Positions 1-64,000 of a DNA stretch of 64,000 nucleotides are shown here, in pieces. Numbering within the stretch: the first letter of the stretch is position 1; every line of letters begins with the position of its first letter. The DNA comes from Sphaerolaimus hirsutus (taxonomy: Eukaryota; Nematoda; Chromadorea; Monhysterida; Sphaerolaimidae): positions 15,961,147 to 16,025,146 of the forward strand of contig OZ038457.1 of assembly GCA_964036195.1 (NCBI GenBank). The letters are read 5' to 3'. A program made the position numbers and the translations under genes. Below the pieces are notes generated by a model. It had not been told where the DNA came from and ran no database searches. It was given only the letters and a program-made list of their open reading frames with translations.

Positions 1-1271
1 AGGTATCTATTTACACTTAAATAAATATATTGTAACTAGGTAACTTTGGGTACATTTGTAATTTGTACTTAGTCTCCAAAAACACACATACGAATAGTGG
101 GGTGGGGCCTACAAAATTTTTTAAAAGTGCATACACAATTGAAAATAGAAAAGTGCCATTCCGGGAATATTTTATGTCCGGCCCGAGAAGGGGGGCGGCC
201 GCCACAATGCACTCCCCCCTGCGTAAAGCCGCCCCCTCCCCCTGCGTACGTCCTTGGGTGGGGGTGGGTCCGCTAGGAAGCACGCAGTTATAACTAACGA
301 TAAATAACTCTGGAACCTCTCATTAAAACTGCTTAAATTTGAATATGATACATTTTCATATCCGGGCTAGTTCGGAAATCGAAGGCACCTTTCTACTTCC
401 CCCTGACTGGTGAAGGCATACTTGTTAAAAACGTATTTGCATTTACTCGTAAAATACGTATACTCGTGTACTCGAGTACTGAGTACTGTGATATGCTTTT
501 TTAAATGAGGCATGGAAGGGAAAAGGAGAAAAAAGCCAAAAATAGTGAAACATACCATCCAAAAATTGGTATATCCTGTCTATCCTCAAAGAAGACACCA
601 CGGAATTATTTTTCGTCAGACTTTTTTGAGTGGGGGTTGTACGAGGAGGGTTATTCAAGGGAAGAGCAATTTTTGTTATTCGAAGAGGGAGTATTGCTAG
701 GTGGTGGATTTAATCGAAGACATAAGCACATTTATAGCTAAAAATTGCTGAAAATAGTTTCCAATTAGAATCTGATATGGTTTCATATCCGGGCTCGTTC
801 GGAAATTGAAGGCACCTTTCTACTTCCCACTGACTGGTGATAGGCATACCAGTTGTTAAAACGTATTTACATTTGCTCATAAAATACCATACTGTATTTC
901 TTCTGATAGAAGAGCGCTGTTCGTTAAGTTGTATAAAAATCCATATTTTTTGTAAATTTTATTGCTTGAGTTTCTACCTGTTTATTTGCGGAACTTGGGG
1001 CAGTCCCAAGCCCTGTAAAGTGCCAAATGTCATGTAATCTGTCATCCAAAGTGTCAATTGTCATGACAAATGTAAAGTAAAGTGTCAATTGTCATGACAA
1101 ATATAAATTAAGGTGCCAATTGTGAAGCAAATTGTATCCAAATCTTATGTTTTGTATCCAAATATTGTTGTTTTTGTATCCAAATCTTATGTGAATATTT
1201 GGATACAAAACAAAAGCTTTGGATACAAAAACATAAGATCTGAAGATATGTTTTACACTTTCCATGACATG
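1..1271. other. AT-rich repetitive DNA, no gene seen
   Basis: No frame here has gene-like composition. Positions 150-290 hold a G/C-run-rich repeat fragment. Around 380-500 and again at 790-890 there is a repeated segment with CTGACTGGTGA followed by AAACGTATTTACATTTGCTC-like sequence, which recurs near 9355-9420. Positions 560-720 resemble a degenerate copy of the TATCCTCGAATAA/GGGGGTTATTCGA palindromic family seen at 11.1 and 61.4 kb. Two direct copies of GTGTCAATTGTCATGACAAA lie at about 1050 and 1082. TGTATCCAAATCTTATG units in both orientations at 1130-1245 form an inverted repeat. Confidence 0.5.
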
Positions 1272-1430
1272 TGTCGGATGTGTGAATTGTGGATTAAGTT
1301 GTTAATATTGCGATGTCTATTTGCTTCCTTTTTGTGTCTTATTTAAGTATCAGTCAACGTGGTCACGTGAGGTTCGGACAATGAATGATAGCACCTAAAA
1401 TCTCTCCATCGAAAGGCCGTGAAACGATAA
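1272..1430 (+). repeat. 5' long terminal repeat
   Basis: This 159-bp segment begins TGTCGGATGTGTG, ends GAAACGATAA, and is repeated at 8779-8937 with no difference I can find. It is short for a Ty3/gypsy LTR. It should carry the promoter and polyadenylation signals of the element, but I cannot point to a clear TATA box or AATAAA in it. Confidence 0.92.
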
Positions 1431-1828
1431 GTGGTGGACGTGCTTGGCTTAAAGTTCCACACGGGCCGCGGAGGAGCGGAGAGTCATCAATTTGCTGTCA
1501 TCTGCTGATGGGATTGCTGTTGTCCGCTGACAAGTGCTGTCGTCCGCTGACACACGCTGTCTTCATTTCACTGCTGTCCTGGCTGCTGTCATCTGCTGAC
1601 CAGCCAGACATGAGTGACCATTCATCCAGCCAGGAGGAGGCGCCCAGGCATACACGCGGGCATCCTTGCAACCTCCTACCAGGACCAGGATTGAACGAAG
1701 CCGGAATCAGGGAGTTTGAGGCGGAACAGCTCCGCAGGGCCACGCGGCCACCAAATTGACCGGGTAGGTTTGAAGCACAGTTTCCGGTAGCGCGGTATAC
1801 CACACGCGACGAATTGCAGCTGACACCG

Positions 1829-4800
1829 ATGCGCGGTAGGGTGTACCACAATACGAGTTACCATGCGCTCCATACGTACAGTGAACCGGCCCTTCAGATG
1901 ACCACAATGCAGCCACGTAATGTGGGGACAATTGAACCCTGGCATTTACAGATGCGACGCTACAGAGCGGCTCACGTGACCATGCCCATGCAGCAGGCAA
2001 CGAGTATCACTTTCGGGGCGGAAATTGAATCACCATTGAAGGTGAGTTTGCAACATAATGACGTTTGTCAACTGGAAAATGTTACTACAAGGGAACCGGA
2101 TACCGGTGCAGTTCACGCGTCAATTCACCCACCTATGGGTGCAACAAACTCTGAAAGGGACTTTTTGGAAGCTTTTGAAAATTTGAAAAGCCATTTTGTG
2201 AAATTGGGACGCTTCAGTGACGTTATTCCTGAAAACACACCAAAAAATGAAACAAATAATTTCCTGGAAAATAGAGGACTCGAAAACAAAAGTGAAAAAA
2301 TGAAAAAAAAGACAAATCCGTGGAATTTGGGTAATTTGACGGAACAACGTGCTGCCATGATGGACACTGTTGATCCAAAAATGTTGGAAAGCTGGTTCAT
2401 GATAAGGCCACATGTTTTTGATAAGATACCTACGTATTCAGGCAAAATGGACGTCCGGAGCTTTTCGGAATGGAGTCGCGTCGTTCACATGGCTTCAATT
2501 TCAATTCCGCACAAAGCTTTGCAGGACCATTTCTGGGTTGAAGTGTTTACAACAAAACTGGTAGGGGATGCACACAAGGTGCTTACTACGCTTTTTCAGC
2601 CGGAAGCTCTATCTGACCACGCGAAGGTCATGAAAGAATTGACATCTGTTTTTAGGACGACTGATAAAAGTTACACCTACCTAGAATGGGAAGGCGCCAC
2701 CATGTTTCGAAATGAAAACTTCATGGAATTTTATCTCAGATTACTGTCAAAAATGCCGACTGAGGTGAAAGAATCGGTAAATTTTGAAAGGAAAGCCATT
2801 GATAATTTGATTTTGACCAAAATCTGGCATCGCTATGACGACACAAAGTATGATAGACATGTAGTGGCCAGCTTTAGAACAAGGGCTAAAAATACAAGCA
2901 CTTTGATAACAACTCAACTTTTGCAGTCAATCGATGAGTATTTCAGGAACGTCAAGCAGGACAAACGCGAACGCCCTGCTGCAAATGACCGCACCCAGCA
3001 ACAAAATAGAACACCGCGAGCGAATTTCAAGCAATTTTTGGCTGAGTCAAACAAAGTTCCATGGTGCCCACTACCCGGTCACACAGGTCACAGAACAACT
3101 GACTGCCGTGTAACTCAAAGGCAGCAATTGGAAAAAGTAGGAACGTTTCCAGGGGCAAATCCGGGGAATTTCAGTCAAAAATCTGATGGCTATGGCCATG
3201 TAAAAAGAATCGGCCCACCACATACGTCTGAAACGTCTCAACCAAAAACTTCTTTTGCAAAATTGGGGCAAGCAGATGAATTCTCTGTGGAAACTCTTGA
3301 ACAAAATTCCGATGAGGAGGAAAAAGCCCCCTGGGAAATATACTGCACGGAATTTAAACATAGGGTAGCAGAACTTTTCGAAAATGACCCAGGTGAATTA
3401 CATGAGTGGAAGCGGCATTTCTGGTCATTGATTCATAATGATAATTTCAATTTTTCGCAGACAATGGCGATGCGCGGGTCGCTGGACTCTTCGCAGATCT
3501 GTTTGAACCCAATTCTGAGCTTTGACGAATATGTGAAAAATGAGAATGATGTTTGTGAATTTGGGACGATGTCTTCTGAAAAAAGTGTTCATGCGTTTTC
3601 TTGTGTGGGAGATCGACAGAGGTTGTGTATTAAAGTTGAAACTTCAAATGGCCCACAAGTTTTTGCACACATCAACATTGAAGGGATCCCATGTAAAACT
3701 CTCCTAGATACTGGATGCACGCGCTCAATAATCCCTATTGCATTGTTGCGTGACATTGTTAACAAGAGTGGTTTGGATCTAGAAAAATACCTGAAACCTA
3801 GTCCAATACGAGTATACATGGTTACAGGGTCAACCACAGAAGGATCCATGGCGGAAGTTCCGTTATTTTTTGAACATACCTCCCCTGTTGACAATGTCAC
3901 GCGAAAAGTGCTGGCTGTGGTATTGGTAAATATGTTGCCTGGCGCAATGCCAGAAATATTAATTGGAACGGACATTATGCCGTATTTGAAACTGCCATGG
4001 CTAATACCGATGGCGCTAGAAAAAGATACACGTGTCGCTCCATGTTCAATCCCTGAAGTTGAAGACCAGTTTACATCGTTGGAAATGCAATTTGTCGACC
4101 ATTTTTCATCCATTTTGAAGTTGAAAAAATCGTTGTATATACCTGCGCGAGGCAACTCCAAATTACCACTTGGAAAACCTGTGAAGCCAGAGACATTGTC
4201 AGCAAAAAGTTGGTCACGCTGTAAACTGGTCTATTCAAACACATCATTGCCAGAAACTCATGGCATAAGCATGTATGACACAATCGTACCTTCTAACATC
4301 AAAACCGGATATTTGACATTATACAACTATTCAGATACGCCTATCTCATTAAGCGTAGGAAGCCAAATTGCCACTCAGGAATACTTAGATGAAAAATCCC
4401 AATTCACACCAGGGCCAAAATTCTCAAAGATATTTGAAAATGAAGATTTCCAAAAATCGATAGGGATGTTTTCAGTAGTCAGGGGCTGTCCCGCGGTGGA
4501 ACTGCCAACACCGCCAGATTGTGTACACCACGAAACAGAATCAGACACACCTACTGATCAAGATGAAAGATTTAAATTTATTTGGGAAAATTTGCCATCA
4601 AAGAATCGGATTTCGCTGCCTGAAAATGATTTGAAAGTTTTCAAAAATTTGCTGAAAGAATACCACAACATTTTCTCTTGCAGCGAGTATGATGTAGGCA
4701 AGACAAAGTTGATTTCACATGAAATAGTGACAGACCCACTTCACCCACCGATCAAACAGGCACCCCGATATGAACCACCATATAAGCGTGAATTCATAAA

Positions 4801-7330
4801 TAAAACAATTGCAAGTATGCTGAAAGAGGGGATAATTGAGCACTCAAATGGACCATGGGCTTCCCCGATAACAATAGCGCCAAAGGGAACTGACAATTAC
4901 CGTTTTTGCGTGGATTTCAAACAAGTAAATTTAGTTACAAAAATTGACAGCTATCCCTTGCCGCGCATAGGGGAAATTTTGGCTGAATTCTCAGGGCGGA
5001 AAATATTTAGCGCCGTTGACATCCGCCACGGGTACTACAACATACCGTTGACCAACGAAAGTTCATGCGAAAAGACGAGTTTTGTTTGTAGCTTGGGACA
5101 GTATCGCTACACAAGAATGCCATTTGGAACATGCAACTCTGGAGCTACTTTCCAGAGGCTCATGCAGCTAATGCTCATGGATTTGAACGAGGATCTGACG
5201 CGCGCGTGGGTGCGTGCTTACATTGACGACATTCTGTGCTGCAGCGACACCATCCCAGAACACTTAAACCATTTGCGTCGTTTGTTCGCACGCTTGCGCT
5301 GGGCAAATTTAAAGATGCAACCCGCAAAGTGCAACTTTTTTGCCACAACTTTAAAGTATCTAGGTCACCAAATATCTGCTGCAGGGATTTCCCCAGCGCC
5401 TTCACGAGTGGCGGCAATGCTCGACTTACCAAAAGTTCACAGCAAACAAGATTTGAGGAAATTTTTGGGCAAATGTGTATACTATTCTCACTTCATCCCA
5501 AACTACAGTAGGTTAGCCGCACCACTTTATGAAGTACTAAAAGGAAAAGTCCCAAAACATGGAAACACACCGTTCAACTGGTCAGAGGAGATGTTGGATG
5601 CGTGGAGCACGTTGAAATTTTGCCTGACTTCACCTCCAGTTTTAATACATCCATACAGGGATGGCAGGCCATATGTTCTTGAAACCGATGCCAGCAAAAT
5701 TGGGTTAGGGGCGGTCTTATCACAACATGATGATCAAGGAGTCCTACATCCAATTTCATTTATCTCCAAACGTCTGACGCATCCACATAAAAACTTCTCT
5801 GCAGCTGAACTCGAGAGTTTGTGCATAGCTTGGGCAGTGCGCCGCCTAGCTGATTTCGTCGAAGGCCAAAAATTGATTGTCATCACAGACAATTCTGGCA
5901 TACAACAGATTTTAAAATCGCCGGCACACAGTAAATTAGAAAGATGGGCACTATTCGTTTCTGATAAAATTGTCAAATTCATTCATAGGGCAGGAAAATA
6001 CAACTGTGTGGCAGACGCCCTATCACGAAATCCGATAGACGAGTCGGAATTTGGAGTTGACGAACTGGACGTCCCCACAGATATAGTTCGGGGCCTAGCA
6101 TTTGGCACTGTTCCAGGTTTTCATCTAACCGGTCCAATTCATCAATCAAAAGTTATCTCGCAGCAGCTTGACGTTGATTGGAAAGAATTGCAAATGAGTG
6201 ATGTGGAGCTAAATGAAGTCATTTTACAAATTCAACACGATCCAGAGAAATTTTCAGATGCCGCTTTAATTGACGGAGTATTATACCACAAAACACCCAC
6301 AAAAGCATACTCATACTCGATTTGGCCCCCGCGATCATGGCAACAAGCATGTCTTGAGCATGCCCATATGGGAATTTATGCTAGTCATGGTAGTCACGAA
6401 AAAACCATGGACATGCTGTGCCAGTATTTCGCGTGGCCAAATATGAAAAATCAAGTGTTAGATTTTTGCCGTCAATGTAGTGAATGCTTGCAACAAAAAT
6501 CGCATGTTTTACGGCCGAGCCCGCTGGGGAACACTGAAACGCCACAGCAGCCGTTCGATGTTGTTCACATAGATACGATGCAATTTGAGTATGCCAACGT
6601 AAAGTCAAAAGTGCTTGTTGCAGTGGATGCGTTTACCCGGTACGCAATCGCCACACCACTTTCATCCATGCGCGGCGAGACAATTGCGAAAGCAGTTTTG
6701 AAGCATGTTTTCCTAGTATTTGGGGCCCCCAGATTGATCATTACTGATCAAGGAACCGAATTTATCAATTCAGACTTCCGCGCATTGTGTGCGGAATATG
6801 GAACACATCACACCCCTATTTTGCCACACAACCCAGCAGCGAATGGCATGGTGGAGCGTGTTAACGGAAGAATGCGAGAAATCTACACATTTGTTAGGAA
6901 ACAACATTCACGCTCCAACTGGAAGGAGTTGTTGCCAGTTGTCATGCTCAAATACAATTTGACCATGAATAAAAACCTAACATGCTGCCCTTTCTACTTG
7001 GTTTATGGGCACTTGCCCCATTGGAATTTATTTTTTGTATCTGCAAAAAATACAAGTCCGGATACCATGAGAAACGTCGCCCGCACACAAAGCGACAAAA
7101 ACCGACAAAAATACCAACAGTATTTTGATACCAAACCGGGTCGAGATATAAATATTGGGGATGTTGTGATGATTAAAAATTTCTCAATTGACAAGTCAAT
7201 CCCGAAGTTTAGCGGGCCACACACGGTTGTTGATATGGCCGGCCCCAATATTTCCTTCCAGAATGGCCATTTGCTAGAAACAGTACCTGGGCGATTCTGT
7301 TGGAAAGTTCAACATTTATCACCTAATTGA
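1829..7330 (+). CDS. Gag-Pol polyprotein of Ty3/gypsy retrotransposon
   Basis: A single frame of about 1,830 codons encodes all core retrotransposon functions without a gag-pol frameshift or stop. It is open from 1814 and the first ATG is at 1829. Residue numbers below count from 1814. Gag fills roughly 1-500 and includes a non-canonical zinc knuckle near 416 (CPLPGHTGH with a downstream Cys). An aspartic protease motif LLDTGCTRS lies near 629. Reverse transcriptase spans about 960-1200, with FCVDFKQVN and the catalytic YIDDILC near 1135. RNase H shows ETDASKIGLGAVL near 1288. Integrase has an HHCC zinc site near 1514-1560 and DDE residues in HIDTM (about 1584), TDQGTEF (about 1641) and MVERVNGR (about 1678). 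No chromodomain is evident at the C-terminus. Fusion of gag and pol in one frame is found in several Ty3/gypsy lineages. Confidence 0.95.
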   Translation: MRGRVYHNTSYHALHTYSEPALQMTTMQPRNVGTIEPWHLQMRRYRAAHVTMPMQQATSITFGAEIESPLKVSLQHNDVCQLENVTTREPDTGAVHASIHPPMGATNSERDFLEAFENLKSHFVKLGRFSDVIPENTPKNETNNFLENRGLENKSEKMKKKTNPWNLGNLTEQRAAMMDTVDPKMLESWFMIRPHVFDKIPTYSGKMDVRSFSEWSRVVHMASISIPHKALQDHFWVEVFTTKLVGDAHKVLTTLFQPEALSDHAKVMKELTSVFRTTDKSYTYLEWEGATMFRNENFMEFYLRLLSKMPTEVKESVNFERKAIDNLILTKIWHRYDDTKYDRHVVASFRTRAKNTSTLITTQLLQSIDEYFRNVKQDKRERPAANDRTQQQNRTPRANFKQFLAESNKVPWCPLPGHTGHRTTDCRVTQRQQLEKVGTFPGANPGNFSQKSDGYGHVKRIGPPHTSETSQPKTSFAKLGQADEFSVETLEQNSDEEEKAPWEIYCTEFKHRVAELFENDPGELHEWKRHFWSLIHNDNFNFSQTMAMRGSLDSSQICLNPILSFDEYVKNENDVCEFGTMSSEKSVHAFSCVGDRQRLCIKVETSNGPQVFAHINIEGIPCKTLLDTGCTRSIIPIALLRDIVNKSGLDLEKYLKPSPIRVYMVTGSTTEGSMAEVPLFFEHTSPVDNVTRKVLAVVLVNMLPGAMPEILIGTDIMPYLKLPWLIPMALEKDTRVAPCSIPEVEDQFTSLEMQFVDHFSSILKLKKSLYIPARGNSKLPLGKPVKPETLSAKSWSRCKLVYSNTSLPETHGISMYDTIVPSNIKTGYLTLYNYSDTPISLSVGSQIATQEYLDEKSQFTPGPKFSKIFENEDFQKSIGMFSVVRGCPAVELPTPPDCVHHETESDTPTDQDERFKFIWENLPSKNRISLPENDLKVFKNLLKEYHNIFSCSEYDVGKTKLISHEIVTDPLHPPIKQAPRYEPPYKREFINKTIASMLKEGIIEHSNGPWASPITIAPKGTDNYRFCVDFKQVNLVTKIDSYPLPRIGEILAEFSGRKIFSAVDIRHGYYNIPLTNESSCEKTSFVCSLGQYRYTRMPFGTCNSGATFQRLMQLMLMDLNEDLTRAWVRAYIDDILCCSDTIPEHLNHLRRLFARLRWANLKMQPAKCNFFATTLKYLGHQISAAGISPAPSRVAAMLDLPKVHSKQDLRKFLGKCVYYSHFIPNYSRLAAPLYEVLKGKVPKHGNTPFNWSEEMLDAWSTLKFCLTSPPVLIHPYRDGRPYVLETDASKIGLGAVLSQHDDQGVLHPISFISKRLTHPHKNFSAAELESLCIAWAVRRLADFVEGQKLIVITDNSGIQQILKSPAHSKLERWALFVSDKIVKFIHRAGKYNCVADALSRNPIDESEFGVDELDVPTDIVRGLAFGTVPGFHLTGPIHQSKVISQQLDVDWKELQMSDVELNEVILQIQHDPEKFSDAALIDGVLYHKTPTKAYSYSIWPPRSWQQACLEHAHMGIYASHGSHEKTMDMLCQYFAWPNMKNQVLDFCRQCSECLQQKSHVLRPSPLGNTETPQQPFDVVHIDTMQFEYANVKSKVLVAVDAFTRYAIATPLSSMRGETIAKAVLKHVFLVFGAPRLIITDQGTEFINSDFRALCAEYGTHHTPILPHNPAANGMVERVNGRMREIYTFVRKQHSRSNWKELLPVVMLKYNLTMNKNLTCCPFYLVYGHLPHWNLFFVSAKNTSPDTMRNVARTQSDKNRQKYQQYFDTKPGRDINIGDVVMIKNFSIDKSIPKFSGPHTVVDMAGPNISFQNGHLLETVPGRFCWKVQHLSPN

Positions 7331-7455
7331 ACTTTTTTGTTGAACTAGATTTTTTGTTAGACAATGCCTACTCGTTTCTTTCTTCCATTTAGAGTAAATA
7401 AATATTGCGGTGCAGCGATAAAAATCACGGTGACAAAAAACGCGAGCTTTTCAAA

Positions 7456-7833
7456 ATGCACTCTGTGTTCTGGCTGTGCATTTTAATGTGTGGTACATTG
7501 GTAACTGTTGAAAGCGCGCGGAAACACCGTAAAAGCAAAACTCCACAACGTTCTGAAGAACCAAAAACTCCATCACCACCACCACCGGCTACACCCACCT
7601 ATGAACCAGATACACCTGAACATACGTTGGTACCATACGTCCTGATACCCTGCTCACCACAAGCGGCCGCTCAAAGTTCTAGGACGCCGCAATACGATGA
7701 AGCCGACCGACCTGGAACGTCAACGGAGGCTTGGATTTCGACAAGCGCGGCAGAAGAGACTTTTATGGACAACAAAAAAATCTACTCCCAGATGTGCAAG
7801 GTGTCATGTTTTTCAGTGCGATTTTTTGTGTAA
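7456..7833 (+). CDS. Small secreted/membrane-like frame 3' of integrase
   Basis: The frame has 125 codons from an ATG at 7456 and is open 17 codons further upstream. The N-terminus has a hydrophobic stretch (FWLCILMCGTLVTV) ending in a plausible signal-peptidase site. A Pro/Ser/Thr-rich, low-complexity region follows. The position between pol and the 3' LTR is where env or accessory genes of LTR elements sit, but I see no fusion peptide, furin site or second transmembrane segment, so an envelope function is not supported. It overlaps the frame at 7697-8161. I do not recognise the family. Confidence 0.4.
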   Translation: MHSVFWLCILMCGTLVTVESARKHRKSKTPQRSEEPKTPSPPPPATPTYEPDTPEHTLVPYVLIPCSPQAAAQSSRTPQYDEADRPGTSTEAWISTSAAEETFMDNKKIYSQMCKVSCFSVRFFV

Positions 7834-8161
7834 ATTGTGTCGGCAAGACACCAGTTGCCAAAATCCCCAGGATTTCGACACTCTGGGCGATAAATACCGT
7901 CACCTTCGCCGGGGGTTCGACTCTCTTCAACAAGAGAACGATGACCGGCACAGAACCGTAGTGGGATTTCGCATAGAAAACCGTCATCTGGGGGAAGCTT
8001 TAGTCAAAGCCGAAGCTGAATCAGCTCAAAAAAACTCAACTATTCATGATTTGACTCTGCTGGTAAAGAAATTACAAATGAAAGAAAACGTCCGCACAGA
8101 TGACGCTTTTTCTCAAACGGAAACCACGTTTTTTCCGCCAGTTTGTTCTTTTGAGTGTTGA
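7697..8161 (+). CDS. Cys-rich/coiled-coil frame in 3' part of retrotransposon
   Basis: This 154-codon frame overlaps the previous one in a different phase. Around residues 28-50 it has closely spaced Cys pairs (CARC, CDFLCKLC), which suggests a small metal-binding site. A charged helix-prone segment follows (LRRGFDSLQQEN through LVKKLQMKE), which could be a coiled coil. Its start may be supplied by splicing or frameshifting from the upstream frame. Whether it is expressed is unknown, and I do not recognise a family. Confidence 0.35.
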   Translation: MKPTDLERQRRLGFRQARQKRLLWTTKKSTPRCARCHVFQCDFLCKLCRQDTSCQNPQDFDTLGDKYRHLRRGFDSLQQENDDRHRTVVGFRIENRHLGEALVKAEAESAQKNSTIHDLTLLVKKLQMKENVRTDDAFSQTETTFFPPVCSFEC

Positions 8162-8207
8162 ATTCGAGTTTGCGGAAATGATTGACGTACATATTTGAGC
8201 GCCGCAG

Positions 8208-8677
8208 GATGGTCAGGTAGATTTGGATGGGGCCAAATTCTATCGTAGGACAGAGTACGGCCCGAGTATGCGCTTCGACGGACATTTGGTTGTATCGCCA
8301 GAAGAAATTAGGCGCCAGGCCCAGACACAGGCACTTTACTTAAAAAAAAAATTTAAGGGTTGATCTGGCATTAACACATTTCCATTTTTGCACAGACCTG
8401 GGAAGATTTTCATCAAAACAACACCACAACGGAGGCGCCAACACGCCGATCAGCTGTGCAACAAGTAGCGGCGACTGAACGCTTTCCACAGCATCACTAC
8501 CAGCGCGGTCGAACGCCAGCACCACGCAGCTACCATAACTACAATCACCAACGTCACCGCAACGACAACCGCCGCCGCCACAGGAACATTAAACGCAGGA
8601 CAGTTTTCTCCCGTATTTCCAAATCTGACAAGTATATGAACAAAAACCGGCGCCGTTCGCGCTCAGCTTCGCGGTAA
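8208..8677 (+). CDS. Basic, Arg-rich exon-like frames before the 3' LTR
   Basis: Two open stretches each follow a good splice acceptor. The first, 8208-8363 (51 codons, after GCCGCAG), encodes a charged segment. The second opens after a TTTTTGCACAG acceptor near 8395 and runs to a stop at 8675-8677. It is strongly basic, rich in Arg/Asn/His, and ends in an RSRSASR tail. Acceptor-flanked frames upstream of the LTR suggest a spliced accessory product of the retrotransposon. Exon joining cannot be fixed from sequence alone. Confidence 0.3.
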
Positions 8678-8778
8678 AAAAAAAAGAGAGCAGGGGTAAA
8701 AGAGTAAAAGTTGAAAAAACAAAGTGTGATTTGAGAATTTTGAAAATTGAATTTTTGATAAAATTGGAGGGGTGATAA

Positions 8779-8937
8779 TGTCGGATGTGTGAATTGTGGA
8801 TTAAGTTGTTAATATTGCGATGTCTATTTGCTTCCTTTTTGTGTCTTATTTAAGTATCAGTCAACGTGGTCACGTGAGGTTCGGACAATGAATGATAGCA
8901 CCTAAAATCTCTCCATCGAAAGGCCGTGAAACGATAA
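8779..8937 (+). repeat. 3' long terminal repeat
   Basis: Second copy of the 159-bp LTR, preceded by a purine-rich tract and apparently identical to 1272-1430. Confidence 0.92.
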
Positions 8938-10269
8938 TTTTTCATAACAATTGACTCCTGCTTGACATTTCACATAACATTTGACACTTTGCATGGCATT
9001 TTACAAATGCACCCAGCACACTCCAATAGTCCTTGTACTGAAAATGCAAACCATTGTTATCAATAATCGTAACTTAGCTAACAATACCTACTGCATGCAA
9101 CTTTTGCAACGAAATGGATAAATTTGTCACTTTTCCTGCTTAGGTCTAATGATAACATTTTTCTGGCCGAGCATGCCAGATGCTGATTTTTTGTAAAATG
9201 TTTTATATTTACATTTTTTGTACAATTGTTGTAAAATGGTTCATTCTATTTTATTAATGATATTTTGGAATAAAATAAAATGAAACATGAATATAAAAAA
9301 ATACAATTTTCATACAATTTGTATACCATTTTTTATTATAAAACCAACCTTGCCCCTGACTGGTGATAGGCATAGTTGTTAAAATGTATCTACACTTACT
9401 CATTAAATACGCATACTCGAGCACTGTGTAAATAGGTACGTTTGTTCGCATACACTGTCTGCAACATCTTGCGAAAACGATAGAAGTTACCCTCTAATAA
9501 AATGTACCCTTTGATTGAAGGTACAGAAAAACAGTGTAAAAATCAATTGAAGGTAAATATACAGTGGTGGATTTACCTAATACGGTACTTTTTCAGAAAA
9601 ATACGTAAATGTACCATTTTAGTACTCAAGTATGTATATTTCGAGCAAATGTAAATACATTTTAACAACTGTAAATACATTTTAACAACTGTAATTCATA
9701 ACATAATTTCTACGTTTTGTTGAAGAAAGAAAAACTCGGCGGATCATTATATGCACGTAATGATGGAAATATCTAGATATTGGGAAAAATTTTTATAAAC
9801 CTGTCATGTGTTTCTGGGACCTAAACGATTTTCTCAAATTACCTGGTGCTTAATTCGACGACGACATAGCCATTAAAAAACAAGCTCGCCGAGCACATGA
9901 ATACACAGACCGGCCGAAAGTAAAGGGAAAAAAGAGCGTCTATAGATAGTATTTTAACAGCGTGGCAAACTCACACGGGTACCCGCAGTGCGAGAGCAGC
10001 GCACCAACCATGACAATCAGAGAGAGGCCTGTGTCTGTTGGCATGTAAACCCGTTTGGAATGTAGACAATGGATCAAAGGTTTCCAAGGTTTTGACCCTC
10101 ACGTGGGCTTGATAAATAGCAACTCCCTCCTCCAGAGAGATAAATAGCTGAAAATTATTCTGGGTGCTCGCTGGAGTTAAATATTTATATATGATATGTG
10201 GCAAAATTAAAATTGAGCGATCTTGAGTAAAAATTGAGGCTAAAATTGCCCAGTTTGCCCCACATAGAT
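8938..10269. other. AT-rich repeats, no gene
   Basis: No coding region is supported. TTTGACACTTTGCATGGCATTT-like sequence after the LTR resembles the flank left of the 5' LTR at about 1020-1110, so the retrotransposon probably sits inside an older repeat. A 20-bp unit GTAAATACATTTTAACAACT is repeated in tandem near 9650-9690. Positions 9985-10270 resemble fragments of the GGCCTGT...GGCATGTAAACCC family also seen at 20.4, 28.9 and 42.8 kb. Confidence 0.45.
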
Positions 10270-10850
10270 AGTTGAGCGATTTGTGGATGGCTCAGGGGAT
10301 AGTAGCCTCGGGATAGCAAGATATCTGAGCAGCCCTACCACGCAACGGGCCTACATGCCAAGCGGGTTACATGCCAAGCGAGCCTACGTCGACAATCAGT
10401 TCCCCAGCCTGGGAACCAACCAACCCGCTCGCACGGGCACTAACATTGCGCGGCGGCGCCGGCGTTGTCCTCGGTGCGATGCGCGCCCGACCAGGTGCGT
10501 CTGCTAGCCGCGTCCACGACTATGCCCATGGACTGCCTTTGCCGCTGCGCGGTGGGCGGCAGCGGCGCGGGCAGACCGCACACGCTGATCGCCCGCTGCT
10601 GCCGGGACGGACTGCCGCTAGCCATCAACTCATGTGTGGGTGGGCTGCCGCCGAATGTTGTAGTGATAGTGTTGAATACGGGCTCAAATCAGAGATGGCG
10701 CGATTATTTAGCCCGACGCGTTTATTCTGGCAGCCCGATAAAGTCTAGATGGATAGATGATGCGGTTCTGATTCGAAGCGTTTATCATTTTATTCAAAGT
10801 TGTGTGCAACACCGTACAATCGACAAAATCACTTAAAGTTACAGTTTACC
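10270..10850 (+). other. Orphan GC-rich, coding-like island
   Basis: Between about 10380 and 10660 the sequence turns strongly GC- and CpG-rich, like the real exons elsewhere in this window. It carries overlapping open frames of 74-125 codons on the plus strand. None shows a family I recognise, and no exon chain can be assembled from it. It may be an exon of a gene extending beyond recognition, a gene relic, or a GC-rich repeat. Low confidence on all counts. Confidence 0.25.
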
Positions 10851-11095
10851 ATCTGATATCTTCGAATCCGGGGTCTTGTAGATTTGGACCCCAAAGGGGG
10901 GTCAGATAGATAGTAAGCCGCTCCTCCGGAGGGATACATAGCTGAAAGTTTCGGAGGGGGGCGGAGTTAAGACAGGTTCGCGGGGTTCAGTATTTGCTTT
11001 TTAAAGTGTAGAAGGTAAAAACGCGAGAAAAATCGTCAAACAATGAGGTGCAAAACAGGCACAAAAATACATGCTTCAAATTGTTGAAAATGGAT

Positions 11096-11436
11096 GTACC
11101 GTATATCCTCGAATAAGTCACCGAATAAGTTCCATCGGATTTTTTTTTGACTGGGGGTTATTCGAGGGGGGGGGGCGTTATTTTTCCGACAGCATATAAC
11201 AGAATGCATGATCAATATATTGTATGAACGGAGTTTCAATAGTTGCATAAACCTGTAAGTTGAAATACAACTTCGATAATTAATCCTATGAAATAAATTC
11301 TACTGAACATCAGCTGAAAAAGAATACATGTGTTTGAAGAACACATAGGAACATATTTACAACGTTTTTTTTTACATGGACATCTTTTCCACTCATTAAA
11401 GAGGTGGGTTTTTCGAAGGGGGGCTGTATGGTAGCT
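11096..11436. mobile_element. Palindromic TACCGTATATCCTCGAATAA element
   Basis: The left end TACCGTATATCCTCGAATAA is mirrored by G-run sequence (GGGGTTATTCGAGGGGGG near 11155 and TTTTTCGAAGGGGGGCTGTATGGTA near 11410). Left-end sequence recurs in at least seven places in the window. TA at both tips suggests insertion at TA dinucleotides. No coding capacity. Confidence 0.45.
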
Positions 11437-13474
11437 TAGGTAATTGAAAAAAGCAAGTCGGTGCCAAAACTTTGACGAGATTTTGACTTTGAAAATGGGG
11501 TATAGTACACAAAATTTCTGCCTCAAAACCATTTTTGTACAATTTTAGTAGAATTAAACAAAAACGATTGTGTGTACAAGTTTAGTAATTTTTTTTTTAC
11601 AAAACTCGAGGTTTGTAAAATTCTACAAAAAAAGTTTTCTATCCTGTTGTGTAAGTTTCTAGCTGCTAATTTGCGAAACTGGTGCCTTGTTATGGTTATT
11701 TTTGCTCAAAATATTTACACAAAATTGCAAATTTTCACACCTTTTATATATTTTCACCTTCAAAATCACTAACTCATGTCATTGTTCCTATTTTCTTCAT
11801 ATTGTTTTGCATATTGTTCTTACATATTGTTTCATAGCCTTGCATGCAAGATTCGATTTTTTGAATTTTTTTTGTAAAATATTTGTTAAATTTTTGTAAA
11901 ATGGATTCATTTTATTTTTATTGACATTTATGAATAAAATAAAATGAAACATGCAAAAATAAAAATAAAATACAATATTACTACAATTGTAGTAAAAAGA
12001 ATGATACTAAAACCAACCCTTTTTTGGGGGATAAACCCCCTGCTAGACCTCTTTTCGAATATTTACATAGTTAGATTTCCGTGGTCGCCCACATGCATAC
12101 TCAAGCAAGCCAAGCAAATACCTATGCACAAGTGGTTGCGACATGTTAATACAACTAATATTTATTAGGTGCCGTGCAACGCCACCTACATGTTAACAAT
12201 GCGAAGAATACTGGGGGGGGGCATGTTAGCGATGTCTTCTTAGCAACTGCTGACGCTCTCGTTGGATGCAGGTATGACTAGTCACGATAAACTTAGCGAT
12301 ATGAAAGCGCCAACGAAAAGGCGCGCCGTGCGCACATTCATTACTGGATCTTTGTCCATTGGCGCTGCTTTGAAGCGCCATAACACTGCGCCATACCTGT
12401 GCTGTATAACCGTCACTAGCACGGCAAACGTTGCAGCCCTATGCTTAGACAGGTGTGCCTGCTCACGCACCTCCGCGCACCCTAGATGCAACAATCGAGC
12501 AGGGGCCACTTCCGCAAAGGCGAGGTAAAGTTGAAAGTAGAGGAAAGTAAACAAAAAATTGAAAAAAAAGTTGAAGGGAAAGTAAACTATTGAGTAAAGA
12601 GTAATGAATGAGTACAGTAAATTACAGATTGAAGAGTAAAGAATAAGGTGAAAAGTAAAGTACTTTGCCACTTGCGGAACTGGCCAGGCCTGACTATTTC
12701 CTATTTCAATATACAATTTTAGCAAGGAGAAATTTTAACCAGTGATTAGTTACATGATTCATAGTGAAACAGTAAGCACAACTCTGAGTATTACAATAAA
12801 TATTGTAATCATGCGTTTAGCTGCGGCGCATTCTACAGGTTAAAAACTTTTCCAATATTATACCATAAAGGCACTGCGCACCCTAGTTTACTAAGGGCCC
12901 ACACCAGGGCGCACTAGTTGACCTCGCAAATTCGTGTCTGCTGAATGTCAACTAAAAACACATTTTTTTAAAACATCAGACTTAACAGACACAGTGAAAA
13001 TTAGTGTCACGGTATAAATTTAACTGGGTATGCTCTATCATCACATAGGAAGATTGGAATCACATGATTATTTTAACCAAAAATTCGTTGAATTTAGTTG
13101 ACACGAATTTCGATGTTTTTCATTGGAGTTTCTTATAAAACTGCAGATTTTGTTAAAATATCGTCGAAGGTTCAATTACGTACACATGTAAATGAATACA
13201 AGCATTGTCACAAAAAAGTAAATTTTTAGGTAGCTAAGCATTACATTCTGAGCACCTGGAGTAAGCCGGCCGCAAAGACTGGTATTGCGTCAACAGTGTC
13301 TCACGCTCATTAGTAGCAACAACGTAACAAGTGCTCTTTGACACTAACGAACCTAGTGCTACATGTGTCGCAAGACACTTTTGTCTCCACAGATCTATTT
13401 ACGTGTCTACTTACGAGTTACGACGCTTGTCGCTGCGCGCCTGAGGCGTCGCGCAACGGTTTGTTAAGCACGAC
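11437..13474. other. AT-rich intergenic DNA, no supported gene
   Basis: I see only low-complexity AT-rich sequence and repeat fragments. Positions 12240-12540 carry an open 88-codon plus frame and an overlapping 147-codon minus frame. The composition is mixed (GGCGC-containing palindromes, then A/G-rich simple sequence), so I do not call a gene. Near 12895-12960 there is a piece resembling the CACTAGTTGAC inverted-repeat family seen at 33.6, 45.2 and 54.2 kb. Confidence 0.4.
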
Positions 13475-14442
13475 TAGGGATGGCCGGCATTTGTTAGACT
13501 TTTTTTTTAAACACAGGCATCAAGGCCGGTTTTATTTAAAGCTCAGCCAAACTTTTTAGTAAGAAACCCTCGGTATTTTGCAAATTTTATAGCGCGCAAG
13601 CGCGCATTTTCAAATACACATTACCATTATGGTGGTGGTTTTCATTTCTTTTCAGACATTTTTCAGACATTTCTTTTCAGACAGCTTCCATTGATTAATG
13701 CCATTGTGTAATAATAAGCTGTGATATGCTACTGTAGTATATAAAATCCAGCCAATGTTCTCCCAAATACTTCTACAGTGTGAAGTATCACTGCCTATGT
13801 ATCAGCTTCTCTTATAGCATTTAAGCACTATTCCATGCCCAAGTTTTTGACAAAAGGTGATATACTTATGTTATGAGTCAGCATAAAACAGATATTTTTG
13901 ACAGAAATCACCAATTATAATGATATCCCATGGCTCCACCAACATTCTATGCTCATATATAACACCACAAAGTACTGGGGGTTCGTGGGTTCTTCGAAAG
14001 TGTTTCATGAACACACCAGTGCTCATGGCACAAAAATGCAGCGGACTTATCAAGTAGTCCATGCATCTCCCATCAAGTGGGGATATAAACATATTTACAC
14101 CACGCTAGCAGCCGTGGACAACTTCGTGATATCCTCGTGGACCCTGGTCGGCATTGATTTACTTTTTAGCATCCCATTTATTATCTATAACTTCATGTGA
14201 TTTTTGTTCATTCACTGCTTTACAACTACTGTGATAACACTATATTGTGATGTGACTCAAAAGGCATGTCATGGACATAACAGTCATGCTACAAATCGTA
14301 ATGAACAAATAATCATCATACTGCCACTTGTCTGATTTACCTGTACTATGTTGACCCATAACCATTAATAAAAAAACGGTTTGATTTTAAAACAACGTCT
14401 TTTTAACAACAGGATCGTTTAAAAAAATATTTTCCATCCCTA
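13475..14442. mobile_element. hAT-type MITE, TAGGGATGG ends
   Basis: The ends are TAGGGATGG and CCATCCCTA, flanked by AGCACGAC (13467-13474) and AGCATGAC (14443-14450), an 8-bp target duplication with one mismatch. It contains the GCGCGCAAGCGCGC palindrome near 13592 and the core sequence (AATGCTATCCCATGGCTCCAC-like, here with small changes) shared with elements at 22.1, 32.9, 39.6 and 56.5 kb. No transposase is encoded, so it is non-autonomous. Confidence 0.8.
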
Positions 14443-14552
14443 AGCATGACACACAGGGACGGCGGGGCCTGAAATGGCCGGCTCAATGACGTCGCATGAA
14501 AATGAAGTTGACGCGGGTGACGTGAAGCGCGCGCCGAGGCGAGGTGATCGCC

Positions 14553-14711
14553 ATGGAAACATTCATATGCGCGTCGGACAAGTCCCAGTGGGTGATCGTG
14601 CAGAGACGGGCCGGCGCGAGAATCACCGAGAACAACGCCAAGCGCGCGCTGAACACTCGCGCCACCCGCCTGATTGCAGGGCGCGCGCGGCAAAGGCGTA
14701 CCTGCCAATGA
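14553..14711 (+). CDS. Possible short exon in a GC-rich island
   Basis: A 52-codon frame from the ATG at 14553 lies in a GC-rich island (about 14460-14770) sandwiched between two MITEs. The conceptual peptide is not low-complexity (it contains SQWVIVQRRAGARITENNAK), and the base composition matches true exons in the window. I cannot link it to any other exon or family. It may be a remnant of a host gene broken up by repeats. Confidence 0.25.
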   Translation: METFICASDKSQWVIVQRRAGARITENNAKRALNTRATRLIAGRARQRRTCQ

Positions 14712-14781
14712 CACAGGGGTTCGCGCTAATTGCGTCATCAATCCATTGCGCCCACGTGCGAACCTAGGGCACCGGTCATAC

Positions 14782-15066
14782 TAGGGTTGGCAAGCGATTT
14801 TTTTAAGCGATAAAAAAAAATTCCGATTGAAAAAAAATCGCAGCACCCGTACAGATTTAAAAAAAAGCTTTTCTAAAGCTCTACAGCACTTGTATTACCA
14901 CAGAAAGCATAAGTGTTCACCGCCTATCAATTTATATGGCTTTGATTACCTTTAGAGGTGATCTTAGCAAGAATTGGGGCTAATTTCGACCGCGATTTTT
15001 ATTTTAAAAAATCGATTTAAAAAAAAATCGGGGTCGTTAAAAAAATCGATTTTTTTTCCAACCCTA
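14782..15066. mobile_element. hAT-type MITE with ATCGATTTTT arms
   Basis: The ends are TAGGGTTGGC and CCAACCCTA with an exact 8-bp target duplication GGTCATAC (14774-14781 and 15067-15074). The arms are runs of A/T around ATCG. No coding capacity. Confidence 0.88.
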
Positions 15067-15584
15067 GGTCATACATACAAGGAAACGGAAGAAATTGATC
15101 ATCACGGAAAAACAGTATTTGGGCGCAGATTTGCAACGGCGGCAAAGCGCGGAAAAGTTGAACAAGTGTACTTTGATTTAAGCGGCGTTTACACTGCAAA
15201 ATGTGCCGACAAATCAAAAAGTGAAAAAGTTCCATAAATCCAGAATAAAGTTCCATATCTGCGAGAAAAAACAGGTCAGTATACTCACTAGTTAGGTGCA
15301 CTCACATGCCAAATTTCAGATAAATCGGCCTTTTTGTTCCAGACTTATAAGCATTTGAAAAAATTTGCGTTGTCGGTTCGCTTTTTTGGATCGAAAAAAT
15401 GTTGTTGTTGGCACAAGCTTTTGATTGGCGACAATGCGACAATGAGCGCTTGTCGTCACATGAGACACAATGTCATCCAGCGAGCTTGATTTTTGTTTTT
15501 GCTTGTCCTTGCTTTTGCTTTTTGCTTTTGTTTTTGCTTTGAACGTAAATGACAGTTGCAGTTTGTCATCCTGGCTATGTAGAA
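15067..15584. other. Repeat fragments, no gene
   Basis: Sequence near 15170-15215 (GGCGTTTACACTGC and a CCGACAAA motif) matches in reverse the segment at about 19030-19085, so both are probably pieces of one inverted-repeat element. No supported coding region. Confidence 0.35.
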
Positions 15585-16146
15585 TACCGTATTTCCTCGA
15601 AATACCCCCCCCCCCTCAAAATGGTCACTATGAATTAATCACCCCCTCGAAATACCCCCCCCCCCACAAATTGAGTGTAAATAGAACGTACATGACAAAA
15701 GGTGCATTTTATGAACTGGCAATGCATAACACACGTTAAAAACAATGACTGTGTTATGTTATAACGTTGTTTATACCATCAATATATTTACTTGTTGAAG
15801 TCTGTAGACTCTTATATACAGGGACGTATCCAGGATTTTTGAGCAGGGGGGCTGCTTGTTTACGGAGGCCGACGAGGGGGGGGCTCAGCCACCCCTTAAA
15901 TTTTACCTACAGAGTGGTGGAATGGCGCCTTGGCACTGGTGCTTATAAATATATGGGTATTTATTTTTGTTGCATTTATCTACATCTGCATACGTTACAA
16001 ACAACAAATTAGTACTGGGTGTTCAAAAAAAAAATTCTGGCGAAATAACAAACACCCCTAGAATTACACCCCCTCGAAATACCCTCAAAATACTCACTCT
16101 GAAAAAATAAACGCCGAGGGGGTATTTCAAGGAGATATGGTAAATA
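15585..16146. mobile_element. Palindromic CCGTATTTCCTCGAAATACCCC element with nested insert
   Basis: The left tip TACCGTATTTCCTCG and the right tip (GGTATTTCAAGGAGATATGGTA) are inverted copies. The arms are rich in C runs on the left and G runs on the right. A piece of a second element, beginning CAGGGACGTATCCAGGA near 15820, lies inside. It matches the hAT-type element at 20638-21070. Confidence 0.6.
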
Positions 16147-16646
16147 CACGTTAAAAACCATGACTGTGTTATGTGAGAACAGTGTTTATATTATCTATTG
16201 GGCTGTTGGTTCTAAATCTAAAGTTGGCCATCTAAAGTTCTCTCATTTCCGTACCAACCGCCGTTGGATTGTCCTGCACCGTTGAAGTTTCAGCTGGGGT
16301 ATATAAGCTGGAATTATAGCTCAACAAAACATTCAAGCATAAATTTTTACTGAGAAAAGAGATTACACAACAGTGGATAATACCACATGTTTCCAAATAT
16401 TTTTACATCAAAATTTCATTGAAAAGAACTCCACAAAAGATGGACCATGCATGTTGAGTTTTGGACATTTCTGATGGATAAATTATTACTGGATCCACTT
16501 TTAAATAATCAATTTCATGGTAATATGCTACAATTTAAAAAATTCCAGCTTATATACCCTGCTAAAACCCAACTGATCATCCACGATGCTCCAATGCAGC
16601 AAGATCCAGAAATGGAAAAAACTTTCCCGACAGTCCAATACATACT

Positions 16647-16890
16647 TACCGTATTTCCTTGAAATACCCCCCTCAAAATGGGCACTGTGAATTTGTGGTC
16701 CGGGAAATGCATAACAAACATTCAAAACACTTACTGTGTTCTTTGAACATCGTTTATACCATCTGCATCCTTATATAAGGCTGTGAAAACTTAGAAATGA
16801 AGGTTTTTGTTGCATTTTTCACGTTTTTCTCTCAAAATTTTCACTCTGAAAAAATAAACCCCCCAGGGGGTAATTCAAGGAAATACGGTA
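16647..16890. mobile_element. Palindromic CCGTATTTCC element, short copy
   Basis: The inverted tips are TACCGTATTTCCTTGAAATA and a mirrored GAAATACGGTA, with TA at each outer edge. It shares internal CTCTGAAAAAATAAAC sequence with neighbouring copies. A further partial copy follows at about 16905-17085. Confidence 0.6.
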
Positions 16891-17283
16891 CACAAGATTA
16901 TAGAGTCTTATAAATAGCAGTTTTTGTTGCATTTTTTTACATCTGCATGCATTTTAAACAACAATTTAGTACTGGGATTTAAAAAAATTGCTGGCGAAAT
17001 AATACCCCCCTCATTGAAAAACCCTCAAAATTTCTACTCTGAACAAAATAAACTCCCGGGGGGTAATTTGAGGAAATACAGTATATTCAAAGAAAAGTAA
17101 AAATGTACCAGTTACTTGGCTTCTCTCACATGAAGAATTGTGTTTTTAAGGGTGGTAATTTGACGCTTGACATGCACTCCATTTTGACACAACACAACGA
17201 AGTATTAGTGTGTAAACTAATTAGTGATGATTTTTTGTTATTTCATACATATGTACATTCATGTGTCCCATTCTGTTGTAGCT

Positions 17284-17385
17284 TGCCCAATTTTGATGCC
17301 GTTCGAGTATGTTGGGGTTTGGGGTCTGTGCTATGACAGATTGTTTTGGTTTGCTCGAAAAATCCCCCAGTCCCGATATGAGGAG
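17284..17385. repeat. Arm of a 1.4-kb spaced inverted repeat
   Basis: About 95 bp (GATGCCGTTCGAGTATGTTG through CCCCCAGTCCCGA) recur in reverse complement at about 18660-18755. The arms are diverged but clearly related. I cannot assign them to a named family. Confidence 0.6.
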
Positions 17386-17576
17386 GGTCTGACCGCTCGC
17401 TCAATGTGAAAATGGTATGGTATTTATATGATACATTACTTTGTGCATTCAAAAGCAAACTCATGTTTAGCTGCAGCGTCCACTTTTTGTTGGCTTCAGC
17501 CATTTTTTTGGGGGGGGGGATCACAAATAGGTCAAAATGACTATCAGAATATTGAAAAATATCGAAATAATGGTCA

Positions 17577-17953
17577 ATACCATATTTCCTCAAAATACCC
17601 CCTCAAGATGGGCATTATGAAACATGAGCCCCCCTCGAAATACCCCCCCCAATTGAGTGTAAACAGAATGTACATGACAAAACTGCGGTTTGTGGTGGGG
17701 GCAATGCAGAATACATGTTAAAAACAATGTCTGTGTTTGTACTATCTACATACCTTTACAGGTCTATAGACTATTGTACATGATGCTTTTTGTTGCATTT
17801 TTTGATGTCTGCATACATTACAGACAACAAATTAGCACTGGAAGTCCAAAAAAATTATTTAAAAAAGTAATAAGCCCCCCCTCATTTAATCCCCACTCAA
17901 AATTATCACTCTGAAATAATCACCCCCCGGGGGGGTATTTCAAGGAAATACGG
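17577..17953. mobile_element. Palindromic CCGTATTTCC element, another copy
   Basis: The left tip is TACCATATTTCCTCAAAATA, and the right side has GGGGTATTTCAAGGAAATACGG. It is the third sizeable member of this family within 2.4 kb. Confidence 0.55.
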
Positions 17954-17999
17954 CACGAGGAAATACAGCAAGTAAACACAAACGGGTGCAGGTATAAAT

Positions 18000-18490
18000 C
18001 AGAGTTGTTAAAAGTACTGAACTTTTTTCAAAGTATACGTAAATGTAAAGTATTTATTTTTTACTCACCGCCTGAGTACAGAAAATGTAAAGAACATTTT
18101 TTTACTTTTACTCATGAGTAAATGTACTTTTGTTCCCAGAAAATGTAAACATGGGTATTTTTGAGAAATGTTACCCCAATTTTCGCTCAAAATCATTAAT
18201 TTTCATAATTTTTGACTGTTTAAAGTAATTTTCAGATAGATATGTAGACACATTTCTGACCATTTTCCCCTATTGTTAACATATTCTCTCCCTTTTTCCC
18301 TTCTATTCCTTCATAAAGTCGATATAAAACACTTACCAGAAATACGTTTTCTGTACTCGAATACTTTCAAAAAGTATATGTCCAAGCAAGTACAGGAACT
18401 TTTTTTGGAAAAAACGTAAACATATTTACTCTGTACTCGAGTATACATATTCATTGAGTAAAAGTACCTAAATATGTTATAACAACTATG
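18000..18490. mobile_element. hAT-type MITE with GTACTTTTAC-like arms
   Basis: It begins CAGAGTTGTTAAAAGTACT and ends with the inverted AACAACTATG. The flanks GTATAAAT and GTAAAAAT form an 8-bp target duplication with one mismatch. The arms are simple-sequence arrays of the type AAAAGTA/TTTACTC. No coding capacity. Confidence 0.65.
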
Positions 18491-19706
18491 GTAAAAATGT
18501 CACATCTATGTACATACTTTACTACTAATAAATTGCATTATAAATGTTTGGCGCTTGGCGCCATTTTGCTCTGGCGCCATTGGTGCTTGGCGCTGGAGGC
18601 AGAAAAGCGCCATGACGCTTTTGGCGCTTGGTGCCAAAATCTTGGCGCTTTTTCTATCACTACTCGGGACTGGGGGTTTATTCGGGCAAACAAAAACAAT
18701 CCATTATAGCCCAGATCCCAAACCCCAACATACTCGAACGGCATCAGAATCTAGCAAGGTACAACAATTTTTTGGATTTTATGTATTTGTCGGTTTGGGT
18801 CTCGTTAACGAGACCCAAACCGACAAATTGAGCGAAAATGGCAGTGGTCGCGTTGATCATGCAACTGTTTGTCGTCACGTTGCCGTCACAAGCTGTGAAC
18901 GGTTTTTCTGTGACGACAACAGTCAGGAGTAAATCATTCAACGAGACCCAACCGACAAACACGGATAACGAGGCTTTTTTGTCGGCACACACGAAATTTT
19001 TGAAAAATTTGTGCGTTGTCGTGACAAAATGTCCATTGCCGACAGAAAAGCGTTTGCTGGCACAGCTCGCAGTGTAAACGCCGCTTTAGAAAAAAAACAC
19101 ATTTTAGTGCATTATTTCCATACTGCGCGACTCATCCTTTTTTATAAACTGCACCCAGCACACTGTGCAAGTCCGGCAGTCACTGTGTCGTTGGACCCTG
19201 ACTACCATAGCTACAGCATTGCTATTTTTAGCAGGGAGAGTACCCACTGCTATACATACTTCGCTGGGGGAGAACCGTCAACCAACCGAAGGTGGTCCGT
19301 AATCTACATGACTGCTTTTTGGGAAATTTCAGCCATGATCAGCACGAAATGGAATTTCAAAATGATATGTTCTAGTCAGGTTCGGCATTTGTCTATTTTT
19401 TTAAAATGCAGCAAACTTCATTGTGACTTTATTCATTTGGGCAATCAAAAGGCCATTAGACTACTCCGTTTTGGGAGCTACCCTTGCGTGCCAAATCGCT
19501 GCAAACCAATTTGGAACACGAGAAAGCCGCAAATATCACCGCGTAATTGATGCGTCATAGACAAGTGGGCACTTGGAAATTATACAAAAATTACATGCAC
19601 CCAAATGCATATTTCAATTGAATCACGTCACTAGTGCGAAATAGCGTCACACATTCATCAATGTTATAATATACGCACGAAGTTCCTGTGTCTGTAGCCC
19701 CTTGTG
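18491..19706. other. Repeat-derived DNA with GGCGC array and perfect palindrome
   Basis: Positions 18550-18660 are an array of GGCGC/GCGCC motifs ending TTTTTCTATCACTA, like the GGCGC-armed MITE at 38381-38469. The second arm of the spaced inverted repeat lies at 18660-18755. A perfect 44-bp palindrome is at 18785-18828. Open frames in 18838-19550 have no recognisable family and lie in repeat sequence, so I do not call genes. Confidence 0.45.
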
Positions 19707-20369
19707 TAGGGTTGGCAAGCGATTTTTTTTATAATTCCGATTTAAAAAAAAATCGCAGCACCCGTACCGATTTAAAAAAAAATCGCTGGGGAAAATTTTT
19801 GGTACTCATGGACTAGGTGAAATGCAAAACATTTGGGCGCAAGCGCGCATTTTCATGCAAGCAATCCATCATTTACTTTTTTCATTACTTTTCCAACTAA
19901 TTTGGTGGTGTAGCACCCACTTTGGTGTGCTTTTAAGCGTGTAAGGTAAGCTGTGAATCATTTCGGAAAGTATTCATAGTTATACTGTGTTTTCACATCA
20001 AAAATTTATGCAAATGCATCCAGGTTCACTCCCAAGATGATTTAATTTTGTTCTCAGCAAGAACATGCAATTTCTGCAAGCAAAATTGCAAATGGTCGAT
20101 GAAATGTTATTCACACTGTAAATATAACTACCTATTTAATCACTTTTAAACTTAAAAATAACTGACTTTCAAGCTTCTGTAAAGCTCTACAGTACTTGTA
20201 TTACCACAGAAAGCAGAAGTGTGCACTGCCTGTCAATTGAGATGGCTTTTATTACCTTTAGAGGCGATTTTAGGGAGAATTGGGGCTAATTTTAACCCCA
20301 GCGATTTTTATTTAAAAAATAGGTTTTTAAAAAATCGGGGCCGTTAAAAAAGATTTTTTTCCAACCCTA
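19707..20369. mobile_element. hAT-type MITE with ATCG/TTTTT arms
   Basis: The ends are TAGGGTTGGCAAGCG and CCAACCCTA, with flanks CCCTTGTG and CTCTTGTG (7 of 8 match). It contains the GGGCGCAAGCGCGC palindrome near 19837. It is longer than the 14782 copy with the same ends. Confidence 0.82.
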
Positions 20370-20637
20370 CTCTTGTGTGTAGGCATCTAAACCCGCTAGT
20401 CATGTGCACCTGCCAGTCATGTATTCGACAGTCCTGTATTCCTGATTTTGACCCTCTGGGGGTTGGATAGATAGCAAATCCATTGCCTGGAAATATATAG
20501 ATTATAGGGTGTAGAAGGCAGTGAAGGGGGAAATCGCTAAAAAATGAAAAATAGTATAAAAAATTAGTAACAGTAAAATAGTAAAAATAAGTATATAAGC
20601 ACATATAGTAAAAAAATTGCTGAAAATAGACAACAGG

Positions 20638-21070
20638 CAGCGCCGTATCCAGGGGGGGCGGGGGGGGCTGCAGCCCCCCCCCTTCCGGGGCGAGACCAAA
20701 AAGTGACCGGAAAATGCGACTTTTTCAATGTCAGCATACAAATTTTTGCGCGCAAGCGCGCATTCTTCACCAGACATAAGGTATTATCATCGGATTTGCT
20801 CCATGTGGCCACAAATCATTATAAATACACTCATTGTTGTGTTTTTTTTGCTGTTTTGTATGTATATTTACATACATATACAGCATTCCATGGCGCTGAC
20901 GCCAACGCCAATAGCGCCATGGCGTGGCGCCTACCAATGGCGCCAGTGCCATGGCGCCATTCCGCCACTATGTAGCTAAAATTTTAGGGGGGGCTGAGCC
21001 CCCCCCCCCCTCGCCGGCCTCCGTAAACAAGCAGCCCCCCCCCCGCTCAAAAATCCTGGATACGTCCCTG
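20638..21070. mobile_element. hAT-type MITE, CAGCGCCGTATCC ends, GGCGCC core
   Basis: The left tip is CAGCGCCGTATCC and the right tip GGATACGTCCCTG, with an exact 8-bp duplication ACAACAGG on both sides (20630-20637 and 21071-21078). Inside are long C/G runs, a GCGCGCAAGCGCGC palindrome near 20750 and an array of GGCGCCA motifs (20885-20965). It has split an older repeat whose halves (about 20440-20637 and 21079-21300) carry AAAATTAGCGATTT sequence also seen at 28.9 and 44.1-44.6 kb. Confidence 0.85.
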
Positions 21071-21308
21071 ACAACAGGAATATGAATTAGTGATTTTGGA
21101 GGTGAAAGTATATAAAAAAGTTGTGAAAATTAGCGATTTGAAGCAACAATTCGGGCGAAATTTCTCAAAAATCGCTCCAGATAGGTAGATAGCTCGCTGA
21201 TCGAAAAAATACTATACATTGAACCCGTGACCCCCCAAAAATATAAAAAATTCTATCTGGTATCTATCCTCTGGAGGAGAAATTTGCCATATATCGAACC
21301 CCTGCAAG

Positions 21309-22000
21309 TAGGGCTCGAACTCGACTCGACTCGTGACTCGAGGGTAAAACAGGGTACCGACTCGACTCGTCTGACTCGACCGGAAAAATATGGCCCAAAC
21401 TCGAGACTCGAGGTTTTTGCCTGACTCGACTCGAAATTTTGGCAAATTTCGAGTCAGGGTTTCCATTGAATAATGTCTAAAAAATTCAATTTTGATATGA
21501 AATTTTAAACATATTTTTCAAAAATTTTGCGCGCGAGCGCGCATTTCCACACCACATGTTGATATATTGTGGATTGGCTTGGTATATGTATTGAATGGTG
21601 TTAAAACTCAAATTTCTTATTACCATACAATTATACATAATGTGCATGTGCACGCTAGTTTAGCACCAGATTTTGGTAAACTCATAAATCGGCTTTGATA
21701 AAACGCATTTGAGTTTACTGAAATGAGTTATTCTTAATCCCCATCAACTGCAGTTGACAGATACATCATTCTGGTAAATTCAAATGTGTTCAAAGCTGAT
21801 TTATGAGTTTTCCAAAATCTGGCAGTAAACTAGCATGTGCAGCGCCACATGTGAAACACACACGACTCAAGACTCGAGATTTTTGCCCGACTCGACTCGA
21901 CCTTTCACTGGCTCGCCCGACTCGACTCGCCGACTCGACCGGAAAAATTTGGGGTTGCGACTCGAACTCGAGTTTGAAAAAAATTGAGTTTCGAGCCCTA
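21309..22000. mobile_element. hAT-type MITE with ACTCG arrays
   Basis: The ends are TAGGGCTCG and CGAGCCCTA, flanked by an exact 8-bp duplication CCTGCAAG (21301-21308 and 22001-22008). Both arms are arrays of GACTCGACTCG. The middle holds GCGCGCGAGCGCGC near 21530. At about 21640-21840 there is a nested copy of the CACTAGTTT-type inverted-repeat element. Confidence 0.88.
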
Positions 22001-22095
22001 CCTGCAAGGGTCAAAACCGGGTCGATGCAGAACATTTTTTCAGCCAAATGATAGACAGCTAACGTTCCCACAGCGTGAGGGATTGCAGTCCGGCG

Positions 22096-22780
22096 TAGGG
22101 TTGGCCGATGTTTTTTTTTAAACGTTTTTTTTTTAAAAAAAACGTTTTTTTTTAAAAAAAAACATGACGTCCGAAATGTTTTTTTTTTAAAAAAAACATC
22201 GGCCGAAATTTTTAGTACTAAGCACTAGGTATTTTGCAAAATTTTTGCGCGCAAGCACGCAATTTCACACACAAATTGACATTGGTGGTTGTTTTCATTG
22301 GTTTTGTTGCATTTTTAGTATCAAAACATCCATTTCTATGTGCTACCATGGGTGAATAAGCCATCATATGTTGCTGTAATATATAATATTGAGGTAATGT
22401 GCTTCCATGTACCTCCACAGTGTGTAACTTCACTCCCAAAGTAACAACCTTCTTTTATAACCTTGTTTGATCACCATTCCGTGCCAAACTTTACCTGAAG
22501 TCACGAACATTCGACTATAAGGCAATATACGAACGATATGTCGACGAAAAATGGATATTTTTGACACAAATCACCACTTATAATGCTATCCCATGGCTCC
22601 ACAGCCATTATATGGTCATATTTAACATCACAGAGTATTGCCAGTGTCTGATATACCTATATATGTTGACACTAGGTCATATCTGGGAGCTTTTAAAAAA
22701 AAACGTTTTTTTTTTTAAAAAAACGTTTTTTTTTTTAAAAAAACATTGAGTTAAAAAAAAACGTTTTTTTTCCAACCCTA
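22096..22780. mobile_element. hAT-type MITE with ACGTTTTTTT arms
   Basis: The ends are TAGGGTTGGCCG and CCAACCCTA with an exact 8-bp duplication GTCCGGCG (22088-22095 and 22781-22788). The arms are AAAACGTTTTTT arrays. The core carries the GCGCGCAAGC palindrome and sequence nearly identical to the copy at 56471-57126, so the two are recent relatives. Confidence 0.9.
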
Positions 22781-23025
22781 GTCCGGCGTGGGGGGCTATC
22801 ATGGCAAAAATACAATGCGATAAAAGCGAAGTCGCGTCTTTAATAGTTCCGATCAGCGATATCGTCAACAGTGTACAGAGCAAATATATTGATATTAAAA
22901 GAAGCAAGCACAAAAAGGTAAACTCTTTGCAGAACCACATAAAATGGCCAGCAGTTCACCAACTCAAGAACACACACACATTACATTACACCATTATTCA
23001 ATGAACATACACAAATGGTCAGAAG

Positions 23026-25946
23026 TCACTGACGAGGGGGTCCTTTCTCCGCCAAAGCAGCCGCATCCATCTGCGCGTCGCTCAGCTGCACAACTACAGG
23101 GGCGTCCTCGTCCGCGTTGGCACCCCCACCGCCGCTAAAGTCCCATTTGAATGTGTGGCGCACGTGTCGGCGGAATTTTGAAGCTCGCGCGTACTGCGCA
23201 CAGGGGGGGGGGATTCGTCAAGGGAATGCTGAATCTGGATTCCAACGCGACTCTATGAATGACAAGATGGTGTAACCATAATGGATAATAAATGTACGCA
23301 CCAAACCATTCTCCTTGGCTGCAGCTGAAGACTGAACTGTGTCGAAAAATCGACCAAGACATCTCACGAGGAAATTGTCTCTATCGACAATGTCGACAAA
23401 GAATTCACTGGGGCACTCTTTCAACTGATAGTGCAAAATCATCATAAATTGGTGGAACAGCTGTGGTCGACTGTCCACAGCTTCGCGGCAGCCGCACAGC
23501 AAGCGCACCTGCAAATTGCAACAGTTCTCAAAATTTCTGCAATTGTAGTGCGGGCGCGGTGAGCTATCTTTACTGCATGCTAGAATTTTGGTGTTCAGAA
23601 CTACGACGTAATTTGATCAAAGCAGAAGCCATCAAAAGCGGACAGATGAAGAAAATCAATTTGGTGAAAGAAGCACGTCTAAAACCTTCGCATTAAACTA
23701 ACAAGTCGCTTCCATTGTTCAAATCCGGCAAAAACATGGCCAAGCAGAAAAACAGTGAAGGCAAACTGGATCTCGCCCAAAATCATCATCTCATGGCCGG
23801 CATACTGATTTGATATCAGTTCGTTGAGTCGATTGGACGAATCCATGCCACGACGTGTCCGTTCAGAAGCGCTGAGACATTCTGCGCCCTGAATTTGAAT
23901 GGCTGTTGACTTTGAAAAGTGATATTCGGAGAAATCAGGTAATATTAAATACATCGTCTATCACAACGGTTTTACGACAACGCTAACATCTCGCTACTAC
24001 TTCATATGTCCTAAACGGGGAAAGGGACTAGTCGGAAAAAAGCAAGCTTATTGTCGGGTTCTCGGATCCTGCAAAGTTAGTCCTGCATCAATATTTCGAC
24101 CATTTCTTAACCGATTTAAAACGAAACCTTGCAAAAAAACGACCACATTTTGGCGGGGGCTGTAAATACAAGCGGACGTTTATCGAAGAAATACGCCACC
24201 TGTCAAGTCAGTGCCTCAAAATGCAGGGTCGCTTAATTAAGTCTCAAAAAGTCCCCACGCAACTGACGTGTTTACTATCGACGTCAGAAAATCGTATGGA
24301 GTCATTTGGTGGCACTCGCATTATGGGCAAGCCTTGGCTGTCGGAATACCGCGTACGCACGGGGTGAGATCTGTCCACGCGCGACCCGCTCGGATCTCCC
24401 GTGTCACTCTGTAAATGACAATATCGGTGAAAAACGACACTATAGAAAAATACACGACGATTTTGGATACTGAAAAGGTAGAGAAACCACGGGGATAGTT
24501 GTATTGAAGGTAAGAAGTATTTCATTGTCAGAATGTTTACCATAGTTCACAAAAAATTATTGGAGAAATATATTTATGCTCAAACTAATTTTTCAAAGTA
24601 AATTTGAGACAAATCAGTGAAGACTGAATACTATACCTTCCCATTCAGCCTAGACTACGAGTCATTCAGTTATTGTGATCACTGTGATTGTGAGTTATGT
24701 GATGCGGTAATTCGAACTTTTCAACAGTTCGAACTTTTCACTTTGTAGAAAAAACAATTGTAAATATCATATAAAGTTGGCATCGGAGAACGGATACATA
24801 CTACGCCACTAAACGACGAAACACGTAATTTCAAAACGTTCGAAAAAAACCACCTGCTCCATTTGCTCCTTGGACACCAGCGCGCACTGTGCGCTGATGC
24901 GGCCGCTGGGCGGAGTCAGCACTTCCACCACATCGGCTGTCATCTGATTCGTGAGGGAAAACCACCGCTTGTACGTGTCGTAGGGGTACGGCGCCAGGTT
25001 AGAGTCCAGGTTTTTGAGATTTTCTTTGATTCGGGACACCTGAAAAGGTCATTTTTTAAAAACAAATAGACAGTGATTTACCAAATGATCAAACCTCATC
25101 ATCAGAGGCGCTCTGTTCGCACAGATCCTCCATTTTGCTGTCCCACTTTCTCACATAAACTTCGTTCGATTTGAAGTGATGGAAAAAGCCAATGCGGGGC
25201 GCACTCTGGCCGCTGCGCTCAACGCCCTGGCAGCTGGAATGCGTAACAATAACGGATTATCGACAATTACTTCTGAAATTGTTGGTGTATTTTTCTTCAA
25301 AATTTATATTCTCGAAATCAACTTGTCTGTGAATTCTAGTGGCAGCGAGAATAGGTCAAAGCACGTTGAGTGTACCTGACAGGAAACGATCACGCATTAC
25401 CAAAACGATATTATATTGTTTGAAATCAACACGACCGAAATATGCGACATTTTGTAGGACTGCTAAATGTAACATTTAGCAACAGTGTTCTGCTTCCCAA
25501 ATCCCACTGACATCTTTAAATTCAAATCATTTACCAATTTTAGACCGTTATTAAAGAGGATAGAAATGCAATAGTGTTTGATTTGATTTTTTTTAGAACG
25601 CAGACTTCACCAGACCACCAACATTACCTGAAATAGACAAAATGGACTCCGGGAGGAATCATTTTGATACCCCGGAATTTTTCTGCTACCGTCCACGACT
25701 TGCAGTCGATACCGAATTCACTGCCGACGGGAACATTCAGCAATACCTGTACGTAAAAATCTCACTTATAGGGGTCATGCATTTTTGGCCAGGTGCCAAA
25801 TTCGCAAGGCATGCAGCAAGTGGCGTAGCGATACGGCCTGTAGAGCATAGATTCAAAGACGAACATACCACAAAGGCTCCAGTTTCGTAGATTTGCATTG
25901 CCAACTGAGGATCCATCTCGAAACCAGTACTAGTAGACGACGACAT
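23026..25946 (-). CDS. AAR2: AAR2 splicing factor homolog (U5 snRNP assembly)
   Basis: AAR2 binds Prp8 in the cytoplasm and accompanies U5 snRNP maturation. I assembled eight exons on the minus strand: 25946-25869, 25746-25628, 25233-25095, 25039-24854, 24408-24268, 23888-23703, 23508-23302 and 23193-23026. All junctions are GT-AG and all phases close, giving 407 residues against about 384 in the human protein. Family signatures include MDPQLA near the start, [73 protein letters not shown] and KWDFSG near the C-terminus. A second ATG at codon 11 (MDPQ) matches the usual family start, so the first ten residues may be untranslated. The acceptor of exon 6 could instead be seven codons upstream. 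It lies head-to-head with the ABHD14-like gene. Confidence 0.93.
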
Positions 25947-26838
25947 TTTTAAAACGAGCCAGCAGCGAACGCCTAATTTCGAAATGTTTACATATTTTCC
26001 GCATCAATCACAATTTTGGCAAAATGCCAGTATCCAAATCGGAGGTATCTTTTAGATGAAGCTGGCAGCTGGCCACAATTTTCGAAATCGGTATAAATAA
26101 CAATAAAAAAAGGCTAACAATAAACATGTATAAATAAAGACGAACATAGCGATAATGAATGTGAAGATTACTGATATGGAGCAAATTTTAGACTTCACTT
26201 TAACGGGGGCAGTTCTCACTCTCGTTTGTACAACACGCAAACGGTAACTTGGACGTGAGCCAACTTAACATATATGACCCGATTCATCCAATTGTGCGAT
26301 CGTGATCCGGGTGCACCTCCCCGTGCGTTTATTTATCCGTCATAGTTTACCACTTGTGGCAAAAATGTGAGAAATTGTGGCACTCCACCTCGGTAGAATT
26401 TTGAATGTTGTCAGTCATTGATGTAATTTATCAGTATAAATACAGAGTTTTGATGACAAAGTAGGCAGAGAATTGTTTACAAGTTTCTATGGGAACAAAA
26501 TGAAAATGGCTGCCATTCACTTGCTTATCACAGGTTTGAACGCTGCAGCATTGTTTACATCAGACAGCTATTTCACACAACACATTACTTCCAAGAGAAT
26601 ATGAGAAAAAGGAATCAAGTGAAAAGTGGGAATGCAAAAAGAGCCGCAACACGTATGCCATCAGCAGCACATACCTTAAAATGCAACATAAACATTAAGT
26701 GCATTTTATTAAACAATACATCAGGATTTACACCACTTTTAGCTTTCCATGTGGCAAGAGGACACGGGCTGAAGTGAAGCATTTTGTATTGATGTGCTTC
26801 TTTTGGCATGAGGTGAATTCTATGATACTGATGAGCAA
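25947..26838. promoter_or_regulatory. Intergenic region between divergent AAR2 and ABHD14-like genes
   Basis: About 890 bp separate the two start codons, which point away from each other, so this interval should hold both promoters or one shared promoter. I see no clear TATA box in a convincing position and no CpG-dense core. The call rests on arrangement, not on motifs. Confidence 0.4.
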
Positions 26839-28812
26839 ATGGCGGGATCCAGACAAAGGTTCCAGCTCTCAAATATACATTATTTAATTTTGGGCTGCGT
26901 AATTACCCTATGCGGGTATGCCCTGCTTACATTTGAAGGCAGCCTCTTATTTAGCTATATGAACAGTTTCCATTTTAATGATTATTTACTGCTTGCAAAT
27001 GATAGTGATGAAGTGTATGACTATGATGCACTGGGATTTGCAGAAAAACATGTATCTCAAATACAACTAACACACAACAGAGTTAAGATGGATAAAGATG
27101 TGAGGCTAGGCATCAGAATTTTATTATTTTTATTTTAAGTAATCATCTCCACATTATTCACAATTCAAATGCAGTTTCACAACTTGAATGTGTACTACCA
27201 GGAGGCCAGACCACCCGCCACCATCTTAACACTGGCCCCAATAATGTTACTACATGGGATCAATACAAACATGGATGGCACTTCTGATGTTTGGTTGCAA
27301 AGAAACACTATACAAATATTTGCAGCTGCTGGGTACAGAGTGATAGCACCAGATCTCCCTGGTCAGTTGTTGATTCATTTATACTTGAGTAGCAACTATG
27401 GTTCAGATTTGAAACTGTAAACTTTCAATTTAAATTAAACATTTAAATTCACTTAAATATACATGTAGCTAGCTGGGTGTTTGGTGGGTGGGTTTAGTGA
27501 ATAGTAGCCAAAATGGCCAATGGCGCAATGGCATGGCAGTCAGTAATTGCGCCAGTGCCATCGCGCCATTTCGTCACCATTTAGGCAAACTTCGTTGAGC
27601 CACCATTCACTGGCATCTGTAGGTAAACAAGCACCCCCCCGCTCAAAAATACTGGATACGACCCAGACTGGAGCATTTGAATGGTAATCTCCAGCCCAAC
27701 CCCCTACTAGTGCCCTGTGATGTGTATGCAACACTGCCTGGAGAATGTATACACTGCTAAACATTTTGTATTATTGTAGTTTAATTCATTTTCATTTCAT
27801 TCATTCCAATCTTTAAGTGCAACTACATGTCTCTTTGGATCAGTGCCAACATTCTGCAATTTTTTGAGGTGGTGGGTACTATGAATCCTGTGTGTAGTTT
27901 ATTTGAGTGTCTCATGGCAATAAGACATGAGTTTACAGTGGGAGCATATTGACTGGATATTATGCACAGCACCAACACATCACAGCTTTTTTATAACACA
28001 ATAGCAAGTCTAAAAGTCTCAAAAAGCTCACTTAAATATTAATAGAAAGTTTTGATTGTGTAAACATTTTCAGGAACACCAAAGTCCAGAACTTCCCAAG
28101 AGCCTCTTGAAAATGAAAAGAAGGCAGAATTTCTTTTGCAATTTGCAAGAAAAGTTGCCATTGATCAAGCAATAATATTTGGAGCCAGCTGGGGTGGAGG
28201 CTTTGCACTACCATACCTGTTCAAATTTGGTGCTGACAAAATCCTGGCACTTGTAGCAGTAGCTCCAGTAGGATCAGAGTGGTACACTTCAGAAATGTAT
28301 GAGAAGGTTGATGTGAGTTGTTTTATGTTTCACACTGTGTTGGGATGATGCTCACTGGTACAATATTGATCCATGTTAAATGGCCTAGATTATTGAAGAA
28401 TATACCCACAATATACTCAATTCCTTATTATTTTCAGTGTATTTCAAATATAAGTCAACTGATGTGTTCAATGCCATCTGGAATTCCATTAGGTTAAAAT
28501 ACAGCATGTTTGACAAGATGAATTCTGGTGTGCACAGTGCCATTCATGCTAACAATGGTATTAGAGAACATCGTGATGCAGGTTCCATGCATGCTGATAC
28601 ATGGTCTTTATGATCATCGGTTGGGCCATGCAGCATACAAAAGAATGTCATTTATACCATATTTGCATCATGTTGTGATAGCAGAAGCTGGACATGCGGT
28701 GTTTCAAGAGAGGCCAATTCCATTCCATGCAGCTTGCTTGAAATTCATGCACAAAGTTATCCTTGATACAGGTGGTGACAGTGCCTTAAAACTGAATAAT
28801 GAGAAAGGATGA
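26839..28812 (+). CDS. ABHD14-like alpha/beta hydrolase with N-terminal anchor
   Basis: This is a serine hydrolase of the alpha/beta fold closest to ABHD14A/B; substrates are uncertain (ABHD14B is reported as a lysine deacetylase). The four exons are 26839-27099, 27175-27361, 28074-28312 and 28582-28812. The phases are 0, 1 and 0, and the product is 305 residues. Residues about 15-32 are hydrophobic (LILGCVITLCGYALL), which fits a type II membrane anchor as in ABHD14A. The fold is marked by IMLLHGIN before the oxyanion loop and APDLPG. The nucleophile elbow is GASWGGG (Ser188), the acid is in HGLYDH (Asp240), and the catalytic His is in EAGHAVF (His267). The triad is complete. Intron 2 (27362-28073) contains at about 27480-27670 a degraded relative of the GGCGCC-core MITE at 20.6 kb. 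Confidence 0.9.
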
Positions 28813-31123
28813 TCACTGCAAACCCAGAGTCTCAAAGATGGCGATCTAATGGGCCTGTGCCTCTGTGCATGTTTACCCGCTGTGCATGTCAGGGGTATTT
28901 AGATTTTGACCCTCCAGGGGGTTGGGAAGAAATATCGCTATAAGCAGGTGAAAAAATACTAAAAATGGATTTACAAGCACATATACTACAAAAAATAGCT
29001 GAAAAGAGACAATAAAACACATGAACTAGTGATTTTGAAGGTGAATATCTCTAAAAAGGTGTGAAAATTAGCGATTTTGAGTGAAAATTAGGGTCTACAT
29101 GCACACTGGGTTTACATGCACAGAAGGCCTCGGTCGATGTAACCCACAAACCCAAACAACCAAACCCTCAAAATTGTCCACCTACGTACATATCTCAGTA
29201 AGAGGAGCAGTTGCTGGTGACATCTCTCACTAGTTTTTCAATGATTTTTATCATTTCCTTTTTATTTATCAACTTGATTTCAGCTGTATCTGTGTAAAAA
29301 TATATAAACCAAACATCCAGATCTTAGAGACCCATTTGTATCTCTCAATGAATAGTCATTCTTCTGCTCATGCTGTGCTGAAAAATGTTTTTGTATTCAG
29401 GTGGTGGGGGATCTTTGTTGCAGATAAATCAAAGTTAAAATAGCTTAGTGGTCTAGTGAGGAACGTGTTAAGGGTTCCCCCAGTTGGTCCAGCTAAGTAT
29501 CTATTCCAGAGGTAACAATTTTGGTTACTATCCCCAGAACCCTCCTCCAAATTGGCCTGCTATTTAGCAATCTGGTGCGATTTTTTAGAAATGTCACCAG
29601 AATTTTCACTTAAAGCAGCTAATTTTCATACCTTTATGACCATTTTCACCTTCAAAATAACTATCTTCTGAACTACAACTATCTATCTGAACCCCACGGG
29701 TGTCCAAAACTAATTGACCATTGAGCTAAAGAAAACAAATTACATATATTTCCTCTGGGTATTTCATATATGAATAGGATGGGAAAATGCTTTTTCCAGT
29801 TGCCCTACTTTTCCAAAACATTTTCCAATTTAAAATCACTTTTCTTCCCTTTTCAAAAAAATGTCCAGACATTTCTAACTTTCAATAGGGTTCGATATAA
29901 GGCTTTTTCATGGTGTAGAAAGCATAAAAGGGAGCAAAAAATTATGGTTGAAACAGCCAAAAATAGCTTTAAAATAGCTTACGGTAGGTATATAGCTGTG
30001 TAAATAGCTGAAAATACTGATTTTGAATGTGTAAATAATCAAAAATGCACAAAAATTAACAATTTTAATTCAAAATTAGTGAAACATGCTTCTAAATTTG
30101 CTCCAGATCCATTTTTAGAGGGGGATTCGGATTGAATATGTCTTGCATGTGAAAATGCACGAGCTTGCCTTCACGTACGCTCAATTTAAATCTTTATTGA
30201 AATGTATGTATTTTCCTTCCTTCTAATCAGTTGTACGGTAAATAATGTGAAGGGATTCCGCAGGTGCTCCTTCTCGATTAGTCTAGTTGGTAGATCCAAC
30301 AAAAAATAAGAAGATCGGGTCACGTATGTGAATTTGGCTGGGATCGCACCAGGTATGAGGACTTGTTTTAGTGGACAACTTCCACGAGCGATTTGACCCA
30401 CGTCCATGTCCGAGCGATGTTTCCCTAGTTTTTTGCTTAAAATCGCTTAAATATGCTCCATTCGACGAATTTACACCTTCATAATTCTATTTTTGAATGA
30501 ATATTTGGTTATATACTATTTTTACCCTACTTAATTTATATTTATAGCAATGTCAAAAAATTTGGAAAGTTCCCAAGTCCTCATACGCCATGATTCCCTT
30601 TGGCTGAAGTGCAGATATGTATTGGATTCACTTGGATACAATTAGATATTGTACGAACGAGAGTATAAGACGCACGATTACCTTCCGCGTCACCAATAAT
30701 GGCCTCAAATGCGATTAAGCTACTCTGAAATGGTCCCTAATAGCGACCGACACACTAGTTAACACATGTATGTTTACAAACGCGTGTATCCGAAAATTGC
30801 TTTGGCAACTACCATGTTCACATACGGGGACACTTCCATAAAATAAATAACATCGATGGCACCAGTTGTACTTCATCTAGCGTGAAACTTTTCTGATAGT
30901 ACTGTGTTGTTGCTAGCCCGCTTCAATCTTGCTTGTAGCATGATTTAACGTTGTTCATTTGCGATCAGAATGAAAATTCGGTTGAGGAAAATGAAAAATG
31001 GAAAAATTTGGTTGAGCAAGCCCATATCACTAAAGCCTGGGTGATCTTGACATGTAAAACAAATATGAAAATTGGCTTGACGTTTGGTACGATTGTGGGT
31101 GCAACGTTTGCGTTCTCCGTGGG
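28813..31123. other. Intergenic repeats, no supported gene
   Basis: Positions 28850-29140 carry an element with GGGCCTGTGCC and GTTTACATGCACAG-type inverted ends and the AAAATTAGCGATTT interior seen at 20.5 and 44.4 kb. Similar sequence recurs more diverged at 29460-30120. From about 30440 to 31123 the sequence is unique-looking and probably includes the promoter and 5' UTR of the downstream ZFAND4-like gene. A 66-codon frame at 30951-31151 overlaps that start in another phase and is not called. Confidence 0.45.
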
Positions 31124-34100
31124 ATGGCGGGTCGGCTTCGAATCGAGGTAGAGGCAATAACCGGGCAAGTGAAGTCCTTAGAATTGCCCAGATCGTCCAC
31201 GCTAGCCGATTTGAAGTACGAGATTTGGCAACGACTGCGCGTGGCTCCGCAGCATCAGGTCATTTTTTGTTTGCGTTCGCCTATTCTGGCACTGTGCCAG
31301 CGGTCTACCCCACTTACCGTGCGGCCGTTTTCAGGCGCTCATTTACTGCAGTCGGGCGTTGAAAGCCGACGAAAACTGGCGCCGTCTTGATGACATGGGT
31401 TTAAGATCGCCAGCGAAAATTCAGCTTCTACTTTTGGCCCGTGCCGGACCGCTGGAGACAGAAAGCGCGCAGCAGAATGTTGACGCCGTAGCCGAACAGA
31501 GACGGTCTGCTATGTGCGACAGAAATTCGAACCACACGAAAGGGAACTTTAGGTACGACCGTACGTGTGGTTTTTCCGTTTGGTGGATCGCGCACTTGAC
31601 TCACGGTCGCCCGGTACACTGAAATTTTTAGTCGGCGTTCAAACGTTTTTAATTCAGCGAGCGCTGAATTACATTCCAAATATTGTTCATTTCATGATGC
31701 CTTCGCGCCTTCATTTTTGTTTACGAAAATCCCAATCTTGTATGAGAAAAACGTCGATAATCGACGCGCGCGCTGGCTGGCGAATTCGCGTGCGGTTTAG
31801 AAATCTTAAGGAAGGTGCGAGTGGGCGGGGTCGTGCGGGGCACATGCGTCGATGCTACCGCACAGGAATTTGTGCGCCCACTGTATCTATGTATACCGGA
31901 GGCCGCTCAGCTATTTATCTATCCCGGAGGCAAAGGTTCTGGCTACTATCCCCCAACCCTGCCCCCACATCTTCCAGCCTGTCTGGAGATATTTTTGAGA
32001 ATATTTGCCTCACTTTTCGCTCAAGATCGCTATTTTTTGGGTGGGGTGTTCTCAAGGTCGGTTTTCAACACAGGCGTATTCAACGATGGTGTATTTACTT
32101 GGTTTTGCTATAGGCTTTTCTTGGGATGAAAAAGCATTTTTTTCAACGTCTCTGCTTTTTTAAAACAATGTCAAGATATTTCTAAATTGTTCCAAATATG
32201 GTTACAAGTCAACATAAAGAGGTACATCAGACTTTTTGTACTTTTTGATGATATACATGGCCAAAGAATGGCTGTGAAGCCATGGGCATACATTTAAGTG
32301 ACGGTGTCTGCCAAAAAATCCCCTTTTTATGTTGACTTGTTATGGTGTATCGCTGTTTGTCAAATGTTCACTGGCTTCAAGTGAAGTTAGGCATGGAATA
32401 GTGCTTAAATAAAGGAAAGGCTAATACATGAGGCTGATGTTTCCCATCGCAGAAGTTTGTGGAAGCAAATTGGCTTGATATTATTCATTACATTTACATA
32501 AATATCATGGCATATTATAACACAATAGACCGAACAGATGGAAGCTTTTACACTAAAAATGCCTCAAAAACGATGAAAACAACCATCAACGGTAATGTGT
32601 ATGTGAAATTGCACACTTGCGTGCCAAAAATGCAAAATACCTAGTGCAAAATGCAAAATACCTAGTGCTTGAGTACAAATTTATTTTGCCGGCGTTTAGA
32701 AAAGCGCTGGGGCTAGGGTGTAGGGTTCAAACGATATATCGTATCGAATATCGACCATTTTTTAATATCGAATATCGATATCGAAAATTTTGAAAAAATA
32801 TTGAATATTGACCATTTTTTCGATATATCGAACCTATATTGTGTCCCTAAAAAAGTTATCATTTTCATTTTGAGATATTTATGATTGATCTGATGAAGGG
32901 TTGGAAAATTTTAACTTTTAAGTTTTTTTTTAACTCGATGTTTTTTTTAAAAACGTTTTTTTAAAGCTCCCAGATATGACCTTGTGTCAACATATATAGG
33001 TATATCAGACAGTGGCAATACTCTGTGATGTTATATATGACCATATAATGGCTGTGGACCCATGGGATAGCATTTTAAGTGGTGATTTGTGTCAAAAATA
33101 TCCATTTTTCGTCGACATATTGTTTGTATATCACCTTATAGTCGAATGTTCATGACTTCAGATAAAGTTTGGCACGGAAAAGTGATCAAACAAGGTTATA
33201 AAAGGAAGTTGTTACTTTGGGAGTGAAGTTACACACTGTGGAGGTACATGGAAGCACATTACCTCAATATTATATGGTACAGCAACATATGATGGCTTAT
33301 TAACCCATGGCAGCACATAGAAATGGATACTGTGATACTAAAAATGCCACAAAACCAATGAAAACAACCACCAATGTCAATTTGTGTGTGAAATTGCGCG
33401 CTTGCGCGCTTGCAAAATACCTAGTGCTTAGTACTAAAAATTTTGGCCGATGTTTTAAAAAAAAACATTTTGGACGTCATGTTTTAAAAAAAACAACGTT
33501 TAAAAAAAACGTTTAAACAAAACATCGGCCAACCCTAATCTGATGTGCTTGATCTGATCTGAGAATTGTATTAGATGAGTAAAAGTACAGTACTTATAGT
33601 GCCTGCGCACACTAGTTTCCACACGAAACTTCGAAAACACGCAAATCGGTTTAGAACGCATTTGAGTTTTCTACAATGAGGTGGCCGTCAACTACAGTTG
33701 ACGGAGATTAAAAATGGCTCATTGCGGAAAACTCACTCAAAGCTCATTTATGAGTTTTCGAAATTTCGTGTGAAAACTAGTGTGCGCAGGGTAGGGTTCG
33801 GACGATATATCGTATCGAATATCGGATATCGACTGTTTTTTCATATCGAATATCGATATCGAAGATTTTGAGAAAATATCGATATCGAATATCGACCATT
33901 TTCAAATATCGATATCGAATATCGACCATTTTTGAATATCGATATCGAATATCGACCATCTTTGTGATAAATCAAAACCTGTATTGTGTCCCCAAATTAA
34001 GGTATTATTTTCACTTTGAGATATTTGTGATTGATGTGATGTGTTTTTTTAATATTTTAGTTGATAAGTAGAAGTCAAGTATTAACAATTTCATTTTTGT

Positions 34101-37100
34101 TGGAGTGCTTTCAACACATTTCTTGTATTTGCTTTGGTTTCCTACCTACCAGAAAAGGTGAATATGCTGCTTTTCTTGCGACATGATGTTGTGGGCATGG
34201 GTCAGAGCAATGGCAGTCCACACCCAGCCACAAGGTTTGATTTTACGTGGATGACCAGTGTTTACCTTGTTTTTCTTCCATTTTCTCATTTTGACTGTTG
34301 TGAATCTTCTTGTTAAAATCACCATTTACATTTCAGTATAGAGATGATCAACCATGTTTACAACTACATGAAAATACAATATGCGACTTAAAATATGCCT
34401 TGCAGTACCCAAAGCAAAATATCGAATATCGATATCGAGTTTCAGAAAAAAATATTGAATATCGATATCGAAAAGTGATATCGTCCGAACCCTAGCACAG
34501 GGCCATAATGTCATTTTTGTTGGAGTGCTAAATTTGAAGCCAGAAAATGCTGATATTCTATTTTTTTGCAACATGCCCTTAAGCAATCAGGTTATCAGTA
34601 TGAACTGTAATATCTACCAATTGTTATTTGTCTGATACATTGATTCATCATGTTTTTTACTACATGTTCTACTTTTGAGTGATGTAAACCTTGTTAAACT
34701 CATTTTTACCATTCACATTTAACTAAAGAGATGATTTACCATGCGTGCAACCACATGAAAATACGATATGTCACTTGAAATATGCCTTGCTATACCAAAA
34801 GCAAATCGCAAAATCGAATATCGAATATCGACCATACTTTAATATCGAATATCGATATCGAGGTTCCAAATTGTATCGATATCGAATATCGAGTTTCAAA
34901 AAATATAGCGAATATCGATATCGAAAAGTCATATCGTTTGAACCCTACTAGGGTGTCAAATTTCCGTTTTCCGTAGGCAATTTTTTCCCGTTTTCCGGCC
35001 ACTAAATTTTTTTCCGTTTCCGTTTTTTCCAGCCCATTTTCCGTTTTTCCACCTCATAGGCGCTCCACATGGTAGTTGACATTCGAATGTCAACTTGTTG
35101 ATGTCAACTCATATTTTAGTTCACGTGTCACAGCGATCTTCAATTGCACATGTCACTAGGGTTCAAGCGGGATCCCGATCCCGCATCCCTTGAAATTCCG
35201 GGATTTAGCAGTCCCGATCCCGATCCCGAAACTTTTCAAATCCCGATCCCGAGAATCTCCCAAGTCCGGGATCCCGATTCCGGAAAAATTAGTGGAAATA
35301 ATAAAAAGTGAAAAAATGACATTTTTGCATGCAAAAATGTGAACACAAACCCCCAGCGTCCATTTTATGCCAATTTTCTGGCATCCAACAGTGTTTTGAG
35401 ACCTTTATGAACAACTGTGGATGCCAGAACATTGGCCAAATTCTCTATCCCAAGACCCCAATCCCGATCCCGAAAAAATGCCGATCCCGATCCCATTACC
35501 CCAATTCCGGCCAATCCCGATCCCGATCCCGAAATCTCAAAAAAACAATTCCGATCCCGAAAAGTCAATCCCGTTTGAACCCTACATGTCACTAGATTTA
35601 TTGTTCGTCGTTGCAGCATTGGCAATTGAAGATCGCTCTGTGACATGTGAACTAAAATATGAGTTGACATCAACCAGTTGACATTCGAATGTCAACTACC
35701 GTGTGGAGCGCCAAATTCCCTTTTTCCGGCTTAACTGCATGCATGTTTTCTGTTTCAGCCAAACTGGTAAACATGCATGCAGGCTAGTGTTGGGACGATA
35801 TGCCTTTTCGATATTGATATTCAATATTTATTTTCTGAAACTCGATATTCGATATCGATACGATATGGACCCTCGATATCGATATTCGATATGAAAATAT
35901 GGTCGATATTCGATATCGATATTTCGATATTTTGATATTTTGCTTTTGGTATAGCAGGGCATATATCTCAAGTGTCATATTGCATTTCCATTCAGTCACA
36001 AACATGATTGATCATCTCTTTACTGAAAAGTAGATGGTATTTACAAATTTTTATGTGGCTCGCAACAGTCAAAATGAAGAAATGAAGTAAAAAATATGAT
36101 GAATGGAGCCCCCACTAAAATTTGACCGATATAGTCAGGAAAAGTTGCCATTCATGTTGGCATTGGCGTCAAATGTGATGGTATATGTATGTATGTATTA
36201 AACATACATATACTCTGATGTGGACATTTGTGAGTGCATTTGCACAAGATTTGAGGCTGTCGCAACCGGTGTGATGGACATACCTGCCAGATGACGACGA
36301 AGTGCGCGCTCGCGCGCAAAATTTTTAAAAATTGTCTATAATGTGGCACATTTAAATTTAATCCTGGCACATTTTAATTCAAGCCCAGGAAGGGAAGAAT
36401 ATCAAAAATATCGAAAAAATGGTCGATATTCGATATTTTTTCAAAATTTTCGATATCGATATTCGATATGGAAAAATGGTCGATATCCGATATTTGATAT
36501 TGGATACGATATATCGTCCCAACCCTACATGCAGGTTTTCAATTATGTTAATTTTTCCATTTCCATCAAAATTTCAGCAATTTTTACCATTTCCAGCAAA
36601 TTTTAGCAATTTTCTTCCGTTTTCCAGCATTATTTTAGCAATTTTTCCCGTTTCCGTGCAAATTTCATTTGTCCGTTTCCGATTATCCGGCCTTGTTTTC
36701 TGTTTTCCGGCTGCTGAAATTTTTTTCCGTTTTTGTTTTTTGGCAAGTACAAATTTTTTCCGTTTTCCGGCTGCTGAATTTTTTTTCCGTTTTCCATTAA
36801 AAAAATTTTTGACACCCTAGCTTTCAAATTTGAAGCCAGAAAATGCTGATATGCTGCCTTTTGCAATATGGCCTTAAGCAATTGGATTAATAGTGCAAAC
36901 TGTAATATTTATCTGCTAACTGTTATTTGCCTGATACAATTATTTGATTCACTTTGTTTTCAACCGGGTCGTTGAAAAACAACGTTTTTTTCATCCCTAT
37001 TCGAGTTGAGATGAGTTGTGTATACAGTGAACTGAAGTTAAATTATATATTCTGCGCTAAGTTCAGTGTGAGCTTGGTAGCAAATCCTGGAAAATAAATT

Positions 37101-40100
37101 AAAATTGAATAATGAATAATGTTATAAAATACAAATTAAACTTGAGTTCCAGTCGAAACATTCAAGTGTAGCAAAAGTTCTCATTGTTGAAACATTCGAG
37201 AAGCTTCGATCTTCGGTTGTCGATGCTTCGCGAAACTTGGCAATATTTCTTCGAGAGGCTTCTGTGTTTTGCCATTACATTAACGACCTACACGAGTACA
37301 TAATCACGATTTAGTCTGGTGGTATATTTCTTATGTCGCGTGCCAGTCGCGTGCAATGTAATCTTCTTTTTTTTTGCCCCATCTGCCGTGTGTATTCCCG
37401 CGATAGAGCTTGTTTTTAGGCCGTATTCTGCTGCAATCTCGAATCCCATTTCAGGCGTTCGTTCTATTTCACTAGCGAAAGTGAAACTGGACCCTCGCAC
37501 TCGTACAGCCATCTGAACTCTGATGGGCAACACGACCAGTCTCCACCGTTGAAAACTTGCCAAGATGCGGGCGCGGACACATTTTCACGACTCTGCGTGG
37601 ACGCCAAAAAGCGCGCCGAGGATAACTGGCGCACCATGCAGAGAATGCGCGAGTTGAAAAAGTGCATTGAAAAATCGAAGGTCGACAAGAAGCACTCGCT
37701 GAATGTTCGTAGCTTTCTCGGTTTGGTTGTTTCATTATTGTAGCGTTTTCCATCTACCGTAAATCCTCCAAAAAGCCCCCCCCCCTGGAATGAAACCCCA
37801 CTGATAGCTGACTGATGACAAAATAACTCCCCCCCCCCCTCGAAACATTCCCCTCTCTTTGATGGGTGGGAAAGACGTCCATGTGTAACAAATGTATTTA
37901 TGTACATGTTCATTAAATGTATGTATTACTTTGCAGTTGTTGCACACTGACATTGATTTCATTGCATGAGTGACAGGATTTCTATTCTGGCTTACGCGTT
38001 TATGCAACACAGTTAACCCCATTCCGACAATGTATGCATTTTCCTAAATCTTCTGACGAAATTCGGTACCGAGTATATACGGTATTGTCGTTTTCGATGG
38101 TCAAAACAGCAATTCGCAGGGCCCTATCCAGTCGTCTCAGACCCGGCCGGAATTGTACGTGACTCAGCCGTGCAGCCAGTCTGGCACATCTCGTGCCATG
38201 CACCTGGCCAGCGCTCCAGAGGACACCAGTGCAAAAGAAAGCTCTGCTGGTTTGACCATATTTTGTCACCCTTTATGCTCTGAGCCGGGTGGCTATTTAG
38301 AATAGTATTTAGTTATCTGCAGGTAATTATGATCACTCAGCAAGTGTGCTCGCCGTTCAATTCAGCAATGTACCCAAGCTTAGTGATGGAAAAAGCGCCG
38401 GTCTCAAATGCACCATGGCAATTTGTCCTTAAGCGCTAGCGCCAGCGCTATGGCGTTTTCCCATCACTACCCAAGCTACATTGAAAAATGGTTGATTTTG
38501 AGAAAGTATAATTAAATAAAATCCCAGTCCCAAAATGAAAATTATAAAAAATCTATCTGAAAAATGCTGAGAAAATAGAAGTTGTTTATGGAATATTTTC
38601 TATATTTTCTTCTCGCGGTGACTTTTTTGTTGCTATTTTTTAATATTTAGGAATATAAAAATTTTTTCTTATTTTTTTCAGTGCTAAACATGCTATGCTT
38701 CAGGTAGATTGTTTATATTCTGAGATTATATTTAATTCTATATTCTCAAATATTTAATGATATTATCTCTAAATCACCCATTTTTTAATGTTAGCTGAGG
38801 TGCATACTTGCAGGACGAGCGCATTTGCAGAGGGAGCTTACTTGCACGGAGAGCTCCAGCCGACCAACCAACTTTTTGTACGCAGGCGAGACCGAAGTGG
38901 AAGATTTCCGCTCGGAAACAGGATACTTTTCCCCGAGGCCCATCAGCAGTGGCAGTTCCCATCCACATCATCAGCACCAGGCGCGCAGCCACGCGTTGTC
39001 TTGCGCGTCCGGTCCGCCCGCGGCACATGCGCCCACTTATCACCACCGACCGCAGACGGCCAATACGCAGAGAGTGGGTTCATGTGTGTAAAAATATAGT
39101 TTACGTGTTTAGAGGCGTCGTTAAGGGGTCAGTCCACATATGGAAACTTGGCCCACGTCCAAGTCACCCAAGCTATTTGACCCAGGTCCAAATTACTCAG
39201 GCGATTTGACCCTCATCCATGTCCGATTTTCCCTCAGTTTTTGCTTATAATCGCTAAATTATAAGAGTAGTTAGAACTCAAATGTGTTTTGAAAAAACGA
39301 GTTTACAGAAAAACCGATTTTGGAAGGGTGGGGGACCTTTGCCCCCACGGCCACTCTGTTGTGGTTTGGTAAACCTTCAACAATTCAAACAAGCGTGAAT
39401 GGCCGGTGCCTCGCACCTGGCTTTAGCGCTTGCCCTTCGCGTATGTGTACCACTTAGGTATATGTAGACTAGGTAATAGTATACAGAAAATATAGGAGAA
39501 ATATGCCCCATTTTGTCAATTTTCACTGTCATAATCGCTATTTTCGTCTATATATTTGTTCTATATATATTTTGTCTACATTAGGGATGGCAAGCGCTTT
39601 TTTTCAAGCGCTTTTTTTTTAAAAAACGCCGCTTTTTTTAAAAAAAAGCGCAAGGGTCCTAGCGCTTTTTTAAAAAAAAAGCGCTGGCAAAATTTTTAGT
39701 ACTCATGCACTAGGTATTTTGCAAATTTTTTTGCGCGCAAGCGCATAATTTCACATGCAAATTGCCATTGGTGGTTGTTTTCATTGGTTTTGTAGCATTT
39801 TAGTGGCATTGCTTCTATTCCTGCATGGTATCATGTAATAATAAGTTGAGGAGATATGTCAGTGTAGTAAATAATATCCAGCCAATGTGCTTCCACTTTT
39901 CTACAGTGTGAAACATCACTGTCATGTATTAGCCATCTTTTATAGCCAAATTGAAGCACTATTCCATGCCTAACTTCACTTGCAGTCAAGAAACATTCAA
40001 AAACGGCGATATACATAATTAGTCAACATAAAATTGGAATTTTTGGCAGAAATCAGCACTTATAATGCTATCAGATGATTACATCGCCATTATATGGTTA

Positions 40101-43100
40101 TATATCATCACAAGTACTGCCACTTGTCTGATATACCTGTATATATTGAGTCAGTACCATATTTGGGAGCTTTTTAGGTAACGTCTTGACAATTTTTAAA
40201 AAAAAGCGAAAAAAGCGCGTTTTTTTAAAAATTGTCAAGACGTTACCTAAAAAGCTCCCAAATATGGTACTGACTCAATATATACAGGTATATCAGACAA
40301 GTGGCAGTACTTGTGATGATATATAACCATATAATGGCGATGTAATCATCTGATAGCATTATAAGTGCTGATTTCTGCCAAAAAATTCCAATTTTATGTT
40401 GACTAATTATGTATATCGCCGTTTTTGAAAAGCGCTTTTTTCCATCCCTAGTCTACATATACCTATTTTCAGCCGGTTTTATTAATAACGATGCATAAAA
40501 TTTTGGCCGCCTGCCAAGTTGCCACAAGGGGTATCTCCGTCGTCAAGCACGTCGACCTTTATCCGCACGTCGCAGCATGTCGGCTGCCGCGCGGCGGCCA
40601 GCAGTTCCGCCGCAGTACACGGCCTCCAGCAGACGCTTCACGTGCACAACACGCCCGCGGCCGGTTTCAACTCGACTGCGGACGCGCAGCAGTCATCGCG
40701 GCTGGCGCCGCTCAAGGTGCGCAGTTCCAGCTCCGAGTGGGAACCGGACAACGACGGCAGACTTCTCGGCGGCCAGAAGGGTCGCATGAAGGGGGACGGC
40801 GATGATTCTGACCTGTGCGTTTGTTTGTCTGTTGTTTTGTGAAGCCCCAGTTCCGAACAAAATTTTTTGAAAAATCAATCCCGATACCAAAATTTTCAAA
40901 TCCTGACAAAATTACGTGATTCTGATCACTGGAAACTTTTATACATGTGCTAAGTGCGTTTTCGAACTGAGAAATGTGAACAGAAACCTCCAGTGCGCAT
41001 TTTGCGCCACTCATTTTGCGTCCAAGTGTGTTTTTAGATTTTTTTTGTGAACAAACTTAATACCAAAACTTTGTCCAAAATCCCGATCCTGACACCCGAA
41101 TCCTGAGTCCGTCGATTCCGTTTGAACCCTATTTTCATGATAGTGTCATGATTTTTTGCGCGTTTTTAGATGCGAGTCCGGCGGCGTGGGGCTCAGTATG
41201 TACATGCAACACTCGCCTCAGCTGCGCCCCTCCATAATCGGCCACTATCAGGATAACGAGGTATTTTAAAAACATTATTCTTTCTTAAAAACCAGTGTTT
41301 CCCAATCAAAAAATCTGTATCCTGCTGTCAGGGCTCCGACCCATCTGAACTGTCGTCCGGCGGCGTTGTCATAGCAAGTGGTGCAGTCGATTCTGTTCCT
41401 AATTGTAGGAAGATTCGAACCAGGAAGCGCACCGTGAACAGGGGTGGACTTACTCCTAACGTTACTGGGGGAGCTGGCCATGCCGCGCATTCAGCTGCAG
41501 TCGGCTGCGGTGCTGGTGAGTGTTTTTGTTATGTTGTTGTTTTTAGACAGTGGTTGATAAATCAGGGTTTTTTCAATTGGCGGTAGGCCAGTAGGCATGT
41601 CATTTGAAACTTGTCTGATATTTATTAGTTTTGTAATTTTTGATTTGATGCGTAAATTGAGTGAGCTCGGCTGGAGTCTCAAAGTGAAACGACTAGTGAA
41701 ACAACTAAACAACTAAATGCAATGTAAAGTGTAAATTATTTGTCTTGTAATATCACGCAGCTGCATCATGGCAGCCCATACCTCAACAAGCCGCGAGCGG
41801 TTCGTCGGCACGTCCGCCGCGCTGCCGCCAAACCGGCACTGTGCCCCCCGCAGCAGCTTCCAACACAGTTCAAAGTGTTCCCACAGGTCAAATGCACGCG
41901 CTAGCTAGTAAAACGCAGCAGATGCAAATCGCCACTGCCGACGCAACTAGCAGCGATGAGGATGATTCGAGTTTTGTCGGCGCCGCGACGCCGCCCAGCA
42001 GTTGGTGACAATGGTTCTTTGTCTTTGTCAGTGAATTTTGTCTTGTGCTGATGCGTGTCATGATGCGCAGGCGCCGTGTCACCGCTTTCATCTGCCGTGA
42101 ACCCTTTGAAGTTCCAGACTAAGAACAGAGCCAACTCGCTCGGAACCCAGTGCATGGCCAGCCAATCGATTGGCAGGAAGAGCACGGTGCGTCCTTCTTG
42201 GTTTTCATCCGCCCATCACAATTGCCAGCAGTAGGGTCCAAACGGTATCCCGAAAAATCACGGTATATTGTGGTCCCGATCCCAAATCCCCAATCCCGAT
42301 CACGAAATCTGAAAATCGCAATTCCGATCCCAAATTGTTGAAAATCCCAATCCCGATCCCGAAATCTCAGAAAACCGATCCCGATTCCGAAAAGTCAATC
42401 CCGTCTGCCACCCTAGCAACGAGAATGATTTTTCACCGCGCAGGGCACCATGGTGCGGCACACGCGCCACCGCGGCCATTCGACGTCGGCGGCCGACGGC
42501 ACCAGCGACTCGCAGGCCGAGTGCGCCGCGCAGTTCGCTCTGGGTGCCCAAGTGGCCACGGGCGCGGCCGCCAGCTCGCAGGTGTCCGGCGTGCCGCCCA
42601 ACGCGGCCACCGTGCCCGCCGGCAGTCAGCAGCCGCGCTGCGCAGTTTGTGGAGTCAGGGGTGGCGGCGCGAATGCCTTTCTCTGCAAGTGGGTACAGGG
42701 CAATGCGGGTACGATTTCGGGCTCAAACCAGAGGTTTTAGTATAGTGTTGGTGATGGTGGATACTACGGGTCAGGCCTATTATGCATCTAAACCTATTAT
42801 GCATCTACATCCATTATAGACACATTATACCCGCAGGGGTAAGTAAGGGGGCATTTTTTCCACCCCAAACTGCCCATTTATCTATCTATACCAGAGGCAA
42901 ATTTTGTTGGTTACTTTTCCCTGAACAGAACCCCCCAAGCAAATTGCTTAGCTATCTACCTATCTGGATCGCTTTTGAGCAATTTTACCCTAATTTTCAC
43001 CCAAAGTTACTAATTTTCATACTTTTTATCTATTTTCACCTTTAAAATCACTAGGTCATATGTTTTATTTCATATTTTCAGCATGCCGGGTATGGTTAAA

Positions 43101-43470
43101 TGCATTCTGGTTCTAGATGCATAATGGGTTTAGATGCATAATGGCACAGGCCCGATACTACCCCCTGAACCCCCCCCCCACTCCCAAAAAACCCCCCTAG
43201 TTATCTGAAGCGATTTTTTTTTGAAATTTAGAATTGAATCTCGAATTCCTTGCGTCCATTCGCAGATGCGGCAAGGCGCTGTGCGGCCGGCACCGGCACC
43301 CCGACGCGCACACGTGCCAGTTCGACCTGGGCCCGGCGGGCGTGTCCGCCAGCGGCGGGGCCTCCGCCGGCCTGAGCGTGCCCGGCGCCGGGAGCAGACC
43401 TCCCGCGGCCACCGGCGGCGCCGCCCTGCACAGACGCAGCATGGCCAGGGTGGACACGGCCAGCGATTGA
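31124..43470 (+). CDS. ZFAND4: ZFAND4/ANUBL1-like: ubiquitin-like domain plus AN1 zinc finger
   Basis: I assembled eleven exons: 31124-31258, 31335-31552, 37455-37708, 38814-39073, 40519-40814, 41170-41260, 41332-41515, 41761-42000, 42071-42186, 42444-42688 and 43266-43470. Phases close through the whole chain (2,244 nt, 747 residues; the human protein is about 727). Residues about 4-82 form a ubiquitin-like fold (LRIEVEAITGQ, STLADLKYEIWQRL, IQLLLLARAG). The middle is Ser/Gly/Gln-rich and probably disordered. Residues 664-697 are a perfect AN1 finger, C-x2-C-x11-C-x-C-x4-C-x2-H-x5-H-x-C, split by the last intron. The molecular role of this family is poorly defined; the domains suggest a link to ubiquitin or the proteasome. 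Weak points are the start of exon 5 and the unusual GTTGGT donor of exon 8. Intron 2 is 5.9 kb of nested MITEs. Confidence 0.88.
32896..33537. mobile_element. hAT-type MITE with ACGTTTTT arms, nested, inverted
   Basis: This is an inverted relative of 22096-22780 and 56471-57126. The ends are AAGGGTTGG (first base changed) and CCAACCCTA with exact duplication ATCTGATG (32888-32895 and 33538-33545). It contains the core with the GCGCGCTTGCGCGC palindrome near 33395. Confidence 0.85.
33602..33790. mobile_element. CACTAGTTT inverted-repeat MITE
   Basis: The left CCTGCGCACACTAGTTTCCAC and right AAACTAGTGTGCGCAGG are inverted ends. A central inner palindrome (CCGTCAACTACAGTTGACGG) is shared with relatives near 21.73, 43.83 and 55.79 kb. 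The element at 33792 inserted at its right end. Confidence 0.7.
33792..34494. mobile_element. hAT-type MITE with CGATATCGAATATCGACC arrays
   Basis: The ends are TAGGGTTCGGACGAT and ATCGTCCGAACCCTA with flanks GCGCAGGG and GCACAGGG (7 of 8 match). The arms are tandem ATCGATATCGAATATCGACC units. It is related to, but distinct in tips from, the 32721 element. Confidence 0.85.
35059..35712. mobile_element. Long-TIR element with GTAGTTGACATTCGAATGTC ends
   Basis: The left end GGCGCTCCACATGGTAGTTGAC and right GTCAACTACCGTGTGGAGCGCC are inverted copies. The inverted arms run about 95 bp inward on each side, to the site where the CCCGAT element inserted. Confidence 0.78.
35157..35584. mobile_element. 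hAT-type MITE with CCCGATCCCGA arrays
   Basis: The ends are TAGGGTTCAAGCGGG and CCCGTTTGAACCCTA with exact duplication CATGTCAC (35149-35156 and 35585-35592). Both arms are CCCGAT arrays. It sits inside the long-TIR element, which sits inside the TTTTCCG element. Confidence 0.92.
35785..36527. mobile_element. hAT-type MITE with CGATATCG arrays and GCGCGC core
   Basis: The ends are TAGTGTTGGGACGAT and ATCGTCCCAACCCTA. CATGCAGG follows the right end, and the same eight bases lie one base away from the left end. The interior has a GCGCGCTCGCGCGC palindrome near 36305. Confidence 0.78.
37757..38086. mobile_element. Palindromic TACCGTA...TACGGTA element in ZFAND4 intron 3
   Basis: The left TACCGTAAATCCTCC with C runs is loosely mirrored by GAGTATATACGGTA. 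It belongs to the C-run palindromic family. The boundaries are less certain than for other copies. Confidence 0.4.
38381..38469. mobile_element. 89-bp hAT-type mini-MITE, GGCGC core
   Basis: The ends are TAGTGATGGAAAAAGCGCC and GGCGTTTTCCCATCACTA with exact duplication CCCAAGCT (38373-38380 and 38470-38477). It is the smallest element recognised here and lies in ZFAND4 intron 3. Confidence 0.88.
39582..40450. mobile_element. hAT-type MITE with AGCGCTTTTT arms and 200-bp fold-back
   Basis: The ends are TAGGGATGGC and CCATCCCTA with exact duplication GTCTACAT (39574-39581 and 40451-40458). It carries the shared core and the GCGCGCAAGCGC palindrome near 39735. The right half is a near-perfect reverse complement of 39997-40196, ending near 40428. 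It lies in ZFAND4 intron 4. Confidence 0.9.
42232..42415. mobile_element. Short CCCGAT-array MITE in ZFAND4 intron 9
   Basis: It starts TAGGGTCCAAACGG and ends CCGTCTGCCACCCTA. The flanks GCCAGCAG and GCAACGAG match at 6 of 8 positions. The interior is CCCGATCCC repeats like 35157-35584 but diverged, so it is an older copy. Confidence 0.68.
42768..43153. mobile_element. MITE with GGGTCAGGCC...GGCACAGGCCC ends in ZFAND4 intron 10
   Basis: An exact 8-bp duplication GATACTAC flanks the element (42760-42767 and 43154-43161). The subterminal TATTATGCATCTAAACC is inverted on the right as GGTTTAGATGCATAATG. The interior matches the ATAGATAGC/AAAATCACTA repeats at 20.5 and 44.4 kb. Confidence 0.85.
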
Positions 43471-44105
43471 GCCGCTTGTGATGGCATTGGATGCTTTCGC
43501 GTCGACTTTTGGGAAACTTCTAGTGAATCTTGAGTTTTTTGGCTGATTAGCTCAGTACCGTCGGTCGATGGGGTTTTGTATTATAGACAGAATAATACAC
43601 ACTGTTCATTGTTCCGTTTCCCTAACTTCTATCTAGTCTTTCTCACCTGAGCCCCCCCCCCCCACGACGCACATTTTCTGCAGTTGATAGACAATATTGC
43701 AGACGCTATTTTTGTACGGAAATTTCAAACAATTTGGAAAACTGGGTTTATGATCAGTAAACTAAAAAGTTGTTTAATTCATAAATAAGCGTTCAATTGT
43801 ATTTGCGTTTACCGGAGTGAGGTGTTCGTCAACTACAGTTTATGGAGATAAAAATATCTCATTTCTGTCAACTAAATCGCGTTCAGAGCTGTTGTAATCA
43901 TCAAAAAAAAATCAAATTTGGGTGGTAAACTAATGTGTGTTGACACATAAAAATGCGTCCTTGGGGCTTTTTACGCGTTTTGCTGTGTGCGTGTTCGCTG
44001 TCGAATCGGTTTAACACTAAATTTCAGTAATTAAATGGCAGGGTAAAATTGAATTGGATTGAATCCGGCTGAATTGAGGGAAACTCAAAATCTGTCCAGT
44101 TATCT
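43471..44105. other. ZFAND4 3' UTR and intergenic sequence
   Basis: This follows the ZFAND4 stop. No AATAAA hexamer is obvious close to the stop; AATAATAC near 43591 is a possible weak signal. Positions about 43740-43950 are a degraded CACTAGTTT-family element (GTCAACTACAGTTTATGG centre). Confidence 0.4.
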
Positions 44106-44633
44106 CAGGGGTATCTTGAATTTTGACCCTCCGAGTGGTTGGATAGATAGCAAATCGCTCCTCCGGAGGGATAGATAGCTGAAAAATTTTCTGGGGGGGG
44201 GTTTGGGGGGGGGGGTTGTGGTGGTTCGATATATAGGCTTTTTCGGGGCATAGAAGGAAGAAAAGGGAGAAAAATCGCTAAAAGTAGGTGTAAAATAGCT
44301 CAAAATGGGTATACAAGAGCATATAGTACTTAAAATAGCCGAAAATAGGCAGTTATACGCATGAACCAGTGATTTTGGAGGTGAAAATCTATATATAGGT
44401 ATGAAAAATAGCGATTTTGAGCGAAAATTAGGGTATAATTTCTGAAAAATCGCTCCAGATAGGTAGATAGCTGGGCGATTTGGGGGGGGGGGGGGTTTAG
44501 GGGGTAGTAGCCCAAAATTTTGCCTCCGGGATAGATAGATAGCTGAGCGGCCTCCGGGATAGATAGATAGCTGGGCGGTTTGGGGGGGGGGTAACCCCCC
44601 CCCCAACCCCCCCCCCCCCATTCGAGACCCCTG
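44106..44633. mobile_element. hAT-type MITE, CAGGGGT...ACCCCTG, G-run rich
   Basis: Exact 8-bp duplication AGTTATCT (44098-44105 and 44634-44641). The interior has GGGATAGATAGCTG units, long G runs and AAAATTAGGGTAT sequence. It is the only copy of this family in the window with intact ends. Minus-strand frames through it (for example 173 codons) are Pro-rich artefacts of the G runs. Confidence 0.85.
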
Positions 44634-45236
44634 AGTTATCTATTTTTATATTGGAAAACAACGTTGTAAACCACTACTATGTACACATGTTTGTTCGAGT
44701 GGCCAAATTTTTTACTGTCAACGGCCGTTATGAACCGTTTAGATCGAGCTTAATTTGTAAAAAAAATACCTGAGATCTGTTTTACATGGTTCTTGTTCGC
44801 ATCGGAATAACTTATTGAAATTGTATATTCCACGCAAGAAAATGAATTTATAATTTATACATAATTATGCGCTGCATGTTTTGTCATTGCTTCGTTGAAG
44901 TCCAGTCGACAGAAACTTTGCACGAATCTGCATATTTACCTTGATTGACTCGGTTCCCCATTTTCGAATGCATATTTTTATTAGTTTCTCTCGTGTTTTA
45001 CGTGACTTAAAATTGGCTCGTCGCTGGACACTTTGGCGTTGATATTGTGCTTTTCTGTGAAAGCTTTCTGGCGGCTGACGCCTGGCGTTATTCTTTATGA
45101 GCGCTGAGAGTAGGCTCCATGTTTATGTCCTCCAATCAATCAATCAGCACCCCATAAATCAATCTACCATATAAAAATATATATCCCAGAGATTTTTTTG
45201 AACGCTAAGCTGTGTAAATGCGGGCGCGATAATGGC

Positions 45237-45482
45237 CCTACACCACTAGTTTTCACCGTGACACGTGTGAAAACTGAAATGGCGACATTCAGCCTACTGT
45301 TATTGTATGCTATATGTGTTGTAGTTTTTAAATTTTCATATTTTAACTTTCATATATTTAAATTCCAATTTAATTAAATTTAAATCATTCAACCGTGTTC
45401 ATTAATTTGCATTTTAAAAAATTTCAGTTTTCAAAAATTTCAGTTTTCACACGAAGTCACGGTGAAAACTAGTGTGTGTAGG
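45237..45482. mobile_element. CACTAGTTTTCACCGTGA inverted-repeat MITE
   Basis: The left CCCTACACCACTAGTTTTC and right GAAAACTAGTGTGTGTAGG are inverted. The interior is AT-rich. It is non-coding and related in tips to 33602-33790. Confidence 0.7.
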
Positions 45483-45871
45483 CACATTGATAAGCATTCA
45501 ACTATCCGATATAACCAATTCTTGTCTCACACGTAGCTGGTTTCTTCAATGGGCACAATGATTCTCTCGGCACTATTTAATCGCTTCACAATTTCATCGA
45601 GGTGTGTTCGAGTGTATTTACGGCTTTTGTTCCCTTTTTGGGCGCTGTCGTCTGGTGGATCCGTGTCAGTGTCATCATTTTTTTGTTCAAATTTAGCTTC
45701 AGACGAACTAGTAAGCTTTTGAAAAATGGTCTCTTGGCATTTTTTCAGGGTATAACCCTTTAAATGTAAAATGTTGACAGTAACCTATTTAGCTTGTTTT
45801 TTTTTAATCCTGTTAAAAACTTGTTGAACGTGCTGGGAATGTCTGGCAATATACCCTCCCACTCCCTCAGG

Positions 45872-46688
45872 CAGAGTTGCAAAAACGTATTTACGTTTAC
45901 CCGCAATACCCGGTTATTCGGGTATTTATACTTACGTTTACGCTTTCCAAAAATACCGTTACGTTTTGTTACGTTATCCTTGCACAATTACCCGGGTACC
46001 AGAGAAAACGTAAAAAATAAGTTAACGGAACTGTATTATTTGACAAATGTAGTGTATTATGATGAGTTCATCATGCTTAAATGATGAGAGGGTGCCAATT
46101 CCGCAAGTGAAGAAATGGAACAATTAAAAAATTATAAGTAAAAATTTAAGAGGAATGTAAATTTATGAGTGAGGAGAGAAATGAAGTCAAAAGTCGAAAA
46201 CTAGTGTCTTCTTGTGACCTGCCATGTGTCCTTTTACTTGCCATTTCATTTGCCACTTATAAATTTACTGTTTTTTACTTTTCACTTGCCATTCAACCTG
46301 CTTTTCTCCACTTAAGGAATAGGCACCATATGACCCTACACCCGCGGTAGTTAAAAACTACGCCAAATCTCAACCGGTTGCGATTCTATCCCAATTCAAT
46401 ATCCCGATCCCATAATTCTATATAAAATATATGTAAAATACAGGTATGTAGGTAAACAGATGATGTCAATGAAGATCATAGGAACATACATAATGTTGTA
46501 AAAATGTTCTTTTTATATTCAGTGATAGTGGAAGCACTTAATATTAATTTTTACGTTTACGTTTTATTTTACGTATTCCCAGGTATTTTTAAAATACCTT
46601 ACGTTTAAGTATTTATAGTCCAAAATTTGAAAAGTTATTTACGTTTACGTTTACGTTTTCCAAAAATACCGGTATTTGTACAACTCTG
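45872..46688. mobile_element. hAT-type MITE with TTTACGTTTACG arms, inserted at a splice acceptor
   Basis: The ends are CAGAGTTGCAAAAACG and CAACTCTG with exact duplication CCCTCAGG (45864-45871 and 46689-46696). The arms are arrays of TTTACG. The right-hand duplication supplies the AG acceptor and first base of the HMG-box exon that begins at 46696. Confidence 0.9.
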
Positions 46689-46695
46689 CCCTCAG

Positions 46696-47987
46696 GTTAA
46701 TCACCTCCGGCTGCCGCCGTTTCGCAACAGCCGCCGCGGCCGCGCGCGAACCCCCGAACCCCCCAGCCGAGCAGTCGAGCGACGACAAGGCCCCGCCCAA
46801 GGTGCACAGCGCGCGCGTGCTCTACGCCAAGGCGGTGCTGCCCGAGCTGGGCCGCGACAACCCCGAGGCCGACTTCAACCAGCTCATTGACATGGTGCAT
46901 GCCAACTGGGCTGGCATGAAGAACAAGGAGAGAAAGGTGTGTGGTTGTTGAGGACGTTCTAGCGGGGCAGGCCTGATACGCACACGTGCCCGATACGCAC
47001 ATATGCCCGTTTTTTTCACTTGACACTTTTTCAAGTGATTTTCAGATATGAGTAAAGTGAAAAAAAGTTGCGCAATGACATTAGTGAACTTTTTTCACTT
47101 CACTCATATCTGAAAATCACTTGAAAATGTGTCAAGTGAAAAAAAACAGTGAAAAATAGCCATTTTTCACTGTTTTTCATTTGACACATTTTCAAGTGAT
47201 TTTCAGATATGAGTGAAGTGAAAAAAACGGGCATATGTGCGTATCGGGCACGTGTGCGTATCAGTGCACGCCCGTTCTAGCTTGCATTGCGGCGTGTGTT
47301 TGGGAGCTTGGGCGGGGGTCTAGCGAGATATGTTTTGCACTACAGTGTTTTAGCGAATCTACTTTCACGCACCTCTGTTAGCTTCCCCAAGTGGGTGATT
47401 CCCATAATTGAATAGAATCTCTGGAAATCTTTCAAAAAGAAAATCTCTGGCAATATTAAAACGGGAAAATATACCTATTTATTTTTGTATTTTCTTTCAT
47501 TATAAAAATCTTAATCTCCCGAGATTTGGGGAATTCTAATCCTGGTCGGTAACGCCACTGGCGCTACCTAAACATGCGCGGTTCGCTTTGAGTTTGTATT
47601 ATTCCCAAGGAGCGCAATCGACCCAACCCCCCGCAGCCCTACGAGAAAGCCCACAGCCACTTACTAGCCGAGTATCGCGCGTACCTGAGCGCGGCCGAGG
47701 CAGCCGCGTTGGACAACGCTAGCTCAGCCTCCTCCGTGGTGTCCAGCGGGCCGCTGCACCCGTTTCCCTACAAGCAGCACCTGCAGCGGAAGAAACACGC
47801 GGTCATGAATCGGGCGTCTGATAGGAAAATGCGCCGCAGACACACGTTCAGTGGCGGCGGCTATGATAATAGGCGTTCGGGTAACTTTCAGTATCCCAGC
47901 CAGCCGCGCCAGCGCAGGCATAGTGATGGTGATGAAGCTTCGATTGATTCGAGAGACTTTTTGAGTTATTTAGAGAGGCTGCCCTAG
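46696..47987 (+). CDS. HMG-box protein, mitochondrial-like (first exon not found)
   Basis: Two exons are supported: 46696-46936 and 47637-47987 (stop TAG). They join in phase 0 to give 197 in-frame residues. The upstream exon is missing and must end in phase 2. The visible N-terminal part (RLITSGCRRFATAAAAARE) is Arg/Ala-rich and lacks acids, which fits a mitochondrial presequence. An HMG-like helical domain follows (SARVLYAKAVLPELG, ANWAGMKNKERKPYEKA, EYRAYLSAAEAAAL), then a basic low-complexity tail (RKKHAVMNRASDRKMRRRH). HMG-box proteins of this type package mitochondrial DNA (TFAM/Abf2-like), but that role is inference. It is tandem with the larger HMG-box gene at 52.3 kb, so the two may be paralogues. 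Confidence 0.68.
46964..47273. mobile_element. Palindromic MITE in HMG-gene intron
   Basis: It is flanked by exact 8-bp duplication GTTCTAGC (46956-46963 and 47274-47281). The inverted arms include GATACGCACACGTGCCCGAT and its complement, followed by GTGAAAAA and TCACTTGACAC repeats in both orientations. It can fold almost end to end. Confidence 0.85.
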
Positions 47988-48649
47988 ATTTGTTTGTTGC
48001 GGCTTGTGATGGTTGGGTACACACTTCACACTTGTAGAGTTTGCTCTATGTTCTAGTCGATAAGTATGCCCTTGAATGAAGTTTTTTATTTTTTCGATAT
48101 AATCAATCTATTTTGGAAACGGCGAGGGTACCGTTTGGATTTCGGTCATGATAGGGTTGGCAAGCGATTTTTTCGAGCGGTTTAAAAAAATTCCTGGCAA
48201 AGATAATCAGTTGGTGCCTGGTGGAGTAGCATCCTTTGTGTACGTTTTTAATGTTCATAGTGAACGACGACCCATTGGGAAGTAAACATATTTAATGTTG
48301 CTAATGCGTTCTCACAACATAAATGCAAACACATTCACCTCACTTCCAAATTGATTGGACTTCTATTCTCAAGAGGAAAATCAGATTGCCACCAGCAAAA
48401 TTGCAAATATTATATGAAAAAAATTATGCACAATATCGCTAAAAAATATTTATTTAAGTGAAAATACAGCACCTTGATGCTATTACGTGATTCAATGTTG
48501 CACGGCACACTCAAATTTTCAGTTGCAGTTCGAACACTTTTTCAAGGGCGACATTCAAAAGGGCGGAATTAAAATTGGGGGTGGAATTCAAAAACGTCCG
48601 AACCGCCCTCGATTTCAATTCCGCACATGAAACGTTCGAACACTTTGAC

Positions 48650-48836
48650 GATGGCGGAATTGCCTCAAATTGTGCAGGGGCACAATTAATTCGGAAAGGG
48701 CGGAAAGCGCAAAGCGTTTGCACAATGTCCGCACTCTTTTTATGCATGGCGGAATTGCCTCGAATTGTGCACGGGCCGAATTTATTCGGAAAGCGCAAAG
48801 CGTTTGAACAATGTCCGCACTCTTTTGAGTGTGCGG
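48650..48836. repeat. Two tandem ~95-bp repeats
   Basis: Units begin ATGGCGGAATTGCCTC at about 48651 and 48746 and share GCGCAAAGCGTTTG and CAATGTCCGCACTCTTTT. They lie in the left subterminal region of the RT-carrying unit. Confidence 0.7.
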
Positions 48837-49563
48837 TGCGCCATCTAGGCAAGAAAACATTGGGACACTTTCTAGAGGTTGAAATTCAGTTTAAGTTTAC
48901 ACAAATATGCCACACGGTGAACTTCAATATCTTTAAAACAAGTGGATATTACTGAAAAATTTCTCTATTCATTTTTGAAGATAAAGCCTACATCTACCTA
49001 TTATCAATGCTAGTTGGCAGGTGGGACGCCTTTGGCCCCATGCACAAAATGATTTATGGATTGCTAATCCAAGGTGTGCACCAAACTGTTCATGTGCGGC
49101 ACCTCGCTGTACACTGAGCGTTTTGTCTGCCTAGCCAGATTAGCTATCCATATACCAAGATAAAAAACCATAGACAATTACCAAGCTGTACCACTGGCAA
49201 CTTACCCTCCATCCGCCATACCGTTTTAACTCCTTGGCACCCCAGGCGCGCGGCGTGATCGTTCGAGCAACGTTCGGGGGCAAGTCTGCATTTCCGTTTG
49301 CCATTTTCGGGTCGCCCGACGTTCAAAATCTGAGGTGGAGATTTGGCGAACATAGTGAATGTGTACCCTAAGTGTAAAAATATCGAATTAACAACATGTT
49401 GGAAAAAACCAACATTCGATGTGTAAACGAGTAGATCAAGCGAAGTCGACCACAAGCCGTTTTTTATTTTATTTTATTTTATAAATACAGTAATCACAAA
49501 GTGACAAGGGCAAAGTATGACATCATAAATAATGTATGTAAAAATAAAAGTTGAAAGAGTTGT

Positions 49564-51678
49564 TTAAAAAAGGTAGGTTTTTAAAAAAAGGTCATTTGCC
49601 CACTGTACAATGTCACTTTTGTCAAAAATATTGTATTTATAAAGAAGGCTTGTGTATCTGTAGCAAAACCGAAAGAAATACTTTCTAAGCTTAATTTCCG
49701 TATATCCGTGGTGTCTAAATAGCGTCAATAGGTTTGAAATTCTTAAATTTGCGTCAGTCTTTAAAAAGCAAATTGAACAGAATCTCAAAAGCTGAGCATA
49801 CCAAACATTGTAGCAGACGTTTTCTCGTAGGTTAGAATGGATAAATGGCATTGAAACTATTGTAAAGCGAAAGTCGTCTGTTTTATTGAAAAGCTTAATA
49901 TTGAATGTGGGCTCAACTGAAATATCTAGGTCTAAAAAGTGAGCTAGTTTACCATTATTCAATAGCTCTTCATTGAGTGTCAGTGAATTGCCATAGATCT
50001 TTTGGGCTATTTCATGGAATTTGGGAACATTGTAATAGAGCGTGTCATCTATGTAACGAAAAACCTTATTATTCAGATATCTAGCCTCCACAATGTTGTT
50101 TTTGTCAGGCATAAATGCAAATTCCATGTGTGCTAGTGTAAGTTTACATAGCTCTGGTGACACAGAACTACCCATGATGATACCTGTTTGTTGTTTAAAT
50201 AACATTTTACCAAAGGAAACGTATGTTTCCTCCAACAGAGTATTTAGCAGGTGAATACATTTTTGCAATGAGTAAATTACTTTATCTTTGTTAGAAATGT
50301 GGTGAATGAATTACAAAACAGCCTTATTTTTTAAAATTGAATAAACTTTATCCTTCATAATTAGTCTAAGAAGCGAAATAATGCTATTTTTAATTGCAGA
50401 ATGAGGAAGTGTAGTGTAAGCGTTTGAGAAATCTGATGAAGCAATGAAATGAATTTTACCGGCCTGTTTTAACTTTTCTATGGCTTCCCCACTATTCAAA
50501 ACAATCCAAAACCCGTTAAAACCTGAATTAGCCACTGCCGCTTCATTATAAAGTCTCATTCTATTCTGGATGTCCACCAATATTAAATGTAAAATCCAAG
50601 CCAATCCGTTTACAGTGCTCGTTTTTGAACCTGCTATAAAACGATATTTAATTGGGGACTTGTGAAACTTCGGTATCCCGTACAATAGTGCAAACTTACG
50701 TTCAAATTTAAGGGGATCTGCTTCAAATTCAGTATTGAAGGTAAAATGTTTATCCATAATAGAATCGATTGCATTTGGAGCATCAGTTTGAAAAGTATAT
50801 GTTAAATTACCAAAATTAATTTTATCTGAAAAATCGCTGGTCACGCCCATTTCCTTGCAGTGCTGCAACAAATACAATTTTTTACACTGAAAAGCATATG
50901 TGTTTGATGCCTTATCAATGACTGTGACCACATACTTATTATGAAGTGCATCCAAATCGGCTAGAATTTTATCATTCAAACCTATCGGTGAACAACGATT
51001 TGCGTCGATTTGAAATGTTCGCATTTTACATTTTATCGCTCGTATTCCAAGCTCGCGGAAATTTCTCATGTTGACGTCAGTGTGGTCAAGTTCAGATAAC
51101 ACACCAATTATTTGATTCAAAACGTCTACATATTTATTAAAAGTCAAAGAGTAATTAGGAGCTGGCGCAATACGGTAATTTGTACCGTAACTGAATAAAA
51201 GCCTCAATTGTTTGTTATCCACAAAATTCAAATCGCCAGTAATGATATGTTTGTGATGGCTATCCCAAAAAGGCGAGTGATCTGTGCAACCACAAGGTGT
51301 TTGCATAATATTTAAAATATTATCTTTATCCAGAGATTTAAGGAATCTTGTATGGTTACAAAATTTCAAACCCAAAGGTGCCGCATAACTCACTTTCAGG
51401 GATATCCTTTCAAACAATTTCTCTTGTGCTTCAGATAGTATATTCTTCATTCTTTTTTGCCGAAAAACGGAGACTGCCACGATGTCATCTGAAGGGGAGT
51501 CGTGTTGAAGGTTGACAAAAATTGGGTTGTCGACCCGTTTTTTATGCTTGACAAAAAATGTACGTCTCCTCGCCTCAACACCATATCTTAGACAATCCCA
51601 TATGGAGGCTGAAATTGTATTTTCCGATCTACATTTTGTAAACAGCTGAACACATAAACCAAATTTATTTTTTGGCAA
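49564..51678 (-). pseudogene. Penelope-like reverse transcriptase, one in-frame stop, no GIY-YIG domain
   Basis: A single minus-strand frame of 705 codons is interrupted only by a TAA at 50311-50313; upstream are 455 codons and downstream 248 more, in the same phase. The N-terminal part has a TPCGCTDHSPFW motif and HKHIITGDLNFVDNKQLR, as in Penelope-type RT N-termini. The RT shows LYGIPKFHKSPIKYRF, then SSDFSNAYTTLPHSA (motif A Asp), QQTGIIMGSSVSPELCKL (motif B) and VFRYIDDTLYYN (catalytic YIDD). Thumb-like sequence follows. The frame ends without the GIY-YIG endonuclease of canonical Penelope elements, so it is endonuclease-lacking or truncated. It would be active only if the stop is read through. 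It may alternatively be an RT family I cannot place exactly. Confidence 0.78.
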
Positions 51679-52300
51679 ATGTCTGAGGAAGTGAAAAACG
51701 TCAGTAGGACGCTGTAGTTGAGTTATATCAATTTCAGTAAGTATTTCCTTATTTGCACAATAGAATTTTGGTCGATTTCTACCTATAAAATTTTTTTCAC
51801 AAATATATTTGGCAAGATAAGTGAGATGTGTTTCTCACAACAACCTTCTCTAATGGGTGGAATTGAAAGTCAAGGGCGGAATGGAAAGTGTCCCAATCAT
51901 TTTGAAACTTGCTGCATGGAAATGTTATGACACGCAAATCAGCGAAAAGTATACGAATTCGTCCGGACTCCGTTCGAATGTCCAAAAATGCCCTAAAAAT
52001 CCTTTAAAAAATCGTTCGAACTGCACTTGAAAATTTTGAGTGTGCGGTGCGCCTATGGTTATATAACCGCAGAGAGCATGACAGCACATTTCCCATCAAA
52101 CCTCAAAGGGAGAAACTGGTGCAATTAATGGAGAAAAAAAACAGTTTAATTTAAAAAATCTATTTTAAAAAATTGAGCAGCTTGAAAAAATCGATTCTTG
52201 AGCAACCCTAGCTCATGATGCATAATTATTTATTTGTGAGAGTGTTTTAGTGATTCGCGTCTCTTGCAAATTTCCGCGCAGTCGCAGGGCAAGTGTAACG

Positions 52301-54788
52301 ATGATGTTCACCAAATTGGTGGGGAGAATCTCAGCCGTGGTCTCTGCCGCGCGGTGAGCTCCATTGTATCGTTTTGACTGTTGTTTTTGTGCCTTGGGAT
52401 GGAAAACAACGGTCTATTTTTTCCTCAGATAATGGTTTTTATAAAATAAAATCGTTTTTCTCCAAAAGCTCAGATTTAAAAAGTTCCAGGTTTAAAAACT
52501 CGTTAAAAACCAGTTTTTGAAGAAGAAAAACCCGGTCTAGCCACGACGACTTTTTTCCCCCGCAGCACCGCGCCGCAGTTGACCGCAACATCCCCTTCCC
52601 TGTCTCCTAATAAACCCACGTTCAAATTGGGCCGTGATGAGTTGCCAGCCGTTTTGGCAAAGCGCCCGCCCACCGGGTATCTGCTGTTCGCCAGCGAGCG
52701 CAGGCCCGACGTGGCCAACGCCAATGCGCACCTCAAGCCCTACGAGGTGACCAAGGTTATTGGCAAGGAGTGGTCGGGCATGGACGACCACGCCAAGCAG
52801 GTTTGCTTGTCTGTTTTTTGTCGGTCGCCGTATTCGGGCTGTCGCCGTATAGTTGTCGGTTCTGCTCCGTACGGATTTTTTTTTTAAACTATTTTTAGTA
52901 CTACGTAAGTGCACTTGATCAGCTAAAAAAATGCATTTGCATTCGATAGTTTTAAAGTCGATGCATCCCAAGATTGGGGGGAAGGTTTCTCACAGCAATG
53001 TAAAGTCGCCTGTCATATTAGGTTGTCAACTAAGTAACCTTAATTTTTTGCGTATGTGTGATCGCGAAAAATTAATGTTACTTAGTTGACAACCTAATAC
53101 TTCAGAGCTACACGTGCATTTCTTCCACGCAGAGGTACCTTGACGCGGCCGCGGAACGGAAGGCGGCGTACCAGCGCGCCATGGACAGTCTGGACGACGA
53201 TGTGCGCGAACGTTTGATGGCCGCAAAGTCGAAACGGCGAAAGGCGACGCGAACGCGCCGCGCTGCAATCAAGGAAAACAACGATAAACGGCAGGTACGA
53301 ATGAACGTGCACTAAATGGGGTGGGCGCGTCACCACCAGCGCCCGCTACCGATGCATATTGCTCTGGCGCCAGTGCAATATTTTCCACACTGAAAATCAA
53401 TATTCATCATTCACGGGTTGTGTAAGTTATATTTGCACATGACTAAACTTTGAAAAGAAGTTGTACATCGAAGTTTATGAGTCAATTTTTTCTTTTTGTC
53501 TCATTTTGAAATATCTATATTGGAGCTATTTCTGAATGTTACAAACGATGCGTTCATGCCCACTGCGCACTGCAGCTAGCGTCGGAACACGGCATGCCGT
53601 CGCCCGGCCCGCCGCTGCCCTTCTCTCTGTACGCCGCCGAGCTCGCCGCCGACCAGAAAGGCATCAACTTGGGCGAATTGGCCAGGCACTACAAGCAGCT
53701 GTCTGACGAGCAGAAAAGGGTCTGTTCGGGTGTGCTTACCGTATTTCTTCTTATAGAAAGCTATTACCCAATAGTAGGGAACCTTCAAATAGAACGGCAG
53801 CTTTTGGCACGCTTTTGCACCCAATAACACAGTAGAATGACAACCTAAAATAGATAAGAAGTTGCAATTACGTTGGGGGCCATAGCGTCAAAACAAAACA
53901 ATAGAAACGATCGATGGCGAGAACATTCAAATATTGATATCCAATTTCAAATTGATGCTCTGATTTTTTTAATGTTGGTCAAGCTTCAAAAAAAAATTGT
54001 TCATTGTGTGTGCGTTGTCATTGCCGCAATTGCAGCCGTACGAGGATCGTGCCAGGGCGGCGCGCAGACAGTACGAGGCGGACTTGACGCAGTGGTGCGA
54101 CATGATGGTGCAGCGCGGCCAGGTCGAGGCGCTCGACCAGCTGGTGCCCAGGGTCACGTGGCGCCGCCTCCTAGCGCAACGATACGATATGCCGGAGTTG
54201 GTTGAACTTCTTTCGACTCACACACTAGTTGACATCAAAGTTGGTGTCAACTGAATTGAACAAAAATTTTTTTCATTATACGATCTCAACTTTCCTAGAG
54301 CATAGTCTATTTTCATTGTTTCTGTTAACTGTGGTGCTTTAAAAAAATCTTTGTTTGTTTTTCAGTTGACACAAATTCGCGATGTCAACTGGTGTGTGTG
54401 GAAGACCCATTCTGGGAACTCTGTATTCCGTACTATTTGGCCCTGCAAACCCAGGATTGCGGGTATTTCCACGCAGGCCGTTGAAAAGACCTTTCGCCAT
54501 GTTCATGGCTGACAACCCCGGAAAGTCAATGGTCGAACTGGGCAAGATGTGGAGTTCTGACGATCATTTGCAGAAGGTTTTTTCATATTCAAACCATTGG
54601 AGGCCCTTTTCAACCTTATTTGGTTGAACATTTTCAACCCACCGCAGGAGTACAAGACTAAATTCGCCCAGCACAAAATGGAACACTCAGCCAAATTGGA
54701 GCAGTGGTATGATGAGATGACGCGTAACAGTCTGCACGTTGTCGCTACGGCACTGATGGACGCGTCGAAGGGCGTTGTAGCCAAGTGA
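52301..54788 (+). CDS. TFAM-like protein with mitochondrial presequence and three HMG boxes
   Basis: The exons are 52301-52353, 52566-52800, 53133-53294, 53576-53719, 54036-about 54243, about 54455-54576 and 54648-54788. Exons 1-4 and 6-7 join cleanly in phase. The end of exon 5 is uncertain: its frame meets a TGA at 54252-54254 inside a MITE. A donor at 54244 with the 54455 acceptor restores phase and gives 354 residues. The N-terminus (MMFTKLVGRISAVVSAAR) is a typical amphipathic mitochondrial presequence. HMG box 1 is KRPPTGYLLFASERR to AAYQRAM, followed by a very basic linker (KSKRRKATRTRRA). Box 2 is PPLPFSLYAAELA to YEADLTQW. Box 3 is LKRPFAMFMADNPGK to KLEQWYDEM. TFAM packages and transcribes mtDNA with two boxes; three would be unusual. 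Confidence 0.78.
54219..54400. mobile_element. CACACTAGTTGAC inverted-repeat MITE in TFAM-like gene
   Basis: The left CACACACTAGTTGACATC and right GATGTCAACTGGTGTGTG are inverted ends of a ~180-bp AT-rich element. A second inner copy of the TTGACAC motif lies near 54365. It sits at the end of exon 5, so the exon reading frame runs into its left end. Confidence 0.75.
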
Positions 54789-55372
54789 TGTTCTACTTTA
54801 CATTTATTTGGTGCTCAATTTGATTAGTCCGACGCGTCTTACGGTCACCCGATTCAAATTGCGTACAAATTATACGTTGCTCGAGTATGTCGAAATATGT
54901 CTGGACACCTAGCTACCAAAATGTCGGACTAATTCAATTTCGTCCCTGATCCTTGGATATAGCATTTCCTGTCCAAGGTTCTTAAAGAGTGCACGTAATT
55001 GCTCATGTACAATTCAAACGCATGCAAGTGTAAACGATTGTTGTTTTTCAAAAAGTTTACCGTTTGATCATTGCGATTGCGATAGTTTGTTCATGAATCT
55101 ACCGTTGTGAAATGATTCTAATAACTTCATTGTTCTTTTCACTTTCGTGTAGATTGCATTTTTCTTCCGCCTTAAGTTTGCATAAATATACCTGTGTATA
55201 AATGCAACATTTTTCCCGTCAACCTGAAATAACTTCATTTCTCACAATTGTTCAACATCGCGTGCCCGCCGCCATTACCTGAATACTCATTACTATTTTG
55301 TGGTCACCCGATCGGAAAAACAAATCATTGTCGCAGTTGCAGCCCAGGTCACTCCATACACACTTGGTCACT
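54789..55372. other. Intergenic: TFAM-like 3' UTR and FKBP2 5' flank
   Basis: AT-rich unique sequence without open frames of note. The tandem plus-strand genes are about 580 bp apart. No clear polyadenylation hexamer or TATA box is visible. Confidence 0.4.
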
Positions 55373-57440
55373 ATGCCCCGCATTGTCGCGTCGGCCTTGA
55401 TCGTTCTGGCTGCGTTGGCGTGCCTGACGCAGTGCGACGACAAGAAACCCACCAAGCTGCAGATCGGCGTGAAGAAACGCGTTGAGGGGTGCACGGTCAA
55501 GTCGAAGAAGGGCGACACGCTGCAGATGCATTACACGGTTGAGTTTGTGTGTGTTGCGCTTTTTAGCGTTCGTTTGTGGTGCTCCCCGTCGTGGGGTCGA
55601 TTGCGTAGTCAATAGGAGCCTTTGTATGTGTCCGTTACAAAGCGAAATTGGTGGCTTCAGATTGCCTGCGCGCGGTGTGCCAGGAAGTTTGTCAGAGTTT
55701 TTTGATATTTGTCCACAATTTGTAGTTGACACAATCCTAGCTGGACAATTTGGTTCAAAGACCACATTTGATTTTTACGAGTATAATACGTCCGTCAACT
55801 ACCATAGACGGAGATCAAAAATATTTCATTAGGGTAAACTCAAGTGTTAAAGATAGATTTATCAATCATGGCACTTTCGGTTTTCAGTGTCTCTGTAGAA
55901 CTAAACCCCCATGCTTACATTCGAGGTGGAGCTGTTGAACACAGGGCACCCTGTCAGACGGCACTGAATTCGACTCGTCGGTGGCGCGCGACACCCCGTT
56001 CACATTCACGCTGGGCACGGGCCAGGTGATCAAAGGCTGGGACCAGGGCCTGCTGGCCATGTGCGAGGGGGAGAAGAGAAAGCTCGTCATTCCCCCAGAT
56101 ATGGGCTATGGAGAGAGGGGGGCCCCGCCGAAGATTCCTGGTTGGTTGGGGGCGTGCATTCATTGGTGGGCCCAGGTAAAAGCGCCTGGTGAGGCAGCAA
56201 TAAACCATGTTGAGTATACTCCGCGGACCGCAAAGTATGCGCCCAAAATTATTTATGTCTTGGTCGATAACGCGCGAGCTGGCTACTTATGTATGCACTT
56301 TCACAAAAAGAAAAATATTTCAAAAAAGATAAGGCGGAGTCGCGTACAAACGAGGAATGTTTTTTGCCGAGATGTTTTTTCTTTTTTTGCTGGACTTTTT
56401 CTTATTTTATCAATGATGACGTCATGATGGAGTGTTTCCTTCAGAGAAATGCATAGCATGCGGTCCGCACTAGGGTTGGCCGATTTTTTTTTTAAAACGC
56501 TTTTTAAATAAAAAAAAACGTTTTTTTTATTAAAAAAACATGACGTCCGATGTGTTTTTTTTTAAAAAAAACATCGACCGAAATTTTTAGTACCAAGCAC
56601 TAGGTATTTTGCAAAATTTTTGCGCGCAAGCGCGCAATTTCACACACAAATTGACATTGGTGGTTGTTTTCATTGGTTTTGTGGCATTTTTTGTATCAAA
56701 GTATCCATTTCTATGTGCTACCATGGGTTAATAAGCCGTCATATGTTGCTGTACTATATAATATTGAGGTAATATGCTTCCATGTACCTCCACAGTGTGT
56801 CACTTCACTCCCAAAGTAACAAGCTCCTTTTATAACCTTGTTTGATCACTATTCCGTGCCAAACTTTACCTGAAGTCACGAACATTCAACTATAAGGCGA
56901 TATACGAACGATATGTCGACGAAAAATGGATATTTTTGACACAAATCACCACTTATAATGCTATCCCATGGCTCCACAGCCATTATATGGTCATATATAA
57001 CATCACAGAGTATTGCCACTGTCTGATATACCTATATATGTTGACACAAGGTCATATCAGGGAGCTTTAAAAAAAACGTTTTTAAAAAAAACATCGAGTT
57101 AAAAAAAACGTTTTTTTTCAACCCTAGTCCGCACTTGATTTTTTCAACTGATATTTATTTAAAAACTGATTTTTTAAAAATGAATCACAGTGTGGAATTC
57201 TTCCAACCCTAGTGCCATTACTGTGGCGCGACTTCGCTTATGATGGGTGGTGAAGTGGTCGTTTGTGTTCAAGTGTCAGTAGATCACGCCCTTCCACTAC
57301 TCAAAAGCTAATGGTTTCACTGAAAATTCTTCCAGTACGATCTCAAATTGCGCATTTCAACCTCATGTAAAATTCCAGCCAACGCGGTGCTGACATTCGA
57401 AGTTGAGCTGTTGAAGATCGAACGCAGGGGCGAATTGTGA
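55373..57440 (+). CDS. FKBP2: FKBP2-like ER peptidyl-prolyl cis-trans isomerase
   Basis: This isomerase accelerates prolyl cis-trans isomerisation of proteins folding in the endoplasmic reticulum. The three exons are 55373-55537, 55945-56140 and 57379-57440; phases 0 and 1 close and the product is 140 residues (human FKBP2 is 142). Residues 1-21 are a signal peptide ([16 protein letters not shown]). The FK506-binding fold follows: [67 protein letters not shown] and FEVELLKIE. The drug- and substrate-pocket residues (Tyr, Asp, Val-Ile, Trp, Tyr) are all in place. The C-terminus RRGEL is a KDEL-like retention signal. The second intron carries the hAT-type MITE 56471-57126. Directly upstream of exon 2 is a short echo of the last exon (see findings). 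Confidence 0.95.
56471..57126. mobile_element. hAT-type MITE with ACGTTTTTT arms in FKBP2 intron 2
   Basis: The ends are TAGGGTTGGCCGA and CAACCCTA with exact duplication GTCCGCAC (56463-56470 and 57127-57134). It is very similar over its whole length to 22096-22780, including the GCGCGCAAGCGCGC palindrome near 56622. Confidence 0.92.
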
Positions 57441-57690
57441 TCGTTCAACACAATGCGATGACATTTTCTGGTAGGTTTGGTTTTCATCACTTTGGAGCTT
57501 TCATTAGCTGATTTTTGCCTGACGCGGACACCAGCCTTAGCGACGTCTTGCGTAACGTTTTGTAGGAGATTAATGTTGTCTAAATTTGTGTACGTCTTGT
57601 CCTCTGTAACACGTTTACTTTTCAATATTGGTTTACTGGTCTGTGTTATGTCACATTCCTGTGTTTTTTGTGTTGTCGAATGTTATACAA

Positions 57691-57696
57691 AATAAA
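57691..57696 (+). terminator. Candidate polyadenylation signal for FKBP2
   Basis: AATAAA lies about 250 bp after the FKBP2 stop, followed by a T-rich stretch. It is the only canonical hexamer near the 3' end of this gene that I noticed. Confidence 0.5.
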
Positions 57697-59794
57697 TCTA
57701 TTAAAAGTTTGTAGACAATTATACGTGACATATTTATGTAAATCTGCGTGTTGCCCAGCATTGCCTCTAAATACCATTTATGCAAACGAGCCAGTAGGAA
57801 AATTCCTCTGCTGATAAGGAAGATTTTCACTGTTTCCCCTTTGAACTGTCAACATTGGAAGAACTAATTAGCAAAATGTCTTGAACGCCAGCACCCCCTC
57901 TCCATACAATTTCTACAGTTGTGGAAATTTCCGTTTTCGGGTACCCGAATAGGAAGCAAACACATCGGTATTCGATAAAATCTAGTGTAGGAATTTTCTA
58001 AAAAGTGCTTCTAGCTCGCAACACCATCACGCTCATTCAAAAAGGGATGCGCTCTGCTCGAGTAGTGAACAGACATGTGCATTTTCTCCAAATTATTCGA
58101 CCTGTCGCATAAATGAAATGTCATCCTTCTGTTAACGACGCCGCAGCCGCAGTACCTACCGTATTACCTCGAATTATCCCCCCCCTTGAATTAACCCCCC
58201 CCTCGAATTAACCCCCCCTCAAAATCGGCTGGGGAAATAATAAACCCCCCCCTCGAAATACCCCCCCCTTCGGAATGATGTACGTCATGTACATAATAAA
58301 TACGTCATGTATGCAATGTACATGATGTATATTAACTGTTTATCTGTATTGCAGCTACACATGGACATGTTTGTGTAGCTAATCTACGTTTTTATGTCCA
58401 AATATATCTTGTTTGGACACATTTATTACCTGTTTTGTGCATGCAAATGCCTACTATTTACTACGATCCTTACGAAAATTTCTGACGAAATAATAAGACC
58501 CCCCCTCGAATAAACCCCCCCCTCGAATTAACCCCCCCCTCAAATTTTGCTGGCGAAATAATAAACCCCCATGGGGGTATTTCGAGGTAATACGGTATGT
58601 AGTTTTAGATGAATAGTTTCTCAGCTCATGGCCCAAGATCCCATTCATTTCAATTTCATTATTATACTTTGCGGCAAGCTTTCTGTCATTTCCGCAACTA
58701 GTCATGACTGGATACTTGGGAGTCACATGCGAAATTGGTACGGTACCAGCAGACACCGCTGATAAGCCCATCGCTCCACTAGTTCAAACAAATGGCTGCT
58801 GTTCCAATATTTTTCGAGTTTGATAAATCCTGGAGTTTTAATCAGATCACAATTATTTAGCTCGCCGGTGCTTGTGCGCTTTCGAATATTGCTGCTGCTT
58901 TCGAATATTTTTTCCGATGCTTGTTCCCGAATTTATCTTGGCCGAATAGGAACTTGAGGCAAATAAATTTATCACAAATTGTAAGCATTGTTTCATAGTA
59001 AATATTTACATTAAAAAGTATTTAGGATATTTTTGGAAAATCGTCATGAAGAAATGTCCACTGTAAGAGCTTCACAACCCCCCGCCCCTGTTAACAAATA
59101 CATGTTAACCAAAACAAAAAAAACAGGAAGAATGAAGGATCTGAAACAATTTCATGTGTTGTTAAATATTCGTGTTTGTCTCAGACTGGAACTACATATG
59201 CGGTATCAGAAAAGCGCCACCCTGTATCTCAGTTTCAACTTTTGATTCTATCAACTTAACATTTTGTGCACTGTCAGGCTAATTTACAAAACCTTCTACC
59301 TGAAAGCTGTTTACCAAAAGTCACGAGTCTGTTTGCTAATTACAGTATACACTGATAACGATGGTTATAAAATATTGCACGTGCCTTTTGCGCTTCACTT
59401 TGTCAATTTTGCCGAATCCTCAATTGCCCCCAAACTGCCGATATCTGAATCTCGATACCTTGTCAAGCACATTTTTCCAACTGCTTTCTCGCTTTTCATC
59501 TCACCTAATTCTGGTGGGAAAACACAGAATGATATGCGTATTTTTTCGATCTAAATTTGGCTGTGCATAATCAAACAGTGGAAATTTCCACTGGGAATTT
59601 TCCCAAATTTACGCTCTCCACGTGTGCCATCAGTGACGATGTGTTTAGTACTCTCTTCCCGGGCTCGGAACTTATGCACACAGAACTTGTTTGAAACATT
59701 CCTGGAAAATGACGGAAGCCAACAACTACCGCAACTCTCAGAAACATCCACCTTTGAAATTGAACCTAAATCCAACATACATATTTATCCGAAA
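57697..59794. other. Intergenic region with one palindromic element
   Basis: No host gene is supported. Frames near 59033-59245 and 59264-59554 are AT-rich and show no family. The promoter and 5' UTR of the SAM synthetase gene must lie in the last several hundred bases. Confidence 0.4.
58157..58597. mobile_element. Palindromic TACCGTATTACCTCGAATTA element
   Basis: The left TACCGTATTACCTCGAAT and right ATTTCGAGGTAATACGGTA are near-perfect inverted tips. Blocks of CCCCCCCTCGAATTAA repeat on both sides of an AT-rich middle containing TACGTCATGTA repeats. It is the best-preserved member of this family in the window. Confidence 0.72.
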
Positions 59795-62700
59795 ATGCCG
59801 CCAGTGTCCGCCCCGAATGGGTACAGTGCGTCGCCGTTTGGCCACTACGTCGAATATGAGGGCCATTATGCGGCTGAGTGCGGACAGGTGAGTGGCTGAT
59901 TTGACCGCTACTGTTGTTTTGTGGCTGGTGATTGACTTGTGAAGGGGTAGACTTATGGTTATGAGTAATGTATTGGGCTGTTCGAAAAACCTTATTAGCC
60001 CTATCAGATTTCACGCCAATGTGAAATGTCCAGTGATATTTCTATTACTGTTTTACCGGGTATTTTACATCTTCATAGAATTGACAAGTTTCGTGTGACA
60101 TTTGACGTGACATTTATACACGGTGCAGTGGGGGCGACAGATTTTAGTTTTTACATTGTGCAAAATAGTAATAAGGGAACCTAGGCAAAATGTGGCGCCT
60201 GACTGATCTATTGCCCTCTCAGGACGATGTGGAAACGTTCGTGTTCACCAGCGAGTCGGTGAGCGAGGGCCACCCGGACAAGATGTGCGACCAGGTGTCC
60301 GACGCCGTCCTGGACGCTCACCTCGCACAGGACCCCGACGCTAAAGTCGCCTGCGGTTGGTCCTGGGGCTGGATTCAATTTGGACGTAGGGCCCAAGGCA
60401 CGCGCGTGAGCGCATGAAATTGTTACTCCTGTCCCAAGACCTGTAAAGTGTCAAATGGCATGACAAATGTCATAAACATTTCAATTGTCACGCAAGTGTC
60501 AATTTCAGCGTAAAATCTTTCAGTTTTTATCGACATTTTACATGATACATGACACTTGATTTTACACGGCTCATGATCACCCCTTGTGTACAATTTCAAC
60601 GCTTACTCGCGTGTCTGCCGCCTTACGTCCATCATGAGTTCAAATTGAATTCGTGACCTGCACTGCACATAGTTTGCCTTTGTTGTCCTTCAAAAAGCAA
60701 TCGTTTGCACTTGCGTAGAGTCCGTGACCAAGACCGGCCTGGTGATGGTGCTGGGCGAGATCACAAGCAAGGCCACCGTTGACTACCAGAACCTGATCAG
60801 GGGCGTCGTCAAGAAGATCGGTTACGACTCGTCTGATAAAGGTTACTTTAAAATGTCACGTCTGCAGTTTGAGTGTGGTAAATACTTGGGTGGTGAGAAA
60901 TTGGCAATTATTTCGTTCCATTAAAGAAGCGAAATTTGCATTTATGCGAAACTTCGTTTCCAACTTATCTCGGTAAAATAGTCCTCGGTAAAATTTACAT
61001 GTTAACCAGTGGACCGAACATTCCTATGCTTAACCAAACATTGCGGAAGAGTACCGCTCACTAAAAAACTGTGTACTTTGCAGGGTTCGACTACAAAACT
61101 TGCAACGTGCTAGTCGGCTTGGAACAGCAGTCACCGGAAATCGCTTCCGGCGTGCACAAGGAACGCTCGGACGAGGACATCGGCGCGGGTGATCAGGTAC
61201 AGTTATTCGTCCATCCACAAAATAGTCTTTGAAACTGCCGCCTTGCCGTGTGACACATTCTACCATCACCCAGGGCCTGATGTTCGGCTACGCGACCGAC
61301 GAGACGCCCGAGTGCATGCCGCTCACGCTGACGCTGGCGCACAAGCTCAACGCGCGGCTGCACGAGCTGCGCCGCAATGGCACACTCGGCTGGGTCAGGC
61401 CGGACTCGAAGTCGCAGGTAAAAATATTTGAAATATAACGTATGTCCTCGAATAAGAGCCCAGGGGAGTTATTTTTTCGTTTAAGTTTTTGAGGGGGGGG
61501 GGGGTTATTCAAGAGCAGGGCTATTTTTTCTCAGAATTACATTATGTAGGTATTTATCTGTTGTCGCTGCCTTAGGCTTAGATTTTTTATATTTTCCGTT
61601 TCCCACATTGCACTTCATTCGCAGCCCGGGCATAGCTTTGTTTGGCCTGTCTGACATTTTTTTAATTGACTCAACATCTTTTCCACCAATCACGGAGGGG
61701 AGAGTTATTCAAGTGGTGGAGTTATTCGAGTGGGGGTCTTATTGAAGTGTGGAGAGTTATTCAAGTGGGGGTATTCAAGGGGGTGATATTTTTCCTCACT
61801 CAGGCGACAGGGTGAGTTTTTCAAGGAGTTAAAATTCTAGAATATACGGTAGTTCACTCCATTCAACTTCAAATCGCGGGGAAATTAAAAACAGTGAGCA
61901 ATCCTTGGCGCTTCCGCAGGTGACCATCGAGTACCGTTTCGATCGGGGCGCGTGCGTGCCCCTGCGCGTGCACACGGTGGTCATCTCCACCCAGCACAGC
62001 CCCACCGTGACGCTCAGCGAGCTGCGCATGGAGGTGATGGACAAAGTCATCAAGCCCGTCCTGCCCGACAACTTGAGAGATGACAGAACGGTCTATCATA
62101 TCAATCCGTGCGGCTCGTTTGCCATTGGCGGCCCAATGGTGCGTTTTCTAAACTTTTTAAAAATATTTCGTTTCGCAAAATCGTCTAAAATTTAACATGG
62201 CAGGGCGACGCTGGTCTGACTGGGCGTAAAATCATTGTGGACACTTACGGCGGCTGGGGCGCCCACGGCGGCGGCGCCTTTTCCGGCAAAGACCCCAGCA
62301 AGGTTGACAGATCGGCCGCTTACGCAGCCAGGTGAGTGACCAATCAACTGAGCATTGGTGACTAGTTTGTGTGACCTCGTCACAACGGCCACACCTCTCA
62401 GATGGATCGCCAAATCGCTGGTGGTGGCGGGCCTGTGCCGGCGGTGCTTGGTGCAGATCAGCTACGCCATCGGCGTGGCGCACCCGCTCAGCGTGATGGT
62501 GCTCAGTTTCGGCACCAGCGTGCTCGACGAGAAAGAGCTGCTGCAAGTGGTCCAGGATAACTTCGACCTCAGACCTGGCATGATTATCAAGTTGGTGTTT
62601 TTTGATGATTTTTTTTGTACAGAAGGAACAAAGAGAAGGTGTTTTGGGAGCTACTATGCATTTTGACTGGTGATGATATTAAGGCGACCTTTACACTGGT

Positions 62701-63208
62701 TGACAATGTGCTCTGCATCCAGTTGCATACAAAAAATCTCGAATTTGGTGGTAGCGCTAAAGCAAAAAGTGCTACGGAGCTCTTGGTGCTTGGTGCCATT
62801 TTTCTATTGCACTATGTTTGCTTCGGCGCTGGCACGCGCAACTGAACGCAATACGCAACTTGTCAACTAGAGTGTTGCCCGCCAAATAGTGTTGTTTACA
62901 TTGTGCTTTTTCGATTTAATTTGCATCACTATCATAATCACAAGAGAACCTCACCTAGGGGCCTTAACCTGAAACGTCCCATCTACCAACACACGGCTGA
63001 AAACGGCCATTTCGGCCACTCGCAATTCCCCTGGGAGCAGCCCAGAAAGTTGAAACTGTCAAAGGAGATCGAGTCCAAAGTGACTAGAGCGAAAATTGTG
63101 TCGGAAAGTGGCGGGGAAAGTGACGAGAAGGAAGACGTTAAAGTGATCGTGAAAAGTGCTGAAAGGATGTCGCCCAAAGAGAAGATGAGGGGAAAAGTGA
63201 AGTTTTGA
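59795..63208 (+). CDS. MAT2A: S-adenosylmethionine synthetase (methionine adenosyltransferase)
   Basis: The enzyme makes S-adenosylmethionine from ATP and methionine. The nine exons are 59795-59887, 60223-60355, 60719-60841, 61084-61196, 61274-61417, 61920-62138, 62204-62331, 62402-62590 and 62959-63208. All phases close, giving 463 residues. Signatures include [17 protein letters not shown] (catalytic His48), GEITSKA, the near-invariant [74 protein letters not shown] and GHFG...FPWE near the end of the conserved region. The usual protein ends near residue 413; here about 50 Lys/Glu/Ser-rich residues follow. An in-frame ATG at 60190, just upstream of exon 2, could give a different N-terminus if transcription starts there. 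The symbol marks the animal family; orthology to MAT1A versus MAT2A is not resolved. Confidence 0.96.
61436..61851. mobile_element. Palindromic TATCCTCGAATAAG element in SAM synthetase intron 5
   Basis: The left CGTATGTCCTCGAATAAG and right TTCTAGAATATACGGTA are inverted tips. The interior has several GAGTTATTCAAGTGGGGG units. It is a diverged member of the C/G-run palindromic family. Confidence 0.55.
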
Positions 63209-63781
63209 TGATACTTTTTGATGATACCTTTCCTAACTGTTGCTCTGTACTCAAGAATAAGCTGAGACTTGGAACTAATATTTTTAAGAAAATCATTGCC
63301 ATTGTCGTCATGTATTTGCTGATATATTTCATGCAGTTGACTTTTCAGAAGTCAGGGTTCACAGCACAATCTTATCACAAATTCCGCAATTTCCAATGTT
63401 TAGTATGTCAAGAAAACTCGTAAATATGTAGATATGTGTCTATATTTTTGTTTGCTGATATTAATGAAACACTAGAAACGCTCATAATGATTGGTGGACA
63501 GAGCACGCACATTGGACTGTTATCAGTTTAAAAATACAATGAAAATTGCTTCAGTGTTTTTGGCTGTTCAGTGAAAACTCCTAATTTTATGTAAAACTCA
63601 CGGTTAATGTTTACACTTTCGTGACAGCACGTAAATCAATGCAAATATTTTGACTATTTTTTAGAGGCATTTGAATTTCGAATGTGATAAATGCAAAGTA
63701 CCTGCTCTTGGCACCCTTCTGGCCGACAAAATAATTAAAACACTGTCCAAACTGTGTGACCTCTGAACACACCATTAAATG
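63209..63781. other. SAM synthetase 3' flank, AT-rich
   Basis: Short open frames here lack gene character. I did not find a canonical AATAAA close to the stop codon. Confidence 0.35.
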
Positions 63782-64000
63782 TACCGTATTTCCTCGAAAT
63801 ACCCCCGGGGGGTTTATTGTTTCAGAGTGAGAATTTTGAGGGGGGGTTAAACGAGGGGGGGGGGGTATTTCGAGGGGGGGGTTTATTATTTCGCCAGAAA
63901 TTTTTTGAAAACCAAGTACTAAATAGTCGTCTGAAACGTACGCAGACGTCGAAAATGCAACAAAAATCGCCATTTATAAGACTCTAAAGACTTGTATAAG
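63782..64000. mobile_element. Palindromic CCGTATTTCCTCGAAATACC element, cut by window end
   Basis: It begins TACCGTATTTCCTCGAAATA, as at 15585. It continues with CAGAGTGAGAATTTTGAGGG sequence and long G runs characteristic of the family. The right end lies beyond the window. Confidence 0.6.

What the first reader, a model, noticed from the sequence alone, without database searches (positions are those of the whole stretch)
13475..57126. A hAT-type MITE radiation whose arms are arrays of a different short motif in each subfamily
Elements at 14782, 19707, 21309, 22096, 32721, 32896, 33792, 35157, 39582, 45872 and 56471 share TAGGG...CCCTA (or CAGAG...CTCTG) tips and 8-bp target duplications, mostly exact. 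The subterminal DNA of each subfamily is a simple array: ATCGATTT, ACTCG, ACGTTTTT, CGATATCG, CCCGAT, AGCGCTTT or TTTACG. The array unit echoes the sequence just inside that subfamily's own tip (for example GGCAAGCGAT with ATCGATTT, or TCAAGCGGGATC with CCCGAT). This looks like repeated outward amplification of the transposase-binding subterminal motif, creating new tip specificities. hAT tips and 8-bp duplications are established; the amplification model is inference.
Basis: partly seen in the sequence, partly recalled or inferred. Interest (0 to 1): 0.87.

Follow-up and report, generated by a model that had tools for sequence, protein, structure and literature searches.

The report
hAT transposons with re-keyed end arrays
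This animal-like genome holds many small cut-and-paste transposons whose two ends carry many copies of a short DNA word, and some sister families differ by having that word replaced at nearly every matching position, as if each family had changed the lock that its own enzyme opens.

Summary
In the window, hAT-type tips with 8-bp target duplications occur 13 times against 0 in eight shifted controls. In 262 kb I kept 58 elements in 22 tip classes, 48 with exact duplications. Most classes carry their own array word in both arms, and it matches the sequence just inside their own tips (own first in 17 of 21 classes, permutation p 1e-5). Two tip patterns have 4,220 and 4,872 genome matches, control 0; in the 100 listed of each, tip and array words agree in 89 and 91. 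hAT dimer domains lie in elements of four classes; one element also encodes a BED finger. Outward amplification is not supported as the source of new words: three sets of sister families share sites and spacers, with the word rewritten in place. Best reading: the arrays are BED-finger binding sites of hAT transposases, and families diverge by concerted replacement of the word. Such sites are a known kind; the in-place switching in one genome is the new part. Binding was not tested.

The parts
13475..14442 (.). class C2 element (tip TAGGGATGGCCGG), body related to B and C, no clear array
   Evidence: TSD AGCACGAC/AGCATGAC; body 68-71% identical to B and C elements
14782..15066 (.). class A element, array word AAATCG
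   Evidence: exact TSD GGTCATAC; word in both arms
18000..18490 (.). CAGAGTTGTT element with AAGTA/TACTC-type arms, Tol2-like by resemblance
   Evidence: TSD GTATAAAT/GTAAAAAT, one mismatch; right tip CATAG
19707..20369 (.). class A element, array word AAATCG
   Evidence: TSD CCCTTGTG/CTCTTGTG
21309..22000 (.). class D element, array word GACTCGA
   Evidence: exact TSD CCTGCAAG; 10 and 7 copies of CGAGTC in the arms, 0 in the middle
22096..22780 (.). class B element, array word AAACGT between A/T tracts
   Evidence: exact TSD GTCCGGCG; alignment with class C
32721..34947 (.). class E element, array word ATATCGA, interrupted by two later insertions
   Evidence: exact TSD CTAGGGTG
32896..33537 (.). 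class B element nested in the class E element; left tip decayed to AAGGG
   Evidence: exact TSD ATCTGATG; 88-91% identical to other B copies (within the host element)
33792..34494 (.). class E element nested in the class E element
   Evidence: TSD GCGCAGGG/GCACAGGG
34949..36819 (.). class P element (tips TAGGGTGTCAA, word CGGAAA/AAACGG), interrupted by F and E elements
   Evidence: both tips present; TTTCCG-type arrays; no duplication recognised
35157..35584 (.). class F element, array word ATCCCGA
   Evidence: exact TSD CATGTCAC
35785..36527 (.). class E element, tip TAGTGTTGGGACGATAT
   Evidence: TSD CATGCAGG on both sides with one extra base at the left; not among the 58 counted elements
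38381..38469 (.). class T element (TAGTGATG tip, GCGCC words), very short
   Evidence: exact TSD CCCAAGCT
39582..40450 (.). class C element, array word AAGCGC
   Evidence: exact TSD GTCTACAT; 8 and 2 copies in the arms
44106..44633 (.). class V element (CAGGGGT tips), GATAGA and C-run arms without a CpG word
   Evidence: exact TSD AGTTATCT
45872..46688 (.). class G1 element, array word AACGTA
   Evidence: exact TSD CCCTCAGG; alignments
48152..52210 (.). class A-tip element enlarged by an inserted retroelement
   Evidence: TSD GGTCATGA/GCTCATGA; RT-like ORF inside
56471..57126 (.). class B element, array word AAACGT
   Evidence: exact TSD GTCCGCAC; 91% identical to the copy at 22096

Best explanation
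These are hAT-superfamily DNA transposons, mostly non-autonomous. The word repeated in both arms is the binding site of the BED zinc finger of that lineage's transposase; several transposase copies bind the array and bring the two ends together before cutting (binding inferred from Ac, Herves and Hermes). Families multiply by changing the word. Shown for three sister sets: the arrays with their spacers existed before the families split, and the word differs at nearly every matching site, in both arms where both were aligned. Inferred: the change follows a change in the finger's specificity, either by selection on each site or by conversion between sites, after which the family is copied only by its own transposase. 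Most words keep a CpG core.
For: Tips and 8-bp duplications. Of 22 hAT dimer matches placed in the fetched stretches, 12 lie inside detected elements, the innermost being of class P, E, G1 or H2, apart from one in a class V element that carries a G1-like copy; one representative of each of the four passes the Pfam cut-off, and the H2 domain matches the Hermes transposase structure at E 7.8e-13. The H2 element (L031 2743-8748, exact duplication CCTTGGCG) encodes an intron-split BED finger, 22.2 bits against a cut-off of 20.6 after a predicted splice. Own word in both arms and rarer in the middle. Rewriting in place, G1 against G3: 24 of 26 word-core columns differ against 42 of 272 others for one G1 copy, 21 of 24 against 54 of 270 for the other; the two G1 copies differ from each other at 1 of 24 core columns against 39 of 272. 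E and F share tip and spacer with the word changed at three aligned places; of the 100 listed of 4,872 matches, 19 have AT at all three places, 72 GG at all three, 9 are other variants without AT, so no E/F mixture. CpG in the top word of 16 of 19 arrays against 27-36% in random pieces, p 2.4e-5 to 2.9e-7, treating classes as independent. BED exon fragments group by word: 2 G1-type and 4 G2-type copies. Literature, passages only: Ac AAACGG, Herves CGATTCAT, Hermes BED pairs on AAGT/AAGC, hAT-derived fingers usually preferring CGG or CGC, and hAT-encoded ones matching their own subterminal regions.
Against: No binding or transposition test. No transposase of their own was found for classes A, B, C, D, F, G2, G3, H1, Q, R, S, T, U, V and X (G2 has first-exon BED fragments). 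Ten of 22 dimer matches were in no detected element. The recognition half of the finger (second exon) was not recovered for G1 or G2, so word and finger cannot be paired residue by residue. C2 and Y have no clear array, V and W no CpG word, and C2, H2, V and Y do not come first in the tip-array match. A palindrome next to the tip, as in Hermes, beats shuffles in 9 of 22 classes at p 0.03 or less, and in G2, G3 and W it is not made of the word. Copies inside one family descend from few masters, so homogeneity within a family is partly descent. Hermes BED accepts both AAGT and AAGC, so the G2/G3 difference may not change recognition.
Confidence: 0.72

Rival explanations
1. One reading: a new tip motif arises and is amplified outward into a new array, creating a new specificity each time.
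For: Array word equals the tip-adjacent word; local tandem growth within families, period 30 at 33813-33963 and period 20 at 22120-22163. Beyond about the first 40 bases E and F arms were not aligned, so part of those arrays could be newly amplified.
Against: Word sites are at the same alignment columns with shared spacers in G1/G2/G3 (6-8 matched sites per arm), in E/F and in A/B/C; both arms carry the same word.
Confidence: 0.13
2. Mutation and clonal descent only: words differ because CpG sites decay or drift in one master copy, and copying makes the rest look concerted; recognition did not change.
For: Some copies are plainly decayed, for example L047 708-1196 with 2 ACGGAAA, 10 ATGGAAA and 4 ACAGAAA words; 5 of 100 tips are GT/GC intermediates; Hermes BED accepts AAGT and AAGC.
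Against: G2 to G3 changes are all the same kind on the word strand, 14 of 14 word sites, where decay should give both TpG and CpA (p 1.2e-4 if sites are independent); of the non-word CpGs, 3 of 4 in one arm and 1 of 1 in the other are kept. A to G in G1/G2, AT to GG in E/F and ACGT to GCGC in B/C are not CpG decay. CpG observed/expected is 0.93 in the 262 kb.
Confidence: 0.17
3. The arrays are satellite-like or structural DNA (bending, nucleosome exclusion, a host factor site) without a role in transposase recognition.
For: A/T tracts between words in classes A, B, C and E; the Hermes BED paper notes that AT-rich, bent DNA after the motif helps binding.
Against: Words are matched between the two arms and the tip and differ between families; subterminal repeats are described as a defining feature of hAT elements and are transposase-bound in Ac and Herves.
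Confidence: 0.05

Closest known systems
Maize Ac/Ds (hAT)
   Same: subterminal AAACGG repeats that bind the transposase cooperatively and most likely give specificity (PMC3260210, passages); 8-bp duplications and C/TAGGG-type tips of Ac are recalled. Class P here has the same hexamer: AAACGG counted 131 times in the arms of 8 elements.
   Different: Ac/Ds is treated there with one word; here many words exist in one genome, one per family.
Herves (Anopheles hAT)
   Same: repeated CGATTCAT motif near both ends is sufficient for transposase binding; regions bound differ between hAT elements (PMC3143072, passages).
   Different: single family, several variant motifs; no record of switching in the passages seen.
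Hermes and Tol2/Tgf2 (hAT)
   Same: BED finger binds AAGT/AAGC, with a pair just inside the left tip; Tol2 has AAGTACTT directly after its tip (PMC10368747, passages). Words AAGCGTA and AAGTGTA of classes G2/G3 contain AAGC/AAGT; the H2 dimer domain matches Hermes. The CAGAG tip of Tol2 is recalled.
   Different: the word is 6-7 bases, with a CpG in G1/G2, and occurs 5-14 times in the five G1/G2 elements counted.
hAT-19/CGGBP DNA-binding domains
   Same: BED plus Hermes-type DNA-binding domains with diverse specificities, usually CGG or CGC, some AT-rich; those of four hAT proteins match subterminal regions of their Repbase models (PMC8097297, passages).
   Different: that work measured proteins across species; this is a DNA record of word changes within one genome.

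Membership tests
hAT superfamily | 8-bp target site duplication | tested here: met
hAT superfamily | short terminal inverted repeats of the CAG/TAG type | tested here: met
   required by the search; 13 pairs against 0 in shifted controls, 61 against 0-5 in the 262 kb
hAT superfamily | subterminal repeats in both ends | tested here: met
   18 classes counted, with single copies lacking the word in one arm; C2 and Y have no clear array
hAT superfamily | transposase with C-terminal hAT dimer domain | tested here: met
   PF05699 over cut-off in elements of classes P, E, G1, H2; not found for the other classes, which are filed by tips and duplications only
hAT superfamily | N-terminal BED zinc finger | tested here: met
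   met in one element (H2, predicted splice); first-exon fragments in G1 and G2 copies; not found for the others
hAT superfamily | transposase-dependent cut-and-paste mobility | not testable with these tools
   needs an assay
MITE | short, mostly non-coding, high-copy derivatives sharing ends with an autonomous element | tested here: met
   47 of 58 elements under 1.5 kb; 4,220 and 4,872 tip matches genome-wide; several keep a last or first transposase exon; an autonomous-like element was seen for H2 only
Tol2-like group (classes G, H) | AAGT-type palindrome directly inside a CAGAG tip | tested here: inconclusive
   G1-G3 carry an inverted pair of their word near one tip; no transposase tree was made

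The most novel reading that the evidence does not exclude
The genome holds a readable series of lock changes: within each hAT lineage the BED finger has changed its target several times and the whole array was rewritten to match, site by site, so that each new family is invisible to the old transposase and to the old non-autonomous parasites. The arrays would then be a natural table pairing BED-finger sequences with their DNA words, and family splitting in transposons would be driven by escape from cross-mobilisation.
Probability: 0.33. Interest if true: 0.8.

Novelty: new variant of a known kind. Interest (0 to 1): 0.62.

Why it matters
How a DNA-binding protein and dozens of its sites change specificity together is an open problem. 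Here the DNA side of several such changes is preserved in one genome, with spacers kept, thousands of copies and a few intermediates, so the order of events can be reconstructed and the predicted protein-DNA pairs can be tested directly. It could also give a list of orthogonal hAT ends.

Tried and rejected
A composite hAT-plus-reverse-transcriptase element at 48152-52210 was considered and rejected: by eye the RT ORF has its own inverted termini near 48501 and 52048, so it is read as an insertion.

Plain CpG decay as the cause of the G3 word was considered and rejected for that case, but accepted for single copies such as L047 708-1196.

Pairing BED residues with words failed: no G1 or G2 copy with the second BED exon was found. 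Of nine stretches fetched for this, six gave a G1 or G2 tip with a first BED exon; L049 has a P element between tip and exon, L050 no recognised tip, L055 a decayed tip without a listed exon. The organism could not be named; a search with a piece of the Gypsy-like polyprotein gave 2,303 hits, and among the 120 listed the highest identity is 44%.

A random sample of the genome was planned but not obtained; the 20 stretches used were chosen around hAT dimer domains, so densities outside the window are biased. Three of 61 detected pairs (L048 3266, L047 6644, L038 6112) were dropped as chance-like before counting; five elements shorter than 250 bases were left out. Class limits were set by me from the tips. 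Class B is not among the 19 classes of the CpG count because its top-scoring hexamer occurred only three times.

Three searches did not complete: the class B element as DNA query, a TAGGGTTGGC-type census pattern and a class P pattern; one more pattern was not repeated.
Full report
What was checked. I searched the window for tips of the form [CT]AG[GA]G that match their reverse complement downstream and are flanked by an 8-bp repeat. There are 13 such pairs, and none when the right flank is shifted by 1, 2, 3, 5, 8, 13, 21 or 34 bases; exact flanking repeats of length 8 occur 9 times and of lengths 5, 6, 7, 9 and 10 never.

Extension. In the window plus 20 stretches of 9.9 kb around hAT dimer domains (262 kb) a looser search found 61 pairs, against 0 to 5 in each of ten shifted controls. 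I dropped three as chance-like and kept 58, in 22 classes by tip; 48 have an exact duplication and 47 are under 1.5 kb. They cover 58,161 of 262,000 bases, and 12,966 of the 64,000 bases of the window; the stretches outside the window are a biased sample.

Arrays. The words are AAATCG (A), AAACGT (B), AAGCGC (C), GACTCGA (D), ATATCGA (E), ATCCCGA (F), AACGTA/AGCGTA/AGTGTA (G1/G2/G3), AAACGT (H1), CGCGTA (H2), CGGAAA with AAACGG (P), CGGTAC (Q), ACCCGA (R), CGGTTC (S), GCGCCA (T), CGGTGC (U) and CGGGAC (X). Counted arm by arm in the 49 elements of these 18 classes, the word is in both arms of 46. Exceptions are L046 1897 (0 and 2), L047 708 (4 and 0) and the very short window 38381 (0 and 1). 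The middle holds few or none, except in nested or enlarged copies and in one P copy, L038 3193. Tip bases 6-28 match the element's own array far better than other arrays: 13.2 against 2.07 array hexamers per 100 bases, own first in 17 of 21 classes, p 1e-5; C2, H2, V and Y do not come first.

Genome-wide. The G tip pattern has 4,220 exact matches (control 0). In the 100 listed, the two inverted words next to the tip are identical in 89, against 32 expected; the best of 50,000 shuffles is 51; 5 of the 11 others are GT/GC intermediates. The E/F pattern has 4,872 matches (control 0). In the 100 listed, 19 have AT at all three variable places (E), 72 have GG at all three (F), and 9 are other variants without AT, so no E/F mixture was seen. 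The listed places are the first on contig C1, not a random draw.

How the words change. The arms of G1, G2 and G3 align from end to end. G1 against G3 differ at 24 of 26 word-core columns but at 42 of 272 others with one G1 copy (L032), and at 21 of 24 and 54 of 270 with the other (window). The two G1 copies differ from each other at 1 of 24 core columns and 39 of 272 others, which is not significant by itself (p 0.22). G2 against G3 differ at all 14 true word sites by the same change on the word strand; two further matched places are not that word. E and F share the tip and the spacer ACTTTTC with the word changed before and after it, over about the first 40 bases of one arm. A, B and C share an A/T-tract frame with ATCG, ACGT and GCGC at corresponding sites, and B and C are 74% identical over 609 bases. 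R and S look alike with CCCGA and ACCGA, from one and two copies. T and U align only in part. New words in these sets therefore arise by replacement in an existing frame, not by amplification of a new tip motif; amplification within a family is still visible.

CpG. The top word contains CpG in 16 of the 19 classes whose top word occurs at least five times; exceptions G3, V, W. Random pieces give 27% (36% when the top word occurs at least five times), p 2.9e-7 or 2.4e-5, treating classes as independent although some are sisters. CpG observed/expected is 0.93 in the 262 kb. Arms have a higher CpG ratio than bodies in 17 of the 19 classes with a measured body, not in U and V; since most words contain CpG this is expected. 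Measured hAT-type fingers usually prefer CGG or CGC words (PMC8097297, passages), and the Ac word has a CpG, so a CpG core may be a shared contact. That Ac binding depends on methylation is recalled.

Transposases. PF05699 has 28 matches in the genome at E 0.001 or less. Of the 22 placed in the fetched stretches, 12 lie inside detected elements and 10 do not; the innermost elements are of classes P, E, G1 and H2, usually deletion derivatives that keep a last exon, and in one case a class V element (L035 6056-8655) that carries a G1-like copy. The H2 element L031 2743-8748 carries a BED finger over the Pfam cut-off after a predicted splice with GTGAGT and TTGCAG borders, and its dimer domain matches Hermes; the BED part has no significant match among solved structures. 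A search with this BED region found 137 places at E 1 or less; nine were fetched. First-exon fragments from two G1-type and four G2-type copies differ consistently. This is small and lacks the recognition helix.

Known or new. hAT elements are described as sharing inverted tips, subterminal repeats, a 600-800 residue transposase and 8-bp duplications (PMC4890040, passages). Binding of the repeats is described for Ac, Herves and Hermes (PMC3260210, PMC3143072, PMC10368747; passages only). From PMC3942097 I saw two passages, on methods and on cross-mobilisation. My searches on per-family subterminal arrays or coevolution of arrays and transposase listed no title or abstract about in-place switching; the library lacks most subscription journals, so this is no proof of absence. 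Verdict: known kind of part, new variant of its evolution.

Noticed in passing
window 48501-52048: Retroelement inside a class A-tip element: RT-like ORF on the minus strand (49564-51834, one stop between 50310 and 50311; RVT_1 only at E 0.00097, below cut-off) with roughly 38-bp inverted termini of its own; Penelope-like by eye.
   Followed up: partly
window 1760-7330: Open 1856-residue Gypsy-like polyprotein frame; among 120 listed database relatives of the searched piece the highest identity is 44%.
   Followed up: partly
window 32713-36820: Deep nesting: B and E inside E, which sits in the tip of a P element that also holds F and E; gives a relative order (P before E and F, this E before B).
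   Followed up: partly
window 42232-42415: Decayed class F copy (tip TAGGGTCCAAACGGTATCCCG), no clear duplication.
   Followed up: no
window 15590-17080, 17590-17960, 37760-38090, 58160-58550, 61690-61780: By eye: repeated sequence with poly-C runs and 'CTCGAAATACCCCC' or 'TATTTCAAGGAAATACGG' ends, seen several times; another repeat family, not analysed.
   Followed up: no
G000 C1:7466186-7488779 and C1:7679975-7708520: Clusters of BED-finger matches on one strand, not near the 28 hAT dimer matches; possibly host genes derived from hAT transposases.
   Followed up: no
window 13590, 19845, 21530, 22245, 36305, 39730, 56620: By eye: a short block like TTTTTGCGCGCAAGCGCGCATTT, in either orientation, is shared by bodies of several classes (A, B, C, C2, D, E).
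   Followed up: no
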